A stretch of 45,668 bases of DNA from positions 1-45,668 of IMG/VR virus record IMGVR_UViG_3300006793_000063. One strand, 5' to 3'. The translations under genes were made by a program, and so were the position numbers. Shown here one piece after another: positions 1 to 45,668 of this stretch. The DNA comes from a virus. Positions within the stretch are counted from its first letter, which is position 1. Each line of letters begins with the position of its first letter. A model generated the notes under the pieces. That model worked only from the letters and a program-made list of their open reading frames with translations, searched no databases and was not told the origin of the DNA.

Positions 1-38
1 CTGCCACGATGAGATAGCATGGGGAGTGGAAGGCTACC

Positions 39-563
39 ATGATTGCGGGGCTATTTTGTTCACTGTCGGAACAGGTAGTGTGTCACTTCAGGTTGATATA
101 TCCGAGACATAAAATGCACGAGATCACAAGACAGCGGTTGGTTGAGATGAAAGCCAGGAGAGAAAAAACGACGTTCAAGGTCAGTCGTTCCTCATCTGGA
201 TCAGAAACCGCTCGTCGTTTCAATAAGCTGCTCAACAAGAGCAAAGTGGGGACGTTTTTGGCTGTCGACATCAAGTGGTTGACTGGTATCAAAGGTGGGG
301 AGGGTTGTGGTTGTAAAAATTTAGCTGACGAGATGAACAGAAAAGGTCCTGATTGGTGCGAGAAAAACATCAAATACATTCAGGATAAAATGGTAAAAAA
401 TCGGAATGCGTTGGCAAAAGTGACTGGTGTTCCTGAATCAATACTGGGTACAAAGCCGGGGTTGGTCGCGTTGAAAGCTGGGGCATACATACTCGTCACA
501 AACGCGATTCGAAAGGATCGCATTCGTCACGCAAAACAAGAAGAAGAACTGAAAAGCAGTTGA
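39..563 (+). CDS. Uncharacterised protein with Cys-rich motif
   Basis: A 174-residue protein that I cannot assign to a family. The ATG at 39 follows a GGAAGG-type ribosome binding site, and an in-frame stop lies at 15-17, so the gene is complete. The middle contains a short cysteine cluster (GEGCGCKNL, then GPDWCEKNI about 15 residues later). The rest is strongly basic, with a mostly helical-looking C-terminal half. It is the first gene of a run of glycan-modifying enzymes, so a role in polysaccharide modification is only a guess from position. There is no signal peptide or obvious membrane segment. Confidence 0.7.
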   Translation: MIAGLFCSLSEQVVCHFRLIYPRHKMHEITRQRLVEMKARREKTTFKVSRSSSGSETARRFNKLLNKSKVGTFLAVDIKWLTGIKGGEGCGCKNLADEMNRKGPDWCEKNIKYIQDKMVKNRNALAKVTGVPESILGTKPGLVALKAGAYILVTNAIRKDRIRHAKQEEELKSS

Positions 564-597
564 CAGCAGATCCAAGATCAGAACAGAAACAGAGACA

Positions 598-1431
598 ATG
601 CTTGCGTTCACGGATTCGGACTACCAAGAAACGGATTTCTCAAGGCTCTTAATCAACACACCGGGGGCATTTCTTGTGTGTGGCGGTCCATCTGCCAACA
701 ATATGGATCTGAAATCTCTGAACAACAGAGGCATCTTTTCACTAGCAGTCAACAATGTAGCAGGGCACTCGGAATTCAAACCGAGTGCCTTTGTTTGTTC
801 TGACCCTCCGGAGAAATTCCACCTGGGGATATGGAAAGATCCATCCATTATGAAGTTCGTGCCCCATCCCAAGCTGAGAAAAGGAAGATCAGTGCTTGTG
901 GAGAGACGTGGGGCTGGAGACTTCCGTAAGATCAAGCTCTCAGCTCGTGACTGCCCCAATACGTGGAGTTTCTTACGCCGGGCATGGTTTACCCCAGACG
1001 ATTCGTTCTTCACAGAGGGAGCATCCTGGGGCAATCTGGATGCAGGTGTGAAAAGGACAGGTCTACCAAAAACTGCTTGTACGATGCTGCTGGGTATTCG
1101 TTTATTGTACGAGTTCGGCGTTCGGAAGATTTACCTTCTAGGTGTCGATTTTGATATGACTCCTGGCTATTCGTTTCCACAGCACAGGGATGATGGATCC
1201 ATCAAATCGAATAACAATCAGTTTCGAATCGTCAATGAGTGGTTGACGAAGATGGAAACAGACGGGGTATTCGATCGAGCGGGGCTTCAGATCTTTAATT
1301 GTAATTTATCGTCCAAGTTGGAAGCGTTCACGAAGATCGGGTTCGGTTCAGCCATGGCAGATATTCTTTGTGACTTTCCAGCCGAACCTTTTGATTTAGA
1401 AGGCTGGTACGAAAAGCAGGCAGTACAATGA
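598..1431 (+). CDS. MptE/DUF115-like protein (glycan modification)
   Basis: A 277-residue soluble protein. The N-terminal part (about residues 24-70) reads VCGGPSANNMDLKSLNNRG, then VNN, then KPSAFVCSDPPEKF. This resembles the start of the DUF115/MptE-like fold (PF01973), seen in motility-accessory and sialic-acid-type glycan proteins and in phage glycan clusters. A second conserved-looking stretch is YLLGVDFDMTPG near residue 180. The known families bind sugar nucleotides or pterin diphosphates; the substrate here is unknown. The upstream RBS is weak. The stop overlaps the start of a 15-codon reading frame and is followed by a cupin gene. Confidence 0.75.
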   Translation: MLAFTDSDYQETDFSRLLINTPGAFLVCGGPSANNMDLKSLNNRGIFSLAVNNVAGHSEFKPSAFVCSDPPEKFHLGIWKDPSIMKFVPHPKLRKGRSVLVERRGAGDFRKIKLSARDCPNTWSFLRRAWFTPDDSFFTEGASWGNLDAGVKRTGLPKTACTMLLGIRLLYEFGVRKIYLLGVDFDMTPGYSFPQHRDDGSIKSNNNQFRIVNEWLTKMETDGVFDRAGLQIFNCNLSSKLEAFTKIGFGSAMADILCDFPAEPFDLEGWYEKQAVQ

Positions 1432-1475
1432 AAGCAGGACTTGAAACAGAACCTTCAGAACAGGACGACGAATGA
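1428..1475 (+). CDS. Possible 15-residue coupled leader peptide
   Basis: A very short reading frame (MKAGLETEPSEQDDE). Its ATG overlaps the stop of the preceding gene (ATGA), and its own TGA overlaps the ATG of the following cupin gene in the same way. It would carry ribosomes across a 40-base gap and couple translation of the two neighbours. The peptide is acidic and featureless, and it could equally be chance. Confidence 0.3.
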   Translation: MKAGLETEPSEQDDE

Positions 1476-1942
1476 GCAACTATCAATGGGAAGATAAATG
1501 TTGGGGCAGAACGAAGCAGTTGTGGATCACTGCCGGTCCTCCGATGACAAAGCACATTTTGGAAATGAAAGCAAATACGTTTTGTTCCTTTCATTATCAC
1601 AGAAACCGAGCTAATGTTTTTCATGTACTGAGTGGTCACGTTCGGCTCATACTCTTGAATGGTTTGACACTCAGTCCTGTGGATCTGAAAGAGAACCTGG
1701 TGTTCATAGTTCCGGCACGGGTGTGCCATCAGTTTCAGGTAGTCGAAGACAGTACGATGGTCGAAGACTACTTCTGCGAATCAGGAGCCGTCCCCAATCC
1801 AGACGACATAGAACGGCTTTGGCCGGGAGGTGTGACCTCAGAGAAGTTGATGTCGATCAGTCCTCGTCTTTTGCTGCCCAATGGACAGTTGTGGGTGCCT
1901 TCAGCTCCAGGAGCTTTATTGGAGTTGCCAAATGCAGTTTGA
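1472..1942 (+). CDS. Cupin-domain protein (sugar isomerase/epimerase-like)
   Basis: A 156-residue protein with a single cupin fold. Residues about 39-95 show the two cupin boxes: SFHYHRNRANVFHVLSGHVRLIL (metal-binding histidines and a glutamate-poor first box), then a VFIVPARVCHQF second box. The architecture resembles the small C-terminal cupin of mannose-6-phosphate isomerases and other nucleotide-sugar enzymes. In this cluster it may isomerise or epimerise a sugar precursor. The start overlaps the TGA of the short upstream frame, and the 3' end overlaps the next gene by 11 bases. The exact reaction cannot be told. Confidence 0.75.
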   Translation: MSNYQWEDKCWGRTKQLWITAGPPMTKHILEMKANTFCSFHYHRNRANVFHVLSGHVRLILLNGLTLSPVDLKENLVFIVPARVCHQFQVVEDSTMVEDYFCESGAVPNPDDIERLWPGGVTSEKLMSISPRLLLPNGQLWVPSAPGALLELPNAV

Positions 1943-2723
1943 TATCGTGCTTGGCGTCGATCTGGAACACATGCCCCATCTTAGGCGGGTGTGGCCGAAT
2001 TGGCAGCAGTACAAGCCTTCACTGTTCGAGCATCAAATCATAATCTTCTACGACAGCTCAGTCGATCCGGAGACATTGCGAGTGGTCGTTGGGCCAGATC
2101 CAAAGCTGGTCTCATGGAGACCGATGGCTCATTACTCTGACGATGGTACGAAGTGGACCAAGCCCCAGAGGCAAAAGATGCTGGCCGGGTTTGTGTACAC
2201 AGCGGCACTGAACGTGAAGTCTCCTTACTGGTTGAAGTTAGATCTGGATGTGATCGCCTCTGGTGTAGATGACTGGATCGATCCGGATTGGTTCGAAGGT
2301 GATCCAGCCATCATATCACATCCATGGGGGTACACAAAGCCAGCTGATCAGATGATGGAATTGGATCGTTGGCTGATTGACAGTCGCAAAAGCATGTATC
2401 CTGAGTTCATGGAAAAGTGCAGCTGCCTCAACCTTGCTCCCATTCCGGGGCACGGGATGTTATCCCACAAGCGAATCATTTCCTGGTGTGGGTTTTTCCA
2501 ATCGGAGTTTACTCGGATCTGTTCGATGGCGGCTTCTGTTTCTTGTGGGCATGGGAAGCTCCCAGTTCCATCACAGGACGGGTATATGTGGTGGATGGCA
2601 CAAAGCCAAGGGCTTCCAATCCATCGAGTAGGAATGAAGCGGAGAGGCTGGATCCATCGATCCTCACTGAAGAATATGGACGCAGAACTGGAGAAATTGA
2701 ATGTGGATGGAGCTTCTGGTTAA
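1932..2723 (+). CDS. Glycosyltransferase-like protein (GT-A type)
   Basis: A 263-residue protein starting at the ATG inside the end of the cupin gene; an upstream in-frame ATG at 1881 would add 17 residues of unrelated-looking sequence. The N-terminus MQFDIVLGVDLEHMPHL has a beta-strand/switch pattern. The segment YWLKLDLDVIAS near residue 112 carries a D-x-D-type metal/nucleotide-sugar site, typical of GT-A glycosyltransferases. No signal peptide or membrane helix is seen. It is likely a cytoplasmic enzyme decorating phage DNA, virion or host polysaccharide; acceptor and donor are unknown. Confidence 0.7.
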   Translation: MQFDIVLGVDLEHMPHLRRVWPNWQQYKPSLFEHQIIIFYDSSVDPETLRVVVGPDPKLVSWRPMAHYSDDGTKWTKPQRQKMLAGFVYTAALNVKSPYWLKLDLDVIASGVDDWIDPDWFEGDPAIISHPWGYTKPADQMMELDRWLIDSRKSMYPEFMEKCSCLNLAPIPGHGMLSHKRIISWCGFFQSEFTRICSMAASVSCGHGKLPVPSQDGYMWWMAQSQGLPIHRVGMKRRGWIHRSSLKNMDAELEKLNVDGASG

Positions 2724-2739
2724 GTTGCTGCTACGAGTG

Positions 2740-2835
2740 ATGCAGTCCCTTTTCGTTATCTGCATCGGCTGGTCAGTATTGGAAATTTACGAATGTGCTT
2801 ATTACGCAAAGAAGGAACGACAGAGCGATGACTAA
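2740..2835 (+). CDS. Possible 31-residue membrane microprotein
   Basis: A short frame between two glycosyltransferase genes. The peptide has a hydrophobic stretch (MQSLFVICIGWSVLEIYE) followed by a basic and then acidic tail, so it could be a single-pass inner-membrane peptide. Its stop overlaps the ATG at 2828 of the next gene, the usual coupling arrangement in this genome. There is no good Shine-Dalgarno sequence, so confidence is low. Confidence 0.35.
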   Translation: MQSLFVICIGWSVLEIYECAYYAKKERQSDD

Positions 2836-3691
2836 GCGAGTTTTTTATCTGATGTCAGGTTCGGCTCATTGTCCGTATTTGGTGACCAGCCTGCACAGTC
2901 TTCGGAACACGGCTCATTTCACTGGAGAGGTCGAGGTGTACGCTTGGCCGGATTCGATCGAGTTAGTGTCTCGGATCGCGGAAGATCTGGAGTTGGGAAT
3001 TCGTGTCATTGAGCGAGAGCCTGAGTATCGCGGCAAGAATTCGCAGTTCCTTGACAAGATTCGATTGGCTCAGTCCATGGAAGATGGTGTGAATCTGTAT
3101 CTGGATGCGGACACGATGCCGGTGCAGGAGTTAGATGTGTTATTCGCTGAGGCAGAGAACAGCTTCGTTGCTACACAGTTTGGAAACTGGGTGTCCAATG
3201 AAGGCATGCCGCGAAAGAGAGTCAATCGGCTTACTGAGTATTTTGAATCCGATTGGTTGGATGCGGCTTTGATGCACCCTTTCCCAAGCCCGAACGGAGG
3301 GGTGTTTGCATTTACTGAGCAAGCGGGGGATTTGTTGGCTTACTGGGAACAGTGGACGAATCGAGTCAAGAAGAACATTTTCATTGCTGATGAGGCTTGC
3401 TTGCATGTGATGGTTGCTGCTTTCCTCGGCAAGGGTCTCTGGTGCTCTCCAGGCTGCTGGAACTCTTCCCCGAAGCACAAAGTATGTTCTGATGAAGAAG
3501 TGAAGATCTGGCACTTCCATGGGGACTCAAACGTACGCAGGAAAGACGGCAAGTTCAAAAGTCAGAAGGGGTACGATGTGTGGTGGCCGGTTTTTCAGGA
3601 GTGCTTGGATCAGAATGTGGGTGGAGTTGCTGAGTGGTGTAAGTCAGCTGGAAATTCTGACATAAATTATCTTTTAGGAGGAAAGCAATGA
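2828..3691 (+). CDS. Glycosyltransferase, GT8-like
   Basis: A 287-residue enzyme. The start MTKRVFYLMSGSAH is typical of the first strand of a GT-A fold. YLDADTMPVQEL near residue 92 is a D-x-D motif of the GT8/glycogenin type. FPSPNGGVFAF and the late KIWHFHGD (H-x-H) fit the acceptor and metal sites of such enzymes. An in-frame ATG at 2795 would add 11 residues; I prefer 2828 because it overlaps the short upstream frame and gives the family-like N-terminus. It probably transfers a sugar from a nucleotide sugar in the cytoplasm. Confidence 0.8.
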   Translation: MTKRVFYLMSGSAHCPYLVTSLHSLRNTAHFTGEVEVYAWPDSIELVSRIAEDLELGIRVIEREPEYRGKNSQFLDKIRLAQSMEDGVNLYLDADTMPVQELDVLFAEAENSFVATQFGNWVSNEGMPRKRVNRLTEYFESDWLDAALMHPFPSPNGGVFAFTEQAGDLLAYWEQWTNRVKKNIFIADEACLHVMVAAFLGKGLWCSPGCWNSSPKHKVCSDEEVKIWHFHGDSNVRRKDGKFKSQKGYDVWWPVFQECLDQNVGGVAEWCKSAGNSDINYLLGGKQ

Positions 3692-4557
3692 AATACCGAC
3701 GACTCGCAAAAAATGAGATCATCGTGTACGGGGATGAAGTTGATCGGTGTTCAGATGCTTGGACTTATGTTCCGGTATGGGAACCTGTGCATGATGATGA
3801 CATAGGAAAACTTGCTCCAGATCCACAGTATCCTTCCCATCGACAGTACCGGCGGGCGATCGCAGCTGGTGTTCGGAACTACACAGATCGTCGCAAACTG
3901 GCTCTGGAGGAAGAGCATCGGGTAGCGTTCGAGCCGCTTGAAAATCAGGTGTCCATTGGGATCCAGGATCGTAGCAATTTCAGCTTCACTCGCAATTGGT
4001 TTCGGCAAAGAAACCAGAGCACATGGAGCACGTTCTTCCCAGGTAGGTTCAAGTCGACTGAGCCGCACAAGATGCTTCAGATTGGAGTCTTTGAGGGCCA
4101 AGATCTCGTGTGGTGTTTGCAGAACATTTTAAGCCATCCGAGAAGTAGAGTGATCACGATCGATCCATGGGAGTCTACTCGGAAAATTGACACAGAGCAC
4201 ATGGATGCTGTGATGCAAAGGGCTCGTGTGAATTTGGCTCAGTTTGGAAATCAAGTTGATGTCAATCGTGGATATTCTCAGCAGTTCCTCAAATCAAAGC
4301 ATCCAGCACTGATCAAAAAGACCTTTGATCTGGCGATCATCGATGGTGATCATACAGCAGATGCAGTGTACCAGGATGCGATCTTGACGCTGCCTCTGAT
4401 GAAGAAGGGCAGCTGGATGGTGTTCGATGATGTTCGAAATCGAGTTCGGAAAAAAGATCATGTACAGCAGGGGCTCGATCGTTTCATTCGATTGAATCCC
4501 GGAGCTACTCAATTGGCTTGGCGGCACCGATACTGTGATTGTCTGGAGGTTCTGTGA
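3688..4557 (+). CDS. SAM-dependent methyltransferase with N-terminal extension
   Basis: A 289-residue protein with a near-perfect RBS (AGGAGG 8 bases before ATG). Residues 1-75 form a short domain (GDEVDRCSDAWTYVPVWEPV) that I associate with phage methyltransferases of this kind. From about residue 128 it is a class I methyltransferase of the Methyltransf_24 type: LQIGVFEGQDLVW (motif I), VITIDPWES (motif II), DLAIIDGDHTADAV (motif IV, metal-binding catechol-type) and KGSWMVFDDV. It likely methylates a small molecule or sugar hydroxyl. Its stop overlaps the next start (TGATG). Confidence 0.85.
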   Translation: MKYRRLAKNEIIVYGDEVDRCSDAWTYVPVWEPVHDDDIGKLAPDPQYPSHRQYRRAIAAGVRNYTDRRKLALEEEHRVAFEPLENQVSIGIQDRSNFSFTRNWFRQRNQSTWSTFFPGRFKSTEPHKMLQIGVFEGQDLVWCLQNILSHPRSRVITIDPWESTRKIDTEHMDAVMQRARVNLAQFGNQVDVNRGYSQQFLKSKHPALIKKTFDLAIIDGDHTADAVYQDAILTLPLMKKGSWMVFDDVRNRVRKKDHVQQGLDRFIRLNPGATQLAWRHRYCDCLEVL

Positions 4558-5168
4558 TGGCTGAGCAGCACCAATTCGATTGCCATGAGGATTATGTCAA
4601 AGCTCAGACGAAGTTGACTTCATTCAAAATAAATAGAAAGAAGACCACTCGCTGCTTCTGCGTTGATGCTGTTGTTGCTGTCATTGAAGAGCATTTTGAT
4701 CCTCGATTGACAGACCCTAGAGGGCTGTTTGGTTTATGCCATGGGGTTCGGACGGGACAAGAGCTTGACATGTTCGAAAATGCGTTCGGAGGTGGTTGGG
4801 TAGGCACTGAGATTTTTCCTGAAATCTGCGACGGCAAACGGATTTTGAATCAGTCTTTTGATGAGTTGCCTGCTTCGTGGTGCGGAGCTTTCGATATTGT
4901 GTACTCGAATTCATTCGATCACTCCCGATACCCAAGAGGCACGGCATCGACATGGGTGGAAGCATTAGCCCCTGGCGGTCGACTGTTCGTCGAATGGACG
5001 GAGTGGCATGAAAAGCTCGGTAGCAGAGGAAACAGAGCTGATTGCTACGCGGCTTCTTTGGATGAATACATTGAAGTGTTCAATCGAGCGGGGGAAGTTG
5101 AAACAGTCCTAGATGCCTTTGAGCAGTGTGAAAGAAAGATCGTGGTGGTAAAATGCAAGCAGAACTGA
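4557..5168 (+). CDS. Class I SAM methyltransferase-like protein
   Basis: A 203-residue protein coupled by TGATG to the preceding methyltransferase. Recognisable parts are a degenerate SAM-binding loop (GLFGLCHGVRTGQEL), an acidic strand end (VGTEIFPEI), FDIVYSNSFDHS and a LAPGGRLFVEWTEW segment, the classic order of a Rossmann methyltransferase. Catalytic residues beyond that are not obvious. In context it would act on a glycan or glycan precursor. An upstream in-frame ATG at 4539 lies inside the previous gene and is less likely. Confidence 0.75.
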   Translation: MAEQHQFDCHEDYVKAQTKLTSFKINRKKTTRCFCVDAVVAVIEEHFDPRLTDPRGLFGLCHGVRTGQELDMFENAFGGGWVGTEIFPEICDGKRILNQSFDELPASWCGAFDIVYSNSFDHSRYPRGTASTWVEALAPGGRLFVEWTEWHEKLGSRGNRADCYAASLDEYIEVFNRAGEVETVLDAFEQCERKIVVVKCKQN

Positions 5169-5701
5169 TCAGACTCATTCAAAAGCACTGCGGCCCTCAT
5201 CCAACCATGGGGGCTGAGATTGGCGTCTGCAAAGGGGAGACTTCAGTTCAGTTGCTGTTGGCTTTCCCACAGACTCATCTGGTGTTTGTTGATCCTTGGA
5301 TTGAATGGCCAGCAGGATCGACATACCACGACGCTCACAAACGAACGGGCCGGTGGGATCAGAATGCTTGGAAAAACGTAGAGCAAGCAGCTCGGGCCAG
5401 GATCGATTCCTACGCTTTACCAGAGCGGTATGAAATCCAAAAAGAGCTGTCCACAGTGGCGGCTGAAAGGTACGCAGACGACGCTTTCGATTTCGTTTTC
5501 ATTGATGCCAATCATACGGAAGAGTCTGTATCTGCAGACATCAAGGCTTGGTTGCCAAAGACAAAAAAGCTTCTGTGCGGGCACGACTACGGCAGATCTT
5601 ACAAAGGAGTCAAGCGAGCTGTAGACAACTGGTTTGATGAATGCGTAGAGGCTCCAGGGGCTCGTCTCTGGGCTGTGGATCTTGAGAGGTGGAGGCTATG
5701 A
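5153..5701 (+). CDS. SAM methyltransferase, Methyltransf_24 type
   Basis: A 182-residue compact class I methyltransferase. MGAEIGVCKGETSVQLL is motif I, LVFVDPWIEW motif II, and FDFVFIDANHTEESVSADI followed by LLCGHDYG gives the metal-dependent O-methyltransferase pattern. It is the third methyltransferase in a row and starts 16 bases inside the preceding gene. The combination with glycosyltransferases and a sulfotransferase suggests O-methylation of sugars. The nearest alternative is a macrocin-O-methyltransferase-like enzyme; the substrate is unknown. Confidence 0.85.
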   Translation: MQAELIRLIQKHCGPHPTMGAEIGVCKGETSVQLLLAFPQTHLVFVDPWIEWPAGSTYHDAHKRTGRWDQNAWKNVEQAARARIDSYALPERYEIQKELSTVAAERYADDAFDFVFIDANHTEESVSADIKAWLPKTKKLLCGHDYGRSYKGVKRAVDNWFDECVEAPGARLWAVDLERWRL

Positions 5702-6264
5702 TTCGCTACGAAAGGTTTTCGTTTGCGGCGGCTCCACGGACTGCGTCAACGTGGTTCATTCAAGCTTGTGATGCTGCTGGGTTCGTCTCCAAAGAAGGCA
5801 ATGTCTTTTCCAAGCATGCCCCAGATACAGATCCAGGCATTTACAAGGTGTCGATGGTACGCAGGCCGGTCGATTGGCTCCAGTCCATCTACTATTCACT
5901 CAGTGGGGGTTTGATTGGAGAGTTGCAATTTGATGCCATCAGCATGTTCGCTCGCAATGCGATCAACGTAGAAGACTTTTTTGAAAAGTACCTACAATCA
6001 GAGCACAGGGTTGCAGATGCTTTCAATGTGTATCAGCCGAATTCTGTGGTACGGGTGGAAGATCTACCATGGGCTGCTGTCGAGCTGTTCGAGAGTTTCG
6101 GGGCATCAGAAGAAGAAGGCAAAGCGGTGGCTGAGTTGCCCAAGGTCAATTCTACCAAGTTGGCTGGATTCCCAGAAAACAAGTTCCCGCCATTGGATCG
6201 TAAATTGAGAAGGCGAGTGTTTGAGAAAGAGCGAGATTTCTGTGAACGGTGCGAGTATTTCTAA
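5698..6264 (+). CDS. Sulfotransferase-like P-loop protein
   Basis: A 188-residue protein. AAAPRTASTWF (residues 10-20) matches the 5'-phosphosulfate-binding loop of PAPS sulfotransferases, and SMVRRPVDWLQSIYYS matches the 3'-phosphate-binding motif (R-x-P-x-x-x-x-x-S). VRVEDLPW is the usual later strand. It probably transfers sulfate from PAPS to a hydroxyl of a carbohydrate. The ATG at 5698 overlaps the previous stop; a GTG at 5689 is possible but less attractive. Phage-encoded sulfotransferases are uncommon. Confidence 0.75.
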   Translation: MIRYERFSFAAAPRTASTWFIQACDAAGFVSKEGNVFSKHAPDTDPGIYKVSMVRRPVDWLQSIYYSLSGGLIGELQFDAISMFARNAINVEDFFEKYLQSEHRVADAFNVYQPNSVVRVEDLPWAAVELFESFGASEEEGKAVAELPKVNSTKLAGFPENKFPPLDRKLRRRVFEKERDFCERCEYF

Positions 6265-6506
6265 TGACAGATGATGAGCTGCCCCTCTCGTGGGATGACA
6301 AGGGTTACGCCAACAAGAAGTGCCAGCTGATCGATGCTCAGATGGAAATGCACATCGATCCGTTTGAGCCTTGTCAGTTCCCACCGGGTTCTCCCCAAAA
6401 AGTGGCAGCAATGGCGGCACGGTTCTCAGTCGGGATGTCGTTGTGGAATTTTGGAGACGCAGATCATTCCAGTATTTTGAGGATCGTGGTCGATGAAGAG
6501 CATTGA
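6264..6506 (+). CDS. Uncharacterised small protein
   Basis: An 80-residue protein starting at a TAATG overlap with the sulfotransferase stop. It contains an acidic N-terminus (TDDELPLSWDDKGYAN), a GSPQKVAAMAARF helix and SLWNFGDADHSS. I do not recognise the family. It overlaps the next glycosyltransferase by 14 bases, so it belongs to the same transcriptional unit. Confidence 0.65.
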   Translation: MTDDELPLSWDDKGYANKKCQLIDAQMEMHIDPFEPCQFPPGSPQKVAAMAARFSVGMSLWNFGDADHSSILRIVVDEEH

Positions 6507-7227
6507 AATCGTATCGCACTGTTGGGCTGGAGAGCTCAAGATCTATGCTCAGCTGTTGCGGCTGCAGATCAGTTCTTTGATCCTCAGAAGCAAGCACGAG
6601 TGCCAGGTGACGCTGTCAGTGGTGTATTCTCCTGGGGATGAGCACACTACGAAAGTGGTGGACTGGGCAGAGAAGGCTTTGAGTTTCAGAGACGTAGTGC
6701 TGAATCGGATACCAGTACCTCGCAAGTTGCTATTCCAGAGAGCGGCGGGCCGGAATATCGCGGCACTCAGAACAGAAGCTGATGTGGTGTTTTTTACTGA
6801 TTGTGATTATCTATTCACTGGTACGTCACTAGATGACGCTCTAACGGCCTGCCTGACAAGTCCGACAGCTATTACGTTTCCAACAGAAGTCAACGCCAGT
6901 CGGACACACAGCCACGGAGACAGCACGATACTGACAGCGGACATGAGCCCATCCATGTTGTGTGATATCAATCTGGATGACTTTGCTATGACTCGATATG
7001 GCAAAGCGATCGGGGGTATCCAGATCGTGGCGGGCGATCGTTGTCGATCTCTTGGATACCTTCCCAATTCGAAGTGGACTCGACCACTAGCTGACATCAG
7101 CCGGGGCTTTTTGCCTTGTCGTTGTGATGTTCGCTTCCGTAAATCAGTTGGTGAAAAAAATGAAGCTGACATAAATGGAGTATGCAGAGTAAGGCATTCG
7201 CAAAGAGGGAGGGATTGTTCCCGATGA
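6493..7227 (+). CDS. Glycosyltransferase (GT-A fold, GT2-like)
   Basis: A 244-residue enzyme. It opens with a beta-strand (IEIVSHCWAGELKIYAQLL), includes FQRAAGRNIAALRTEADVVFFTDCDYLF near residues 78-105 with a D-C-D motif (nucleotide-sugar/metal site), and ends with GVCRVRHSQRG. I associate the late R-x-R-H-S with the final strand of this family. An HNH endonuclease gene starts exactly at its stop codon, and the last residues (RGRDC) recur at the end of that endonuclease; see findings. Confidence 0.8.
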   Translation: MKSIEIVSHCWAGELKIYAQLLRLQISSLILRSKHECQVTLSVVYSPGDEHTTKVVDWAEKALSFRDVVLNRIPVPRKLLFQRAAGRNIAALRTEADVVFFTDCDYLFTGTSLDDALTACLTSPTAITFPTEVNASRTHSHGDSTILTADMSPSMLCDINLDDFAMTRYGKAIGGIQIVAGDRCRSLGYLPNSKWTRPLADISRGFLPCRCDVRFRKSVGEKNEADINGVCRVRHSQRGRDCSR

Positions 7228-7733
7228 TCACACAAGACACAGTGGAAAAATTATTAAGGTACAATGCAGTTACAGGTGAGTTCCATTGGAAGAAGAGTTC
7301 AGGATCGAAGTCTGCTGGATCGGTTGCTTCTCATGTTGGAAAGTTGGGGTATGTTCAAATTAGAATAGATGGGGTTCTGTACTATGCTCATCGGTTGGCT
7401 TGGCTGGTGTCTCATGGGTGCTTTCCAACAGCACAAATTGATCACATCAATCACAACAGATCTGATAACCGATTGTGCAATCTGAGAGAAGTGTCCCATG
7501 CGGAGAATCAACGCAATAAGGGGATGAATTCTCGAAATAAATCAGGGGTTACTGGGGTATTTTGGGATTTTGTAAATAATAAATGGAAAGCACAGATTAA
7601 ATTTGAAGGCAAAGTAGTGAATCTGGGAAGGTTTTCCGCCAAAACCGATGCTATCGCTGCTCGCACTGCCGCTGAAGCAAAAGCAAACTACCACCCCAAT
7701 CATGGAATTGGGGAGCGGGGTCGAGATTGCTGA
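7224..7733 (+). CDS. HNH endonuclease with AP2-like DNA-binding domain
   Basis: A 169-residue free-standing homing-type endonuclease. YAHRLAWLVSHG, then QIDHINHNRSDNRLCNL is the HNH_3 core (His-Asn-His with the D-H-I-N-H-N signature). The C-terminal part SGVTGVFWDFVNNKWKAQI plus VNLGRFSAKTDAIAARTAAE is an AP2/ERF-type DNA-binding unit. The ATG at 7224 overlaps the TGA of the glycosyltransferase; an ATG at 7182 would add 14 residues. Such genes are selfish elements that nick a target in related phages. Its placement at the junction of the glycan cluster and the early region suggests insertion. Confidence 0.88.
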   Translation: MITQDTVEKLLRYNAVTGEFHWKKSSGSKSAGSVASHVGKLGYVQIRIDGVLYYAHRLAWLVSHGCFPTAQIDHINHNRSDNRLCNLREVSHAENQRNKGMNSRNKSGVTGVFWDFVNNKWKAQIKFEGKVVNLGRFSAKTDAIAARTAAEAKANYHPNHGIGERGRDC

Positions 7734-7740
7734 AGGGTTA

Positions 7741-7850
7741 TTTTCCGTAATCTTTCAGATATTTCCCCTTTGGCTGCTCTTCTCCCTCAAAAATGTCGTA
7801 CAATACTTGTGTGACGTGACTTTTGAGGTTTCTTAGAGAGGAGATGTGCC
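7741..7850 (+). promoter_or_regulatory. Early regulatory cassette, copy 1 (degenerate)
   Basis: A diverged member of a ten-copy cassette family. -35-like TGCTCT at 7775-7780, 18-base spacer, TACAAT at 7799-7804, then GTGACGTGAC as in the other copies and a GAGAGGAGA ribosome binding site. The upstream segment keeps pieces (GTAATCTTTCAG, TTCCCCTT) of the stem-loop but the arms no longer pair well. It drives the first small early operon, 7851 onward. Confidence 0.7.
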
Positions 7851-8174
7851 GTGCGTGTTCCAACTGTAATTCACCTGAATCGATTCCGTGAGTTGATCAT
7901 GGAAGACATCGGGGTGGAAGTTCCAGACGTGCTGACGTTCAAAGTGAACGATCTGGTGGAGTTGATGAACGTACCACTCAACCGCCGGTTCTTTGGTCCC
8001 TTGAGTCCTCTGGTAGAGAATGCCATTGTGAACATCCAGTACGGGCTAGCATTGGGGACCGAAGCGATTATTGTAAAGTACAGCTATCTGATTGATTTTG
8101 CTGATAAGCATGGGGATGACGAGCGTGTAGTGACCAAGATTGTTTACCCTGGCGGGGAGGTACAAGTAGCATGA
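7851..8174 (+). CDS. Uncharacterised early protein
   Basis: A 107-residue protein with a GTG start 7 bases after GAGGAGA, directly behind cassette 1. The sequence has alternating hydrophobic stretches (IHLNRFRELIMEDIGVEV, LVENAIVNIQYGLALG) and no motif I recognise. Its stop overlaps the next start. Likely an early, host-directed or accessory protein by position only. Confidence 0.65.
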   Translation: MRVPTVIHLNRFRELIMEDIGVEVPDVLTFKVNDLVELMNVPLNRRFFGPLSPLVENAIVNIQYGLALGTEAIIVKYSYLIDFADKHGDDERVVTKIVYPGGEVQVA

Positions 8175-8374
8175 CGTGTATTTGCAGTTCATTTAATGTG
8201 CAGTTGGAAGGAGATGTGAAATTTTACGATCCGGATGACAAATGCTTGCGGCGGGATGACGGAACCAAATATCGATTCTATTGGCTCGGCTGTCCAGCTC
8301 ATAAAGGTCGTTCTTTCAGAAAGACCCCTTCATTGGTTGTGGGGTTGAAGATAGCCAACGAACTAGAAAGGTAA
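8171..8374 (+). CDS. Uncharacterised small Cys-containing protein
   Basis: A 67-residue protein with an ATGA overlap to the gene before. MTCICSS and WLGCPAH supply two cysteine sites that could bind a metal, and KYRFYWLGCPAHKG looks like the last strand of a small zinc-ribbon-type fold. No family assigned. Confidence 0.6.
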   Translation: MTCICSSFNVQLEGDVKFYDPDDKCLRRDDGTKYRFYWLGCPAHKGRSFRKTPSLVVGLKIANELER

Positions 8375-8378
8375 GCTG

Positions 8379-8741
8379 ATGGAGTGCCCACACTGCAACA
8401 AGCAATCAGTTTTTGAGGCTGTGGAGATGATGAAGTTCAGACCTACCATTGAGAACTGGAATCTGGACAATCCACTGCATCAGCTGCCTGCTGCTTTGTA
8501 CACTTGCGTCGAGTGTGATGGGACAGTCAAGATCGATCTCAAGTGTCATTATTTGCAAGCCATCGAAACTCCGTTGATCTTCGACGACACAGCGAAGCAG
8601 ATTCTTGCAGCGGCCAGGAAAGATCGATCGAAGCCAGTCCCCAGAAGCATCATCGTGGCTCTGCGTCAGCGGAATTTCAAGAGAGTGCCTGACGATATGA
8701 CCGGCTTGGATGTGGTTCGTTTGATTCTGGGCCAGACATGA
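8379..8741 (+). CDS. Zinc-ribbon protein of unknown function
   Basis: A 120-residue protein. The N-terminal CPHC (residues 3-6) and a later CVEC at about 46-49 form a probable four-cysteine zinc ribbon. The remainder is a helical segment ending in a GLDVVRLILGQT helix. It closes the first early operon; cassette 2 begins right after its stop. Function unknown. Confidence 0.65.
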   Translation: MECPHCNKQSVFEAVEMMKFRPTIENWNLDNPLHQLPAALYTCVECDGTVKIDLKCHYLQAIETPLIFDDTAKQILAAARKDRSKPVPRSIIVALRQRNFKRVPDDMTGLDVVRLILGQT

Positions 8742-8859
8742 TTCCCCTTTATTTTCACAATCTTTGTGATTTCAAGGGGATTAGAGTGGTCTTTTCCCCT
8801 TCGAATGCCGTATAATAAAGATGTGACGTGAGTGGTGTTCTTGAGAGGAGAAAAGTGAG
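8742..8859 (+). promoter_or_regulatory. Early regulatory cassette, copy 2
   Basis: Stem-loop with CCCCTT (8744-8749) pairing AAGGGG (8774-8779) and an inner TCACAA/TTGTGA stem. Then the promoter core: TGGTCT at 8787-8792, 18-base spacer, TATAAT at 8811-8816, followed by the GTGACGTGAGTGGTGTTCTT leader and GAGAGGAGA RBS for the gene at 8860. Confidence 0.85.
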
Positions 8860-9042
8860 ATGGGCAAACTGATTTATTCTGGATGCATCGGCAATGGAAA
8901 GCTGAAAGAACTGGAAGTGATTCAGCTGAAGAGCGGTCGAGTTCGAATGATGCTGGCGGCTGGTGGCTGCTATGGTCAGATCTTTGAAGGGTCGATTGAA
9001 GAAGCCCGAGCGGAGTACAAACGACTGAAAAAGGAGAACTGA
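8860..9042 (+). CDS. Uncharacterised 60-residue early protein
   Basis: A small protein with a glycine-rich N-terminal half (YSGCIGNGKL) and a helical C-terminus (EEARAEYKRLKKE). It is the first gene behind cassette 2 and is followed within two bases by a 432-residue gene. The pattern of short strands and a final helix suggests a compact alpha/beta fold; no family recognised. Confidence 0.65.
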   Translation: MGKLIYSGCIGNGKLKELEVIQLKSGRVRMMLAAGGCYGQIFEGSIEEARAEYKRLKKEN

Positions 9043-9043
9043 G

Positions 9044-10342
9044 ATGAGTGACAATACTGTTGAACCTAGAACCTATTTCATTCCAATTTGCTGTTTGGAA
9101 GAGCTGACGGCCAAGATCGAGAAGCTGAATAAACGGGCCAAAAAACTGGGAGCCACTCCAATCGGGATGGAAGTTGGGGACAAATCTGTTCGGTACGGTA
9201 TCCACGAAATGGATACCATCGCATGGGTGGAAGTGGTTGAGCCCCATCACAAGCCCACTGGGCAGGTCATAGAAGTCCGAGAAGTGACTGTCACAGGGGA
9301 ATCCCCCAAATATGACGGGTGGACGTTCCTGGCGACTCTGGAGCCTGTGGGCGAAAAGAACATAATCCGATCGCTGGATGATGAGTGTGACTTGTCAGAG
9401 TACCGGGATCGAGTTGGGGAGTGTGATCACTGCCGGAAAGATCGTCGGAGAAAAGACACTTATGTCGTTCGCCACGATGATGGCAGAATGATGATGGTTG
9501 GCAAAACTTGCCTGAAGGACTTTCTGGGGCACAGCAATCCCAATTCATTGGCAGCGTGGGCATCCGCCATGTTCGGACTGGATGATCTGTTTTCCGGGTA
9601 TGCTGATTCTGATGGATTCGGGGAGCGGTCGGTCGGCAGCTGGTCACTGGAACTCTTCCTGGGATACGTGGCTGGCTACATCCGAGCCTATGGTTGGGTT
9701 TCTGGAAAAGAAGCTCATGAGAGTTTGGGTGCCAAGTTCTCCACTGCCCATGAAGTGGTCGATCACCTGGCCACTCCAGATGCTTACAGAAACGAAGCTT
9801 GGAATCGTGTTGAAGAGAAGATCTTCCCCACTGCAACTTCAGTCTGTAATAAAGCAGCAGCGGCCATCGAATGGGCCAAAGCCATTGAAACCGGCAACGG
9901 CAACGACTACCTGGACAATCTGCAGTTGATCGCAGAAGCGGGGTACGTCACCCAGCGGCTGGCCGGATACGCGGCTTCCATGCTGATCGCTCATGATCGA
10001 TTCTTAGATCGGGAGCTGGAGCGGCTGAAGAAAGCTAATCGTCCTGATTCTCACCATGTGGGAAACATCAAGGAACGAATGACGATGACTGTCACTTGTG
10101 AGCGGATTTTCACGAGTGAAGGAATGTGGGGAGTGACTGGGATCCACAAGATGGTTGATGCGGATGGAAATGACATTACCTGGTTCGCTTCCGGCTCTGC
10201 GGAATGGTTGGACATCGGTAACACTTACGTTGTCAAAGCCACCGTCAAAGAGCACAGCGAGTACCGGGATCGGGCTCAGACCATCGTCAATCGAGTGAAG
10301 ATCATGGAAGAAGTGGCGGAAGAAGTTGCGAGTGTTGGCTGA
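9044..10342 (+). CDS. Conserved-looking zinc-finger/OB-like protein, function unknown
   Basis: A 432-residue protein. After a basic N-terminal region there is a treble-clef-like segment, CDHCRKDRRRKDTYVV (about 128-143) with MMMVGKTCLKDF (about 150-161), giving four cysteines in C-x2-C and a distal cysteine. The central part is helical. The C-terminus (VTCERIFTSEGMWGVTGI, VKATVKEHSEYRDR) looks like an OB-fold strand pattern that often binds nucleic acid. I have seen this kind of architecture in phage and plasmid genomes without known function. It is the second gene of the cassette-2 operon. Confidence 0.75.
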   Translation: MSDNTVEPRTYFIPICCLEELTAKIEKLNKRAKKLGATPIGMEVGDKSVRYGIHEMDTIAWVEVVEPHHKPTGQVIEVREVTVTGESPKYDGWTFLATLEPVGEKNIIRSLDDECDLSEYRDRVGECDHCRKDRRRKDTYVVRHDDGRMMMVGKTCLKDFLGHSNPNSLAAWASAMFGLDDLFSGYADSDGFGERSVGSWSLELFLGYVAGYIRAYGWVSGKEAHESLGAKFSTAHEVVDHLATPDAYRNEAWNRVEEKIFPTATSVCNKAAAAIEWAKAIETGNGNDYLDNLQLIAEAGYVTQRLAGYAASMLIAHDRFLDRELERLKKANRPDSHHVGNIKERMTMTVTCERIFTSEGMWGVTGIHKMVDADGNDITWFASGSAEWLDIGNTYVVKATVKEHSEYRDRAQTIVNRVKIMEEVAEEVASVG

Positions 10343-10354
10343 TTCAGTTACATT
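10326..10354 (+). promoter_or_regulatory. Possible promoter for the sigma-like gene
   Basis: TTGCGA (10326-10331), 17-base spacer, TACATT (10349-10354). The stretch TTACATTAG recurs in the promoter ahead of the terminase module at 44195-44203. Candidate only; four of six bases match the -10 consensus. Confidence 0.35.
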
Positions 10355-10396
10355 AGTCAATTGCAGAAATTTGGACTTAACCTGAGGAGAAACAGG

Positions 10397-10933
10397 ATGC
10401 AGGCTTTGATGGAAGTGGACCCAGAACGGGAGACGTACGAAGACGTGGAGCAGCTGATCAACAAGATCTGCAATCGATTCGTGAAAACGTATGGCGGGGA
10501 ATTTGATGAGCTGAAAGGTATTGCCAATTTGGCCTATGTTCCAGCCAGCCGAAGCTATGAACCGGGACACGGCACCAAGTTCACATCTTACATATCCACA
10601 TGCGTCTGGAGGCGTCTCAAGTACCACTGTGACATCCAGCGAAGAAACGTGACGGCTCAGTCGCTGACGACAAAAGAAGGCGAACAGCGAGACGTGGAAG
10701 CCCCTGGTGCTTCTGATTTCAGAATTAGCAGCATGCTGAAACAGCTGTCAGAAGACGCGAAACAGATCGTACAGGTTGTGGTTGGCAGTCCGGAAGATTT
10801 GGCCGAGACGCTACTGCCGCCTGGGACGCACACCTTCTATGCAAGAGCTGCAGTCAATAAGTACATGAAGTCGTTGGGCTGGAAACCAGCTCGGATCAAA
10901 AAGTGCTTGGCTGATATCAAGGGGGTGCTGTAG
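10397..10933 (+). CDS. RNA polymerase sigma factor-like protein
   Basis: A 178-residue protein; the ATG at 10397 follows GAGGAGAAACAGG. Residues about 27-75 resemble sigma-70 region 2: a helix FDELKGIANLAYVPASRSYE followed by GTKFTSYISTCVWRRL, the hallmark G-x-K-F-x-(S/T)-Y segment for -10 recognition. The C-terminal part (ISSMLKQLSEDAKQIVQVV, YMKSLGWKPARIKKCL) could be a region-4-like helix-turn-helix. It may redirect host polymerase to the unusual cassette promoters, which is inference. The stop overlaps the GTG of the helicase gene (TAGTG). Confidence 0.6.
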   Translation: MQALMEVDPERETYEDVEQLINKICNRFVKTYGGEFDELKGIANLAYVPASRSYEPGHGTKFTSYISTCVWRRLKYHCDIQRRNVTAQSLTTKEGEQRDVEAPGASDFRISSMLKQLSEDAKQIVQVVVGSPEDLAETLLPPGTHTFYARAAVNKYMKSLGWKPARIKKCLADIKGVL

Positions 10934-12333
10934 TGCCAAGCAGTCCAATGCCTCACCAGAAAGATGGCATCAAGTTCATCGAGAAGCATCACGGAAGGGT
11001 GCTTCTCGCTGACGATATGGGGTTGGGAAAGTCGTTCACTTCGTTGGGGGTTCTGTATCGAAATCCTGACATGTTCCCGGCTGTGGTGGTTTGTCCAGCT
11101 GGGGTGAAGTTCAATTGGGAGCACGAAGCTCAGCATCACTTCGGATATCGAGCTTCGATCTGTGAAGGTGAAGCAGCTCCAAATCTGACGGATCGGGCCG
11201 GGATTCCCCAGCTGACGATTATCAATTACGACATCTTGGCTCCACGGAGAAAAGATGATCGAGTGGTGAAGATCAAGCCGTGGACAGATTACCTTCGGCA
11301 GCTGAAGCCGAAGACTCTGATTCTCGATGAATGTCAGATGTTGGGAGGTCGGGCAACGAAACGGACCAAAGCAATCACCAAGCTCAGCAAGGAGTTCAAG
11401 CACATCATTGCGATGTCTGGGACTCCGATTGTGAATCGACCGATCGAGCTGTTTCCAATTCTTCGGATCCTTTGGCCAAGGGAGTTCCGTTCGTTCTGGG
11501 AGTATGCACAGCGTTACTGCAATCCGAAGCTCAAGCCGTGGGGTTGGGAGTACAAAGGTGCTACCAATTTGGACGAGCTCCACAATCGATTGAGGCGGTT
11601 GGGGATGCTGCGACGAACTGAAGGTATTCTGAATCTGCCAAATAAGAAGACTTCAATCACAGTGATGCCGATGAAAGATTCCAGCCAGTATCACATGGCT
11701 GAGAATGATTTCCTGGCATGGGCTCGAAAGCACAAAGCAGACCGAGTGCATTCGATCAAGAAAGCCGAAGCTGTCAGCAAGGTGGGCTACCTTTTGCGGT
11801 TGGCGGCTGAGCTGAAGATGGATTCTTGTGTGGATTGGGCCAACAAATTCTTGGATGAGAATCCAAAGGAGAAGCTGGTGCTGTTCGCTTTCCACAAGCC
11901 AGTGATCAAACGACTGACCAAAGAAATTCCTGTGAAGTCGATCGTGATCGATGGGACCGTGACGGGCAGAGTTCGACAAGAAGCCGTCTGGCAGTTCCAG
12001 AAAGATCCACAGACTCGTCTCTGCGTGGCTCAGTTGAAGGCAGCGGGGGTTGGGATCAATCTCACAGCAGCGGCCACCCTGGCTCATGTGGAGCTGTGGC
12101 ACAATCCAGCGACTCACAATCAGGCTTCCAAACGGATCCATCGCATTGGCCAGAAGTCAGACACAAACATCCACTACTTGATCGCTCAAGGTTCGATCGA
12201 AGAACGTCTCTGCAAGCTGTTGCAGAAGAGACAGGAGATCATCGCGGCGATCATCGATGGAGGCGATTCGCCAAAAGACTTCAACATTTACCAGGAGCTG
12301 GTTTCAGCTTTGGGCAAAGGAGCTTTTTCATGA
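10933..12333 (+). CDS. SNF2-family DNA helicase/translocase
   Basis: A 466-residue superfamily 2 ATPase. DDMGLGKS (27-34) is Walker A, ILDECQ (130-135) the DExx box, AMSGTPI motif III, LVLFAFHKPVI and GVGINLTAA motifs IV-V, and ASKRIHRIGQ motif VI, the SMARCAL1/RapA-type signature. It lacks extra domains, so it is a minimal core translocase like those in many phages. It may remodel replication forks or displace host proteins. GTG start coupled to the sigma-like gene; ATGA coupling to the next gene. Confidence 0.9.
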   Translation: MPSSPMPHQKDGIKFIEKHHGRVLLADDMGLGKSFTSLGVLYRNPDMFPAVVVCPAGVKFNWEHEAQHHFGYRASICEGEAAPNLTDRAGIPQLTIINYDILAPRRKDDRVVKIKPWTDYLRQLKPKTLILDECQMLGGRATKRTKAITKLSKEFKHIIAMSGTPIVNRPIELFPILRILWPREFRSFWEYAQRYCNPKLKPWGWEYKGATNLDELHNRLRRLGMLRRTEGILNLPNKKTSITVMPMKDSSQYHMAENDFLAWARKHKADRVHSIKKAEAVSKVGYLLRLAAELKMDSCVDWANKFLDENPKEKLVLFAFHKPVIKRLTKEIPVKSIVIDGTVTGRVRQEAVWQFQKDPQTRLCVAQLKAAGVGINLTAAATLAHVELWHNPATHNQASKRIHRIGQKSDTNIHYLIAQGSIEERLCKLLQKRQEIIAAIIDGGDSPKDFNIYQELVSALGKGAFS

Positions 12334-12650
12334 CGGACGAAAACAAGATTCGCGATATCGACAGGGCCAGGGAAACCATCCGGAGACCAATCCGGATCGA
12401 TCCAAAAACCGTGGCAGCGATCAATTTGCGGAATATCACACACAAGATCCGACAGGACTTCAAAGCGGCTTGTGCGAAGTCCGGAATTAGTGTTCACCAT
12501 GCACTGAGAGAGTACGTTGAGATGTGTATCCAAAAAGGTGAAGTGCTGACCATGTTGTACTACGACATGATCATGGAGATCAAAACACTGAAAGCCCAGA
12601 TCGAAGAATTGCAGCAGCAGATAGATGACGACAGCATTCCAGATCTTTGA
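12330..12650 (+). CDS. Coiled-coil protein with ribbon-helix-helix-like core
   Basis: A 106-residue protein. Residues about 18-66 (PIRIDPKTVAAIN, then SGISVHHALREYVEM) have the strand-helix-helix rhythm of a small RHH DNA-binding domain. Residues 70-100 form a likely coiled coil (MIMEIKTLKAQIEELQQQI). Starts at an ATGA overlap with the helicase gene and ends the operon; cassette 3 follows three bases later. A regulator is plausible but unproven. Confidence 0.65.
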   Translation: MTDENKIRDIDRARETIRRPIRIDPKTVAAINLRNITHKIRQDFKAACAKSGISVHHALREYVEMCIQKGEVLTMLYYDMIMEIKTLKAQIEELQQQIDDDSIPDL

Positions 12651-12653
12651 TTA

Positions 12654-12763
12654 TTCCCCTTAATCTTTAGGATTCCAAGGGGATTAGAGTGGTCTTTTGA
12701 GGGGAAAGTGACGTATAATAAAGATGTGACGTGAGTGATGTCTTTTGTTTGAGGAGAATTGAG
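12654..12763 (+). promoter_or_regulatory. Early regulatory cassette, copy 3
   Basis: Stem CCCCTT (12656-12661) with AAGGGG (12677-12682); TGGTCT at 12690-12695; 18-base spacer; TATAAT at 12714-12719; leader GTGACGTGAGTGATGTCTTT; RBS GAGGAGA ahead of the ATG at 12764. Confidence 0.88.
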
Positions 12764-13078
12764 ATGGCCAGGTCAGTAGTGATCAAAGCGTTTGGCAAAG
12801 AGCTGGAAGTTTACTTGGTGAAACACAAGTACCCCAATGGTAGAATCGCCATCGCTGCCATCGATTTAGACGATGATGAACCCTGGGGAACACTCTCTGT
12901 CAATGTTCCAGACGCTCCTCTGTACGAAGATGAAATCATCATCAAAAACTACTCAGAGAATCACGTTTGGGCCATGAAGGTTGTGGAAGCTTTCCCCGAA
13001 ATGTTCGAAGAGACTGGCCTGACTGCTCGGGTTGGCTATCGATCTTGCCCCGTGTACAAGTTCAAAGGAGGACTTTAG
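12764..13078 (+). CDS. DUF4313-like protein
   Basis: A 104-residue protein. FGKELEVYLVKHKYPNGRIAI, then DEPWGTLSVNVPD and IIIKNYSENHVW give the pattern I associate with DUF4313 (PF14190), found on mobile elements and phages, function unknown. The ATG at 12764 sits behind GAGGAGAATTGAG; an in-frame GTG at 12731 in the cassette leader would add 11 residues but has no RBS. It ends two bases before the next start. Confidence 0.75.
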   Translation: MARSVVIKAFGKELEVYLVKHKYPNGRIAIAAIDLDDDEPWGTLSVNVPDAPLYEDEIIIKNYSENHVWAMKVVEAFPEMFEETGLTARVGYRSCPVYKFKGGL

Positions 13079-13079
13079 A

Positions 13080-13856
13080 GTGACTACTAAAGAGAAGAAG
13101 AGAACGAAGATCTACGAATGGGAAAAGCCGGTGGAGTTCACCGAGACATTCAAATGGGACGATCTGGATGCCACATTCAAGGCTGAGAGTTACAATGCCT
13201 GGATGCTTGATGCTTTGCCCATGATTGGAGAAATGACCATACTGGAGCACACAGAAGCTCGTGAGAAGGGCATCAAGATCGGAGATCGCATATTCTACAA
13301 GCGGCGACTGCCATTGTATTCTTTGCGGAGCCGCTGGTTGTTTTGCACTCCGACGATGAGCAGGACAGAGCTTTCTGTCTACAAAGGTCGAACTGAGCGA
13401 ATGGTTCGCTTTGATGCGGAGATCGGAATCCCGGTCTTGGCCGATCAGACTTTGAGCCCGTGGATGTCGCTGACTCCAAATGAAGTCTTTACCCTTCGGG
13501 GGCAGATCAGACGAGCTAAAGGCAAAGTGGCCATGGCTGGGCTGGGACTGGGTTGGGCAGCTCGGAAAGTTCTGGAGAGGAAGAAGGTTGAGCATCTGAC
13601 TGTGTACGAGAAAGATCAGGATGTGATCGATTACTTCGGCAAGAGCCTTGTGGAAGATTTTGGTGATCGAGTGACTCTGGCCTGTGGCTCAGCCTATGAA
13701 GCAGACTGGATGAGGTACGACGTTGCTCTCTGGGACATCTGGATGGGCATCGGAGACGCTGCGTGGGACAATCGGTATAATAGGATCAAAGACGAGATGA
13801 TTGCCGCTGGGAAGGTCTGTGTGGGATGGGCTGACGGCAATGTGCATCGGTCTTGA
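13080..13856 (+). CDS. Spermidine-synthase-like / class I methyltransferase fold protein
   Basis: A 258-residue protein, GTG start with AAAGGAGGA nine bases upstream. The C-terminal half has a Rossmann SAM-binding pattern: GKVAMAGLGLGWAARKVLE (glycine loop), VEHLTVYEKDQDVIDYF (acidic end of strand 2), and YDVALWDIWMGIGDA (motif IV position). The N-terminal half is unassigned. It may be a phage methyltransferase or an inactive relative; the substrate is unknown. Confidence 0.7.
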   Translation: MTTKEKKRTKIYEWEKPVEFTETFKWDDLDATFKAESYNAWMLDALPMIGEMTILEHTEAREKGIKIGDRIFYKRRLPLYSLRSRWLFCTPTMSRTELSVYKGRTERMVRFDAEIGIPVLADQTLSPWMSLTPNEVFTLRGQIRRAKGKVAMAGLGLGWAARKVLERKKVEHLTVYEKDQDVIDYFGKSLVEDFGDRVTLACGSAYEADWMRYDVALWDIWMGIGDAAWDNRYNRIKDEMIAAGKVCVGWADGNVHRS

Positions 13857-13866
13857 GGAGAGTGTG

Positions 13867-14109
13867 ATGATAATGATTGTGAGAAAGAGACGGGGGTACA
13901 TTTCAGTGGCTCCAGCCAGGCGGATACCACCAAAAGCGTATTTGCCACCGAAGCCCAAAGTCTTCAAGAAAAAGAAACAGGCTGAAGCAGCGGCAGCTAA
14001 AATGTTGGATGATCGGTACAAAACGCATGTGTACCGAATGGGAGGCGGCTGGGTTGCTACGGTTGCCGATTATGGTGAGATCGTCCACTACGTGATCAAG
14101 GACCATTGA
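13867..14109 (+). CDS. Small basic protein
   Basis: An 80-residue, strongly basic and proline-rich protein. RRIPPKAYLPPKPKVFKKKK (about 20-39) is followed by an alanine-rich helix and a GGGWVATVADYG strand pair. It could bind nucleic acid. The chosen ATG is 7 bases behind GAGGAG. It is immediately followed by the primase gene. Confidence 0.6.
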   Translation: MIMIVRKRRGYISVAPARRIPPKAYLPPKPKVFKKKKQAEAAAAKMLDDRYKTHVYRMGGGWVATVADYGEIVHYVIKDH

Positions 14110-14997
14110 GTGATCTCAGACTATCTTCAAAACAGGGGAATCCAGACAGCAAATTCTTCCCACCACCATGTGAGATCTGGGTGGGTTGGATTTGACTGTC
14201 CCGGCTGCTCTCCTGGTTGGGGGAAGTTCCGAGCGGGCATTGAGCTATCGACTGGCAGAACGAATTGCTGGCATTGCGGGCTGTTGCAAGGTCGGAAGGT
14301 GTTGGTTGATCTGCTGGGGATACCATACTCCGAAGCTTGTCGGGTGTGGGCTCAGGAGTTCAAAAATCAGCACCTCTTTGTGCCTGATGCCGAAGATGAA
14401 AAACTCGGTACTCTGGAGCTGCCGAAAGGCATCGTCGATCTGATGACGATCCACAAGCAGTATCTGAAGAAGCGGGGATTCGATCCAGGGATTCTGTCAA
14501 AACTTTGGGGGATCCGGGGGATCGGCATGGCGGTCAAGCTTTCATGGAGGATCTTCATCCCGATCCATGATGATCGTGGTCGAGTTGTTTCCTGGACTAC
14601 CAGAGCACTCCACAACGACGGCACTCGATACCAATCAGCATCGAACGATCAGGAAGAGAAGAACCTGAAGACGCTGTTGTATGGCGAGCACTTGGCGAGA
14701 AACACAATCGTGATCGTGGAAGGTCCGATGGATGCGTGGGCGATCGGCCCCGGTGGAGTGGCCACTCTGGGTATCGCTTACACTCAGACGCAGCTGTGCA
14801 GGCTCTCACAGTACACTCAGCGGATAGTTTGCTTCGACGCGACAGAAGATGCACAAGATCGAGCTGACGCTCTCTGTGCTCAACTGGCGGCTTTTCCTGG
14901 ACTCACTGAGAATGTGATGTTGGAGACCGGAGATGATCCAGCTGATGCTGATCCAGCTGAGATCGCAGAGCTACGAGCCCGTTATCTCGAATTCTGA
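14110..14997 (+). CDS. DnaG-type primase (zinc ribbon + TOPRIM)
   Basis: A 295-residue primase-like protein. C30-x2-C33 and C53-x2-C56 form the N-terminal zinc ribbon (FDCPGC, CWHCG). IVIVEGPMDAW (about 200-210) with the later IVCFDATEDAQDRAD is the TOPRIM metal site (E and DxD). It is short for a full DnaG (no helicase-interaction domain), similar to primases of other phages, and would work with the DnaB-like helicase encoded at 27388. The GTG start abuts the previous stop. The ribbon has Cys4 ligands. Ends at cassette 4. Confidence 0.87.
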   Translation: MISDYLQNRGIQTANSSHHHVRSGWVGFDCPGCSPGWGKFRAGIELSTGRTNCWHCGLLQGRKVLVDLLGIPYSEACRVWAQEFKNQHLFVPDAEDEKLGTLELPKGIVDLMTIHKQYLKKRGFDPGILSKLWGIRGIGMAVKLSWRIFIPIHDDRGRVVSWTTRALHNDGTRYQSASNDQEEKNLKTLLYGEHLARNTIVIVEGPMDAWAIGPGGVATLGIAYTQTQLCRLSQYTQRIVCFDATEDAQDRADALCAQLAAFPGLTENVMLETGDDPADADPAEIAELRARYLEF

Positions 14998-15000
14998 TTA

Positions 15001-15158
15001 TTCCCCTTAATCTTTAGGATTCCAAGGGGATTAGAGTGGTCTTCAGAGGGGTTTATGTCGTATAATATAAATGTGAGGTGTGAGTGATTGCTCTTCTCTG
15101 CGGAGGAAAGGCCCCGCAGAAGAGAGCTTTGTTTGTCGCTGATTTGAGGAGAGAAGTG
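15001..15158 (+). promoter_or_regulatory. Early regulatory cassette, copy 4 with long leader
   Basis: Stem CCCCTT (15003-15008)/AAGGGG (15024-15029); TGGTCT at 15037-15042; 18-base spacer; TATAAT at 15061-15066. Unlike the other copies the leader is about 55 bases longer and contains a 14-bp hairpin (15090-15127) before the RBS GAGGAGA and the ATG at 15159. Confidence 0.85.
15090..15127 (+). promoter_or_regulatory. Leader-RNA hairpin
   Basis: GCTCTTCTCTGCGG (15090-15103) pairs with CCGCAGAAGAGAGC (15114-15127), 14 positions with one G-U and one mismatch. The 10-base loop is AGGAAAGGCC. It lies in the 5' leader between promoter and RBS; no T-run follows, so it is not a simple terminator. It may stabilise the mRNA or bind a regulator; the loop contains an AGGA element. 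Confidence 0.6.
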
Positions 15159-15572
15159 ATGGCTGAGAATCGAGTGTCTCTGAAAGGGATCAAGACTTTA
15201 TCAACTGGAGCATTCGTCGCTTCATTCTACTGGGACGGTAAGAAGATCGGAACAGTAGAAGACGGCGGGCGGGGGGCTTGTTATCGATACTGTTTTGGGT
15301 ACGAAAAGCTGCGGGAGTGTGAAGCTTGGGCGAAGGAATTTCTTGGGGATGAGGCTTCTTCAGTTGAGAATCTGGATCACGTCGTCGCGAAACTAATCGA
15401 CGAGCATTTAGCAAAAAAGAAGCTGAAGTCGTGGTGCAAGAAAGGGATCGTTCTCAAAATGAAAGATGGATCTTACTTGACCTACAAAGTTGGGTACACT
15501 GTGGCTCTGGCGGATAGACTTCGAGAAAAACATCGTGACGATCTTGAGTGTGTTGTGAATGAAACTATTTGA
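15159..15572 (+). CDS. Uncharacterised early protein
   Basis: A 137-residue protein. The start resembles a small beta-barrel or WGR-like strand pattern (GAFVASFYWDGKKIGTVEDGG), followed by a helical stretch and a lysine-rich C-terminal half (SWCKKGIVLKMKDGSYLTYK). No family recognised. First gene of the cassette-4 operon, with three small genes following. Confidence 0.65.
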   Translation: MAENRVSLKGIKTLSTGAFVASFYWDGKKIGTVEDGGRGACYRYCFGYEKLRECEAWAKEFLGDEASSVENLDHVVAKLIDEHLAKKKLKSWCKKGIVLKMKDGSYLTYKVGYTVALADRLREKHRDDLECVVNETI

Positions 15573-15585
15573 GAGGAGAACTGAG

Positions 15586-15777
15586 ATGAACGGATATGTT
15601 TGCTTCTGGAATGGGAAGCGGTGTGAAGTCTACGCTGAAACGATGTACGCAGCGAAGCTGAAAGCGGTAGCTAAGTTCAAGGGGATGGCCGGACGAAAGC
15701 GGGTTCATTCTCATTTGGTTGCTGTTTGTTTGGCGGAAAAGAACGGCGAAGAAGTGATTCACAATCCTATTGATTGA
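15586..15777 (+). CDS. Small protein, 63 residues
   Basis: MNGYVCFWNGKRCEVYAETMYAA then KLKAVAKFK and HSHLVAVCLAEKNGE: an alternating beta-helix-beta layout typical of small phage host-interaction proteins. RBS GAGAGGAGAACTGAG. No known family assigned; such a layout occurs in many phage and planctomycete small proteins. Confidence 0.65.
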   Translation: MNGYVCFWNGKRCEVYAETMYAAKLKAVAKFKGMAGRKRVHSHLVAVCLAEKNGEEVIHNPID

Positions 15778-15788
15778 GGGGATATGAG

Positions 15789-16040
15789 ATGAGAGATGAA
15801 ACAGAAGGAATCCGTCGACAGATGGTCGATGAGATCAATGGGGCTGCTGCTGAGCGGAAAGAGATGGAGCAGCGGCATGGGCAGGTTTGGAACACGAAAG
15901 AGCTTCAGGAAGATTTCCAGGTGACTGGGTTCCTGGCTCCATGTGTGGTAGTCGTCAGAAGGTCTGACGGTGTGGCAGGATCGTTACTCTTTCAGGGGAG
16001 TCCTCGATTGTACTTTAACTGGGAAGAAGCGGAAAAATGA
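15789..16040 (+). CDS. Small uncharacterised protein
   Basis: An 83-residue protein with a charged helical N-terminal half (RQMVDEINGAAAERKEMEQRHG) and a strand-rich C-terminal half (LAPCVVVVRRSDGVAGSLLF). The ATG at 15789 follows GAGGGG; a TTG at 15774 is possible. Overlaps the next start (ATGA). Function unknown. Confidence 0.6.
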   Translation: MRDETEGIRRQMVDEINGAAAERKEMEQRHGQVWNTKELQEDFQVTGFLAPCVVVVRRSDGVAGSLLFQGSPRLYFNWEEAEK

Positions 16041-16234
16041 CAAACGAACTGGAGCACTTAACTGTTGAAGAGAAAGCGGCTGTGTTTGCTGCTTTGAAGT
16101 TGCTGGGATTCAAGAGCCACTGTGGCGAATGGATTGAAATCACAGAAGCGGGAGCTGTTTACGTGGGATTGGTTGAGATTTTACCGGCTGGAAGTATTTC
16201 CTTTAATTCTTTGGAATTGAAGGGGAAAGAGTAG
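16037..16234 (+). CDS. Small protein whose 3' end runs into cassette 5
   Basis: A 65-residue protein (EEKAAVFAALKLLGFKSH, then ITEAGAVYVGLVEI). The last dozen codons are the stem-loop of cassette 5, and its TAG stop overlaps the -35-like element (16232-16237). This suggests the cassette inserted into, or was captured by, the gene's 3' end. Confidence 0.6.
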   Translation: MTNELEHLTVEEKAAVFAALKLLGFKSHCGEWIEITEAGAVYVGLVEILPAGSISFNSLELKGKE

Positions 16235-16302
16235 TCTTCTGAGGGGTGTCTTGCGTATAATAAAGATGTGACGTGAGTGGTGTTCTTGAGAGGAGAAAAG
16301 TG
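16197..16302 (+). promoter_or_regulatory. Early regulatory cassette, copy 5
   Basis: Hairpin arms around 16197-16209 and 16214-16226 (AATTC with GAATT plus outer pairs, several G-U); TAGTCT at 16232-16237 instead of TGGTCT; 18-base spacer; TATAAT at 16256-16261; leader GTGACGTGAGTGGTGTTCTT; RBS GAGAGGAGA. The stem sequence differs from other copies, but pairing is kept. Confidence 0.83.
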
Positions 16303-16596
16303 ATGAGTTTTGATGTGAGTGCGGAAAAAGCGGCAGAGCTGTTTGGTGAGCTGGCCCCTTTGGTTGTGTCTCGTAACCGAGAGGTTGGCTTTGCTGTTCG
16401 CAGTGGTGCCAGTCGTCACGATGTGGTTGCTGCTGAGTTCATGCTGATGGAAGCCAATGAGACTCGTGCTCATTTCAAACATCGGGACACTCGGAACTAT
16501 GTTGTTCTGTTCCGAAGCTGGCCTGATGAAGCTTGGAAGCTGCATGTTCCCAGCACCGGCAAGGCGTTTATGAAAGGTTTCTTTGACAAAGCGTGA
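16303..16596 (+). CDS. Uncharacterised early protein
   Basis: A 97-residue protein. The N-terminal helix (SAEKAAELFGELAPLVV) is followed by FAVRSGASRHDVVAAEFMLM and an aromatic, strand-rich C-terminus. First gene behind cassette 5. An in-frame GTG at 16273 in the leader would add 10 residues but has no RBS. Function unknown. Confidence 0.65.
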   Translation: MSFDVSAEKAAELFGELAPLVVSRNREVGFAVRSGASRHDVVAAEFMLMEANETRAHFKHRDTRNYVVLFRSWPDEAWKLHVPSTGKAFMKGFFDKA

Positions 16597-16612
16597 AGAG
16601 GAGAACTGAGTG

Positions 16613-16819
16613 ATGAAGAACGAAGTGACGGAGAAGCGGGTGTTGGATGCTGTGAGACGGCGGAACTTTGGGATGGAGAATCCTGGGTTCTGTCTGACCT
16701 GCGGCGAAGATGCCGATGGTTGCGAACCGGATGCTTGCAATTACAAGTGTGAAGCTTGCGGGGCGTTCGCTGTGTTTGGAGCAGAAGAGGTTCTGCTCAT
16801 GGGTCGTTACAAATCTTGA
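16613..16819 (+). CDS. Zinc-ribbon protein, 68 residues
   Basis: CLTCGEDADGCEPDACNYKC followed by EACGAFAVFGAEEVL: cysteines in C-x2-C and C-x2-C pairs plus two extra make a compact zinc ribbon. I have seen similar GCEPDA-x-x-Y-x-CE-x-CG proteins in phages and plasmids without known function. GTG at 16610 or ATG at 16613 may start it; both are behind GAGGAGA. Confidence 0.72.
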   Translation: MKNEVTEKRVLDAVRRRNFGMENPGFCLTCGEDADGCEPDACNYKCEACGAFAVFGAEEVLLMGRYKS

Positions 16820-16834
16820 GAGGAGAACTGAAGA

Positions 16835-17017
16835 ATGTATGTGATCAAACGAACGGATCAGGGAGGCGGTTACTTGGCGAAAGATGGAACTGCTGGGGCG
16901 TACACTGCCGATTTTGCGAAAGCAAAAGTGTTCTCAACTCGTGTCAGTGCTGAAGCTGACCGTTGCATTGAGAACGAGATTGTGGTGTCTGTGGAATCTG
17001 TATTTAACAGCAATTGA
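16835..17017 (+). CDS. Small uncharacterised protein
   Basis: A 60-residue protein (MYVIKRTDQGGGYLAKDGTAG, then FAKAKVFSTRVSAEADRCIENE). The strand-strand-helix-strand layout, with T-x-D-F-A-K-A-K-V-F, recurs in small phage proteins that I cannot name. Strong RBS GAGAGGAGA; third gene of the operon. Confidence 0.65.
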   Translation: MYVIKRTDQGGGYLAKDGTAGAYTADFAKAKVFSTRVSAEADRCIENEIVVSVESVFNSN

Positions 17018-17032
17018 GAGGAGAACTGAAGA

Positions 17033-17818
17033 ATGTGTGTGAAGCAAAAAATCATGGGCCTGCTGAATATCAGCAAAGACGACGCTGCCTCTGAAGCCGA
17101 GATCGAAACGGCTCTGCGGCTGGCGAACAAACTGATGGACAGGCACCATCTGAGTGAAGGCGACCTTGATGATGCAGAGAATTCTGCCTTGGATCGAGCG
17201 GTTTCTTCTGAGAAAAAGCAGGGTCACTCCGTTGTCGGCAAAAAGATGTACATGTGGGAAAAGGTCTTGACACACTTCGTGTCTGATCTTGTGGGAGTTC
17301 CACATTATCTGAGTCGAGGGGTGATGGACAAAAAGACAGCCAGCGGTTTGGTCTTTCGAGACATAAACGGCAAAGCTGTCCGGGGTCGCTCTGTGGTCTT
17401 CTACGGAGTTGCTGAAGATGTTGATATCGCAGTTTCTCTTTACGATGAGCTGCGGCTGGTGATTATCGCTCTGGCTCGTCTTCGCTACGGTTCAGTTTTC
17501 CAGGGTGAAGGTGGGGTCTACTCTGAAGGCTTCGTCAGTGGACTGCGGTCCAATCTGAAGAAAGACAAAGCTGAGCAGAAACGGTTGGCTCAAGGCTCTT
17601 CCGATGAGAGAGCCCTGGTGCTGATCGATCGCCGGAATGATCTGATTCGGATCAAAAGCAATCTGGCCAGCAAGTGGTTGAAGAAGGAGAAGGGGATCAA
17701 TCTGGTCACCAAATCCACTCGGGGAGGTGCTTCTGGAAGTAGTGACGCTCGAAACGCTGGACGTGCTGACGGTCGTGGTTATAATGTCAGTGCAGCACGA
17801 AGAAGAAAGCTCTCTTGA
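17033..17818 (+). CDS. DUF2786-like protein
   Basis: A 261-residue protein. The N-terminal 50 residues (IMGLLNISKDDAASEAEIET, ALRLANKLMDRHHL) match the DUF2786 helical domain, found in phage and bacterial proteins of unknown function. The remainder includes a strand-rich middle and a basic, glycine- and serine-rich C-terminal tail (TRGGASGSSDARNAGRADGR) that may contact nucleic acid. Followed by a strong intrinsic terminator, so it ends the operon. Confidence 0.78.
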   Translation: MCVKQKIMGLLNISKDDAASEAEIETALRLANKLMDRHHLSEGDLDDAENSALDRAVSSEKKQGHSVVGKKMYMWEKVLTHFVSDLVGVPHYLSRGVMDKKTASGLVFRDINGKAVRGRSVVFYGVAEDVDIAVSLYDELRLVIIALARLRYGSVFQGEGGVYSEGFVSGLRSNLKKDKAEQKRLAQGSSDERALVLIDRRNDLIRIKSNLASKWLKKEKGINLVTKSTRGGASGSSDARNAGRADGRGYNVSAARRRKLS

Positions 17819-17862
17819 GCGATGAAATAGCTGGGGTGGATTTCTCCTCTCCCCCATGCTCG

Positions 17863-17902
17863 GCCCGATCGATGTACGTCACTCCATCGATCGGGCTTTT
17901 TT
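17863..17902 (+). terminator. Intrinsic terminator
   Basis: Perfect 12-bp stem GCCCGATCGATG (17863-17874) with CATCGATCGGGC (17885-17896), 10-base loop, then TTTTTT. It isolates the cassette-5 operon from cassette 6. Confidence 0.92.
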
Positions 17903-17913
17903 CGTGTCAAAAT

Positions 17914-18029
17914 TTCCCCTTTATTTCCACAATCTTTAGGATTCCAAGGGGATTAGAGTGGTCTTTTGAGGGGAAAGTGACGTATAATAAAGATGTGACG
18001 TGAGTGATGTTCTTGAGAGGAGAAAAGTG
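17914..18029 (+). promoter_or_regulatory. Early regulatory cassette, copy 6
   Basis: Stem CCCCTT (17916-17921)/AAGGGG (17946-17951); TGGTCT at 17959-17964; 18-base spacer; TATAAT at 17983-17988; leader GTGACGTGAGTGATGTTCTT; RBS GAGAGGAGA for the ATG at 18030. Confidence 0.88.
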
Positions 18030-18191
18030 ATGTTGATGACTGCCGCAAGAGAAGCTGAGTCCCAACGACGGAACGATTCTGAAGACATGAGCGTTGTTGA
18101 GTCTGTTGAGATGGCAGTGATTACTGCCGGGGCTTTGTCTGCTTTTGGTTTGGTTTGTCAGTTAGCTGACTGGATAGTGGGGGCGATATGA
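18030..18191 (+). CDS. Small single-pass membrane protein
   Basis: A 53-residue protein: a charged N-terminal 25 residues, then a hydrophobic C-terminal span (VEMAVITAGALSAFGLVCQL, continuing to WIVGAI) long enough to cross a membrane. Small early membrane proteins in phages often act on host envelope or superinfection; no direct evidence here. Overlaps the next gene by four bases. Confidence 0.6.
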   Translation: MLMTAAREAESQRRNDSEDMSVVESVEMAVITAGALSAFGLVCQLADWIVGAI

Positions 18192-18451
18192 GAGTCATAG
18201 ATGCGTTCAAGGAAGTCTTTGCCGCTGCCGATGAGCAGTGCGGTCACGGTCCTGATTCGGCTGTGATCGAGTGGGTCGACAGCATGCTCCTGATCACACA
18301 GGATCCTACTGAAGATCCTGAAGTCGATGTGTTCAATGTGGGAGTTTACTCCAAAGCGGTTTGGAACGATGGGGGATGTCCTTATCTGACCAGAGAATTC
18401 AAGCAGCTGAATGATGCTGTCAATTATGTAGATGGGTTCACTGATGCGTAA
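18188..18451 (+). CDS. Uncharacterised acidic protein
   Basis: An 87-residue acidic protein (many D/E in the middle, DPTEDPEVDVF) with an N-terminal helix. ATGA overlap with the membrane protein and 8-base overlap with the next gene, so all three are coupled. No family recognised. Confidence 0.6.
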   Translation: MRVIDAFKEVFAAADEQCGHGPDSAVIEWVDSMLLITQDPTEDPEVDVFNVGVYSKAVWNDGGCPYLTREFKQLNDAVNYVDGFTDA

Positions 18452-19427
18452 ATCTTGGTTTGAAAAACTGATGGGATTCAATGAGTACGATCACGATCAT
18501 GACATGGTCAAAAGTCTGCTCAGGGTTTCGAGTAACGGGTTTCTGCAGTCTCGGGCGAACAGAAAGAAGTACCGCTGTGGGGTTCTGGATACTCCATCTG
18601 TGGAAGGTCTTCGCAGAGTGGCCAGCACTCACTATGGACCACCAGGAGACCGATTGAAATTTGAGCAAATTGCTGCCGATGTCACAAATCTGCATCGGGA
18701 TCCAGCCAATGCCGGGGCTCTGTTCCAGGTGGCGTCTCAGTTCAATCTGCTGGAAATGGTGTCTCCTGACATGACTCCAGAGTGTGGGCTGGCGATCTAT
18801 GAGAACGATCACACTCAAGGGCCAGCATGTGCCATTGCCTGCGGAGCTGGCACGATCTATCGAAACTACCTGGCCGAAGTAAACGGACAGGTGGGGCAGG
18901 ACAAGAGAAATCAGATCGACTGTTCTGATGACATCGGGCACTTGCTGGGGAATGCGAGAGAAGAGCTGTGGAAGATGGCGAATGGATATCTGTTGCCGAC
19001 TGTTGAAGGACTGCGAGAGATCGCCGGATGGGTCGTTGACGAGCCTGGCAGTTTACGCAACAAAGCCATCAACCTTCTGAAGATCGGGATCCAGTGGGAC
19101 ACTGAGGTCACTCTGGAAGACTGCGGGCATTGTGTGACTCAGGCGTATTGCTCAGCGGTCCCGGTTTCTTACTCTCGGATTTTCTCCGATGAGTGGAAAG
19201 AGTTGGGGATCTTGATTCTGGAAGGTGCCTATGAAGCCACTCTCTGTGCTGGCATCATTAACGCAGTGGCCACCGGAAATAACACGGTGTTTCTGACTTC
19301 ACTGGGTGGGGGAGCGTTCGGCAATCCTGAAGAGTGGATCACCGGAGCGATCGACAAAATACTCAAAAAGTACGCAGCTTTCGATCTGGATGTCAAACTT
19401 GTCCACTATCCCAAGAGCATCAAATGA
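18444..19427 (+). CDS. Conserved macrodomain-like protein
   Basis: A 327-residue protein. GALFQVASQFNLLEM (about 88-102), QGPACAIACGAGTIYRNY (about 124-141), and the C-terminal TVFLTSLGGGAFGNPEEWI followed by a helix and LDVKLVHYP resemble the order of ligand-loop motifs in macro domains and related ADP-ribose-binding proteins (N-terminal strand, glycine-rich loop 2, final strand). This is a motif-level resemblance only. If right, it might bind or hydrolyse ADP-ribose. ATG at 18432 is an alternative start. Confidence 0.6.
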   Translation: MRKSWFEKLMGFNEYDHDHDMVKSLLRVSSNGFLQSRANRKKYRCGVLDTPSVEGLRRVASTHYGPPGDRLKFEQIAADVTNLHRDPANAGALFQVASQFNLLEMVSPDMTPECGLAIYENDHTQGPACAIACGAGTIYRNYLAEVNGQVGQDKRNQIDCSDDIGHLLGNAREELWKMANGYLLPTVEGLREIAGWVVDEPGSLRNKAINLLKIGIQWDTEVTLEDCGHCVTQAYCSAVPVSYSRIFSDEWKELGILILEGAYEATLCAGIINAVATGNNTVFLTSLGGGAFGNPEEWITGAIDKILKKYAAFDLDVKLVHYPKSIK

Positions 19428-19693
19428 TCATGGAGATTCCCCCCAAGTACCTGAAAGCAATGAAGCAGGGAACGCAAGCCCCGCCTGGTAGCATCGAAAA
19501 GATCAACATAATGTGTGATCGTCACTCGCTGGGCATGCCTTTACATGCAAAAGGCGATGCTCATCTTTTCGCTGATCTGTCAGCTAGTGAAGCAAGTAAG
19601 AGAATCCATGCAGACCGTTCGTGTGGTTTGCATTTGAGCCACAGGGGGCAGCTGCCGAAGTTCAAGAGTGAAAAACCAGGAGAGCAGGCATGA
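19424..19693 (+). CDS. Small uncharacterised protein
   Basis: An 89-residue protein starting at an ATGA overlap. CDRHSLGMPLHAKGDAHLFAD and CGLHLSHRGQL give several His and Cys residues that could bind a metal, but no known pattern. It ends the operon; cassette 7 begins at its stop. Confidence 0.6.
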   Translation: MIMEIPPKYLKAMKQGTQAPPGSIEKINIMCDRHSLGMPLHAKGDAHLFADLSASEASKRIHADRSCGLHLSHRGQLPKFKSEKPGEQA

Positions 19694-19813
19694 TTCCCCT
19701 TAATCTTTCACAATCTTTGTGGTTTTAAGGGGAAAAGAGTGGTCTTCAGAGGGGAATCTAGCGTATAATAAAGATGTGACGTGAGTGATGTCTTTTGTTT
19801 GAGGAGAGAAGTG
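19694..19813 (+). promoter_or_regulatory. Early regulatory cassette, copy 7 (best-paired stem)
   Basis: TTCCCCTTAA (19694-19703) pairs perfectly with TTAAGGGGAA (19725-19734), with an inner CACAA/TTGTG stem and TCT loop. TGGTCT at 19740-19745; 18-base spacer; TATAAT at 19764-19769; leader and GAGGAGA RBS for 19814. Confidence 0.9.
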
Positions 19814-19912
19814 ATGGCTGCTGCAAGAAACGAAGCGGAGTTGCCCTGGGCTGGGGGCTGGGTGTTCTTGGCCGGTTTGGTGGTCGCTGTTGTTGGTGGC
19901 ATGTTTGCTTGA
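19814..19912 (+). CDS. 32-residue membrane microprotein
   Basis: A short gene behind an ideal RBS (GAGGAGAGAAGTG). The peptide has a polar 12-residue start and one transmembrane span (GWVFLAGLVVAVVGGMFA). Position at the promoter-proximal end of the cassette-7 operon supports its being real. Confidence 0.6.
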   Translation: MAAARNEAELPWAGGWVFLAGLVVAVVGGMFA

Positions 19913-19934
19913 CTTTTGTGTGAGGAGAAGACTG

Positions 19935-20258
19935 ATGGGGATCGCGGAAATCACTTTGAAACAGTTGGGTGGGGCCGGTCGCTTGAAAGCGTTTGCTGGC
20001 GGCAGAGACTTCATGAGTGATGGAGTCAACGGTGAGATCTTGATGTTCAAGTTCAAGGGCAAGGTTGCCAACTACGTCGAAATCGCTTTGGACGCTGCCA
20101 GTGATACTTATGTTTTGAAGTTCAAGAAAGTCGGACGGATGAGTCGCAAGACTTTCAAGGCTCCCAAGGTCGTCTTGGTCGAAGAAGTCGCTGGTGTTTA
20201 CTGTGACAATTTGGTCGAAGTGTTTGAGCGTGTTTCTGGTTTGTATTTGAGTTTGTGA
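19935..20258 (+). CDS. Uncharacterised beta-rich protein
   Basis: A 107-residue basic protein (KAFAGGRDFMSDGVNGEILMF, then KVANYVEIALD and TYVLKFKKVGRMSRK). The alternating strand pattern with basic residues suggests a small beta-barrel, perhaps nucleic-acid-binding. RBS GAGGAGAAGACTG. The tRNA-like RNA starts eight bases after its stop. Confidence 0.65.
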   Translation: MGIAEITLKQLGGAGRLKAFAGGRDFMSDGVNGEILMFKFKGKVANYVEIALDAASDTYVLKFKKVGRMSRKTFKAPKVVLVEEVAGVYCDNLVEVFERVSGLYLSL

Positions 20259-20265
20259 AATATTG

Positions 20266-20384
20266 TGCTCGCAGAGGTCGAAGGACCTAACTGGCACATC
20301 GGGGTGCTATTTTCAAGTCTAACGGCGAAGTAGCAACGTCAAAGGCATGAAACCTGATGGGGAGTTCGAGTCTCCCAGCGAGCA
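20266..20384 (+). ncRNA. tRNA-like structured RNA
   Basis: About 118 bases folding like a modified tRNA. GCTCGC (20267-20272) pairs with GCGAGC (20378-20383), extendable by T20266-A20384. GGGAG/CTCCC (20360-20364/20372-20376) with loop TTCGAGT is a textbook T arm. AGGTC/GACCT (20275-20288) sits where a D arm would, with a 4-base loop, followed by AACTGGCA. CATCGGG (20297-20303) pairs CCTGATG (20353-20359) directly next to the T stem, in the anticodon-arm position, extended by a hairpin GCTATTTT/GAAGTAGC. No CCA is encoded; a T-run follows. It is too long for an ordinary tRNA. Strong pairing, uncertain identity. Confidence 0.6.
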
Positions 20385-20444
20385 GCTTTTTGAGTTTGTT
20401 GTAATCTGTTGCAATTCTTTGCAACAACCGAGAGGAGAGTTCTG

Positions 20445-20684
20445 ATGGCCAGGTCTACGTTTCGATGCAATTTGGCAAAGTACACTGGATCTCGGGGGGT
20501 GGAAGCTCATGCCTTTCGGGCTGGAGTAGACGAAGCCTTTCGCCAGACGATGACGACAGCCGATGATTGCCATTGGACTGCGTTGAAGCTTCGAGAGGAC
20601 GAGAACGGGGCTGTTTCGTGGTATGTCGATTTGCATTCTTGTCCACCACACTGGCCAGAAGCCTATACGGAAGGAGATGACTGA
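20445..20684 (+). CDS. Small uncharacterised protein
   Basis: A 79-residue protein (FRCNLAKYTGSRGVEAHAFR, later WTALKLREDENGAVSWYVDL) with an aromatic C-terminal half ending in an acidic tail. RBS GAGAGGAGAGTTCTG. It is the first gene behind the tRNA-like RNA and stops in a TGATG overlap with the next gene. Family unknown. Confidence 0.6.
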   Translation: MARSTFRCNLAKYTGSRGVEAHAFRAGVDEAFRQTMTTADDCHWTALKLREDENGAVSWYVDLHSCPPHWPEAYTEGDD

Positions 20685-20842
20685 TGCGGAGAGAATGGGC
20701 TGTGTTCCGGGGGAACTCTTTGGTGAGTCGCCACTGGCACGAAGCCGATGCAAGAGACAAATTGAGAGCCGGTTGTCATGTACGGCACTGGCGATACGGA
20801 TGGGGAAATAAAGGAGGATGGTGCTGTGAGCTGCCTTACTAA
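20684..20842 (+). CDS. Small basic aromatic protein, 52 residues
   Basis: A short gene behind AAGGAGATGACTG, coupled by TGATG. The peptide is rich in Trp, Arg and His (NSLVSRHWHEADARDKL, then RHWRYGWGNKGGWCC). It overlaps the next gene by 17 bases, so one of the two starts may be misplaced, but each has its own RBS. Confidence 0.55.
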   Translation: MRREWAVFRGNSLVSRHWHEADARDKLRAGCHVRHWRYGWGNKGGWCCELPY

Positions 20843-21053
20843 AATGACAGGTGAACAATTTCGGTCTGCGAAGCTGACGATTGCAAATGAGTTGCAGCAG
20901 AGCAAAGAACGCGGCGATCGCTGCTGGCACAGGGCCTGGGCGATGGTGACGATGGTGGAGCACACCTTTTGTCACGATGATTACATCTTGTGTGGTCAGT
21001 ACGTTTGGGATTATATCAACGAACTCGATCGATTTAAGCTGGAGAGTGACTGA
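20826..21053 (+). CDS. Uncharacterised small protein
   Basis: A 75-residue protein. GTG start 8 bases after AAGGAGG; the ATG at 20844 has no such RBS. The sequence is helical (GEQFRSAKLTIANELQQSKE, YVWDYINELDRFKL) with a histidine/cysteine cluster in the middle. Stops in a TGATG overlap with the next gene. Confidence 0.6.
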   Translation: MSCLTKMTGEQFRSAKLTIANELQQSKERGDRCWHRAWAMVTMVEHTFCHDDYILCGQYVWDYINELDRFKLESD

Positions 21054-21274
21054 TGCCTACGAAACCACCACCACCTTTCAATCTGGATGCCAGGCCGGGG
21101 CTGGGTCCAGCTGTGTCGGCGGCGTACGATGCGTATTGTGGACTGCCAACAACAGACCAGAGCCCTGGACCGAGTGAGTACCGAGCGGCAGAGTATCGAC
21201 GAATCCATGATCGCTTCGTCACTTCGGGAAAATATCCCACCTATCGTGAACTTTGGAACAAGAAGGAGAACTGA
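21053..21274 (+). CDS. Small proline-rich-start protein
   Basis: A 73-residue protein: TKPPPPFNLDARPG at the N-terminus, then a helical, tyrosine-rich part ending in YPTYRELWNKKEN. No motif recognised. Coupled to both neighbours. Confidence 0.6.
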   Translation: MPTKPPPPFNLDARPGLGPAVSAAYDAYCGLPTTDQSPGPSEYRAAEYRRIHDRFVTSGKYPTYRELWNKKEN

Positions 21275-21275
21275 A

Positions 21276-21455
21276 ATGAGCGGAATCAAAAAACATGGCA
21301 GTGTTTACATTGAGCTGGCGGGGAACTTTGCCCCAGAATGGCGACAACTCGTGGATGCTGTCAAAGCGTTTGAAGGCAATGATGCCAGTGTCGCAGATGC
21401 TGCTAAAGAACTGGTTGAATGTGTTTTGTATGTGACTGATGAGAAGGAGAACTGA
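21276..21455 (+). CDS. Small uncharacterised protein, 59 residues
   Basis: A short protein with RBS AAGGAGAACTGAA. GSVYIELAGNFAPEWRQL is followed by two helices (VADAAKELVECVLYVTDEKE). No family known. Confidence 0.58.
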   Translation: MSGIKKHGSVYIELAGNFAPEWRQLVDAVKAFEGNDASVADAAKELVECVLYVTDEKEN

Positions 21456-21456
21456 G

Positions 21457-21678
21457 ATGGATCCACAAGCCACCATTTGCGATCTACTGGACGCAATGCA
21501 AAGAAACGACAGAGAAGCCGTGGATGAATTGCTGGACGCTCTGAAGGGCTGGAACAAAGCAGGGGGCTTCATGCCGATCATTCGGAAGAGTTTGCAAGCA
21601 AATCAGTATAGTGTCTACCGATACGACAGAACTGATGCGTATCGTCCTGGATATGCAGAGACAAACAATTCCCCTTAA
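21457..21678 (+). CDS. Small helical protein ending inside cassette 8
   Basis: A 73-residue protein. ICDLLDAMQRNDREAVDELL, then LKGWNKAGGFMP is a pattern I associate with short phage proteins of unknown role. Its TAA stop is supplied by the CCCCTTAA arm of cassette 8, so the cassette has probably replaced the original 3' end. Confidence 0.65.
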   Translation: MDPQATICDLLDAMQRNDREAVDELLDALKGWNKAGGFMPIIRKSLQANQYSVYRYDRTDAYRPGYAETNNSP

Positions 21679-21776
21679 TCTTTCAGAATTGAGGGGTTTA
21701 GAGTGGTCTTTTCCCCTTCAAGTGACGTATAATAAAGATGTGACGTGAGTGATGACCTTTGTTTGAGGAGAGAGAA
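21669..21776 (+). promoter_or_regulatory. Early regulatory cassette, copy 8
   Basis: CCCCTTAAT (21671-21679) pairs with ATTGAGGGG (21688-21696), shorter loop than other copies. TGGTCT at 21704-21709; 18-base spacer; TATAAT at 21728-21733; leader GTGACGTGAGTGATGACCTT; RBS GAGGAGA. Confidence 0.87.
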
Positions 21777-22364
21777 ATGAGATACTCGTTTGCTAATGCT
21801 TCAGCGGCTGAGCTGGTTGAGCTGTCCGAAGCGGGCAAAGTTGAAGTGGCTGGGAACTTGAAGATCTATCGCTTCGATGCGAACGATGGCCCATCTTTGA
21901 AGATCTGGCGGGGACGGGCAAAGAAGCCTTATGCCCACTATCGCTTCGCCAATGAAGAGCGGCGGGAAGAGTACATCAGAAAGCAGATTGCCAATGATGC
22001 CGAGAAGACCGAGCTGAAACTGAAGCACAAAGCTGAAAGCAAAGCTCGGAAAGCCGAGACGCGAAAGCGGTTCAAAGTCGGAACGATTCTGCATTACTCT
22101 TGGGGCTATGGTCAGACTCAGTGTGAGTATTACGAAGTGATCGAAGTCAAAGGAGCCTATGCGATCATTCGAGAGATTGCCGCCAAGACGGTTCCTGGCT
22201 CTGAAGGCTTCATGTGTGACAAGCGGGTTGCTTGTCCTGGTGTCTTCATCGGTCCCAAGATGCGGAAGCTGATCGGTGAGTATGGGTGCCGGATGGCATC
22301 ACACTCAGCTGCAGCGAGTCCCTGTGATCCTCTGGAAGAGAATTATTGCTCTTGGTATCACTAA
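21777..22364 (+). CDS. Uncharacterised phage/plasmid-type protein
   Basis: A 195-residue protein. The N-terminal part (KIYRFDANDGPSLKIWRGRA, KKPYAHYRFANEERREEY) is followed by a basic coiled region and a conserved-looking C-terminal domain (GTILHYSWGYGQTQCEYYEV, AYAIIREIAAKTV). I have seen these segments on mobile elements with no assigned function. First gene behind cassette 8; followed by a probable terminator. Confidence 0.72.
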   Translation: MRYSFANASAAELVELSEAGKVEVAGNLKIYRFDANDGPSLKIWRGRAKKPYAHYRFANEERREEYIRKQIANDAEKTELKLKHKAESKARKAETRKRFKVGTILHYSWGYGQTQCEYYEVIEVKGAYAIIREIAAKTVPGSEGFMCDKRVACPGVFIGPKMRKLIGEYGCRMASHSAAASPCDPLEENYCSWYH

Positions 22365-22371
22365 TCAAACG

Positions 22372-22398
22372 GGGGGCAGTGGTTGCCCCCATATTTTT
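22372..22398 (+). terminator. Probable intrinsic terminator
   Basis: GGGGGCA (22372-22378), loop GTGGT, TGCCCCC (22384-22390), then ATATTTTT. A 7-bp GC-rich stem followed by a T-run, just after the stop at 22364. Confidence 0.75.
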
Positions 22399-22426
22399 CT
22401 GAGTTTCATCTGAGAGGAGAATTGAG

Positions 22427-22639
22427 ATGGATTTGATGACATTCCTCAGAGTCAAACCGATCGGCAGAAAGATCACTGTCAATGTCAGTCGAAACGGGGA
22501 GCCGTTTGGGCAGCTGTGGACTTGGTCCAACACTCGAACAGAACGACATCCTTGGCACAGCAAGCCTCTGGATGGAGAACACAAGACCCACAAGACGCAA
22601 AAAGCTGCCCGCAAACGTATGCTGGAAGAAGCCAAATAA
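22427..22639 (+). CDS. Small basic protein
   Basis: A 70-residue basic protein (MTFLRVKPIGRKITVNVSRN, then a Lys/His-rich C-terminus KTHKTQKAARKRMLEE). RBS GAGAGGAGAATTGAG. The strand-rich start and basic tail would suit nucleic-acid binding; unproven. Confidence 0.6.
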   Translation: MDLMTFLRVKPIGRKITVNVSRNGEPFGQLWTWSNTRTERHPWHSKPLDGEHKTHKTQKAARKRMLEEAK

Positions 22640-22862
22640 ACCGCAACGGCACAGGCAAATCAAGCAGATTGATCAGCTGCCTCTGCTTGCCGCAATACGG
22701 AGGAGGTGTTCGTGAAAAATCGATTTGTGTGATTACTCCCAGCTGGTTGGCCTAACCATTTCTCAGATGACGGTCTGGGGAAGATGCCGGAAGATCTCAA
22801 GCCCGTTCAGGACCAGCGAGCGGCCCAAGCGAATCTGCCGGGTGAAATTCCCGGCTTACTGT
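22640..22862 (+). other. Gene-poor stretch, possibly a decayed small gene
   Basis: No sound gene. A good RBS (GGAGGAGG near 22700) leads only to a six-codon frame. In other frames coding-like fragments continue (ITPSWLA; WPNHFSDDGLGKMPEDLK), as if a gene had taken one or two frameshifts. A 6-bp hairpin GCCGGG/CCCGGC lies at 22837-22855 shortly before cassette 9. A 44-residue frame from the ATG at 22784 runs into the cassette and is doubtful. Confidence 0.4.
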
Positions 22863-22988
22863 TTCCCCTTTATTTCCACAATCTTTGTGATTTCAAGGGG
22901 ATTGGAGTGGTCTTTTGAGGGGTGATATGCGTATAATATAGATGTGCGGCGGGGGTCGTCGCTGTTGGTTTGTTTGAGGAGTTGAGTG
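22863..22988 (+). promoter_or_regulatory. Early regulatory cassette, copy 9
   Basis: CCCCTT (22865-22870)/AAGGGG (22895-22900) with inner CACAA/TTGTG; TGGTCT at 22908-22913; 18-base spacer; TATAAT at 22932-22937. The transcribed leader differs (GTGCGGCGGGGGTCGTCGCT) from the usual GTGACGTGAG. RBS GAGGAG. Confidence 0.85.
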
Positions 22989-23237
22989 ATGCGAAATCGA
23001 AAAGCCAAGATGATGCTCCCTGATCGTGACGTTCGGGAGCTTCGTCTGTTGCGAGCGTGGGAGGACGCTGCTGTTGACGCTGGTTGGACTTGGTCCGATC
23101 GTCATGATGTTCTTTCTGACGCCAAGTCTGCTGATCGGAAGCACATGCTGCGTGTTCTTGCTGCCAACACTGTTGGAGACGATACGCTTGCCATGCTTGC
23201 CATGGCTCTTGCCGATCCTATGGCTCTGTCTGTTTGA
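22989..23237 (+). CDS. Small helical protein
   Basis: An 82-residue protein with a basic start and three helices (VRELRLLRAWEDAAVDAGW, HMLRVLAANTV, LAMLAMALADPMALSV). GTG at 22986 or ATG at 22989 may start it. Family unknown. Confidence 0.62.
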   Translation: MRNRKAKMMLPDRDVRELRLLRAWEDAAVDAGWTWSDRHDVLSDAKSADRKHMLRVLAANTVGDDTLAMLAMALADPMALSV

Positions 23238-23258
23238 TGCTGAAGGCCAGTGATCCGA

Positions 23259-23345
23259 TGACTGCTGATGACAAGTCGCTCTTGTCATCCGGGGCACCAT
23301 CCGCTGGCTTTCTCTTTCCCGGCTGCTGTAGAGGAGAATTCTGAT
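23259..23345 (+). CDS. Possible 28-residue peptide
   Basis: A short frame (MTADDKSLLSSGAPSAGFLF, then PGCCRGEF) whose stop overlaps the next ATG. Only a weak RBS (AAGG) precedes it, and part of it forms a hairpin, so this could be non-coding leader instead. Confidence 0.28.
23267..23289 (+). promoter_or_regulatory. Perfect 9-bp hairpin
   Basis: GATGACAAG (23267-23275), loop TCGCT, CTTGTCATC (23281-23289). No T-run follows; it lies between two small genes and may be an mRNA processing or stability element. Confidence 0.5.
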
Positions 23346-23442
23346 GAGTGACAAAGAAAAACGGGCTACAGAAGATTCATCACTGATGAAAGTTTGTGAA
23401 GCAATCGGAAAAATGAGCCAGAAGGAACTCGACCGATTGTGA
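23344..23442 (+). CDS. 32-residue small protein
   Basis: A short gene with an excellent RBS (GAGGAGAATTCTG). The peptide is charged and helical (SDKEKRATEDSS, then VCEAIGKMSQKELDRL). No family; existence supported by RBS and placement in the cassette-9 operon. Confidence 0.55.
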   Translation: MSDKEKRATEDSSLMKVCEAIGKMSQKELDRL

Positions 23443-23486
23443 TTTGAGATCGATCTTCGATCCAACCGATTGAAAGGATTACTGCC

Positions 23487-23726
23487 ATGAGTGACGTTCA
23501 ACTGCAAAACAAGCACAAGAGTTTGCATCTGCCAGACGGCGGGATCCTGCTCTACCGATACGAAGAAGGTGATTGTGATACGATCGCCTGGCCGCTGCGG
23601 AAAAAGCAGCACAGCCAGCTTGCCGGGGCTCTGTACGCTGAGATGATGTGCGGAGAGATCGACGAGTACGCGAATGTGATCTTGCCGAATGGCGAGACGT
23701 TCGATGTGATCGGAAATTTGAAGTGA
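23487..23726 (+). CDS. Small acidic protein
   Basis: A 79-residue protein (HKSLHLPDGGILLYRYEEGD, then LAGALYAEMMCGEIDEYANV). RBS AAAGGA. A mixed strand/helix layout; no family recognised. Last gene before cassette 10. Confidence 0.6.
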   Translation: MSDVQLQNKHKSLHLPDGGILLYRYEEGDCDTIAWPLRKKQHSQLAGALYAEMMCGEIDEYANVILPNGETFDVIGNLK

Positions 23727-23759
23727 TTTTGGAAGTGGAATTTCCAGAAATATCCCGAA

Positions 23760-23849
23760 TCCGAACGGCTTAGTGTGGACTTTTCCCCTTCAAGTGACGT
23801 ATAATAAAGATGTGACGTGAGTGATGTCTTTTGTTTGAGGAGAGAAGCG
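23760..23849 (+). promoter_or_regulatory. Early regulatory cassette, copy 10 (no canonical stem)
   Basis: TGGACT at 23776-23781 (closest copy to the TTGACA consensus), 18-base spacer, TATAAT at 23800-23805, standard leader and GAGGAGA RBS. The CCCCTT/AAGGGG hairpin is missing; instead GGAAATT/AATTTCC arms occur at about 23714-23747. Confidence 0.83.
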
Positions 23850-24074
23850 ATGGCTGGTCGAAGTGTTGATTCTGCGTTCGGTGCTGTTGAGATGGCTTCT
23901 GCTGTTGTTGCTGCCATGAAAGAGTTTTGGTCAGCTGACTATGTGGAAGGAAAGATGGACGAAATGGAATTCATGATGTTCCGAGCGAGCGAGATCATCG
24001 AAGACAGGGGAGTTGCTGAAGTCGCCGGGATCATGGCTGATGCCATTGAGATCGCAAGAAAAGAGGAGAACTGA
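23850..24074 (+). CDS. Small helical protein
   Basis: A 74-residue alanine-, glutamate- and methionine-rich protein (FGAVEMASAVVAAMKEFW, then MEFMMFRASEIIEDRG). It looks all-helical. First gene behind cassette 10. Function unknown. Confidence 0.62.
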   Translation: MAGRSVDSAFGAVEMASAVVAAMKEFWSADYVEGKMDEMEFMMFRASEIIEDRGVAEVAGIMADAIEIARKEEN

Positions 24075-24075
24075 G

Positions 24076-24291
24076 ATGTTGAAAGGAAAACGAAATGTCC
24101 ACCCACGGCATGATAGAGCTGTGGAGAGCTTGCTTGATAATCTGGGAGCAGACGGCACGGTGGAACTGTTGGCTCATAAGTTGGGAGAGGTCACGAATGA
24201 GCTGGGGGCTCTTGAGCATTACAGCACAAGAGAGCTTGAAAAAGTTGAAGAGTTGATCATTTTGCTGGAGACCTGGAAGGAAAGTGTGTGA
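24076..24291 (+). CDS. Small helical protein
   Basis: A 71-residue protein: basic start, then two helices with heptad-like leucines (VESLLDNLGADGTVELL, LEKVEELIILLETW), possibly a coiled-coil dimer. RBS GAGGAGAACTGAG; coupled to the next gene. Confidence 0.6.
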   Translation: MLKGKRNVHPRHDRAVESLLDNLGADGTVELLAHKLGEVTNELGALEHYSTRELEKVEELIILLETWKESV

Positions 24292-24572
24292 TGGGAAAGG
24301 CAACAAACATCAGCAATCGAGAGACTGAGATCATGGATACGATGGAAGCTTCCATGAACAGTGGAGATCTTGATCCATTCTTCAGAGAAGTTGGTAGCAT
24401 CTCATTCGTAGAGCTTAACAGCTTCGGAGCTCGCAGCATTTGGATGGTGGCGACAAGTAGGATTGCTGAAGGTGATTGGTTCATACGAACTGAAGCTGCT
24501 GAGCACAGGCGATTTAAGAAGCTCCCAAGTGGCTGGGAGCGATGTCCGTTGGGAGTTCCGACAGAGAACTGA
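24291..24572 (+). CDS. Uncharacterised small protein
   Basis: A 93-residue protein overlapping the previous stop. The C-terminal half is strand-rich (SISFVELNSFGARSIWMVAT, DWFIRTEAAEH). No family recognised. GTG at 24288 is an alternative start. Confidence 0.6.
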   Translation: MGKATNISNRETEIMDTMEASMNSGDLDPFFREVGSISFVELNSFGARSIWMVATSRIAEGDWFIRTEAAEHRRFKKLPSGWERCPLGVPTEN

Positions 24573-24585
24573 GAGGAGAAGAGTG

Positions 24586-24864
24586 ATGATTAGAAAGTGC
24601 CAAGAGATTCCACTGGCCCATCCAGAATCAGAGTGCATGTTTGACAATCGGGGAGAAGTACCTTTTGTGGCCACTCCAGGGGCTATCGATATGGTGGGCG
24701 GAAGTGAGTCGCTGCTCTGCTGCTTGACGCAGCTTCGGGAGCTGGCGATTCGACACAACGGGCTCGATCGCATTCAGGTGTTCTCTGATGATGAGTGGTC
24801 TTCTGATCTGTGGTACATCGAAAATTTTGAAGCCATCACGGCTTTGTTGCCTTCTGAATACTAG
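24586..24864 (+). CDS. Uncharacterised small protein
   Basis: A 92-residue protein. CQEIPLAHPESECMFDNRGE, then a helical middle (ESLLCCLTQLRELAIRH) and an acidic C-terminus. RBS GAGAGGAGAAGAGTG. No family; late position in the cassette-10 operon. Confidence 0.6.
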   Translation: MIRKCQEIPLAHPESECMFDNRGEVPFVATPGAIDMVGGSESLLCCLTQLRELAIRHNGLDRIQVFSDDEWSSDLWYIENFEAITALLPSEY

Positions 24865-24884
24865 AGAGAGAGGAGACTGGTTGG

Positions 24885-25148
24885 ATGGCGATATATCGAC
24901 AATCGATTCGCTTGCATCGACCGGAGACAGATTCATTTCTGACAGAAGTCCGGAAAATTCCGATGTCCGTGTTTCGTAAAATGGTGGAACGCGGTAGAGA
25001 CTATTATGTGCAGTACATTGATGAGTGTGCGTACAACGATTTCCCCGGCTGGGAACTGCTGGGGTATCATCTGCCAGACGAATTCATCACAGAAGGTCTG
25101 ATGGAAGAAGACGAAGACGCTGACGCTGACTTCTATGATGATTTTTGA
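24885..25148 (+). CDS. Acidic-tailed small protein
   Basis: An 87-residue protein ending in a very acidic tail (MEEDEDADADFYDDF). The first half is basic and mixed strand/helix. Acidic tails like this may mimic DNA or bind polymerases, but there is no direct evidence. It is the last gene before the 700-base non-coding block. Confidence 0.62.
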   Translation: MAIYRQSIRLHRPETDSFLTEVRKIPMSVFRKMVERGRDYYVQYIDECAYNDFPGWELLGYHLPDEFITEGLMEEDEDADADFYDDF

Positions 25149-25176
25149 TAATAATTGAGAAAAGTTCCGGAATAAT

Positions 25177-25206
25177 TTGCATCATACTGCGATCATTCCG
25201 TACTAT
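25177..25206 (+). promoter_or_regulatory. Promoter for the structured RNA block
   Basis: TTGCAT (25177-25182), 18-base spacer, TACTAT (25201-25206), a decent sigma-70-type pair. CGGAAT (25168-25173) and ATTCCG (25195-25200) form a perfect inverted repeat around the spacer and could be an operator. Confidence 0.5.
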
Positions 25207-25212
25207 GTGAGT

Positions 25213-25363
25213 GGCTGGCAGAAGAAACCTTGACAGAGGTCTGCCAGTTGGGCAAACTACTTAGGCGAAGTCGTTATGGACAATATGCTTACAATTAGTT
25301 CATTCGTGACGCTTCGCCGCTCCGAATCTTAAACCCAGGACCCTGTCAGGTCCTGGGTTTTTT
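25213..25363 (+). ncRNA. Candidate three-hairpin regulatory RNA
   Basis: About 150 bases downstream of the promoter with no reading frame. Hairpin 1: CTGGCAGA/TCTGCCAG (25215-25222/25240-25247). Hairpin 2: GGCGAAG/CTTCGCC (25264-25270/25312-25318) extended by CGTTA/TGACG with one bulged base; its loop contains an ATGGA that fits the A-N-G-G-A core bound by CsrA. Hairpin 3 is the intrinsic terminator. Size, promoter and terminator fit a small phage RNA. The existence of a transcript is inferred. Confidence 0.6.
25331..25363 (+). terminator. Strong intrinsic terminator
   Basis: AAACCCAGGACC (25331-25342), loop CTGTCA, GGTCCTGGGTTT (25349-25360), with the T-run extending to 25363. Twelve perfect base pairs and a six-base T tract. 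Confidence 0.93.
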
Positions 25364-25390
25364 ATGTACACACAGTTCATCCAGATCTTA

Positions 25391-25700
25391 GTTGACGAGA
25401 AGCGGGCTGCACTGACAGCACCAGTCAACAATCACTATTGCCCTTGATGTGATTTGAGGTACAGGGCTTCCATACGGTCTCCAGGCACTGAGCTTAGAAC
25501 GGCTCGATACAATCCTGGTGCAACAATTCAGATTGATTTCTGGATGGACTGCGTGGGTCAAGCGGCAGATGAGAATCCTGTGCCGCTACGCGATCAGACG
25601 AACGGCTGGAGAGTCGCTGATCGGGTCAGGACCTAGAGCTTGGAGTCGGGGGTCAGGTGTCACGAGCCGTTGCCGATGATTAAGAGGTGATAGGGTCGGC
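25391..25700 (+). other. Non-coding stretch with much internal complementarity
   Basis: No convincing gene; a 60-residue frame has no RBS. Pairings visible by eye: GTTGAC/GTCAAC (25391-25396/25424-25429), GCCCT/AGGGC (25440-25444/25463-25467), TTCAGA/TCTGGA (25527-25544), AGCGGCA/TGCCGCT (25561-25567/25581-25587), CGATCAG/CTGATCG (25591-25597/25617-25623), GCCGA/TCGGC (25672-25676/25696-25700), and a long-range AACGGCTCG/CGAGCCGTT (25498-25506/25662-25671 region). It could be a larger structured RNA or an origin region. Confidence 0.45.
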
Positions 25701-25717
25701 TTTGAAGTCGGTCATTT

Positions 25718-25775
25718 CTTAGTGCTCTTTAAGTGGGATTTTCTTCTTTGATCTTCACACTTAAAGAGCACTAAG
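25718..25775. repeat. 18-bp perfect inverted repeat
   Basis: CTTAGTGCTCTTTAAGTG (25718-25735) is the exact reverse complement of CACTTAAAGAGCACTAAG (25758-25775), separated by 22 AT-rich bases. No T-run follows. The downstream 70 bases are pyrimidine-rich and lead into the replication gene block. It may be a replication-origin element, an operator, or a transcript-end structure. Confidence 0.85.
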
Positions 25776-25859
25776 GCTCCTGAATCAACTTTGAACATTT
25801 TTCAAGCTCATCTTTTATCTCTTTCACTCTAACACTTAACTTGCATGGGATGGTTGGCA

Positions 25860-26279
25860 ATGAACCAATTATTTGACACTGAGCCAGAGGTAGTAGTAGC
25901 AGAGAAGAAGCAATCAGTGGATCTAGCCAGGTTGCTGTACAACAAACTGTCAGAGAGTAGGAGAGTATTCAGAAAGCACATACTGGCAAAGTGGGCAAAA
26001 GAGTTGTCTCTTTTATTGGATCATTATTCAAAGGCTGAGTTGGAAGGGGTGATCCTTTGGTACGCTGATCACTGGAACGATGAGTACATGCCCCAGGCCT
26101 ATTCAGCAAAGAGCTTTGTCGATAAATTCGCGGCGATAAAAAGAGCCTTCGATTCACAGAATTCTGATCAGTCTTCCGTCACCGATCGTATAATGGAGAA
26201 CGAACAGAGAGCGGTAAGTCGCCGCTTGTCCCTCATGGAGAAATTGAAATCAAAGGGCAGGGAATGCATAATCGAGTAG
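25860..26279 (+). CDS. Replication-block protein, helical, function unknown
   Basis: A 139-residue protein. The middle segment (RRVFRKHILAKWAKELSLLL, then LEGVILWYADHWNDEYMPQA, SAKSFVDKFAAIKRA) resembles helical domains seen in phage replication initiators or helicase loaders; I cannot assign it firmly. ATG at 25845 is an alternative start adding five residues. It is the first gene of the replication block and overlaps the next by 16 bases. Confidence 0.6.
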   Translation: MNQLFDTEPEVVVAEKKQSVDLARLLYNKLSESRRVFRKHILAKWAKELSLLLDHYSKAELEGVILWYADHWNDEYMPQAYSAKSFVDKFAAIKRAFDSQNSDQSSVTDRIMENEQRAVSRRLSLMEKLKSKGRECIIE

Positions 26280-26689
26280 AGATCTTGACGCTTTGGACAG
26301 AATTGCTTGGACCGAAACAGAACAGTTGTGCGATTGCTTATTTAGCTTCAGAGATCTTCGGAGACGTTCCAGAACAGATGTTGAATGCGGCTGTGGTGTA
26401 TTCAATCAAGAACGATCGTGGTGCCATACCAGCTGAACTGAGACAGATCATCGACTCTGGTATGTTCGGTGATCTCAAACAGCCAGAGGAGAAAGTGGTT
26501 GTCGTCAAGACCTGGCGAGATGTCGTTGATCAGGAAATCAATGACATGGCTTTCAGTTCTCGATCAGAAATGATTGAGCACCTCCAAATGGAAAAGTCAG
26601 CTGGGGGTTTGGGCTTTACGTTGGTCGATCCTCAGACAAATAAAGCTTTCGATGTTCTGCAGCGATTGATGGAGGATGTCGAATCATGA
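26264..26689 (+). CDS. Replication-block protein, function unknown
   Basis: A 141-residue protein (VEILTLWTELLGPKQNS, IFGDVPEQMLNAAVVYSI, RGAIPAELRQIID). Helical N-terminal two thirds and an acidic C-terminus. By position between the first replication-block gene and the nuclease and helicase genes it could be a helicase loader or initiator partner; no motif proves it. Ends in an ATGA overlap. Confidence 0.58.
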   Translation: MHNRVEILTLWTELLGPKQNSCAIAYLASEIFGDVPEQMLNAAVVYSIKNDRGAIPAELRQIIDSGMFGDLKQPEEKVVVVKTWRDVVDQEINDMAFSSRSEMIEHLQMEKSAGGLGFTLVDPQTNKAFDVLQRLMEDVES

Positions 26690-27114
26690 GAGGAAGTGAA
26701 TCCCCACAACAGTATGCAGAGTGGTTATTAGGACAAGAACAGAAACAGGAGACAGTGATGGGAGCGAAGAAGTTTGAGCCTTACGTCTATCAAGCGGAGG
26801 TGGTCTCTGTCTACGATGCGGACACTGTAACACTGGACGTGGATTTGGGGTTCAACGTTACGACAGAGCAGAAGTTCAGACTGTACGGAATCGACGCATG
26901 GGAGATGCGAGGCGGCGAGCGTTCAAAGGGTACAATTGCAAGAGACTGGTTGAGGGGTCAGATACCTGATGGCTCAACTGTGTACATCAAGACAGAGAAG
27001 GACAAGCAAGGAAAGTATGGACGCTACTTGGCGACCATCCACAAAGACATCGGGGGAGGATCTCTGAATGTTAAGTTGGTGGAATTAGGACATGCCGTTT
27101 TCAAGGAGTACTGA
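26686..27114 (+). CDS. Thermonuclease (SNase-like)
   Basis: A 142-residue staphylococcal-nuclease-fold protein. YDADTVTLDVDLGF (D21/D40-type metal ligands), FRLYGIDAWEMRG (the Arg of the active site and E43-like), and then DKQGKYGRYLATI (second catalytic Arg). The SNase OB-fold is complete from about residue 35. Two good starts exist: ATG 26686 (GGAGGA upstream) and ATG 26758 (CAGGAGACAGTG upstream). No signal peptide, so it probably acts in the cell, perhaps degrading host DNA. Confidence 0.9.
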   Translation: MRGSESPQQYAEWLLGQEQKQETVMGAKKFEPYVYQAEVVSVYDADTVTLDVDLGFNVTTEQKFRLYGIDAWEMRGGERSKGTIARDWLRGQIPDGSTVYIKTEKDKQGKYGRYLATIHKDIGGGSLNVKLVELGHAVFKEY

Positions 27115-27115
27115 C

Positions 27116-27391
27116 GTGATCACTGCCTGCTTAACAGACAGCAGAACCAAGATTGAACCCTTCAATTCCACTCACCTCCGGCCAAGAAGGGGATCAAAGT
27201 ATCATTTGAGTCTGAAGACGATCGAATCAGACGGCTGGCGACAGATACAGAGTGGTCTTGTCTTGGATTGGCATGGGTCAGAATGCACACTTGTGGTACA
27301 GCAAGGTGAGTGGCTGCTCGAATGCGACGATAATGTTTGGATGGTCATGATGGACGAGGATCTCAACGCTTGTTACATGGAAACCTCATGA
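27116..27391 (+). CDS. Uncharacterised beta-rich protein
   Basis: A 91-residue protein, GTG start behind AAGGAG. Strand-rich (KYHLSLKTIESDGWRQI, CTLVVQQGEWLLECDDNVW). It overlaps the helicase start (ATGA). Possibly a helicase or clamp partner by location; unassigned. Confidence 0.6.
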   Translation: MITACLTDSRTKIEPFNSTHLRPRRGSKYHLSLKTIESDGWRQIQSGLVLDWHGSECTLVVQQGEWLLECDDNVWMVMMDEDLNACYMETS

Positions 27392-28752
27392 GGACAAAGA
27401 AATATGATGGAACTGATTTGCGACGTGTCCTGGTTGGGATGGTCCTTTCTGACGTGGTCTGCTCTCGGATTGCTAGTCGCTGGACTGAGGAGGGATTATT
27501 TGATTCTCGCTGGGCGAATCTCGTCGGAGGATGGTGCGTCAAGTATATTCGCAAGCATTCCACAGCTCCCGCTAAAAACATCAGTGGGATCTTCGAGCGA
27601 TGGGCTGAAATCTCCACAGAGTCTGAAGAAGTAGTCGATGCGGTAGAACGCTTCATTGCAGGTCTGTCAGATGGGGCTGAGGCTCTTGATTCTGATTATC
27701 TGCTGGATCTAGCGGACGATCACTTCAATGCCGTACGCTTGAAGTCAGAGCTCAAGCTGGCACAGCTCGAAATCGACAGGGGCTTGGTGAAAGAAGCATC
27801 AGAACGGGTTGCTTCAATCAGGAGGGTTGAGCTGGGGGTTGGTTCTTTCGTGGAACCAGCGGCTGATTTTGCTCCCTGGTATCAGGCTTTCGAGAGAGAC
27901 AAACAGTCGCCTCTGGTGAGTTATCCGGGAGATCTGGGTGATTACTTTGCGGACGCTTTCAAGCGGGGCGAGTTCTACGCTTTCATGGCTCCAGACAAGA
28001 CCGGAAAGACGGTGTGGCTGGTGGATCTGGCATACCGGGCTTTGCGGAAACGGAACAAAGTGGTCTTCTTCGATTCTGGGGACAGTACCCAGGATGATGT
28101 GATGACCCGGTTCGCTTGTCGAATTGCCAATCAGCCGGATATGGATGAAGAGTGCCCGTGCCCGATCGGTTGGGATGATGAAGGTGTTCTTGAGTTGGCT
28201 CACGAAAAAGAGAAAGCTGTGAATCCAGCCGAAGCCTTCAAGATGCTGAAGAAGCGGGTTCGATCGGAAGACAGCTTTCGATTGTCATGCCATCCAAACT
28301 CCACCTTGTCTGTTGCTGGTATCGATTCGATGCTTTCGGATTGGGGAGATGACGGTTGGAGGCCGGATGTGGTTGTGATCGATTACGCCGATATTTTGGC
28401 ATACGCTGCCGGATCCGACAATCTGGAACAGATCGATGGCGTTTGGAAGGACCTCCGAAAATTGTCGCAAGAGAGACATTGTCTGGTGGTCACTGCCACC
28501 CAATCCAATGCGTCAGCTTACGGCAAGGAGAAGTCTTTGCTGACCAGAAAGAACTTCAGCGGTCGAAAGACCAAGCTGGCCCATGTAAACGGAATGATCG
28601 GGATCAATGTGTCTGACGAAGAGCGAGCGACTCATCAGGCTCGATTGAATTGGGTGGTTCGCCGGAAGAGCAGAAATCGAAAAGGGTTCTCCTGCGTCCA
28701 CACAGCCGGTTGCTATAATTCAGAAAATCCTGTAATAATCAGTAGATTCTGA
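27388..28752 (+). CDS. DnaB-like replicative helicase
   Basis: A 454-residue protein. The N-terminal 100 residues match the helical DnaB N-domain layout. FMAPDKTGKT (about 199-208) is Walker A, VVVIDYADIL Walker B, VVTATQSNAS the following motif, and INVSDEERATHQARLNWVVR the late hexameric-helicase region. It would unwind the fork 5'-3' with the primase encoded at 14110. ATGA coupled to the previous gene. Length and order agree with phage DnaB homologues. Confidence 0.88.
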   Translation: MRTKKYDGTDLRRVLVGMVLSDVVCSRIASRWTEEGLFDSRWANLVGGWCVKYIRKHSTAPAKNISGIFERWAEISTESEEVVDAVERFIAGLSDGAEALDSDYLLDLADDHFNAVRLKSELKLAQLEIDRGLVKEASERVASIRRVELGVGSFVEPAADFAPWYQAFERDKQSPLVSYPGDLGDYFADAFKRGEFYAFMAPDKTGKTVWLVDLAYRALRKRNKVVFFDSGDSTQDDVMTRFACRIANQPDMDEECPCPIGWDDEGVLELAHEKEKAVNPAEAFKMLKKRVRSEDSFRLSCHPNSTLSVAGIDSMLSDWGDDGWRPDVVVIDYADILAYAAGSDNLEQIDGVWKDLRKLSQERHCLVVTATQSNASAYGKEKSLLTRKNFSGRKTKLAHVNGMIGINVSDEERATHQARLNWVVRRKSRNRKGFSCVHTAGCYNSENPVIISRF

Positions 28753-28779
28753 TCCTAAAGGACAAAAGTCCACTATAAT
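28750..28779 (+). promoter_or_regulatory. Promoter upstream of 28841
   Basis: TGATCC (28750-28755), 18-base spacer, TATAAT (28774-28779), the same spacing and -35 style as the early cassettes (4 of 6 bases shared with TGGTCT). A small GGAC/GTCC hairpin lies at 28761-28772. Confidence 0.5.
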
Positions 28780-28840
28780 GAGGGTGAGTCGAACAGAGTT
28801 GTTGGACATACGAATCTTTTCATAGATAGAAAGAATTGAA

Positions 28841-29512
28841 ATGAGTGCTACACGAGTGAGTAAGGTTGCCGCCATTGCGGTGTTCGGGGCTGCTGGTTGG
28901 AAAGGTGCCGAATCCTGGCCGATCGATAAGATGTCAGCGAAGTTGAAAGACGTGCCTGACTGCATGGATGACGATTATGTTCCATCCGGTGACAGTGCTG
29001 ATTTGATCAAGGAAGCTCTTGGGGCGATCGAAGCGGCTGTGATTGATGCCGGTGGAGAAGATCCTACTTTCGAAGTCTTCGAAGAAGCGGCAGCGGAAGC
29101 TCCAGCCGAAGACAAGAAAGAAGAAGCTCCAGCCGAAGACAAGAAAGAAGAGAAGTCGGAGAAAGCCAAAGCCAAAGCTGCGGAAAAGGCTGAGAAAGAG
29201 AAAGCCAAAGCGGAAAAGGCTGAAGCCAAGAAGCAGCAGGAAGCAGAGAAAGATGCTCGAAAAGCTGAGCGGGAGAAAGCCAAAGCTGAGCGGGAGAAAG
29301 CCAAAGCTGAGGCGGTTGCCAATCGTACGATCTCGTGGCAAGCGGCCTGTGCTCGGGTTTTGCGGGACAGTGAAGATGGTTTGAATTCCGACATCAAAGA
29401 TCTGTCTGCCAGAGTCGTCGCTCTTCGGAAAGACGGCAACGAGAAGACAGCTCTGTGGGCTCTGCGTACGATGATCACAGCTGTTCAGGCTTGGGAATCT
29501 ACGGCTTCGTAG
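28841..29512 (+). CDS. Lys/Glu/Ala-rich repetitive protein
   Basis: A 223-residue protein with three parts: an N-terminal 80 residues (MSATRVSKVAAIAVFGAAG, then DVPDCMDDDYVP), a central highly charged stretch of about 85 residues with tandem repeats (PAEDKKEEA twice; EREKAKA twice) that would form a long single helix, and a conserved-looking C-terminal helical region (WQAACARVLRDSEDGLN, ALWALRTMITAVQAWE). It has its own promoter. Perhaps a highly expressed DNA- or scaffold-binding protein; function unknown. Confidence 0.7.
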   Translation: MSATRVSKVAAIAVFGAAGWKGAESWPIDKMSAKLKDVPDCMDDDYVPSGDSADLIKEALGAIEAAVIDAGGEDPTFEVFEEAAAEAPAEDKKEEAPAEDKKEEKSEKAKAKAAEKAEKEKAKAEKAEAKKQQEAEKDARKAEREKAKAEREKAKAEAVANRTISWQAACARVLRDSEDGLNSDIKDLSARVVALRKDGNEKTALWALRTMITAVQAWESTAS

Positions 29513-29529
29513 CCAAGGACCTGGGACAA

Positions 29530-30237
29530 ATGACATGGTACTCAACGAACTCGCACTGTTCGCTGGAGGAGGGGGAGGGATTCTCGCTTCAAAATTACTT
29601 GGATGGAATACGATCGGGGCGGTCGAAATCGAAGACTACCCCAGAAGAGTGCTCCTCCAGCGGCAGCGTGACGGGATCCTCGAACCATTCCCAATCTGGG
29701 ACGATGTCAACACGTTCGACGGGAAACCGTGGAAAGGGCTTGTCGACATTCTTTCGGGGGGCTTTCCTTGCCAAGACGTTTCAGCAGCCGGGAAAGGTGC
29801 CGGTGTCCGCGACGGAGAGCGTTCTGGATTGTGGAAAGAGTATTCACGAATCATTGGAGAAGTTAGGCCTAAGCTTATCTTTGCGGAGAATACCCCGCTT
29901 TTACCCAGTCGAGGAATGGACCTCATTCTCTCCGATCTTTCCAGATTGGGGTATCATGCAGTCTGGGGGGTGTTGGGAGCTGGGGCACTCGGTGCTCAGC
30001 ACAAACGTGATCGAATCTGGATACTTGCCTACTCCCACAAAGTTCGACGCTGTCATGTTGGGCAAGGGGCATCCAACAAGAACGGGAACAGAGACCACCT
30101 TAGCCCAAAACATGTGTGGGGATCTGAATCCGGTGTGGGTCGAGTGGCTAATGGATTGGCCGATGCAGTGGACAGACTTAAAGCCCTTGGAAATGGACAA
30201 GTTCCAATCGTGGCTGCAGTTGCATTTCAGATCTTGA
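29530..30237 (+). CDS. Second-frame protein overlapping the methyltransferase gene
   Basis: A 235-residue frame, +1 relative to the cytosine methyltransferase and open along almost its whole length. It contains segments I recognise from a family of phage and bacterial proteins: SGSVTGSSNHSQSGT, FRGAFLAKTF, FPDWGIMQSGGCWEL, GYLPTPT, and near the end LNPVWVEWLMDWPMQWTDLK. Start ATG 29530, six bases from the methyltransferase start. Whether it is translated, or the family is a shadow of the methyltransferase frame, is unresolved. Confidence 0.45.
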   Translation: MTWYSTNSHCSLEEGEGFSLQNYLDGIRSGRSKSKTTPEECSSSGSVTGSSNHSQSGTMSTRSTGNRGKGLSTFFRGAFLAKTFQQPGKVPVSATESVLDCGKSIHESLEKLGLSLSLRRIPRFYPVEEWTSFSPIFPDWGIMQSGGCWELGHSVLSTNVIESGYLPTPTKFDAVMLGKGHPTRTGTETTLAQNMCGDLNPVWVEWLMDWPMQWTDLKPLEMDKFQSWLQLHFRS

Positions 30238-30284
30238 TGCAGTCAGTAGTGGAGGTGCTCGATGAAGTTCCAGAAACACAGTGA
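29535..30284 (+). CDS. C5-cytosine DNA methyltransferase
   Basis: A 249-residue enzyme. LALFAGGGGG (motif I, 6-15), VEIEDYPRRVL (II), SGGFPCQDVS with the catalytic Cys at about 79 (IV), FAENT (VI, ENV variant), QHKRDRIWILA (VIII), GNGQVPIVAAVAFQIL (X). The region between motifs VIII and X is short (about 50 residues), so the target-recognition domain is minimal. It likely methylates phage DNA to evade restriction; specificity cannot be inferred. A second frame overlaps nearly all of it. Confidence 0.9.
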   Translation: MVLNELALFAGGGGGILASKLLGWNTIGAVEIEDYPRRVLLQRQRDGILEPFPIWDDVNTFDGKPWKGLVDILSGGFPCQDVSAAGKGAGVRDGERSGLWKEYSRIIGEVRPKLIFAENTPLLPSRGMDLILSDLSRLGYHAVWGVLGAGALGAQHKRDRIWILAYSHKVRRCHVGQGASNKNGNRDHLSPKHVWGSESGVGRVANGLADAVDRLKALGNGQVPIVAAVAFQILMQSVVEVLDEVPETQ

Positions 30285-30585
30285 AACAAGTTTTGCTGCT
30301 GCTGTGTCTATTTTAGAGACTGCGGATACGTTGCGAGCCAAAGTATACAGATACCTAAGAGATAGCAAAGGAGGAGCCACAGACGAGTCGATTCAGTTAG
30401 CTTTGGAGATGAATCCATCTACTCAGCGACCTCGACGGGTAGAGTTGCTAGAAGGTAAGTTCATTCGAGACAGTGGACGAACAAGCAATACGATAAGTGG
30501 CCGCTCAGCTGTTGTGTGGGAAGTAGTACCTCTCCCTACTGGCCAAGGAGAAGAGAAGCCCGATAAACTAGCTACGTTTTTTTAA
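30262..30585 (+). CDS. Winged-helix-like DNA-binding protein
   Basis: A 107-residue protein. RAKVYRYLRDSKGGATDESI, then PSTQRPRRVELLEGKFIRDS and SGRSAVVWEVV fit a small winged helix that reads like a replication- or initiation-associated HTH; I have seen the G-G-A-T-D-E pattern in phages. It overlaps the methyltransferase end by 23 bases and precedes the clamp gene. Confidence 0.7.
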   Translation: MKFQKHSETSFAAAVSILETADTLRAKVYRYLRDSKGGATDESIQLALEMNPSTQRPRRVELLEGKFIRDSGRTSNTISGRSAVVWEVVPLPTGQGEEKPDKLATFF

Positions 30586-30595
30586 GGAGGGTCTA

Positions 30596-31621
30596 GTGAC
30601 TAAACGAGTGAACAGAGCCGAGTTTTTGAGTGTGTTGGAATCAGTATCAGCCGGGTTGTCGCCACGGGAGACGCTCCCACAGTCGACGTGTTTGGTGTTC
30701 AAAGACGGGAAGGTGTGGACGTTCAATGATGAGATTGCCTGCTCCAGAGCCATAGATCTGGGGTTCTCAGGGGCAGTCAAAGCAAAGAGCTTTATGGATG
30801 TCCTGGCGAAAATTCCAGACGATGAAATCGATTTGGATTCATCTGATGGAGAAGTCTTGATTCGGGGCCACATGAAGAAAGGTGGGGTCCGGATGGAACA
30901 GGAGATCTTGCTGCCGATTGATGGGATTGATGTTCCGGAAGTGTGGAAGTCGCTACCTGAGGATTTTGGCGATGCGATCAATGTGGTCCATTCGTGTGCT
31001 TCGACCGATCAGGCTCAATTCGTTCTGACGTGTGTCCACCTTCATCCCGATTACGTGGAAGCTTGTGATGCCAGCCAGATCGCAAGGTATCCACTCGATA
31101 CTGGAGTGGAAAAGTCGATTCTGGTGCGAGCCAAAAGCTTGAAACAGTTGATCAGTTACGACATGAAAGAAGTGTCTGAGACTGACAATTGGATTCATTT
31201 CAAGAATGCGGAAGGCTTGGTGATATCGTGCCGTCGATACCTTGAAGACTACCGGGATATGTCTGAGTTTCTGGAGACAGACGGGGCCGAGTCGGTGCAG
31301 TTGCCGGGTGGGTTGGAAGAGATGATGTCGAGAACCTCCGTGTTCTCTGTGGAGAATGCCGATGGGGATGCTGTACTGGTTGATCTGCAAAAAGATCTCA
31401 TTGTGATCGGTGCGAACGGTTCCTCTGGTTGGTGGAAAGAAGCTCAGAAAGTGAATTTCACAGGCCAGCCGATTCGGTTCCTGGTCAGTCCAAAGCTGCT
31501 GTTGGAAGTCACCAAGAAATCTACTGAGTGCCGAGTTGGTGAAGGCAAGCTTTGTATAGATGCTGGCAAATTCCAGTACGTCACTTGCACAACAACGATG
31601 GAAGAAAAGGCGGTTGCCTAG
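30596..31621 (+). CDS. DNA polymerase sliding clamp (beta-clamp-like)
   Basis: A 341-residue protein with the three-fold-repeated, strand-rich layout of DnaN: an N-terminal FLSVLESVSAGLSPR, KVWTFNDEIACSR, KSFMDVLAKIPDDE, and a late FLVSPKLLLEVTKK. The length is close to bacterial beta clamps (about 366). It would encircle DNA and tether the family A polymerase encoded at 33253. GTG start behind AAGGAGGG. The stop abuts the glycosylase-exonuclease gene. Confidence 0.78.
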   Translation: MTKRVNRAEFLSVLESVSAGLSPRETLPQSTCLVFKDGKVWTFNDEIACSRAIDLGFSGAVKAKSFMDVLAKIPDDEIDLDSSDGEVLIRGHMKKGGVRMEQEILLPIDGIDVPEVWKSLPEDFGDAINVVHSCASTDQAQFVLTCVHLHPDYVEACDASQIARYPLDTGVEKSILVRAKSLKQLISYDMKEVSETDNWIHFKNAEGLVISCRRYLEDYRDMSEFLETDGAESVQLPGGLEEMMSRTSVFSVENADGDAVLVDLQKDLIVIGANGSSGWWKEAQKVNFTGQPIRFLVSPKLLLEVTKKSTECRVGEGKLCIDAGKFQYVTCTTTMEEKAVA

Positions 31622-32866
31622 ATGCCTGGTTTCTTTGAGTTGTCCGAAGTGACATCCAAGAAGCCAGCCTCTTTGTTGCCTCAATGTGGGGCTTGCAAGT
31701 GGTACGAGTCTTGTGTGTCCCCAAAAATGCCAGTGTACGGTGAAGGCAAGCGTGGGATCTTGTTCATCGGCACATCTCCATCTGACAAAGACGATGAGTC
31801 CGGCGTTCCGTTTTCACCAAGAGGAGAAGCTGGTCGGCACTTACGACAGACTCTGGAGAGTTTCGGTGTCGATCTTCAGGAGGATTGCTGGTCGACGAAT
31901 GCGATGATCTGCAAGAATCCCGCTAAACTTGATCCAGCCACTAATCAGCCAAAGCAGCCAATACAACCAAAAGAGTTGGAGTGGTGTCGGGCGAATCTCA
32001 CAAAGACGATCAAAGACCTCAAACCTCGGGTGATCATTCCCATGGGGTTCCCAGCTGTGAAGCAGTTGCTGGTGCCTTTGTTCCGTGATGATGTGGGGCA
32101 GATGGCTACATGGGCTGGTTGGGAAATTCCCCTGCAGAAATTGAATACGTGGGTTTGTCCAATCGTGAGCCCCCAGAACGTCGTCTCAGCGGCTTCTGAT
32201 AGAAACGGGAAGGTTGTGTCATTACTCTGGGAGAAGCAGCTGGAAACGGCTCTGATGCACACTAAGCGACCGTGGGATGTGTTTCCAGACTACGCTGAGA
32301 ATGTTCGATTACTTTTGGATCCAGACGAAGCGGTTGCGTGGCTCGATCGTATAATCAGACAGGGAAAGCCAACGGCGTTCGATTGGGAAACCAATTGCCT
32401 CAAGCCGGATGCAGCAGGAGCGAAGTTGGTTTCAGCTGGGTTCCATTCAGCTGGTGAGACTGTGGCGTTTCTCGCAAGCGGCGAACGGATCAAGAATAAG
32501 TTGGCAGAGTTTTGTGCCTCAGATCTGCCGAAGATCGGAGCGAATAACAAATTCGAAGATCGGTGGGCTCGGAAGCATCTTGGCACTCCAGTGAAAAATT
32601 GGGTGTGGGATTGTATGCTGTCAGCTCACCACCTTGATAATCGATCAGGGATCACATCGGTTAAGTTCCAGGCGTTTGTTTTGCTTGGTTACGAGCCGTG
32701 GGATGCGGTGGTTGGGAAGTACCTTGAAGCTCCAGATGCTGTGAGTCTGAATCAAATCCACAAAGTCGATACCAAGTCACTCTTGACCTATAATGCACTT
32801 GATGCGGTGGTTGAGTTTACGATAGCCCTTAAACAGAAAGCTTTGATGCGATGGATGAATGTATAG
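31622..32866 (+). CDS. Uracil-DNA glycosylase / 3'-5' exonuclease fusion
   Basis: A 414-residue two-domain protein. N-terminal part: C22-x2-C25, C97 (MICKNP) and C122 (EWCRAN) match the four Fe-S cysteines of type 4 uracil-DNA glycosylases, with ILFIGTSPSDKDDESGVPF as the uracil pocket. The late catalytic HPS-like motif reads SPQNVV, so activity is uncertain. C-terminal part: FDWETN (D254, E256), NNKFED (D313) and YNALDA (D394) are the DEDD exonuclease motifs of family A polymerases. It supplies the proofreading missing from the polymerase gene downstream. Confidence 0.85.
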   Translation: MPGFFELSEVTSKKPASLLPQCGACKWYESCVSPKMPVYGEGKRGILFIGTSPSDKDDESGVPFSPRGEAGRHLRQTLESFGVDLQEDCWSTNAMICKNPAKLDPATNQPKQPIQPKELEWCRANLTKTIKDLKPRVIIPMGFPAVKQLLVPLFRDDVGQMATWAGWEIPLQKLNTWVCPIVSPQNVVSAASDRNGKVVSLLWEKQLETALMHTKRPWDVFPDYAENVRLLLDPDEAVAWLDRIIRQGKPTAFDWETNCLKPDAAGAKLVSAGFHSAGETVAFLASGERIKNKLAEFCASDLPKIGANNKFEDRWARKHLGTPVKNWVWDCMLSAHHLDNRSGITSVKFQAFVLLGYEPWDAVVGKYLEAPDAVSLNQIHKVDTKSLLTYNALDAVVEFTIALKQKALMRWMNV

Positions 32867-33252
32867 ACGATTTGAATTTGGTGGATTTGACGATCAAGAT
32901 TGGTGAGTGGGGGAGTGATAGAAAGATCCTCCAGAACAGCACAGCACTGGCTCAGTCGAGAAAGACGATTGAAGAGGTGCATGAGATGATTGAAGCAGCC
33001 GCTCGATTAGAACAGTTCGAGAGTATGTATCGTGTGAATGGGGCGATGGTGTCCATTTCGGTACAGGATGAACTCAAGGAAGGACTAAAAGATGCGATCG
33101 GTGATGTGTTTGTGACGTTGGTCATGGCGGCTCATTGCAGTGATTTGTCGGTGACTGATTGTGTGGCTCAAGCTTACAACGAGATCAAAGGCCGCAAAGG
33201 TTATCTGCGGGAAGACGGGGTGTTCGTCAAAGAAGCCAGGAATGCTGATTGA
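32851..33252 (+). CDS. MazG-like nucleotide pyrophosphohydrolase
   Basis: A 133-residue all-helical protein. RKTIEEVHEMIEAAARLE gives the E-x-x-E metal ligands, and LKDAIGDVFVTLVMAAH the second E/D-x-x-D site; the C-terminal KGRKGYLREDGVFVKE is common in phage MazG-like proteins. It would hydrolyse NTPs or dNTPs to monophosphates (nucleotide-pool house-cleaning or alarmone control). It sits between the exonuclease and polymerase genes, overlapping the first by 16 bases. Confidence 0.8.
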   Translation: MDECIDDLNLVDLTIKIGEWGSDRKILQNSTALAQSRKTIEEVHEMIEAAARLEQFESMYRVNGAMVSISVQDELKEGLKDAIGDVFVTLVMAAHCSDLSVTDCVAQAYNEIKGRKGYLREDGVFVKEARNAD

Positions 33253-34623
33253 ATGATACCATCCACACCTGAAGCTTTTCGATTGATGATGGAAGGATCT
33301 TCTGCTTTCGCTGATGTCGAAGAGCGGGGGATGAAGATTGATCTTGGTTACCTTGAGAAAGCCATAAGCTGGACACAGGCCAAGATCTCTGTGCTGGATG
33401 AAGAGTTACGTGCTGATGAGTTCTATACGCTGTGGAGACGGCAGTATGGAGCGAGTGCTGACTTGGGAAAGCGGCAGCAGTTGGCTGATCTTCTGTACAA
33501 TCACATGGGATTTGAGATCAAGAAGAAGTCGAAGAAGGGCAATGCGGGGACGGACGTGGAAGCGTTCGAGCACATTGATCTACCTTTCTTGGATAAATGG
33601 ACAGACCACGAGAAGCTAAAGCGGCTGCTGGCGACAGATCTGCTCGGAGTTCAGAGAGAAACGGATGCAGATGGATACCTGCATCCGTTTTTTCATCAGC
33701 ATCTGGCCAAGACCTATCGATCGAGTTCGTCTGATCCTAACTTTCAGAACAAGCCGAATCGAGACAAGCGGTTGGCCAAGATCATCAGGCGGGCGTTTGT
33801 CCCCAGGTCTCCACAGCATTACATCGCAGAGATCGACTATGGAGCTCTGGAGTTCAGAGGTGCTGCCTCTTTTTGGCGAGATCCAAAGATGATCGCCTAT
33901 GCTTCGGACCCAGCTCTCGACATCCACAGAGACATGGCAGCGGAGTGCTACAAGCTCAGCACAGATCAAGTGGCAAAAGACGTGCGAAGTTTCGCCAAGA
34001 ACAAATTTGTGTTCCCTGAGCTGTATGGCAGCTATTGGAAGAACATAGGAAAAGGTTTGTGGGAAGCGATCCATCAAGCATCGCTGAAGACAGTCGATGG
34101 AGTGTGTTTGTATGAGCATTTGGAATCTAAGGGAATAAGGGGACTTGAGTCGTTCCGTGAGCATATCAAGGCAGTCGAGGAGAAGTTTGCCACTCGATTC
34201 TCTCATTGGGATAAAGCCAAAGATGATTGGTGGGAATCTTATCTCAAAGCTGGTGAGTTTGCTCTGATGACGGGGTTCGTGTGCCGTGGAGCGTACTCCT
34301 ACAATTTCCTCATGAACTCGCCAATCCAGGGCTCATCATTCCATCTGCTGCTGTGGTCACTGATCGAAACGAACAAGTGGATGGTGAAGAACAAGATGAA
34401 GTCTTGCGTGATCGGACAGGTGCATGATTCGATGATGCTGGACATTCATGAATCTGAGATTGACGACGTGTTGAATAAAGTTGTCAGTATAATGACCAAA
34501 GAAGTGCGGCAGCATTGGGATTGGGTCCTGACTCCATTGGAAGCAGAAGTTGAAGTGTCTGGTGAGAATTGGTTCACCAAAGTTCCGTGGGAGCGAATTG
34601 AAGGAAAGTGGCAAGCAGTTTAA
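33253..34623 (+). CDS. Family A DNA polymerase (no exonuclease domain)
   Basis: A 456-residue polymerase core. RSSSSDPNFQNKP (about 156-168) is the template-primer motif; AEIDYGALEFR (D195, motif A); RSFAKNKFVFPELYG (R245, K249, Y258, motif B/O-helix with FVFP insertion); GQVHDSM (H391, D392, motif C). Fingers and palm are present. There is no 3'-5' exonuclease domain; that activity is on the fusion protein at 31622. Likely the replicative polymerase with the clamp and loader encoded nearby. Confidence 0.92.
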   Translation: MIPSTPEAFRLMMEGSSAFADVEERGMKIDLGYLEKAISWTQAKISVLDEELRADEFYTLWRRQYGASADLGKRQQLADLLYNHMGFEIKKKSKKGNAGTDVEAFEHIDLPFLDKWTDHEKLKRLLATDLLGVQRETDADGYLHPFFHQHLAKTYRSSSSDPNFQNKPNRDKRLAKIIRRAFVPRSPQHYIAEIDYGALEFRGAASFWRDPKMIAYASDPALDIHRDMAAECYKLSTDQVAKDVRSFAKNKFVFPELYGSYWKNIGKGLWEAIHQASLKTVDGVCLYEHLESKGIRGLESFREHIKAVEEKFATRFSHWDKAKDDWWESYLKAGEFALMTGFVCRGAYSYNFLMNSPIQGSSFHLLLWSLIETNKWMVKNKMKSCVIGQVHDSMMLDIHESEIDDVLNKVVSIMTKEVRQHWDWVLTPLEAEVEVSGENWFTKVPWERIEGKWQAV

Positions 34624-34647
34624 TTAACAAGTAACAGGAGCAGATTT

Positions 34648-35529
34648 GTGGGCGTTATAACAAAGAAAATGAGTGTTCAAGATTGGATCGAGTTGCCGGA
34701 TAATCCACGGCAGAGAGATACAGTTTCACATGCCAAGAAGGCCAAAAAACGACATCTGGCAGAGTTGAGTGCTACACATGAGGTGGTGAGTGCTGCGATG
34801 GTCGGAGGTGAGCTTGTTTGTAAGTTGGATGGACATACCAGAGCTTTTCTGTGGGCTAGTGGTGAACTTAGGCGACCAAAAAAAGTCACGGTTCATTTCT
34901 ACTCTTGTGCGGACATGGAAGAAGCGAAATCGTTGTATTCTCATTTTGATAATCAGTCCGCTGTAGAAGGAGCTAGGGATAAGATCACGGGGGCTTGTCG
35001 TGAGAATGGGATTGTGCTGAGTAGTCCAATGCTCAAGACGTATAAGTTCGCGGTGGCTTTGCAACAAGCCTCTGGTTTCAAAGGTAGGAAGAAAGGACAA
35101 GAATACAGATTGGTGAAGTTGTGGAAAGAAGAATTGTTGGAAGTGGATAGTTGGGGGCTACGTGATTTTCATACTGCCATCAAAGCACTTGCTTTGGTGC
35201 TTGTGGCGAACAAAAGAGAAAAGGTGAAAGAGTTCTTCACGTTGCTGGATGCTGGGGCCGGGACTAGAGAAAAAGCGGATGGGTATGATGGTGTGATGTT
35301 GTTGATGATGCATCTGGACGATTGCAAAGCAAGGGGGAGCACGAGCGGTTGGGATAACATTGCTGCTATGTTTGAAACGGCATACACTTGCTATGCTTTG
35401 TTTCTCAAAGGGAAGCGGCTGAAACGAAGAGTGTCCCGGCAGACTCCACGAAATGTGTTTTGTGTCGCTAAAAAAGATTTGGATGATATGACTTTGGCAT
35501 GCCATGAGCAGAAAGAAAGTTTCGTATGA
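34648..35529 (+). CDS. ParB/sulfiredoxin-fold protein
   Basis: A 293-residue protein. LPDNPRQRDTVSHAKKA, then ELVCKLDGHTRAFLWASGEL is the ParB N-terminal pattern (N-P-R and D-G-x-x-R), which in phages is typically an uncharacterised nuclease-like domain. VHFYSCADMEEAKSLYSHF follows. The C-terminal 150 residues are helical and unassigned. GTG start behind AGGAG. Its role may be in replication; four-base overlap with the clamp loader. Confidence 0.72.
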   Translation: MGVITKKMSVQDWIELPDNPRQRDTVSHAKKAKKRHLAELSATHEVVSAAMVGGELVCKLDGHTRAFLWASGELRRPKKVTVHFYSCADMEEAKSLYSHFDNQSAVEGARDKITGACRENGIVLSSPMLKTYKFAVALQQASGFKGRKKGQEYRLVKLWKEELLEVDSWGLRDFHTAIKALALVLVANKREKVKEFFTLLDAGAGTREKADGYDGVMLLMMHLDDCKARGSTSGWDNIAAMFETAYTCYALFLKGKRLKRRVSRQTPRNVFCVAKKDLDDMTLACHEQKESFV

Positions 35530-36446
35530 GTGATGAACTGTACAAGAAATATCGACCAAAGAAGCCATCGGAAGTGGTCGGTCAAGTTGAGGCGATGAAG
35601 GTAATCGGAGGGCTCCTCAAGAATAAAGCACTTCCACACGCTTTGCTGTTTTCTGGCTATTCCGGGTGTGGCAAAACTACGGTTGGCCGGATTCTGAGGG
35701 ACTATGTGGGTTGTGTTGGTCTTGATTACCAAGAGATCAATGCATCCGAAACCAGGGGCATCGATACGATTCGCGACATTGGCCTGAGAATGAATCTTGC
35801 TCCTGCACAGGGAAAGTGTCGCATGTGGTTCATTGATGAAGCCCATGCCCTCACAGCGGACGCACAGAACGCATTTCTGAAGATGCTGGAGGATACGCCG
35901 AAGCATGTGTTGTTTATTCTGGGAACTACAGATCCTCAGAAGTTGAAGAAGACAGTTCGTACCAGATGCACTGAGATCGAGTTCAGTGCCATTGCAGAAG
36001 CCGATCTCTCGGGACTCGTTAAAAGTGTCGCGGAAAAAGAGAAGAAGCCTGTGGAGGATTCTGTGGCTCAGAAGATAGCATCAGTTGCTGAGGGCTCAGC
36101 TCGAAAAGCTTTGGTGTTGCTGCATGCTGTTATCAATATGGGAACAGCGAAAGAACAGATCGCTTCGGTAATAGCGAACGATCCGACAGCTGAGGCGTTT
36201 GAATTGGCCAAGCTGTTGATCTGGGGGAAGGGCACATGGAAGCAAGTGTCAGCGTTGCTGACCAAGATGGACAAAGCTGATCCTGAGAAGGTGCGGTATC
36301 TGGTTTTGGCTTGTTGCACAAAGTCATTGCTGGGAGCGGGCAATCACGATCGGGTGGCTTCGATCATGGATGAGTTCAGAGATAATTTTTATGACAGCAA
36401 ACGGGCTGGGCTGGTGCTCGCTTGCTACAACTCAGTGAAAGGGTGA
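35526..36446 (+). CDS. Clamp loader subunit (DnaX/RFC-like AAA+)
   Basis: A 306-residue AAA+ ATPase. YRPKKPSEVVGQ at the N-terminus, GYSGCGKTT (44-52, Walker A), WFIDEAHAL (101-109, Walker B), FILGTTDPQKL (sensor 1), TRCTEIEF (arginine-finger/SRC-like R-C). It opens the sliding clamp and loads it at primer ends. It is about the size of T4 gp44; no second loader gene is obvious. Confidence 0.9.
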   Translation: MSDELYKKYRPKKPSEVVGQVEAMKVIGGLLKNKALPHALLFSGYSGCGKTTVGRILRDYVGCVGLDYQEINASETRGIDTIRDIGLRMNLAPAQGKCRMWFIDEAHALTADAQNAFLKMLEDTPKHVLFILGTTDPQKLKKTVRTRCTEIEFSAIAEADLSGLVKSVAEKEKKPVEDSVAQKIASVAEGSARKALVLLHAVINMGTAKEQIASVIANDPTAEAFELAKLLIWGKGTWKQVSALLTKMDKADPEKVRYLVLACCTKSLLGAGNHDRVASIMDEFRDNFYDSKRAGLVLACYNSVKG

Positions 36447-36447
36447 T

Positions 36448-36927
36448 ATGCCAACATTGAAGAAAGACATTGATCCGGATGACATGGTGAACGAATGGAT
36501 CGAGCAGGAGGCTCAGCATCGAGCGTGGCAGAAGCATTTGGCTGATGTCCAAGATGCATTCGATCGAGCCAAAGCGGCTCTGGAGTTGACCCGCATCAAG
36601 TTGGATCTGAAGGTTCGAAAGCATCCAGATGATTTCAGCTTGAGCCCAAAGCCGTCGAATGATGCGGTGGCTTCTGCTGTGGGTTCTGATCCGAAGCACA
36701 AAGCAGCTGTTGATAATTTCCTCGATAAGAAGCAGAAGTTGGGGATGACCAAAGCGGCTGTGGAAAGTCTGTATTCTCGTGACAAAGCTCTACAAAAAAT
36801 CACTGACCTCTACATTCACGAGTATTATGCAAGCAAGAGGAATGTGGACCATGATGACGATGGCGGGAGTGAAGAGCGGCGGGCGGTTCGTCGCAGAGCA
36901 AAGGAGAGAAGTGATGGCAGGAATTGA
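36448..36927 (+). CDS. Helical protein of the recombination block
   Basis: A 159-residue, mostly coiled-coil protein (AWQKHLADVQDAFDRAKAAL, LTRIKLDLKVRKHPDDF, LGMTKAAVESLYSRDKAL). It reminds me of phage proteins encoded next to RecA/UvsX that may mediate loading on single-stranded DNA; no proof. The C-terminal 25 residues are acidic then basic. It overlaps the next gene by 14 bases. Confidence 0.6.
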   Translation: MPTLKKDIDPDDMVNEWIEQEAQHRAWQKHLADVQDAFDRAKAALELTRIKLDLKVRKHPDDFSLSPKPSNDAVASAVGSDPKHKAAVDNFLDKKQKLGMTKAAVESLYSRDKALQKITDLYIHEYYASKRNVDHDDDGGSEERRAVRRRAKERSDGRN

Positions 36928-37090
36928 AGAAGTCCTGCTACTGATTGGTTACTGGTGCTGGTGGCTTTTGTTGATCATTGTGATCGTGCCTCTCAGTGTT
37001 TGGTACATCGTTCGGTTGGGAACATTTGCGTTTTATCAGTCCAAGGACAATTATTTCAAATCAAAGAAAGCTAAAGAAGATGGCGAGTAA
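36914..37090 (+). CDS. Small membrane protein
   Basis: A 58-residue protein with one hydrophobic, tryptophan-rich span (IGYWCWWLLLIIVIVPLSVW) and a charged C-terminal tail. RBS AAGGAGAGAAGTG. Lies between the recombination helper and the SSB-like gene; overlaps the latter by 11 bases. Function unknown. Confidence 0.6.
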   Translation: MAGIEEVLLLIGYWCWWLLLIIVIVPLSVWYIVRLGTFAFYQSKDNYFKSKKAKEDGE

Positions 37091-38147
37091 CAGAAGAAAA
37101 CGAAATCGAGCATCAGCACGACGGGCAGCGGAAGCAGAGACTTCGGGGTTCACTTCCACTACGGTCCAGATTCCAAGTGGGCTGTCTTACTTCGAGATGA
37201 AGCCAGGAACGTACGATTTGGACATTGTTGAATACGAAGTGGGGAAAGGCAATGAGCGAGCAGATGAAGGTCAGTGGTACTACGAACGGACCTTCTTTGT
37301 TTACAAAAACATCGGGGTGAAAGAGCAATGGTTCTGTTCGCTTGCTGATACGTTCAATAAGAAAGACCCTATTGCTGAGTGGCGGAATCGAGAGGCTCGG
37401 AGTGGTAATGCCGATCCGGATATGATCAAAGCTTTGAAGCCGAAGAAGCGGCAGTTGTTTTTGGTGTATGATAGAGAGGACAAGAAGCTCAAATTGTGGG
37501 ACGTTTCCACATCTCTGTTCGGTGAATTGCTGAATAAGCGAATCAAGAATTCAAGAGAATCTCAAGGGTGGGATCAATTCTTCAGTTCAGATGATGACGG
37601 GATGACGTTGCAAATTGTGATTGAGACAGCAAAAAGCGGAAGTTGGTCGGAAGCTGTGTCAATTGATTTCTTACCTCGGGAGACTCCGTTGCCGGAAGCG
37701 ATAATCGAGCACGGTTATTGTTTGGATGATTGTTTGGTTGAGACCCCGTATGCTGAGCTGAAGCGAATCTTTGATGGAGAAGACGCCGAGCCAGAACAGG
37801 ATGAAGGGGCGTTTGAGCCAGAGCCAGAACCAGAGAAAGAAGCTCCTCCGAAGAAAGAAGAGAAGCCGCGACATCTGCCGACTGCTGAAGATTTTGGCTT
37901 CAAGAAAGCCGATTCTGTCAGCTACAAAGGCGGCAAGTGTACGATCATGAAGATCAGTCCTGATGGCACTTCTTTGACCTTGGAAGATGATGCTACCGAA
38001 GAGTTGATTCGAGCGGTTGCTCCAGAAGAGTGCTCAACGTGGGAAGAAGTTGAGGAATCGAAGGAGCCTGAGGAATCGAAGGAAGAGCCTCAGTCGGAGA
38101 AGAAAGAAACAGCAGCATCCGCAGTCGATGAAGAATGGGGGTTTTGA
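37080..38147 (+). CDS. Single-stranded DNA-binding protein (gp32-like)
   Basis: A 355-residue protein. N-terminal basic stretch (RRKRNRASARRAA), then a strand-rich core (GTYDLDIVEYEVGKGNER, YERTFFVYKNIG, KRQLFLVYDREDKK) and a very acidic, proline-rich linker followed by an acidic C-terminal tail ending in WGF. The basic start, OB-type core and acidic tail fit phage SSBs such as T4 gp32. The core lacks the gp32 zinc motif. It precedes the recombinase gene, as expected. Confidence 0.7.
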   Translation: MASNRRKRNRASARRAAEAETSGFTSTTVQIPSGLSYFEMKPGTYDLDIVEYEVGKGNERADEGQWYYERTFFVYKNIGVKEQWFCSLADTFNKKDPIAEWRNREARSGNADPDMIKALKPKKRQLFLVYDREDKKLKLWDVSTSLFGELLNKRIKNSRESQGWDQFFSSDDDGMTLQIVIETAKSGSWSEAVSIDFLPRETPLPEAIIEHGYCLDDCLVETPYAELKRIFDGEDAEPEQDEGAFEPEPEPEKEAPPKKEEKPRHLPTAEDFGFKKADSVSYKGGKCTIMKISPDGTSLTLEDDATEELIRAVAPEECSTWEEVEESKEPEESKEEPQSEKKETAASAVDEEWGF

Positions 38148-38150
38148 TCG

Positions 38151-39254
38151 ATGACGGAACAAGAAATCGAAGACGAGTTGCTCAAGCCGAGAATTCAGAA
38201 GGCCGATCTGAAACGATCAGACTACCTAAGTTCAGGATCTACCCTTCTGAATCTCGCTTGCTCTGGCACTCCATATGGCACGTTTGTCAAAGGTGGATAC
38301 CATTGGATGGTGGGGGACAGTGACACAGGGAAAACCTTTCTGATGCTCACAGCGTTTGCGGAAGCAGCGAATTGTTCTGATTGGGATGACTACGATCTGA
38401 TTTTCGATGATGTGGAGAATGGGGCGTTGATGGATATGCCCCACTATTTCGGTCAGAAGATGGCTGATAGGATCCAGCCTCCGGCATACGATGAAGACGG
38501 TGAGCCTATCCACAGTGCCAGTATCGAAGATTTCTACTTCGGGCTGTCCGAACGTCTCGATCGAGTTGAGTCAGGCAAGGGAAGGCCTTTCCTTATGCTG
38601 CTGGACAGCATGGATGCTCTGTCGTCCAAGTATGAAAAGTCGAAGTTTGATGAGAAGAAAAAAGCTCATGAAACTGGCAAGAAGCCGAAGGGTGACTATG
38701 GCGACGGCAAAGCCAAAGTCAACAGTACCTACATCCGAACGGTTGTGAGTCGCCTCAGAAAGACAGGGTGCTGTCTGATTATACTGAGCCAGACCAGAGA
38801 TAACATCGATGCTGGTATGTTTGAGAGCAAGAAGACGCATGCCGGTGGTCGGGCGTTGAAGTTCTACGCTACCTGGCAGCTGTGGTCTTCTTCTGGTGGT
38901 AAGATCACCAAGCAGTACAAAGGCAAAGATCGCCAGCTTGGGATTCATTCCAAAGTGTCAATCAAAAAGAACAGGTTGACAGGAAAAGAATGGGTGATCA
39001 CAGTACCGATCTATCATGCCCATGGGTTGGATAACATCGAGTCTTGTATTGACTACCTCTGTGAAGAAAAGCATTGGAAGAAAGATGGAGCCAGGATCAC
39101 AGCTCCAGAGTTCGATTTTGCGGGTAACAAAGATTCGTTGATCGTCCACATCGAGGAGAATGATTCAGAGCCGCGACTGGTCAAGATCGTTACCTCGGTC
39201 TGGAGGGGAATTGAGGAAGCCGTCAGGCCAAAAAGGAAAGCCAGATTTTCATGA
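38151..39254 (+). CDS. RecA/UvsX-like recombinase
   Basis: A 367-residue ATPase. VGDSDTGKT (54-62) is Walker A, LMLLDSMDAL Walker B, and CCLIILSQTRDNI the region contacting DNA; a RecA-type central core is clear. It is longer at the C-terminus than minimal RecA domains. It catalyses homologous strand exchange, which in phages initiates recombination-dependent replication. Coupled by overlap to the exonuclease gene. Confidence 0.86.
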   Translation: MTEQEIEDELLKPRIQKADLKRSDYLSSGSTLLNLACSGTPYGTFVKGGYHWMVGDSDTGKTFLMLTAFAEAANCSDWDDYDLIFDDVENGALMDMPHYFGQKMADRIQPPAYDEDGEPIHSASIEDFYFGLSERLDRVESGKGRPFLMLLDSMDALSSKYEKSKFDEKKKAHETGKKPKGDYGDGKAKVNSTYIRTVVSRLRKTGCCLIILSQTRDNIDAGMFESKKTHAGGRALKFYATWQLWSSSGGKITKQYKGKDRQLGIHSKVSIKKNRLTGKEWVITVPIYHAHGLDNIESCIDYLCEEKHWKKDGARITAPEFDFAGNKDSLIVHIEENDSEPRLVKIVTSVWRGIEEAVRPKRKARFS

Positions 39255-40132
39255 AAGCCATAGGTCTGATCGATACGATGTATCTGTGCCATCGAGCCCG
39301 CTACTCTACGGGTTGTGCTGACATGGAGCACGATGGCATGAAAACCGGGGTGGCGTTTGGTGTGCTGCAAGAGCTGGCAGTGATCAAAGATCTGCTGGAT
39401 CTGGATCAGTACATTTTTGCTTTCGATGGGGAGGGCAGCATACGCCGGAAGCTGGTGCCGACATACAAAGAAGCCAGACGGAATCGGGAGAAGAGTGAAG
39501 ACGAGCTGGCCGAAGAGAAATCATTCTTTGAGCAAGTGGACTACCTCAGAAATACGATTTTGCCGGGGATGGGGTATCAAAACATCTTTTCTGCTGATGG
39601 CTACGAAGGGGATGATGTCATTGCTCGGATCGCCAGAGAAGAAGCTCCAGAGTCTTTGGTGTTCATCGTGTCCTCTGATCAGGATTTCTTCCAGTGTTTG
39701 ACTGACAATGTGAGAATATACGTTCCAGCATCGGAAAAGAAGCCGTGGAAGGTGTGGACAGAAGAGAATTTTGCTCATGAGTTCAAGATCTGGCCTTCTC
39801 AGTGGGCTCTGGTGAAATCGATTGCTGGGTGCGTTTCTGACAGCGTGGTGGGAATCAAAGGTGTCGGAGAGAAAACAGCAATCAAGTGGCTGAATTCTGA
39901 AGTGAAGGAAGGCAGTGCAGCACATCAAAAGATGGTGACCGGGCTGGAAGCGGGGGTGATCGAGAAGAATGCCCCAATCGTTACTTTGCCTCTGCTGAAT
40001 ACACCATCGTTTGAGCTGGTTGAGGATTGTGTCACTGATGAAGCAGTGAAGAGCATGTGGTTCCAGCTGGGATTCAGCTCAGAACGGAAGTCTACTATTA
40101 CCAGAGAGTCCGGCATGAGAAGGTTCTTTTGA
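39251..40132 (+). CDS. 5'-3' exonuclease / flap endonuclease
   Basis: A 293-residue enzyme of the PIN/FEN type. IGLIDTMYLCHRA, FAFDGEGSIRRKLVPTYK, DGYEGDDVIARIA, IVSSDQDFFQ, and the helix-three-turn-helix IAGCVSDSVVGIKGVGEKTA follow the order of Pol I N-domain and T5 D15 nucleases. It removes RNA primers and flaps. Overlaps the recombinase end by four bases. Confidence 0.9.
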   Translation: MKAIGLIDTMYLCHRARYSTGCADMEHDGMKTGVAFGVLQELAVIKDLLDLDQYIFAFDGEGSIRRKLVPTYKEARRNREKSEDELAEEKSFFEQVDYLRNTILPGMGYQNIFSADGYEGDDVIARIAREEAPESLVFIVSSDQDFFQCLTDNVRIYVPASEKKPWKVWTEENFAHEFKIWPSQWALVKSIAGCVSDSVVGIKGVGEKTAIKWLNSEVKEGSAAHQKMVTGLEAGVIEKNAPIVTLPLLNTPSFELVEDCVTDEAVKSMWFQLGFSSERKSTITRESGMRRFF

Positions 40133-40590
40133 TGCGAATCCTGGCAATCGATCCAGCCACGAAAACTGGATGGGCTCATTCAGACGGCGACAGCGGCACT
40201 TGGGATCTATCGATAAAATCCGATGAATCTTCCGGTATGCGGTTGATGAGATTCAGAGCCAAGATCAGAGAGATCTATAATGGGCTTGGGTTTGATCTGA
40301 TTGTGTATGAATCCCCTTCTGTGGCCAGCGGCAAGAAAGCCAACATGAAAGGTTTTCAGCTGATCTCAAAGCTCCAAGGTGTCATTGAAGTGTTTGTCGA
40401 ATCAAGACCGGGGTTGGAAGCCAAAGGGTACAATCTTTCGACGATCAAGAAACATGCCGGGTGTCGAACCAAAGATGATATGGTGGCAGCGGCCAAGCTG
40501 AAATGGACAGATATCGAAATCGAGGACGATAATCAGGCAGACGCTTTGTGGCTTCTGGATTTGGCTCAATGGGATCTTGGGGTGGAGTAG
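40132..40590 (+). CDS. RuvC-like Holliday-junction resolvase
   Basis: A 152-residue RNase H-fold protein. LAIDPATKTGWA (first catalytic Asp), DLIVYESPS (Glu), and EDDNQADALWLLDLA (late D-x-x-D pair) give the RuvC acidic tetrad. It would cut four-way junctions before packaging. Starts at the last base of the previous stop. Confidence 0.85.
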   Translation: MRILAIDPATKTGWAHSDGDSGTWDLSIKSDESSGMRLMRFRAKIREIYNGLGFDLIVYESPSVASGKKANMKGFQLISKLQGVIEVFVESRPGLEAKGYNLSTIKKHAGCRTKDDMVAAAKLKWTDIEIEDDNQADALWLLDLAQWDLGVE

Positions 40591-40591
40591 T

Positions 40592-41626
40592 ATGATTGAG
40601 TCGCTGTTCATCAAGAATTTCCAAACTCACGAGAAGATGCGAGTCGATTTTGATCGAGTCACGACGATTGTGGGGCCAAGTGATGTGGGAAAGTCGTCGA
40701 TCATCAGATCTCTCGTCTGGGCTCTCACGAACGCTCCCAGCGGCACGGCTTTCATCCGGACGGGTGAGTCGTCATGTGCTGTGAAAGTGCTCGTAGACGG
40801 ACACACAGTGATCCGTAGTAGGGGCAAATCGAACAATGAATACAAGATGGATGGGGCTGAGTTCAAAGCCTTCGGATCCAATGTGCCAGATAGCATTGCT
40901 GATGTGATCAATGTTCTGGATGTGAATCTACAGGGACAGTTCGATTCACCTTTTTGGCTGTCTCTGTCAGCTGGAGAAGTCAGTCGGCGTTTGAATGAAG
41001 TGGTGGATCTGTCGCTGATTGATAAGTGCTTGAGTCTGTCAAAGAGTCGGCATGCTGATCAGAAGAAGCGGCGGGACATTTACCATGAAGCCGCTGAGAA
41101 GTCTGAGGCGGCTGTAGAAGACTTGCTGTGGATAGACGACGCTTCTGTCGAGTTCGCTGATCTGGAGCGTTTACAGCATGACAGTGAAGCTCTGGAGCTG
41201 GATTATGACGATTTGGGGAAGATGCTGGTGGAGCTGGAGCATCGAGAAGAGCGGCTCTTTAAGAGTGCTGAGAAGATGGAGGATATCTGTGTTCTTGGTA
41301 GGTTGGCAGCGAAAGCGAATAAAGTACAGGATGACGCTGACACCCTACAAGCGGCGATAAGTGCTCACGGGAGTTTGAAGCTGGGGGTGGAAGCTCCAGA
41401 GTTTTTTGCGTTCGACTCAATTGGTTTTGATACGCTGGAAGCTGAGATTCGAGTGCTGGAGAGGATGATTGAAAAAGCTGAAAGATCGGCAAGAATAATC
41501 GGAAGGGCTCAAGACGATCTCACTACAATGAAGACAGAGCTGGTTGAGGTGACTGGCGGCAAATGTCCAATATGTGGAGGAGAGTTTGATGGAGAACACA
41601 GGCAAACAGATCACACGACGCAGTAG
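40592..41626 (+). CDS. Rad50/SbcC/gp46-like N-terminal half
   Basis: A 344-residue protein. FIKNFQTHEKMRVDF, then TTIVGPSDVGKSSIIRSL (Walker A) and NVLDVNLQGQFDSPFW (Q-loop region) begin an SMC/Rad50 ATPase; a long charged coiled region follows, and the protein ends just after CPICGGEF, the zinc-hook motif. Signature and Walker B are absent; they are in the gene at 43252. So this half would have to pair with that protein. GTG/ATG region behind GGTGGAG. Confidence 0.86.
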   Translation: MIESLFIKNFQTHEKMRVDFDRVTTIVGPSDVGKSSIIRSLVWALTNAPSGTAFIRTGESSCAVKVLVDGHTVIRSRGKSNNEYKMDGAEFKAFGSNVPDSIADVINVLDVNLQGQFDSPFWLSLSAGEVSRRLNEVVDLSLIDKCLSLSKSRHADQKKRRDIYHEAAEKSEAAVEDLLWIDDASVEFADLERLQHDSEALELDYDDLGKMLVELEHREERLFKSAEKMEDICVLGRLAAKANKVQDDADTLQAAISAHGSLKLGVEAPEFFAFDSIGFDTLEAEIRVLERMIEKAERSARIIGRAQDDLTTMKTELVEVTGGKCPICGGEFDGEHRQTDHTTQ

Positions 41627-42071
41627 AATGCTGATTTCTGACTGGGTTCGTGACAATTTAGAACGAGTGAAGAAGCTTTCAGTCACAGAAGCCAAAGCTG
41701 CTGTGGCCAAAGAGCTGAGTATCATCGTGAATGTTCAGTTGCTGAGGTCGATTGCCGAAGAGCGAGAGATCAAGTTCGTCTCTCGCAAAGGCAAGGGCAA
41801 CTTAGATCGTCCGAACACTCGGGCTGTGGGCAAGAAAGCGTTAGAAAGTGCCAATATACGAGATGTCATCTTAGCTAAGGTACTACGGCGTTTGTGTCGG
41901 TCGATTCATTCCATGTTTGATGATGATTTCGAGCTGACACCGGAAGAAGAGGCGTCCCTCACGATGATCATTGCCAGGAAGACGCCGGGGGTTGGGTGTT
42001 GTGGCAAGAAAGCAGATGATGGCAATGGCAAGGTCTCTGTCAATGGGGTGCAGAATAGGTTCTTTTCATGA
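41589..42071 (+). CDS. Uncharacterised protein inside the Rad50/Mre11 operon
   Basis: A 160-residue basic protein that begins 38 bases inside the Rad50 N-half gene with its own RBS (GGAGGAGAGTTTG). ERVKKLSVTEAKAAVAKELS, then a helix and a basic stretch (FVSRKGKGNLDRP) suggest a DNA-binding helix-turn-helix-like start; the C-terminus has CCGKKADDGNG. No family assigned. Overlap by ATGA with the Mre11 gene. Confidence 0.65.
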   Translation: MENTGKQITRRSRMLISDWVRDNLERVKKLSVTEAKAAVAKELSIIVNVQLLRSIAEEREIKFVSRKGKGNLDRPNTRAVGKKALESANIRDVILAKVLRRLCRSIHSMFDDDFELTPEEEASLTMIIARKTPGVGCCGKKADDGNGKVSVNGVQNRFFS

Positions 42072-42997
42072 CTAAAACGCTGGCAATCGTATGCTCTGAC
42101 CTGCACCTGTGGCAAACAGCTCCCAGGTGCCGGGCAGAGAAAGATACTTGGTTCGATGTGATGCAGGATCACCTGGGCGAAGTGGCTATTTTGTCTGGGA
42201 GCCTCATGGAAGGTCCTTGTCCGGTGATCGTCGCTGGTGACATTTTCGATCGCTGGTATCCAACTCCAGAGATGGTCAATTTTGCTATTGACTCTTTCCG
42301 TCTCATGAAAGAAGTGTATGCCATACCAGGACAGCACGATCTGCCGAATCATCGAATTGATGAGATGTATAGGTCGGCATACGGCACCTTGGCGAAGTCC
42401 GGAGCGATCGTAGATCTGAAAAAGCCGACATTGATCGGTGGTGTCGATGGGTTCGCTGTTTATCCGTTCCCGTGGGGCAAAAAGATCACCCCTCCTGTTC
42501 ATAACCATGACGGGCTACTCAAGGTCGCTGTGGTACATGCTTACGCCTGGCAAGAAGGGTACTCATATCCATCGGCCCCAGAGAATCAAGAGGTCAGCAG
42601 CCATCTGGAGAAGCTCCAGGGGTACGATACAGTGATCTTCGGTGATAATCACAAAGGGTTTGATTCTGTAGGCTCTCCATTCGTGTTTAACTGCGGGGGG
42701 TTCATGAGACGGAAGTCTGATGAGAAGGACTATCGACCTCGGGTTGGGTTGCTGCAGAGTGATGGGACAGTCGAGACTCACTATCTGTCAGCAGCGGATG
42801 GAGACAAGTTTGTTGAGGATGCGATCGAGTTCGAGCCTGATGTGGGAGATTTTGCTGAGTATTTCGCTGCTCTGTCGGAAACAGATAACAGCCTGATTGA
42901 TTTTGAGACTACCTTGAGAAGAGCGGCCAAAGAAGAAGCCGTACGTTCTGAAGTGGAAGACGAAGTGATGTTGGTGATTGACGAGTGCAGTAAATAA
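42068..42997 (+). CDS. SbcD/Mre11/gp47-like nuclease
   Basis: A 309-residue metallophosphatase. CSDLHLW, VAGDIFDRW, IPGQHD, VVHAYAW and FGDNHKG supply the five motifs with metal-binding D, H and N residues. It would form a nuclease with the two Rad50 halves and process DNA ends, as T4 gp46/47 do. The last 90 residues are acidic and helical and likely contact Rad50. Confidence 0.9.
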   Translation: MTKTLAIVCSDLHLWQTAPRCRAEKDTWFDVMQDHLGEVAILSGSLMEGPCPVIVAGDIFDRWYPTPEMVNFAIDSFRLMKEVYAIPGQHDLPNHRIDEMYRSAYGTLAKSGAIVDLKKPTLIGGVDGFAVYPFPWGKKITPPVHNHDGLLKVAVVHAYAWQEGYSYPSAPENQEVSSHLEKLQGYDTVIFGDNHKGFDSVGSPFVFNCGGFMRRKSDEKDYRPRVGLLQSDGTVETHYLSAADGDKFVEDAIEFEPDVGDFAEYFAALSETDNSLIDFETTLRRAAKEEAVRSEVEDEVMLVIDECSK

Positions 42998-43009
42998 GGG
43001 AGGCGTTTG

Positions 43010-43255
43010 ATGAACACGGTAGACATATATAATCGGCTGAGAAAGAAAGTCGATGAGCTGAAAATCGAGATAGCCAAAGATGAAGGCCGGGCTCAAGAGA
43101 TCACTGAGCGAATGAAAAAGGAGTTTGGCTGTGCTTCTATCGATGATGCCAAAGATCTGCTGTCTAAGAAGAAGGCTGAGTCTGAAGCGATCAAAGATGA
43201 TCTGGCAACGAAAATGGAAGCTTTCAGTGACAAGTGGGATGAGCGGCTGTCATGA
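43010..43255 (+). CDS. Small coiled-coil protein
   Basis: An 81-residue coiled-coil protein (IYNRLRKKVDELKIEIAKDE, LLSKKKAESEAIKDDLATKM). RBS AAGGGAGG. Directly before the Rad50 C-half gene and overlapping it by four bases; it might supply or organise the missing coiled-coil arm. Confidence 0.68.
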   Translation: MNTVDIYNRLRKKVDELKIEIAKDEGRAQEITERMKKEFGCASIDDAKDLLSKKKAESEAIKDDLATKMEAFSDKWDERLS

Positions 43256-43839
43256 ATCACGAAATGACCAGATACAAAGAACGGATAAACGCTCTCAAGC
43301 TGGAGCTTCACACAGCCCAGCAAAGGGTAAAGTCCGATCGATTGGATGCTGAGAACGCGGCTCGGGGGTTGGTGGTACGAGAAGAATCACATCACCTCAT
43401 ATCAGAGTCAGCTCTTGTGGTCCAGCAGACGGTACACAAGCAGGTTTCGGTGCTGGTCACTCGGTGCCTTGCTGCGGTGTTCGATGATCCGTATGCATTT
43501 GAAATCAAGTTCGAGCGAAAGCGAAATTCGACCGAAGCCAAGATCGTATTCAAGCGGGGCGATTCTGAAATACATCCAATGTCAGCAAGTGGCGGGGGAG
43601 CGATTGATGTCGCTACGTTCGCTCTGCGGCTCGCCTGTCTACTTCTACGGAATCCAAATCCCAGGCGACTGCTAATACTCGACGAGCCTTTCAGGTTCCT
43701 CAGTGTACAGTACAGAGCCAGAGTGAAGCAGCTGATTGAAGCACTGAGTGAAGAGTTCGATTGCCAGTTCATCATGGTCACTCATATTGATGAGTTACGG
43801 ATTGGCAAAGTTATAGATCTGGGGACAGGAGGTTGCTGA
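43252..43839 (+). CDS. Rad50/SbcC/gp46-like C-terminal half
   Basis: A 195-residue protein. An N-terminal helical part (TRYKERINALKLELHTAQQR) precedes IHPMSASGGGAIDVATFAL (ABC/SMC signature variant of LSGGQ), RRLLILDEPF (Walker B), a D-loop region, and VTHIDEL (H-loop). It is the ATPase C-lobe that the gene at 40592 lacks. No zinc hook. Together the two proteins make one Rad50-like head. Confidence 0.86.
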   Translation: MNHEMTRYKERINALKLELHTAQQRVKSDRLDAENAARGLVVREESHHLISESALVVQQTVHKQVSVLVTRCLAAVFDDPYAFEIKFERKRNSTEAKIVFKRGDSEIHPMSASGGGAIDVATFALRLACLLLRNPNPRRLLILDEPFRFLSVQYRARVKQLIEALSEEFDCQFIMVTHIDELRIGKVIDLGTGGC

Positions 43840-43840
43840 G

Positions 43841-44008
43841 ATGTTAGTGCTGTCACGTAGAAAAGATGAAGCGATCACGATCGGTGATGATGTTGAAATT
43901 ATGGTGATTAGCATCAAAGGGAACACGGTACGCTTGGGAATCAAAGCTCCACGAGAGATTCCAGTCCATCGGAAAGAGTATCTGGAAGAGATGCAGGAGG
44001 AAGGCTGA
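43841..44008 (+). CDS. csrA: CsrA-type RNA-binding regulator
   Basis: A 55-residue protein. MLVLSRRKDEAITIGDDVEI is the near-invariant CsrA start; IPVHRKEYLE keeps the Arg (position 44 in E. coli) needed for RNA binding. Family members bind ANGGA motifs at mRNA 5' ends as a dimer to block or promote translation. Start ATG with AGGAGG upstream. It sits right after the recombination genes and before a promoter and packaging genes. It may reprogram host mRNAs or phage genes; targets unknown. Confidence 0.95.
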   Translation: MLVLSRRKDEAITIGDDVEIMVISIKGNTVRLGIKAPREIPVHRKEYLEEMQEEG

Positions 44009-44142
44009 TGGCACCTGACACACAAAAAGCATCTGAATACACAGATGCTCAGCACGTTGAAAATCTTACGGTGGAACAGGCAAGGGACTATTTGTCGACA
44101 GGGACAGCTGCGATAGCCAAGAATGGAAACAGAAAGAATTGA
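44008..44142 (+). CDS. 44-residue small protein coupled to csrA
   Basis: A short gene whose ATG overlaps the csrA stop (TGATG) behind AGGAGGAAGGCTG. The peptide is polar (TQKASEYTDAQHVENLTVEQ) with one helical stretch and a short lysine-rich end. It might modulate CsrA by analogy with small partner proteins; no homology known. Confidence 0.55.
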   Translation: MAPDTQKASEYTDAQHVENLTVEQARDYLSTGTAAIAKNGNRKN

Positions 44143-44171
44143 ACAAAGCAACAGAGTAATAGTCTTTCGCG

Positions 44172-44201
44172 TTGACGAAAATGTCCCTAATTCGTTACAT
44201 T
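44172..44201 (+). promoter_or_regulatory. Promoter of the packaging block
   Basis: TTGACG (44172-44177), 18-base spacer, TACATT (44196-44201), about 55 bases before the next start. The sequence TTACATTAG recurs at 10348-10356. No cassette stem is present, so this may be a middle/late promoter class. Confidence 0.5.
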
Positions 44202-44256
44202 AGAAATTGCACAAAGGGTTATTTTCTATATGTGAAGAAAAGAGTGGGGGTGCCGT

Positions 44257-44961
44257 ATGATGGATAAAGACGAGATGGTACTGGAGCGAGTCCATAAAGA
44301 AGAACGGCAAAGACGTATAGAGCTGATGCTGCTGAGAGGCGTCACATCCATGAAGGATATGACAGCGGCGTTTGGTGTGGACCGTAGTACAATCATTATC
44401 GATATCAATGAGATCAAACGAGACTGGGCAGCAGATCGACAGGAAGCCTTTAGCGAAATTCGCGATGTCAGAGAGAAGCAGCTGGAGCACATTTACTTTC
44501 TGAGTCTCCAAGCCTTTGAGCGATCGAGGATCGGAGAAACGGTTACCGATCGACAAAAGAAAGTCTGTACCTGGTGTAATGGAGAAGGCCGGGAAGAGCA
44601 CACGCCAAATCACTGGATCGAATGCACTCAATGCTCAGGTGAAGGCCAAATCGAGTTTGAGAGTAAATCCAATCAAGATCTGCCGGGCGATGCGATCTTT
44701 TTGCGGTTGGCTAAAGACATGGTGGTCGAGATGATGAAGGTCGATGGGATATATCCTCAGACGATCAGTGGCAAAAAGACCATGGTCACATCCCAGCGGA
44801 TTGGTGGAGATATTCAAGTGGCTGTCGAGGAGTTATATCTGGAGGCAGATCCAGAGGTCTTGATGCGAGCCATGCGAGTGATGGATGAGCTGGATCCGGC
44901 AAAAGTAAAGACGCCGACAAAGATCATCGAGCACAAAGATCCTGAAGGAAAGAAGCGATGA
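44257..44961 (+). CDS. Putative small terminase / zinc-finger DNA-binding protein
   Basis: A 234-residue protein. The N-terminal 60 residues (LMLLRGVTSMKDMTAAFGVD, then RSTIIIDINEIKRDW) fold as a helix-turn-helix. Two C-x2-C-x-G-x-G units (CTWCNGEG at about 108-115, CTQCSGEG at about 129-136) make a DnaJ-type zinc finger. A helical C-terminal half follows. Position just before the large terminase, with one small gene between, suggests the small terminase subunit that recognises packaging DNA. ATG 44260 is an alternative start. Confidence 0.6.
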   Translation: MMDKDEMVLERVHKEERQRRIELMLLRGVTSMKDMTAAFGVDRSTIIIDINEIKRDWAADRQEAFSEIRDVREKQLEHIYFLSLQAFERSRIGETVTDRQKKVCTWCNGEGREEHTPNHWIECTQCSGEGQIEFESKSNQDLPGDAIFLRLAKDMVVEMMKVDGIYPQTISGKKTMVTSQRIGGDIQVAVEELYLEADPEVLMRAMRVMDELDPAKVKTPTKIIEHKDPEGKKR

Positions 44962-45170
44962 AAAGAAGAGCACTGCTGCAATCGTTCGTAGGACTGTTTA
45001 CAGCCTTGAAAGTGATGCCCACGACTACGGCAGATCCACCGTGTGTTGTGAAGTCGCCGGGAAAGACGGCTATCACGTTTGATCGGAACGGGGACGCTAC
45101 GTTCTCAGGGGATGTGTCTTTCGGTGAGTGCGACATCATAGGCCAGTGTGAGATCAGGATCTCGGAATGA
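44958..45170 (+). CDS. Small exported-looking protein
   Basis: A 70-residue protein. It starts with a twin-arginine-like N-terminus (MKRRALLQSFVGLFTALKVM), a short hydrophobic span, then a strand-rich part (TAITFDRNGDATFSGDV) reminiscent of repeat-type virion fibre elements. It overlaps both neighbours. Whether it is exported or in the particle is unclear. Confidence 0.6.
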   Translation: MKRRALLQSFVGLFTALKVMPTTTADPPCVVKSPGKTAITFDRNGDATFSGDVSFGECDIIGQCEIRISE

Positions 45171-45668
45171 ACCCCGCCGACATTAAGAAGCAAGAGGTGA
45201 AGCTCACCAAGAAGCAATTCGCGGCAGAGCTTACCGACAAAAAAGCGGAAATCATCAAAGGCTATGTGAAGGTAGCAAAAGATGATTTCTATTATTTTGT
45301 CCGGGGCTTGGTGATCGATGGGCAATCAGGCCCCAAGATTCTCGATTCGGTTATCTGTGATTTCCAGAAACTCGTATTCACAGAAATTGCCTCATCATTG
45401 GAGGCAATTCGAAACGGGACGATGCCAACTGTCCGTCGAGTCTGGATAGAGCGGACCAAGAAAGCATCAAAAGACGCAGACCTGGCTACGATCGTCGCAT
45501 GGCTCACAGCTTTCCCCGCAAGGCCTTTCTATGGACAGATAGGGGCGGCAGACCGGGATCAAGCCGGGATTATTAAAGACCGTTTATCAGCTCTGATGTT
45601 CCACAATCCATGGCTGAGGAAATACATTAAAATAGTGGGGTATGAGATTCGGTCGACGGTAGAGGCAG
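45167..45668 (+). CDS. Terminase large subunit, 5' part (runs off the window)
   Basis: The first 167 residues are present. After a helical start, VRRVWIERTKKASKDADLAT is a Walker-A-like segment (K-A-S-K-D variant), followed by WLTAFPARPFYGQIGAADRDQ, then NPWLRKYI, a pattern I associate with large terminases of tailed phages. It would be the ATP-driven packaging motor and nuclease. The gene is truncated by the window end. ATGA coupling to the gene before. Confidence 0.82.
   Translation, partial: MNPADIKKQEVKLTKKQFAAELTDKKAEIIKGYVKVAKDDFYYFVRGLVIDGQSGPKILDSVICDFQKLVFTEIASSLEAIRNGTMPTVRRVWIERTKKASKDADLATIVAWLTAFPARPFYGQIGAADRDQAGIIKDRLSALMFHNPWLRKYIKIVGYEIRSTVEA

What the first reader, a model, noticed from the sequence alone, without database searches (positions are those of the whole stretch)
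7741..23849. Ten-copy stem-loop/promoter cassette family organising the early region
The same unit recurs ten times: CCCCTT...AAGGGG stem-loop, a short linker, TGGTCT-N18-TATAAT, a GTGACGTGAGTG leader and GAGGAGA RBS. Each copy starts a small operon of unknown genes. Arm sequences vary but pairing is kept in copies 2-9 (copy 1 degenerate, copy 10 lost). The layout matches the PeSL (promoter early stem-loop) idea described for T4-type phages, but with different sequence, so it may be an independent mobile cassette family in another phage lineage.
Basis: partly seen in the sequence, partly recalled or inferred. Interest (0 to 1): 0.78.

Follow-up and report, generated by a model that had tools for sequence, protein, structure and literature searches.

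The report
Ten-copy hairpin-promoter cassettes in a phage
An uncultivated phage carries about ten copies of a short control unit (a hairpin, a strong-looking promoter and a start leader), each placed to switch on a small group of mostly unknown genes, and several relatives carry their own differently spelled versions, so it looks like a plug-in system for adding accessory genes to a phage genome.

Summary
Nine cassettes (8743-23850) plus one degenerate copy (7725-7850) sit directly in front of small operons. Seven share an exact 26-nt -10/leader block; seven share TGGTCT-N18-TATAAT. Hairpin stability over the ten copies is far above shuffles (summed z -6.4). Formal covariation is nil: no pair changes on both sides, only G-U-tolerant one-sided changes.

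New here. (1) The -35/-10 spacer always keeps a third AGGGG-type box in either orientation; copies 3/6 and 8/10 differ by a near-exact 7-bp inversion between identical flanks. The nearest relative does the same with GGTTGTGG/CCACAACC. (2) Cassette modules recombine within the genome (PHI-like p 0.0006). (3) Cassettes 3 and 4-10 mark insertions of mostly unknown genes into a replication block conserved in about 75 relatives: primase-to-DnaB is 12.3 kb here against a median of 1.6 kb. (4) Several relatives carry their own multi-copy promoter repeats of unrelated sequence.

Best reading: PeSL-like boundary/promoter cassettes, probably co-regulated in trans through the boxes. A terminator role and movement between phages are not shown: no U-tract follows the hairpins, and no other phage found has this sequence family. 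New variant of a known kind.

The parts
7725..7850 (+). Cassette 1 (degenerate): different hairpin 7725-7763, TCCCTC-type box in spacer, -10 TACAAT 7799-7804, leader; gene starts 7851
8743..8859 (+). Cassette 2: hairpin 8743-8780, -35 8787-8792, spacer box CCCCTT 8796-8801, -10 8811-8816, leader GTGACGTGAGTG 8823-8834; heads genes 8860..12650 (incl. sigma-like, helicase, RHH)
12655..12763 (+). Cassette 3: hairpin 12655-12683, -35 12690-12695, spacer box GAGGGG 12699-12704, -10 12714-12719, leader 12726-12737; starts 5 nt after stop of RHH gene
15002..15158 (+). Cassette 4: hairpin 15002-15030, -35 15037-15042, box GAGGGG, -10 15061-15066, altered leader with its own hairpin (about 15090-15128); starts 5 nt after stop of primase
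16197..16302 (+). Cassette 5: hairpin 16197-16226 (13 bp, 3 G-U; inside end of upstream ORF), -35 TAGTCT 16232-16237, box GAGGGG, -10 16256-16261, leader 16268-16279
17915..18029 (+). Cassette 6: hairpin 17915-17952 (left half like copies 2/9, right half like copies 3/4), -35 17959-17964, box GAGGGG, -10 17983-17988, leader 17995-18006
19695..19813 (+). Cassette 7: hairpin 19695-19733, -35 19740-19745, box GAGGGG, -10 19764-19769, leader 19776-19787
21671..21776 (+). Cassette 8: hairpin 21671-21696, -35 21704-21709, box CCCCTT 21713-21718, -10 21728-21733, leader 21740-21751
22864..22988 (+). Cassette 9: hairpin 22864-22901, -35 22908-22913, box GAGGGG, -10 22932-22937, altered leader with small hairpin
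23728..23849 (+). Cassette 10: family hairpin lost (weak unrelated hairpin 23728-23748), -35 TGGACT 23776-23781, box CCCCTT 23785-23790, -10 23800-23805, leader 23812-23823
10397..10933 (+). Sigma-factor-like protein (Sigma70 region 2), conserved next to the helicase in many relatives
12330..12650 (+). Ribbon-helix-helix protein, conserved between helicase and primase; candidate trans-regulator (binding not shown)
12655..14109 (+). Inserted block 1: cassette 3 with three genes, between RHH gene and primase
15002..25148 (+). Inserted block 2: cassettes 4-10 with mostly unknown genes, between primase and helicase loader

Best explanation
Each cassette is a modular operon-boundary and restart unit. 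A hairpin at the end of the upstream gene closes off, trims or protects the previous message. A host-type (sigma70-like) promoter about 30 nt further on restarts transcription, and a standard leader with RBS starts a small operon of accessory genes. The cassettes carry AGGGG-type boxes around the -35, including one in the -35/-10 spacer that is kept in either orientation, so a phage DNA-binding protein probably controls the promoters together. Because copies share sequence, they recombine with each other within one genome, which would let accessory genes be added or exchanged at cassette seams inside a conserved replication block. Shown by sequence: anatomy, recombination between copies, insertion sites, box conservation. 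Inferred: promoter activity, what the hairpin does to RNA, the existence and identity of the regulator (the RHH protein at 12330 is only a candidate), and timing.
For: Promoter motif 7 vs 0 expected; 26-nt identical -10/leader in 7 copies. Hairpins collectively z -6.4 and fixed 29-31 nt before the -10 in copies 2-9. AGGGG/CCCCT and related boxes: 25 of 69 AGGGG/CCCCT sites of the window fall in the 2.1% of sequence just upstream of the ten -10s, at fixed positions. The spacer box survives inside the most variable stretch and flips orientation. Recombination: PHI-like p 0.0006 and four-gamete combinations. Insertion: primase-to-DnaB 12.3 kb against median 1.6 kb, max 6.4 kb in 75 relatives. Nearest relative G2 has >=18 kb after the primase with no shared cargo there and its own 7 cassettes with a spacer box in both orientations. 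Multi-copy promoter-like repeats also in L047, G001, L045 and L077; the same + strand search gave none in 430 shuffled loci.
Against: No transcript or binding data. No both-sided compensatory change in the stems. The -35 TGGTCT matches TTGACA at only 3 of 6. No U-tract after the hairpins, so a terminator role is unproven. In G2 the clearest inverted repeat lies around the predicted start site rather than upstream, so hairpin position is not conserved across the clade. RHH conservation (43 of 79 loci) also fits a replication role.
Confidence: 0.6

Rival explanations
1. DNA operator array: the inverted CCCCTT/AAGGGG pair and the spacer box are protein binding sites for a phage repressor or activator; the 'hairpin' is a by-product of inverted half-sites and does nothing as RNA.
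For: Spacer box is kept in either orientation, as a double-stranded site would be. Box 2 to box 3 start-to-start 21-22 bp and box 1 to box 2 about 21-22 or 31-32 bp, near whole helical turns. In G2 the inverted repeat spans the predicted start site with the left arm untranscribed, so it cannot be an RNA hairpin there if the start is predicted rightly. A clade-conserved RHH protein is present, and an RHH protein is known to bind half-sites in different orientations (PMC9499535).
Against: Inner stems also pair, with different sequences per copy. Copy 5 has lost box 1 yet keeps a 13-bp G-U-containing helix, and copy 1 has an unrelated strong hairpin. Helical phasing rests on very few independent length classes.
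Confidence: 0.25
2. Pure terminator/RNA-processing plus promoter (strict PeSL reading): the hairpin ends or trims the upstream message; the spacer box is hitchhiking sequence.
For: Hairpins lie at or near the stop codon of the upstream gene in 8 of 10 copies. One relative (L047, 4390) has a true U-tract terminator upstream of its repeated promoter.
Against: No T-run directly follows the hairpins; separate U-tract terminators exist at 17862-17902, 22372 and 25331. Sense-over-antisense stability is not beyond composition (p 0.14). Does not explain the conserved flipping box.
Confidence: 0.2
3. The promoters are read by the phage's own sigma-like protein (10397-10933), so the cassettes are middle rather than early promoters.
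For: Sigma70 region 2 match (E 8.7e-5, just below the curated cut-off), sigma structures as best fold matches, conserved neighbour of the helicase in relatives. The -35 block GTGGTCTT is more conserved than a weak host -35 would need.
Against: -10 is a perfect TATAAT; the sigma-like gene itself lies behind cassette 2. A relative's repeated promoter has a near-consensus host pattern (TTGACT-17-TAGAAT in L045).
Confidence: 0.15
4. Independent transposable, MITE-like cassettes.
For: Many near-identical copies at gene boundaries.
Against: No transposase or terminal repeats were seen with the units; all copies have one orientation, flush with genes; no copies outside this phage population.
Confidence: 0.04

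Closest known systems
T4-type PeSLs (promoter early stem-loop; Arbiol 2010, Comeau 2014, known here through PMC4503421 and general knowledge)
   Same: Dense repeats of stem-loop plus promoter between small accessory genes in a region of gene shuffling.
   Different: Not a T4-type genome by the genes seen; unrelated sequence; no terminator U-tract; additional spacer box in two orientations; no evidence yet of exchange between phages.
Extended start-associated sequences (ESAS/SAS) of cluster K mycobacteriophages (PMC3203893, PMC11373665)
   Same: Multi-copy intergenic unit of inverted repeat plus SigA-like promoter (17-18 bp spacing) ahead of non-structural genes; consensus differs between subclusters, as cassettes differ between relatives here.
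   Different: No SAS motif GGGATAGGAGCCC in the cassettes as read; different phage group; the hairpin lies upstream of the -35 here; copies are mosaics of one another.
L5-type stoperators (mentioned in PMC3203893)
   Same: Dispersed short sites with a role in transcription regulation.
   Different: Stoperators are 13-bp sites; here each unit is a complete promoter cassette with up to three AGGGG-type boxes.

Membership tests
T4-type PeSL | stem-loop directly upstream of a promoter, repeated between small genes | tested here: met
T4-type PeSL | stem-loop is a transcription terminator | tested here: inconclusive
   no U-tract directly after the hairpins; other U-tract terminators exist
T4-type PeSL | early transcription in infection | not testable with these tools
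   no transcript data
T4-type PeSL | T4-like genome | tested here: not met
   PolA-type polymerase, DnaB helicase, SNF2 helicase, sigma-like protein; no related phage DNA in the collection
T4-type PeSL | same motifs shuffled between related phages with different cargo | tested here: inconclusive
   cargo differs and the expansion site is shared with G2, but each phage has its own cassette sequence
Cluster K ESAS | paired with the 13-bp SAS GGGATAGGAGCCC | tested here: not met
   cassette leaders read directly carry GAGGAGA-type RBS, no SAS
Cluster K ESAS | SigA-like promoter plus imperfect inverted repeat in several copies | tested here: met
Intrinsic terminator | GC-rich stem followed at once by a T-run | tested here: not met
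   none of the cassette hairpins upstream of the -35 is among the terminator-like sites
Ribbon-helix-helix protein (12330-12650) | extended strand followed by two helices, with RHH relatives by fold | tested here: met
   helices 38-51 and 55-69 at high confidence; ParG, RelB DNA-binding domain and Arc among the matches, but E-values are weak and the strand is not assigned in the monomer model
Ribbon-helix-helix protein (12330-12650) | binds the AGGGG boxes | not testable with these tools
   needs a binding assay

The most novel reading that the evidence does not exclude
A clade of phages uses co-evolving pairs of a small regulator (possibly the RHH protein beside the helicase) and a genome-specific box that sits in every cassette promoter and tolerates inversion; each phage homogenises its own cassette set, so accessory genes become regulated simply by landing behind a cassette.
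Probability: 0.25. Interest if true: 0.72.

Novelty: new variant of a known kind. Interest (0 to 1): 0.56.

Why it matters
How phages add and regulate their many unknown accessory genes is poorly understood. Here a conserved replication block shows where such genes were inserted, and the cassettes mark the seams. That several relatives carry unrelated promoter repeats with a similar plan, and that two keep a spacer box in both orientations, suggests a common regulatory solution reached with different sequences and gives a direct test for the controlling protein.

Tried and rejected
Chance: the promoter motif has 0 expected matches. Cassette family elsewhere: three DNA-pattern scans of viral contigs gave only the same population (a 32.6-kb contig, 99.97-100% identical) plus chance matches L022-L025; blastn against phages and plasmids gave nothing. 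Covariation: no both-sided changes, so not claimed; a covariance model was not built because the stems come in two lengths with too few sequences. Strand preference of the hairpins as evidence for RNA: p 0.14 against shuffles, dropped. Cargo duplicated with cassettes: no paralogous pairs among cassette-region genes, only weak partial matches of two of them to a downstream gene. Host: one genome scan gave a single short match in a deltaproteobacterial MAG, not enough to name a host. Rfam and tRNA scans gave no match. The original PeSL papers are not held, so their details rest on PMC4503421 and general knowledge.

Full report
What is there. The window is a linear 45,668-base IMG/VR virus record. 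Ten -10 elements on the + strand between 7799 and 23805 head small operons. Seven have TGGTCT-N18-TATAAT (0 expected), seven have GTGACGTGAGTG exactly, and seven share the 26-nt CGTATAATAAAGATGTGACGTGAGTG. Copy 5 has TAGTCT, copy 10 TGGACT, and copy 1 is a distant relative (TACAAT). Start codons follow an RBS of the GAGGAGA type in most copies.

Hairpins. In copies 2-9 a hairpin with CCCCTT/AAGGGG outer arms ends 29-31 nt before TATAAT. There are two length classes (26-30 nt: copies 3, 4, 5, 8; 38-39 nt: copies 2, 6, 7, 9). Summed folding energy of the ten upstream regions is z -6.4 against dinucleotide shuffles; single-copy p values range from 0 of 500 to 0.37. Outer arms scarcely vary. Where they do (copy 5 TTCC against GGGG; copy 8), pairs survive as G-U. 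No pair shows changes on both sides. Copy 1 has a strong hairpin with other arms; copy 10 has only a weak one. Eight of ten hairpins lie within a few nt of the upstream stop codon or overlap the end of the gene. They are not directly followed by T-runs. A separate strong U-tract terminator stands before cassette 6 (17862-17902; z -5.5), and others are at 22372 and 25331.

A third box. The 18-nt spacer is the most variable part of the cassette, yet always holds an AGGGG-type box at the same place: GAGGGG in copies 3, 4, 5, 6, 7, 9; CCCCTT in 2, 8, 10; TCCCTC in copy 1. Copies 8/10 read TTTT-CCCCTTC-AAGTGACG and copies 3/6 TTTT-GAGGGGA-AAGTGACG: same flanks, centre almost exactly inverted. A site that survives inversion is most simply a double-stranded protein site. 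An alternative is that it pairs with whichever hairpin arm is complementary. 25 of the 69 AGGGG/CCCCT sites counted in the window correspond to listed boxes in the 2.1% of sequence upstream of the ten -10s.

Recombination. Hairpin class, box orientation and leader class occur in all four pairwise combinations. A PHI-like test on the aligned columns gives p 0.0006 (copies 2-10, 23 informative columns, home-made implementation). Copy 6's hairpin joins a left half like copies 2/9 and a right half like copies 3/4. Cassette-region proteins are not paralogues of each other, so near-identical cassettes precede unrelated genes.

Insertion into a conserved block. The order sigma-like protein, SNF2 helicase, RHH protein, primase, loader, DnaB is shared with about 75 viral contigs found through helicase and primase, although not every member was detected in every contig and a few contigs are near-duplicates. 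Primase to DnaB is 12,340 bases here against a median of 1,618 and maximum of 6,434 in 75 relatives; helicase to primase is 1,777 against a median of 302. Cassette 3 begins 5 nt after the RHH stop and cassette 4 begins 5 nt after the primase stop. The nearest relative by primase (G2, IMGVR_UViG_3300027847_002746, 52% identity) also has a large expansion after the primase (at least 18.2 kb to the contig end), with none of the window's cargo found there.

Relatives have their own cassettes. G2 has seven: TATACT preceded by GGTTGTGG in four and by a CACAACC box in three, some with UUCG hairpins upstream, and a TTGTTGT...ACAACAA repeat around the predicted start. One G2 copy changes both arms together (CGTTGT/ACAACG). 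If the start is 7 nt after the -10, the left arm is not transcribed, so this repeat would be a DNA site. L047, G001, L045 and L077 have three copies each of other promoter-like repeats. On the + strand no cluster arose in 430 shuffled loci; some real clusters in other loci are tandem or RBS-type repeats rather than promoters (L018, L067, L075, L085, L091), so 'several relatives', not most, is the claim. The window's own sequence family was not found outside its population.

Candidate trans factors. 10397-10933 is sigma-like. 12330-12650 is an RHH protein by profile and fold, with a homologue between helicase and primase in 43 of 79 loci. An RHH protein is known to bind repeats in mixed orientations (PMC9499535), which is why it is named as a candidate for the boxes; nothing here shows binding, and its wide conservation beside replication genes allows other roles.

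Comparison. The layout works like T4 PeSLs and like cluster K ESAS units (PMC4503421, PMC3203893, PMC11373665), but a defining feature of each fails (T4-like genome; SAS pairing) and the terminator role is unproven, so it is filed as a new variant of a known kind and not as a member of either family.

Noticed in passing
window 20263-20386: Structured tRNA-like RNA of about 124 nt (closing stem GCUCGC/GCGAGC, T-arm-like hairpin with loop UUCGAGU) in the cassette region; z -3.2, no Rfam or ARAGORN match.
   Followed up: partly
window 25715-25780: Near-perfect 19-bp inverted repeat (CTTAGTGCTCTTTAAGTG...CACTTAAAGAGCACTAAG, z -7.2) in a roughly 690-base non-coding stretch just before the helicase loader gene; possible origin or regulatory site.
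   Followed up: partly
window 31622-34623: DNA polymerase I-type gene split into two ORFs (31622-32866 and 33253-34623) with a small ORF between; the same two-part arrangement is seen in relatives.
   Followed up: partly
window 28740-28840: Another promoter-like site (CCACTATAATGAGGG) with a GGAC-AAAA-GTCC hairpin directly upstream, before the gene at 28841, not of the cassette family.
   Followed up: no
window 15090-15128 and 22946-22962: The two full cassettes that lost GTGACGTGAGTG (4 and 9) carry different small hairpins in their leaders instead.
   Followed up: partly
window 598-1431: Sialyltransferase-like protein near the left end of the window.
   Followed up: no
L091:1301-2776: Four-copy CCGGACC...GGTCCGG hairpin repeat with tandem TCTATACGCTTTT units in a relative.
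   Followed up: no
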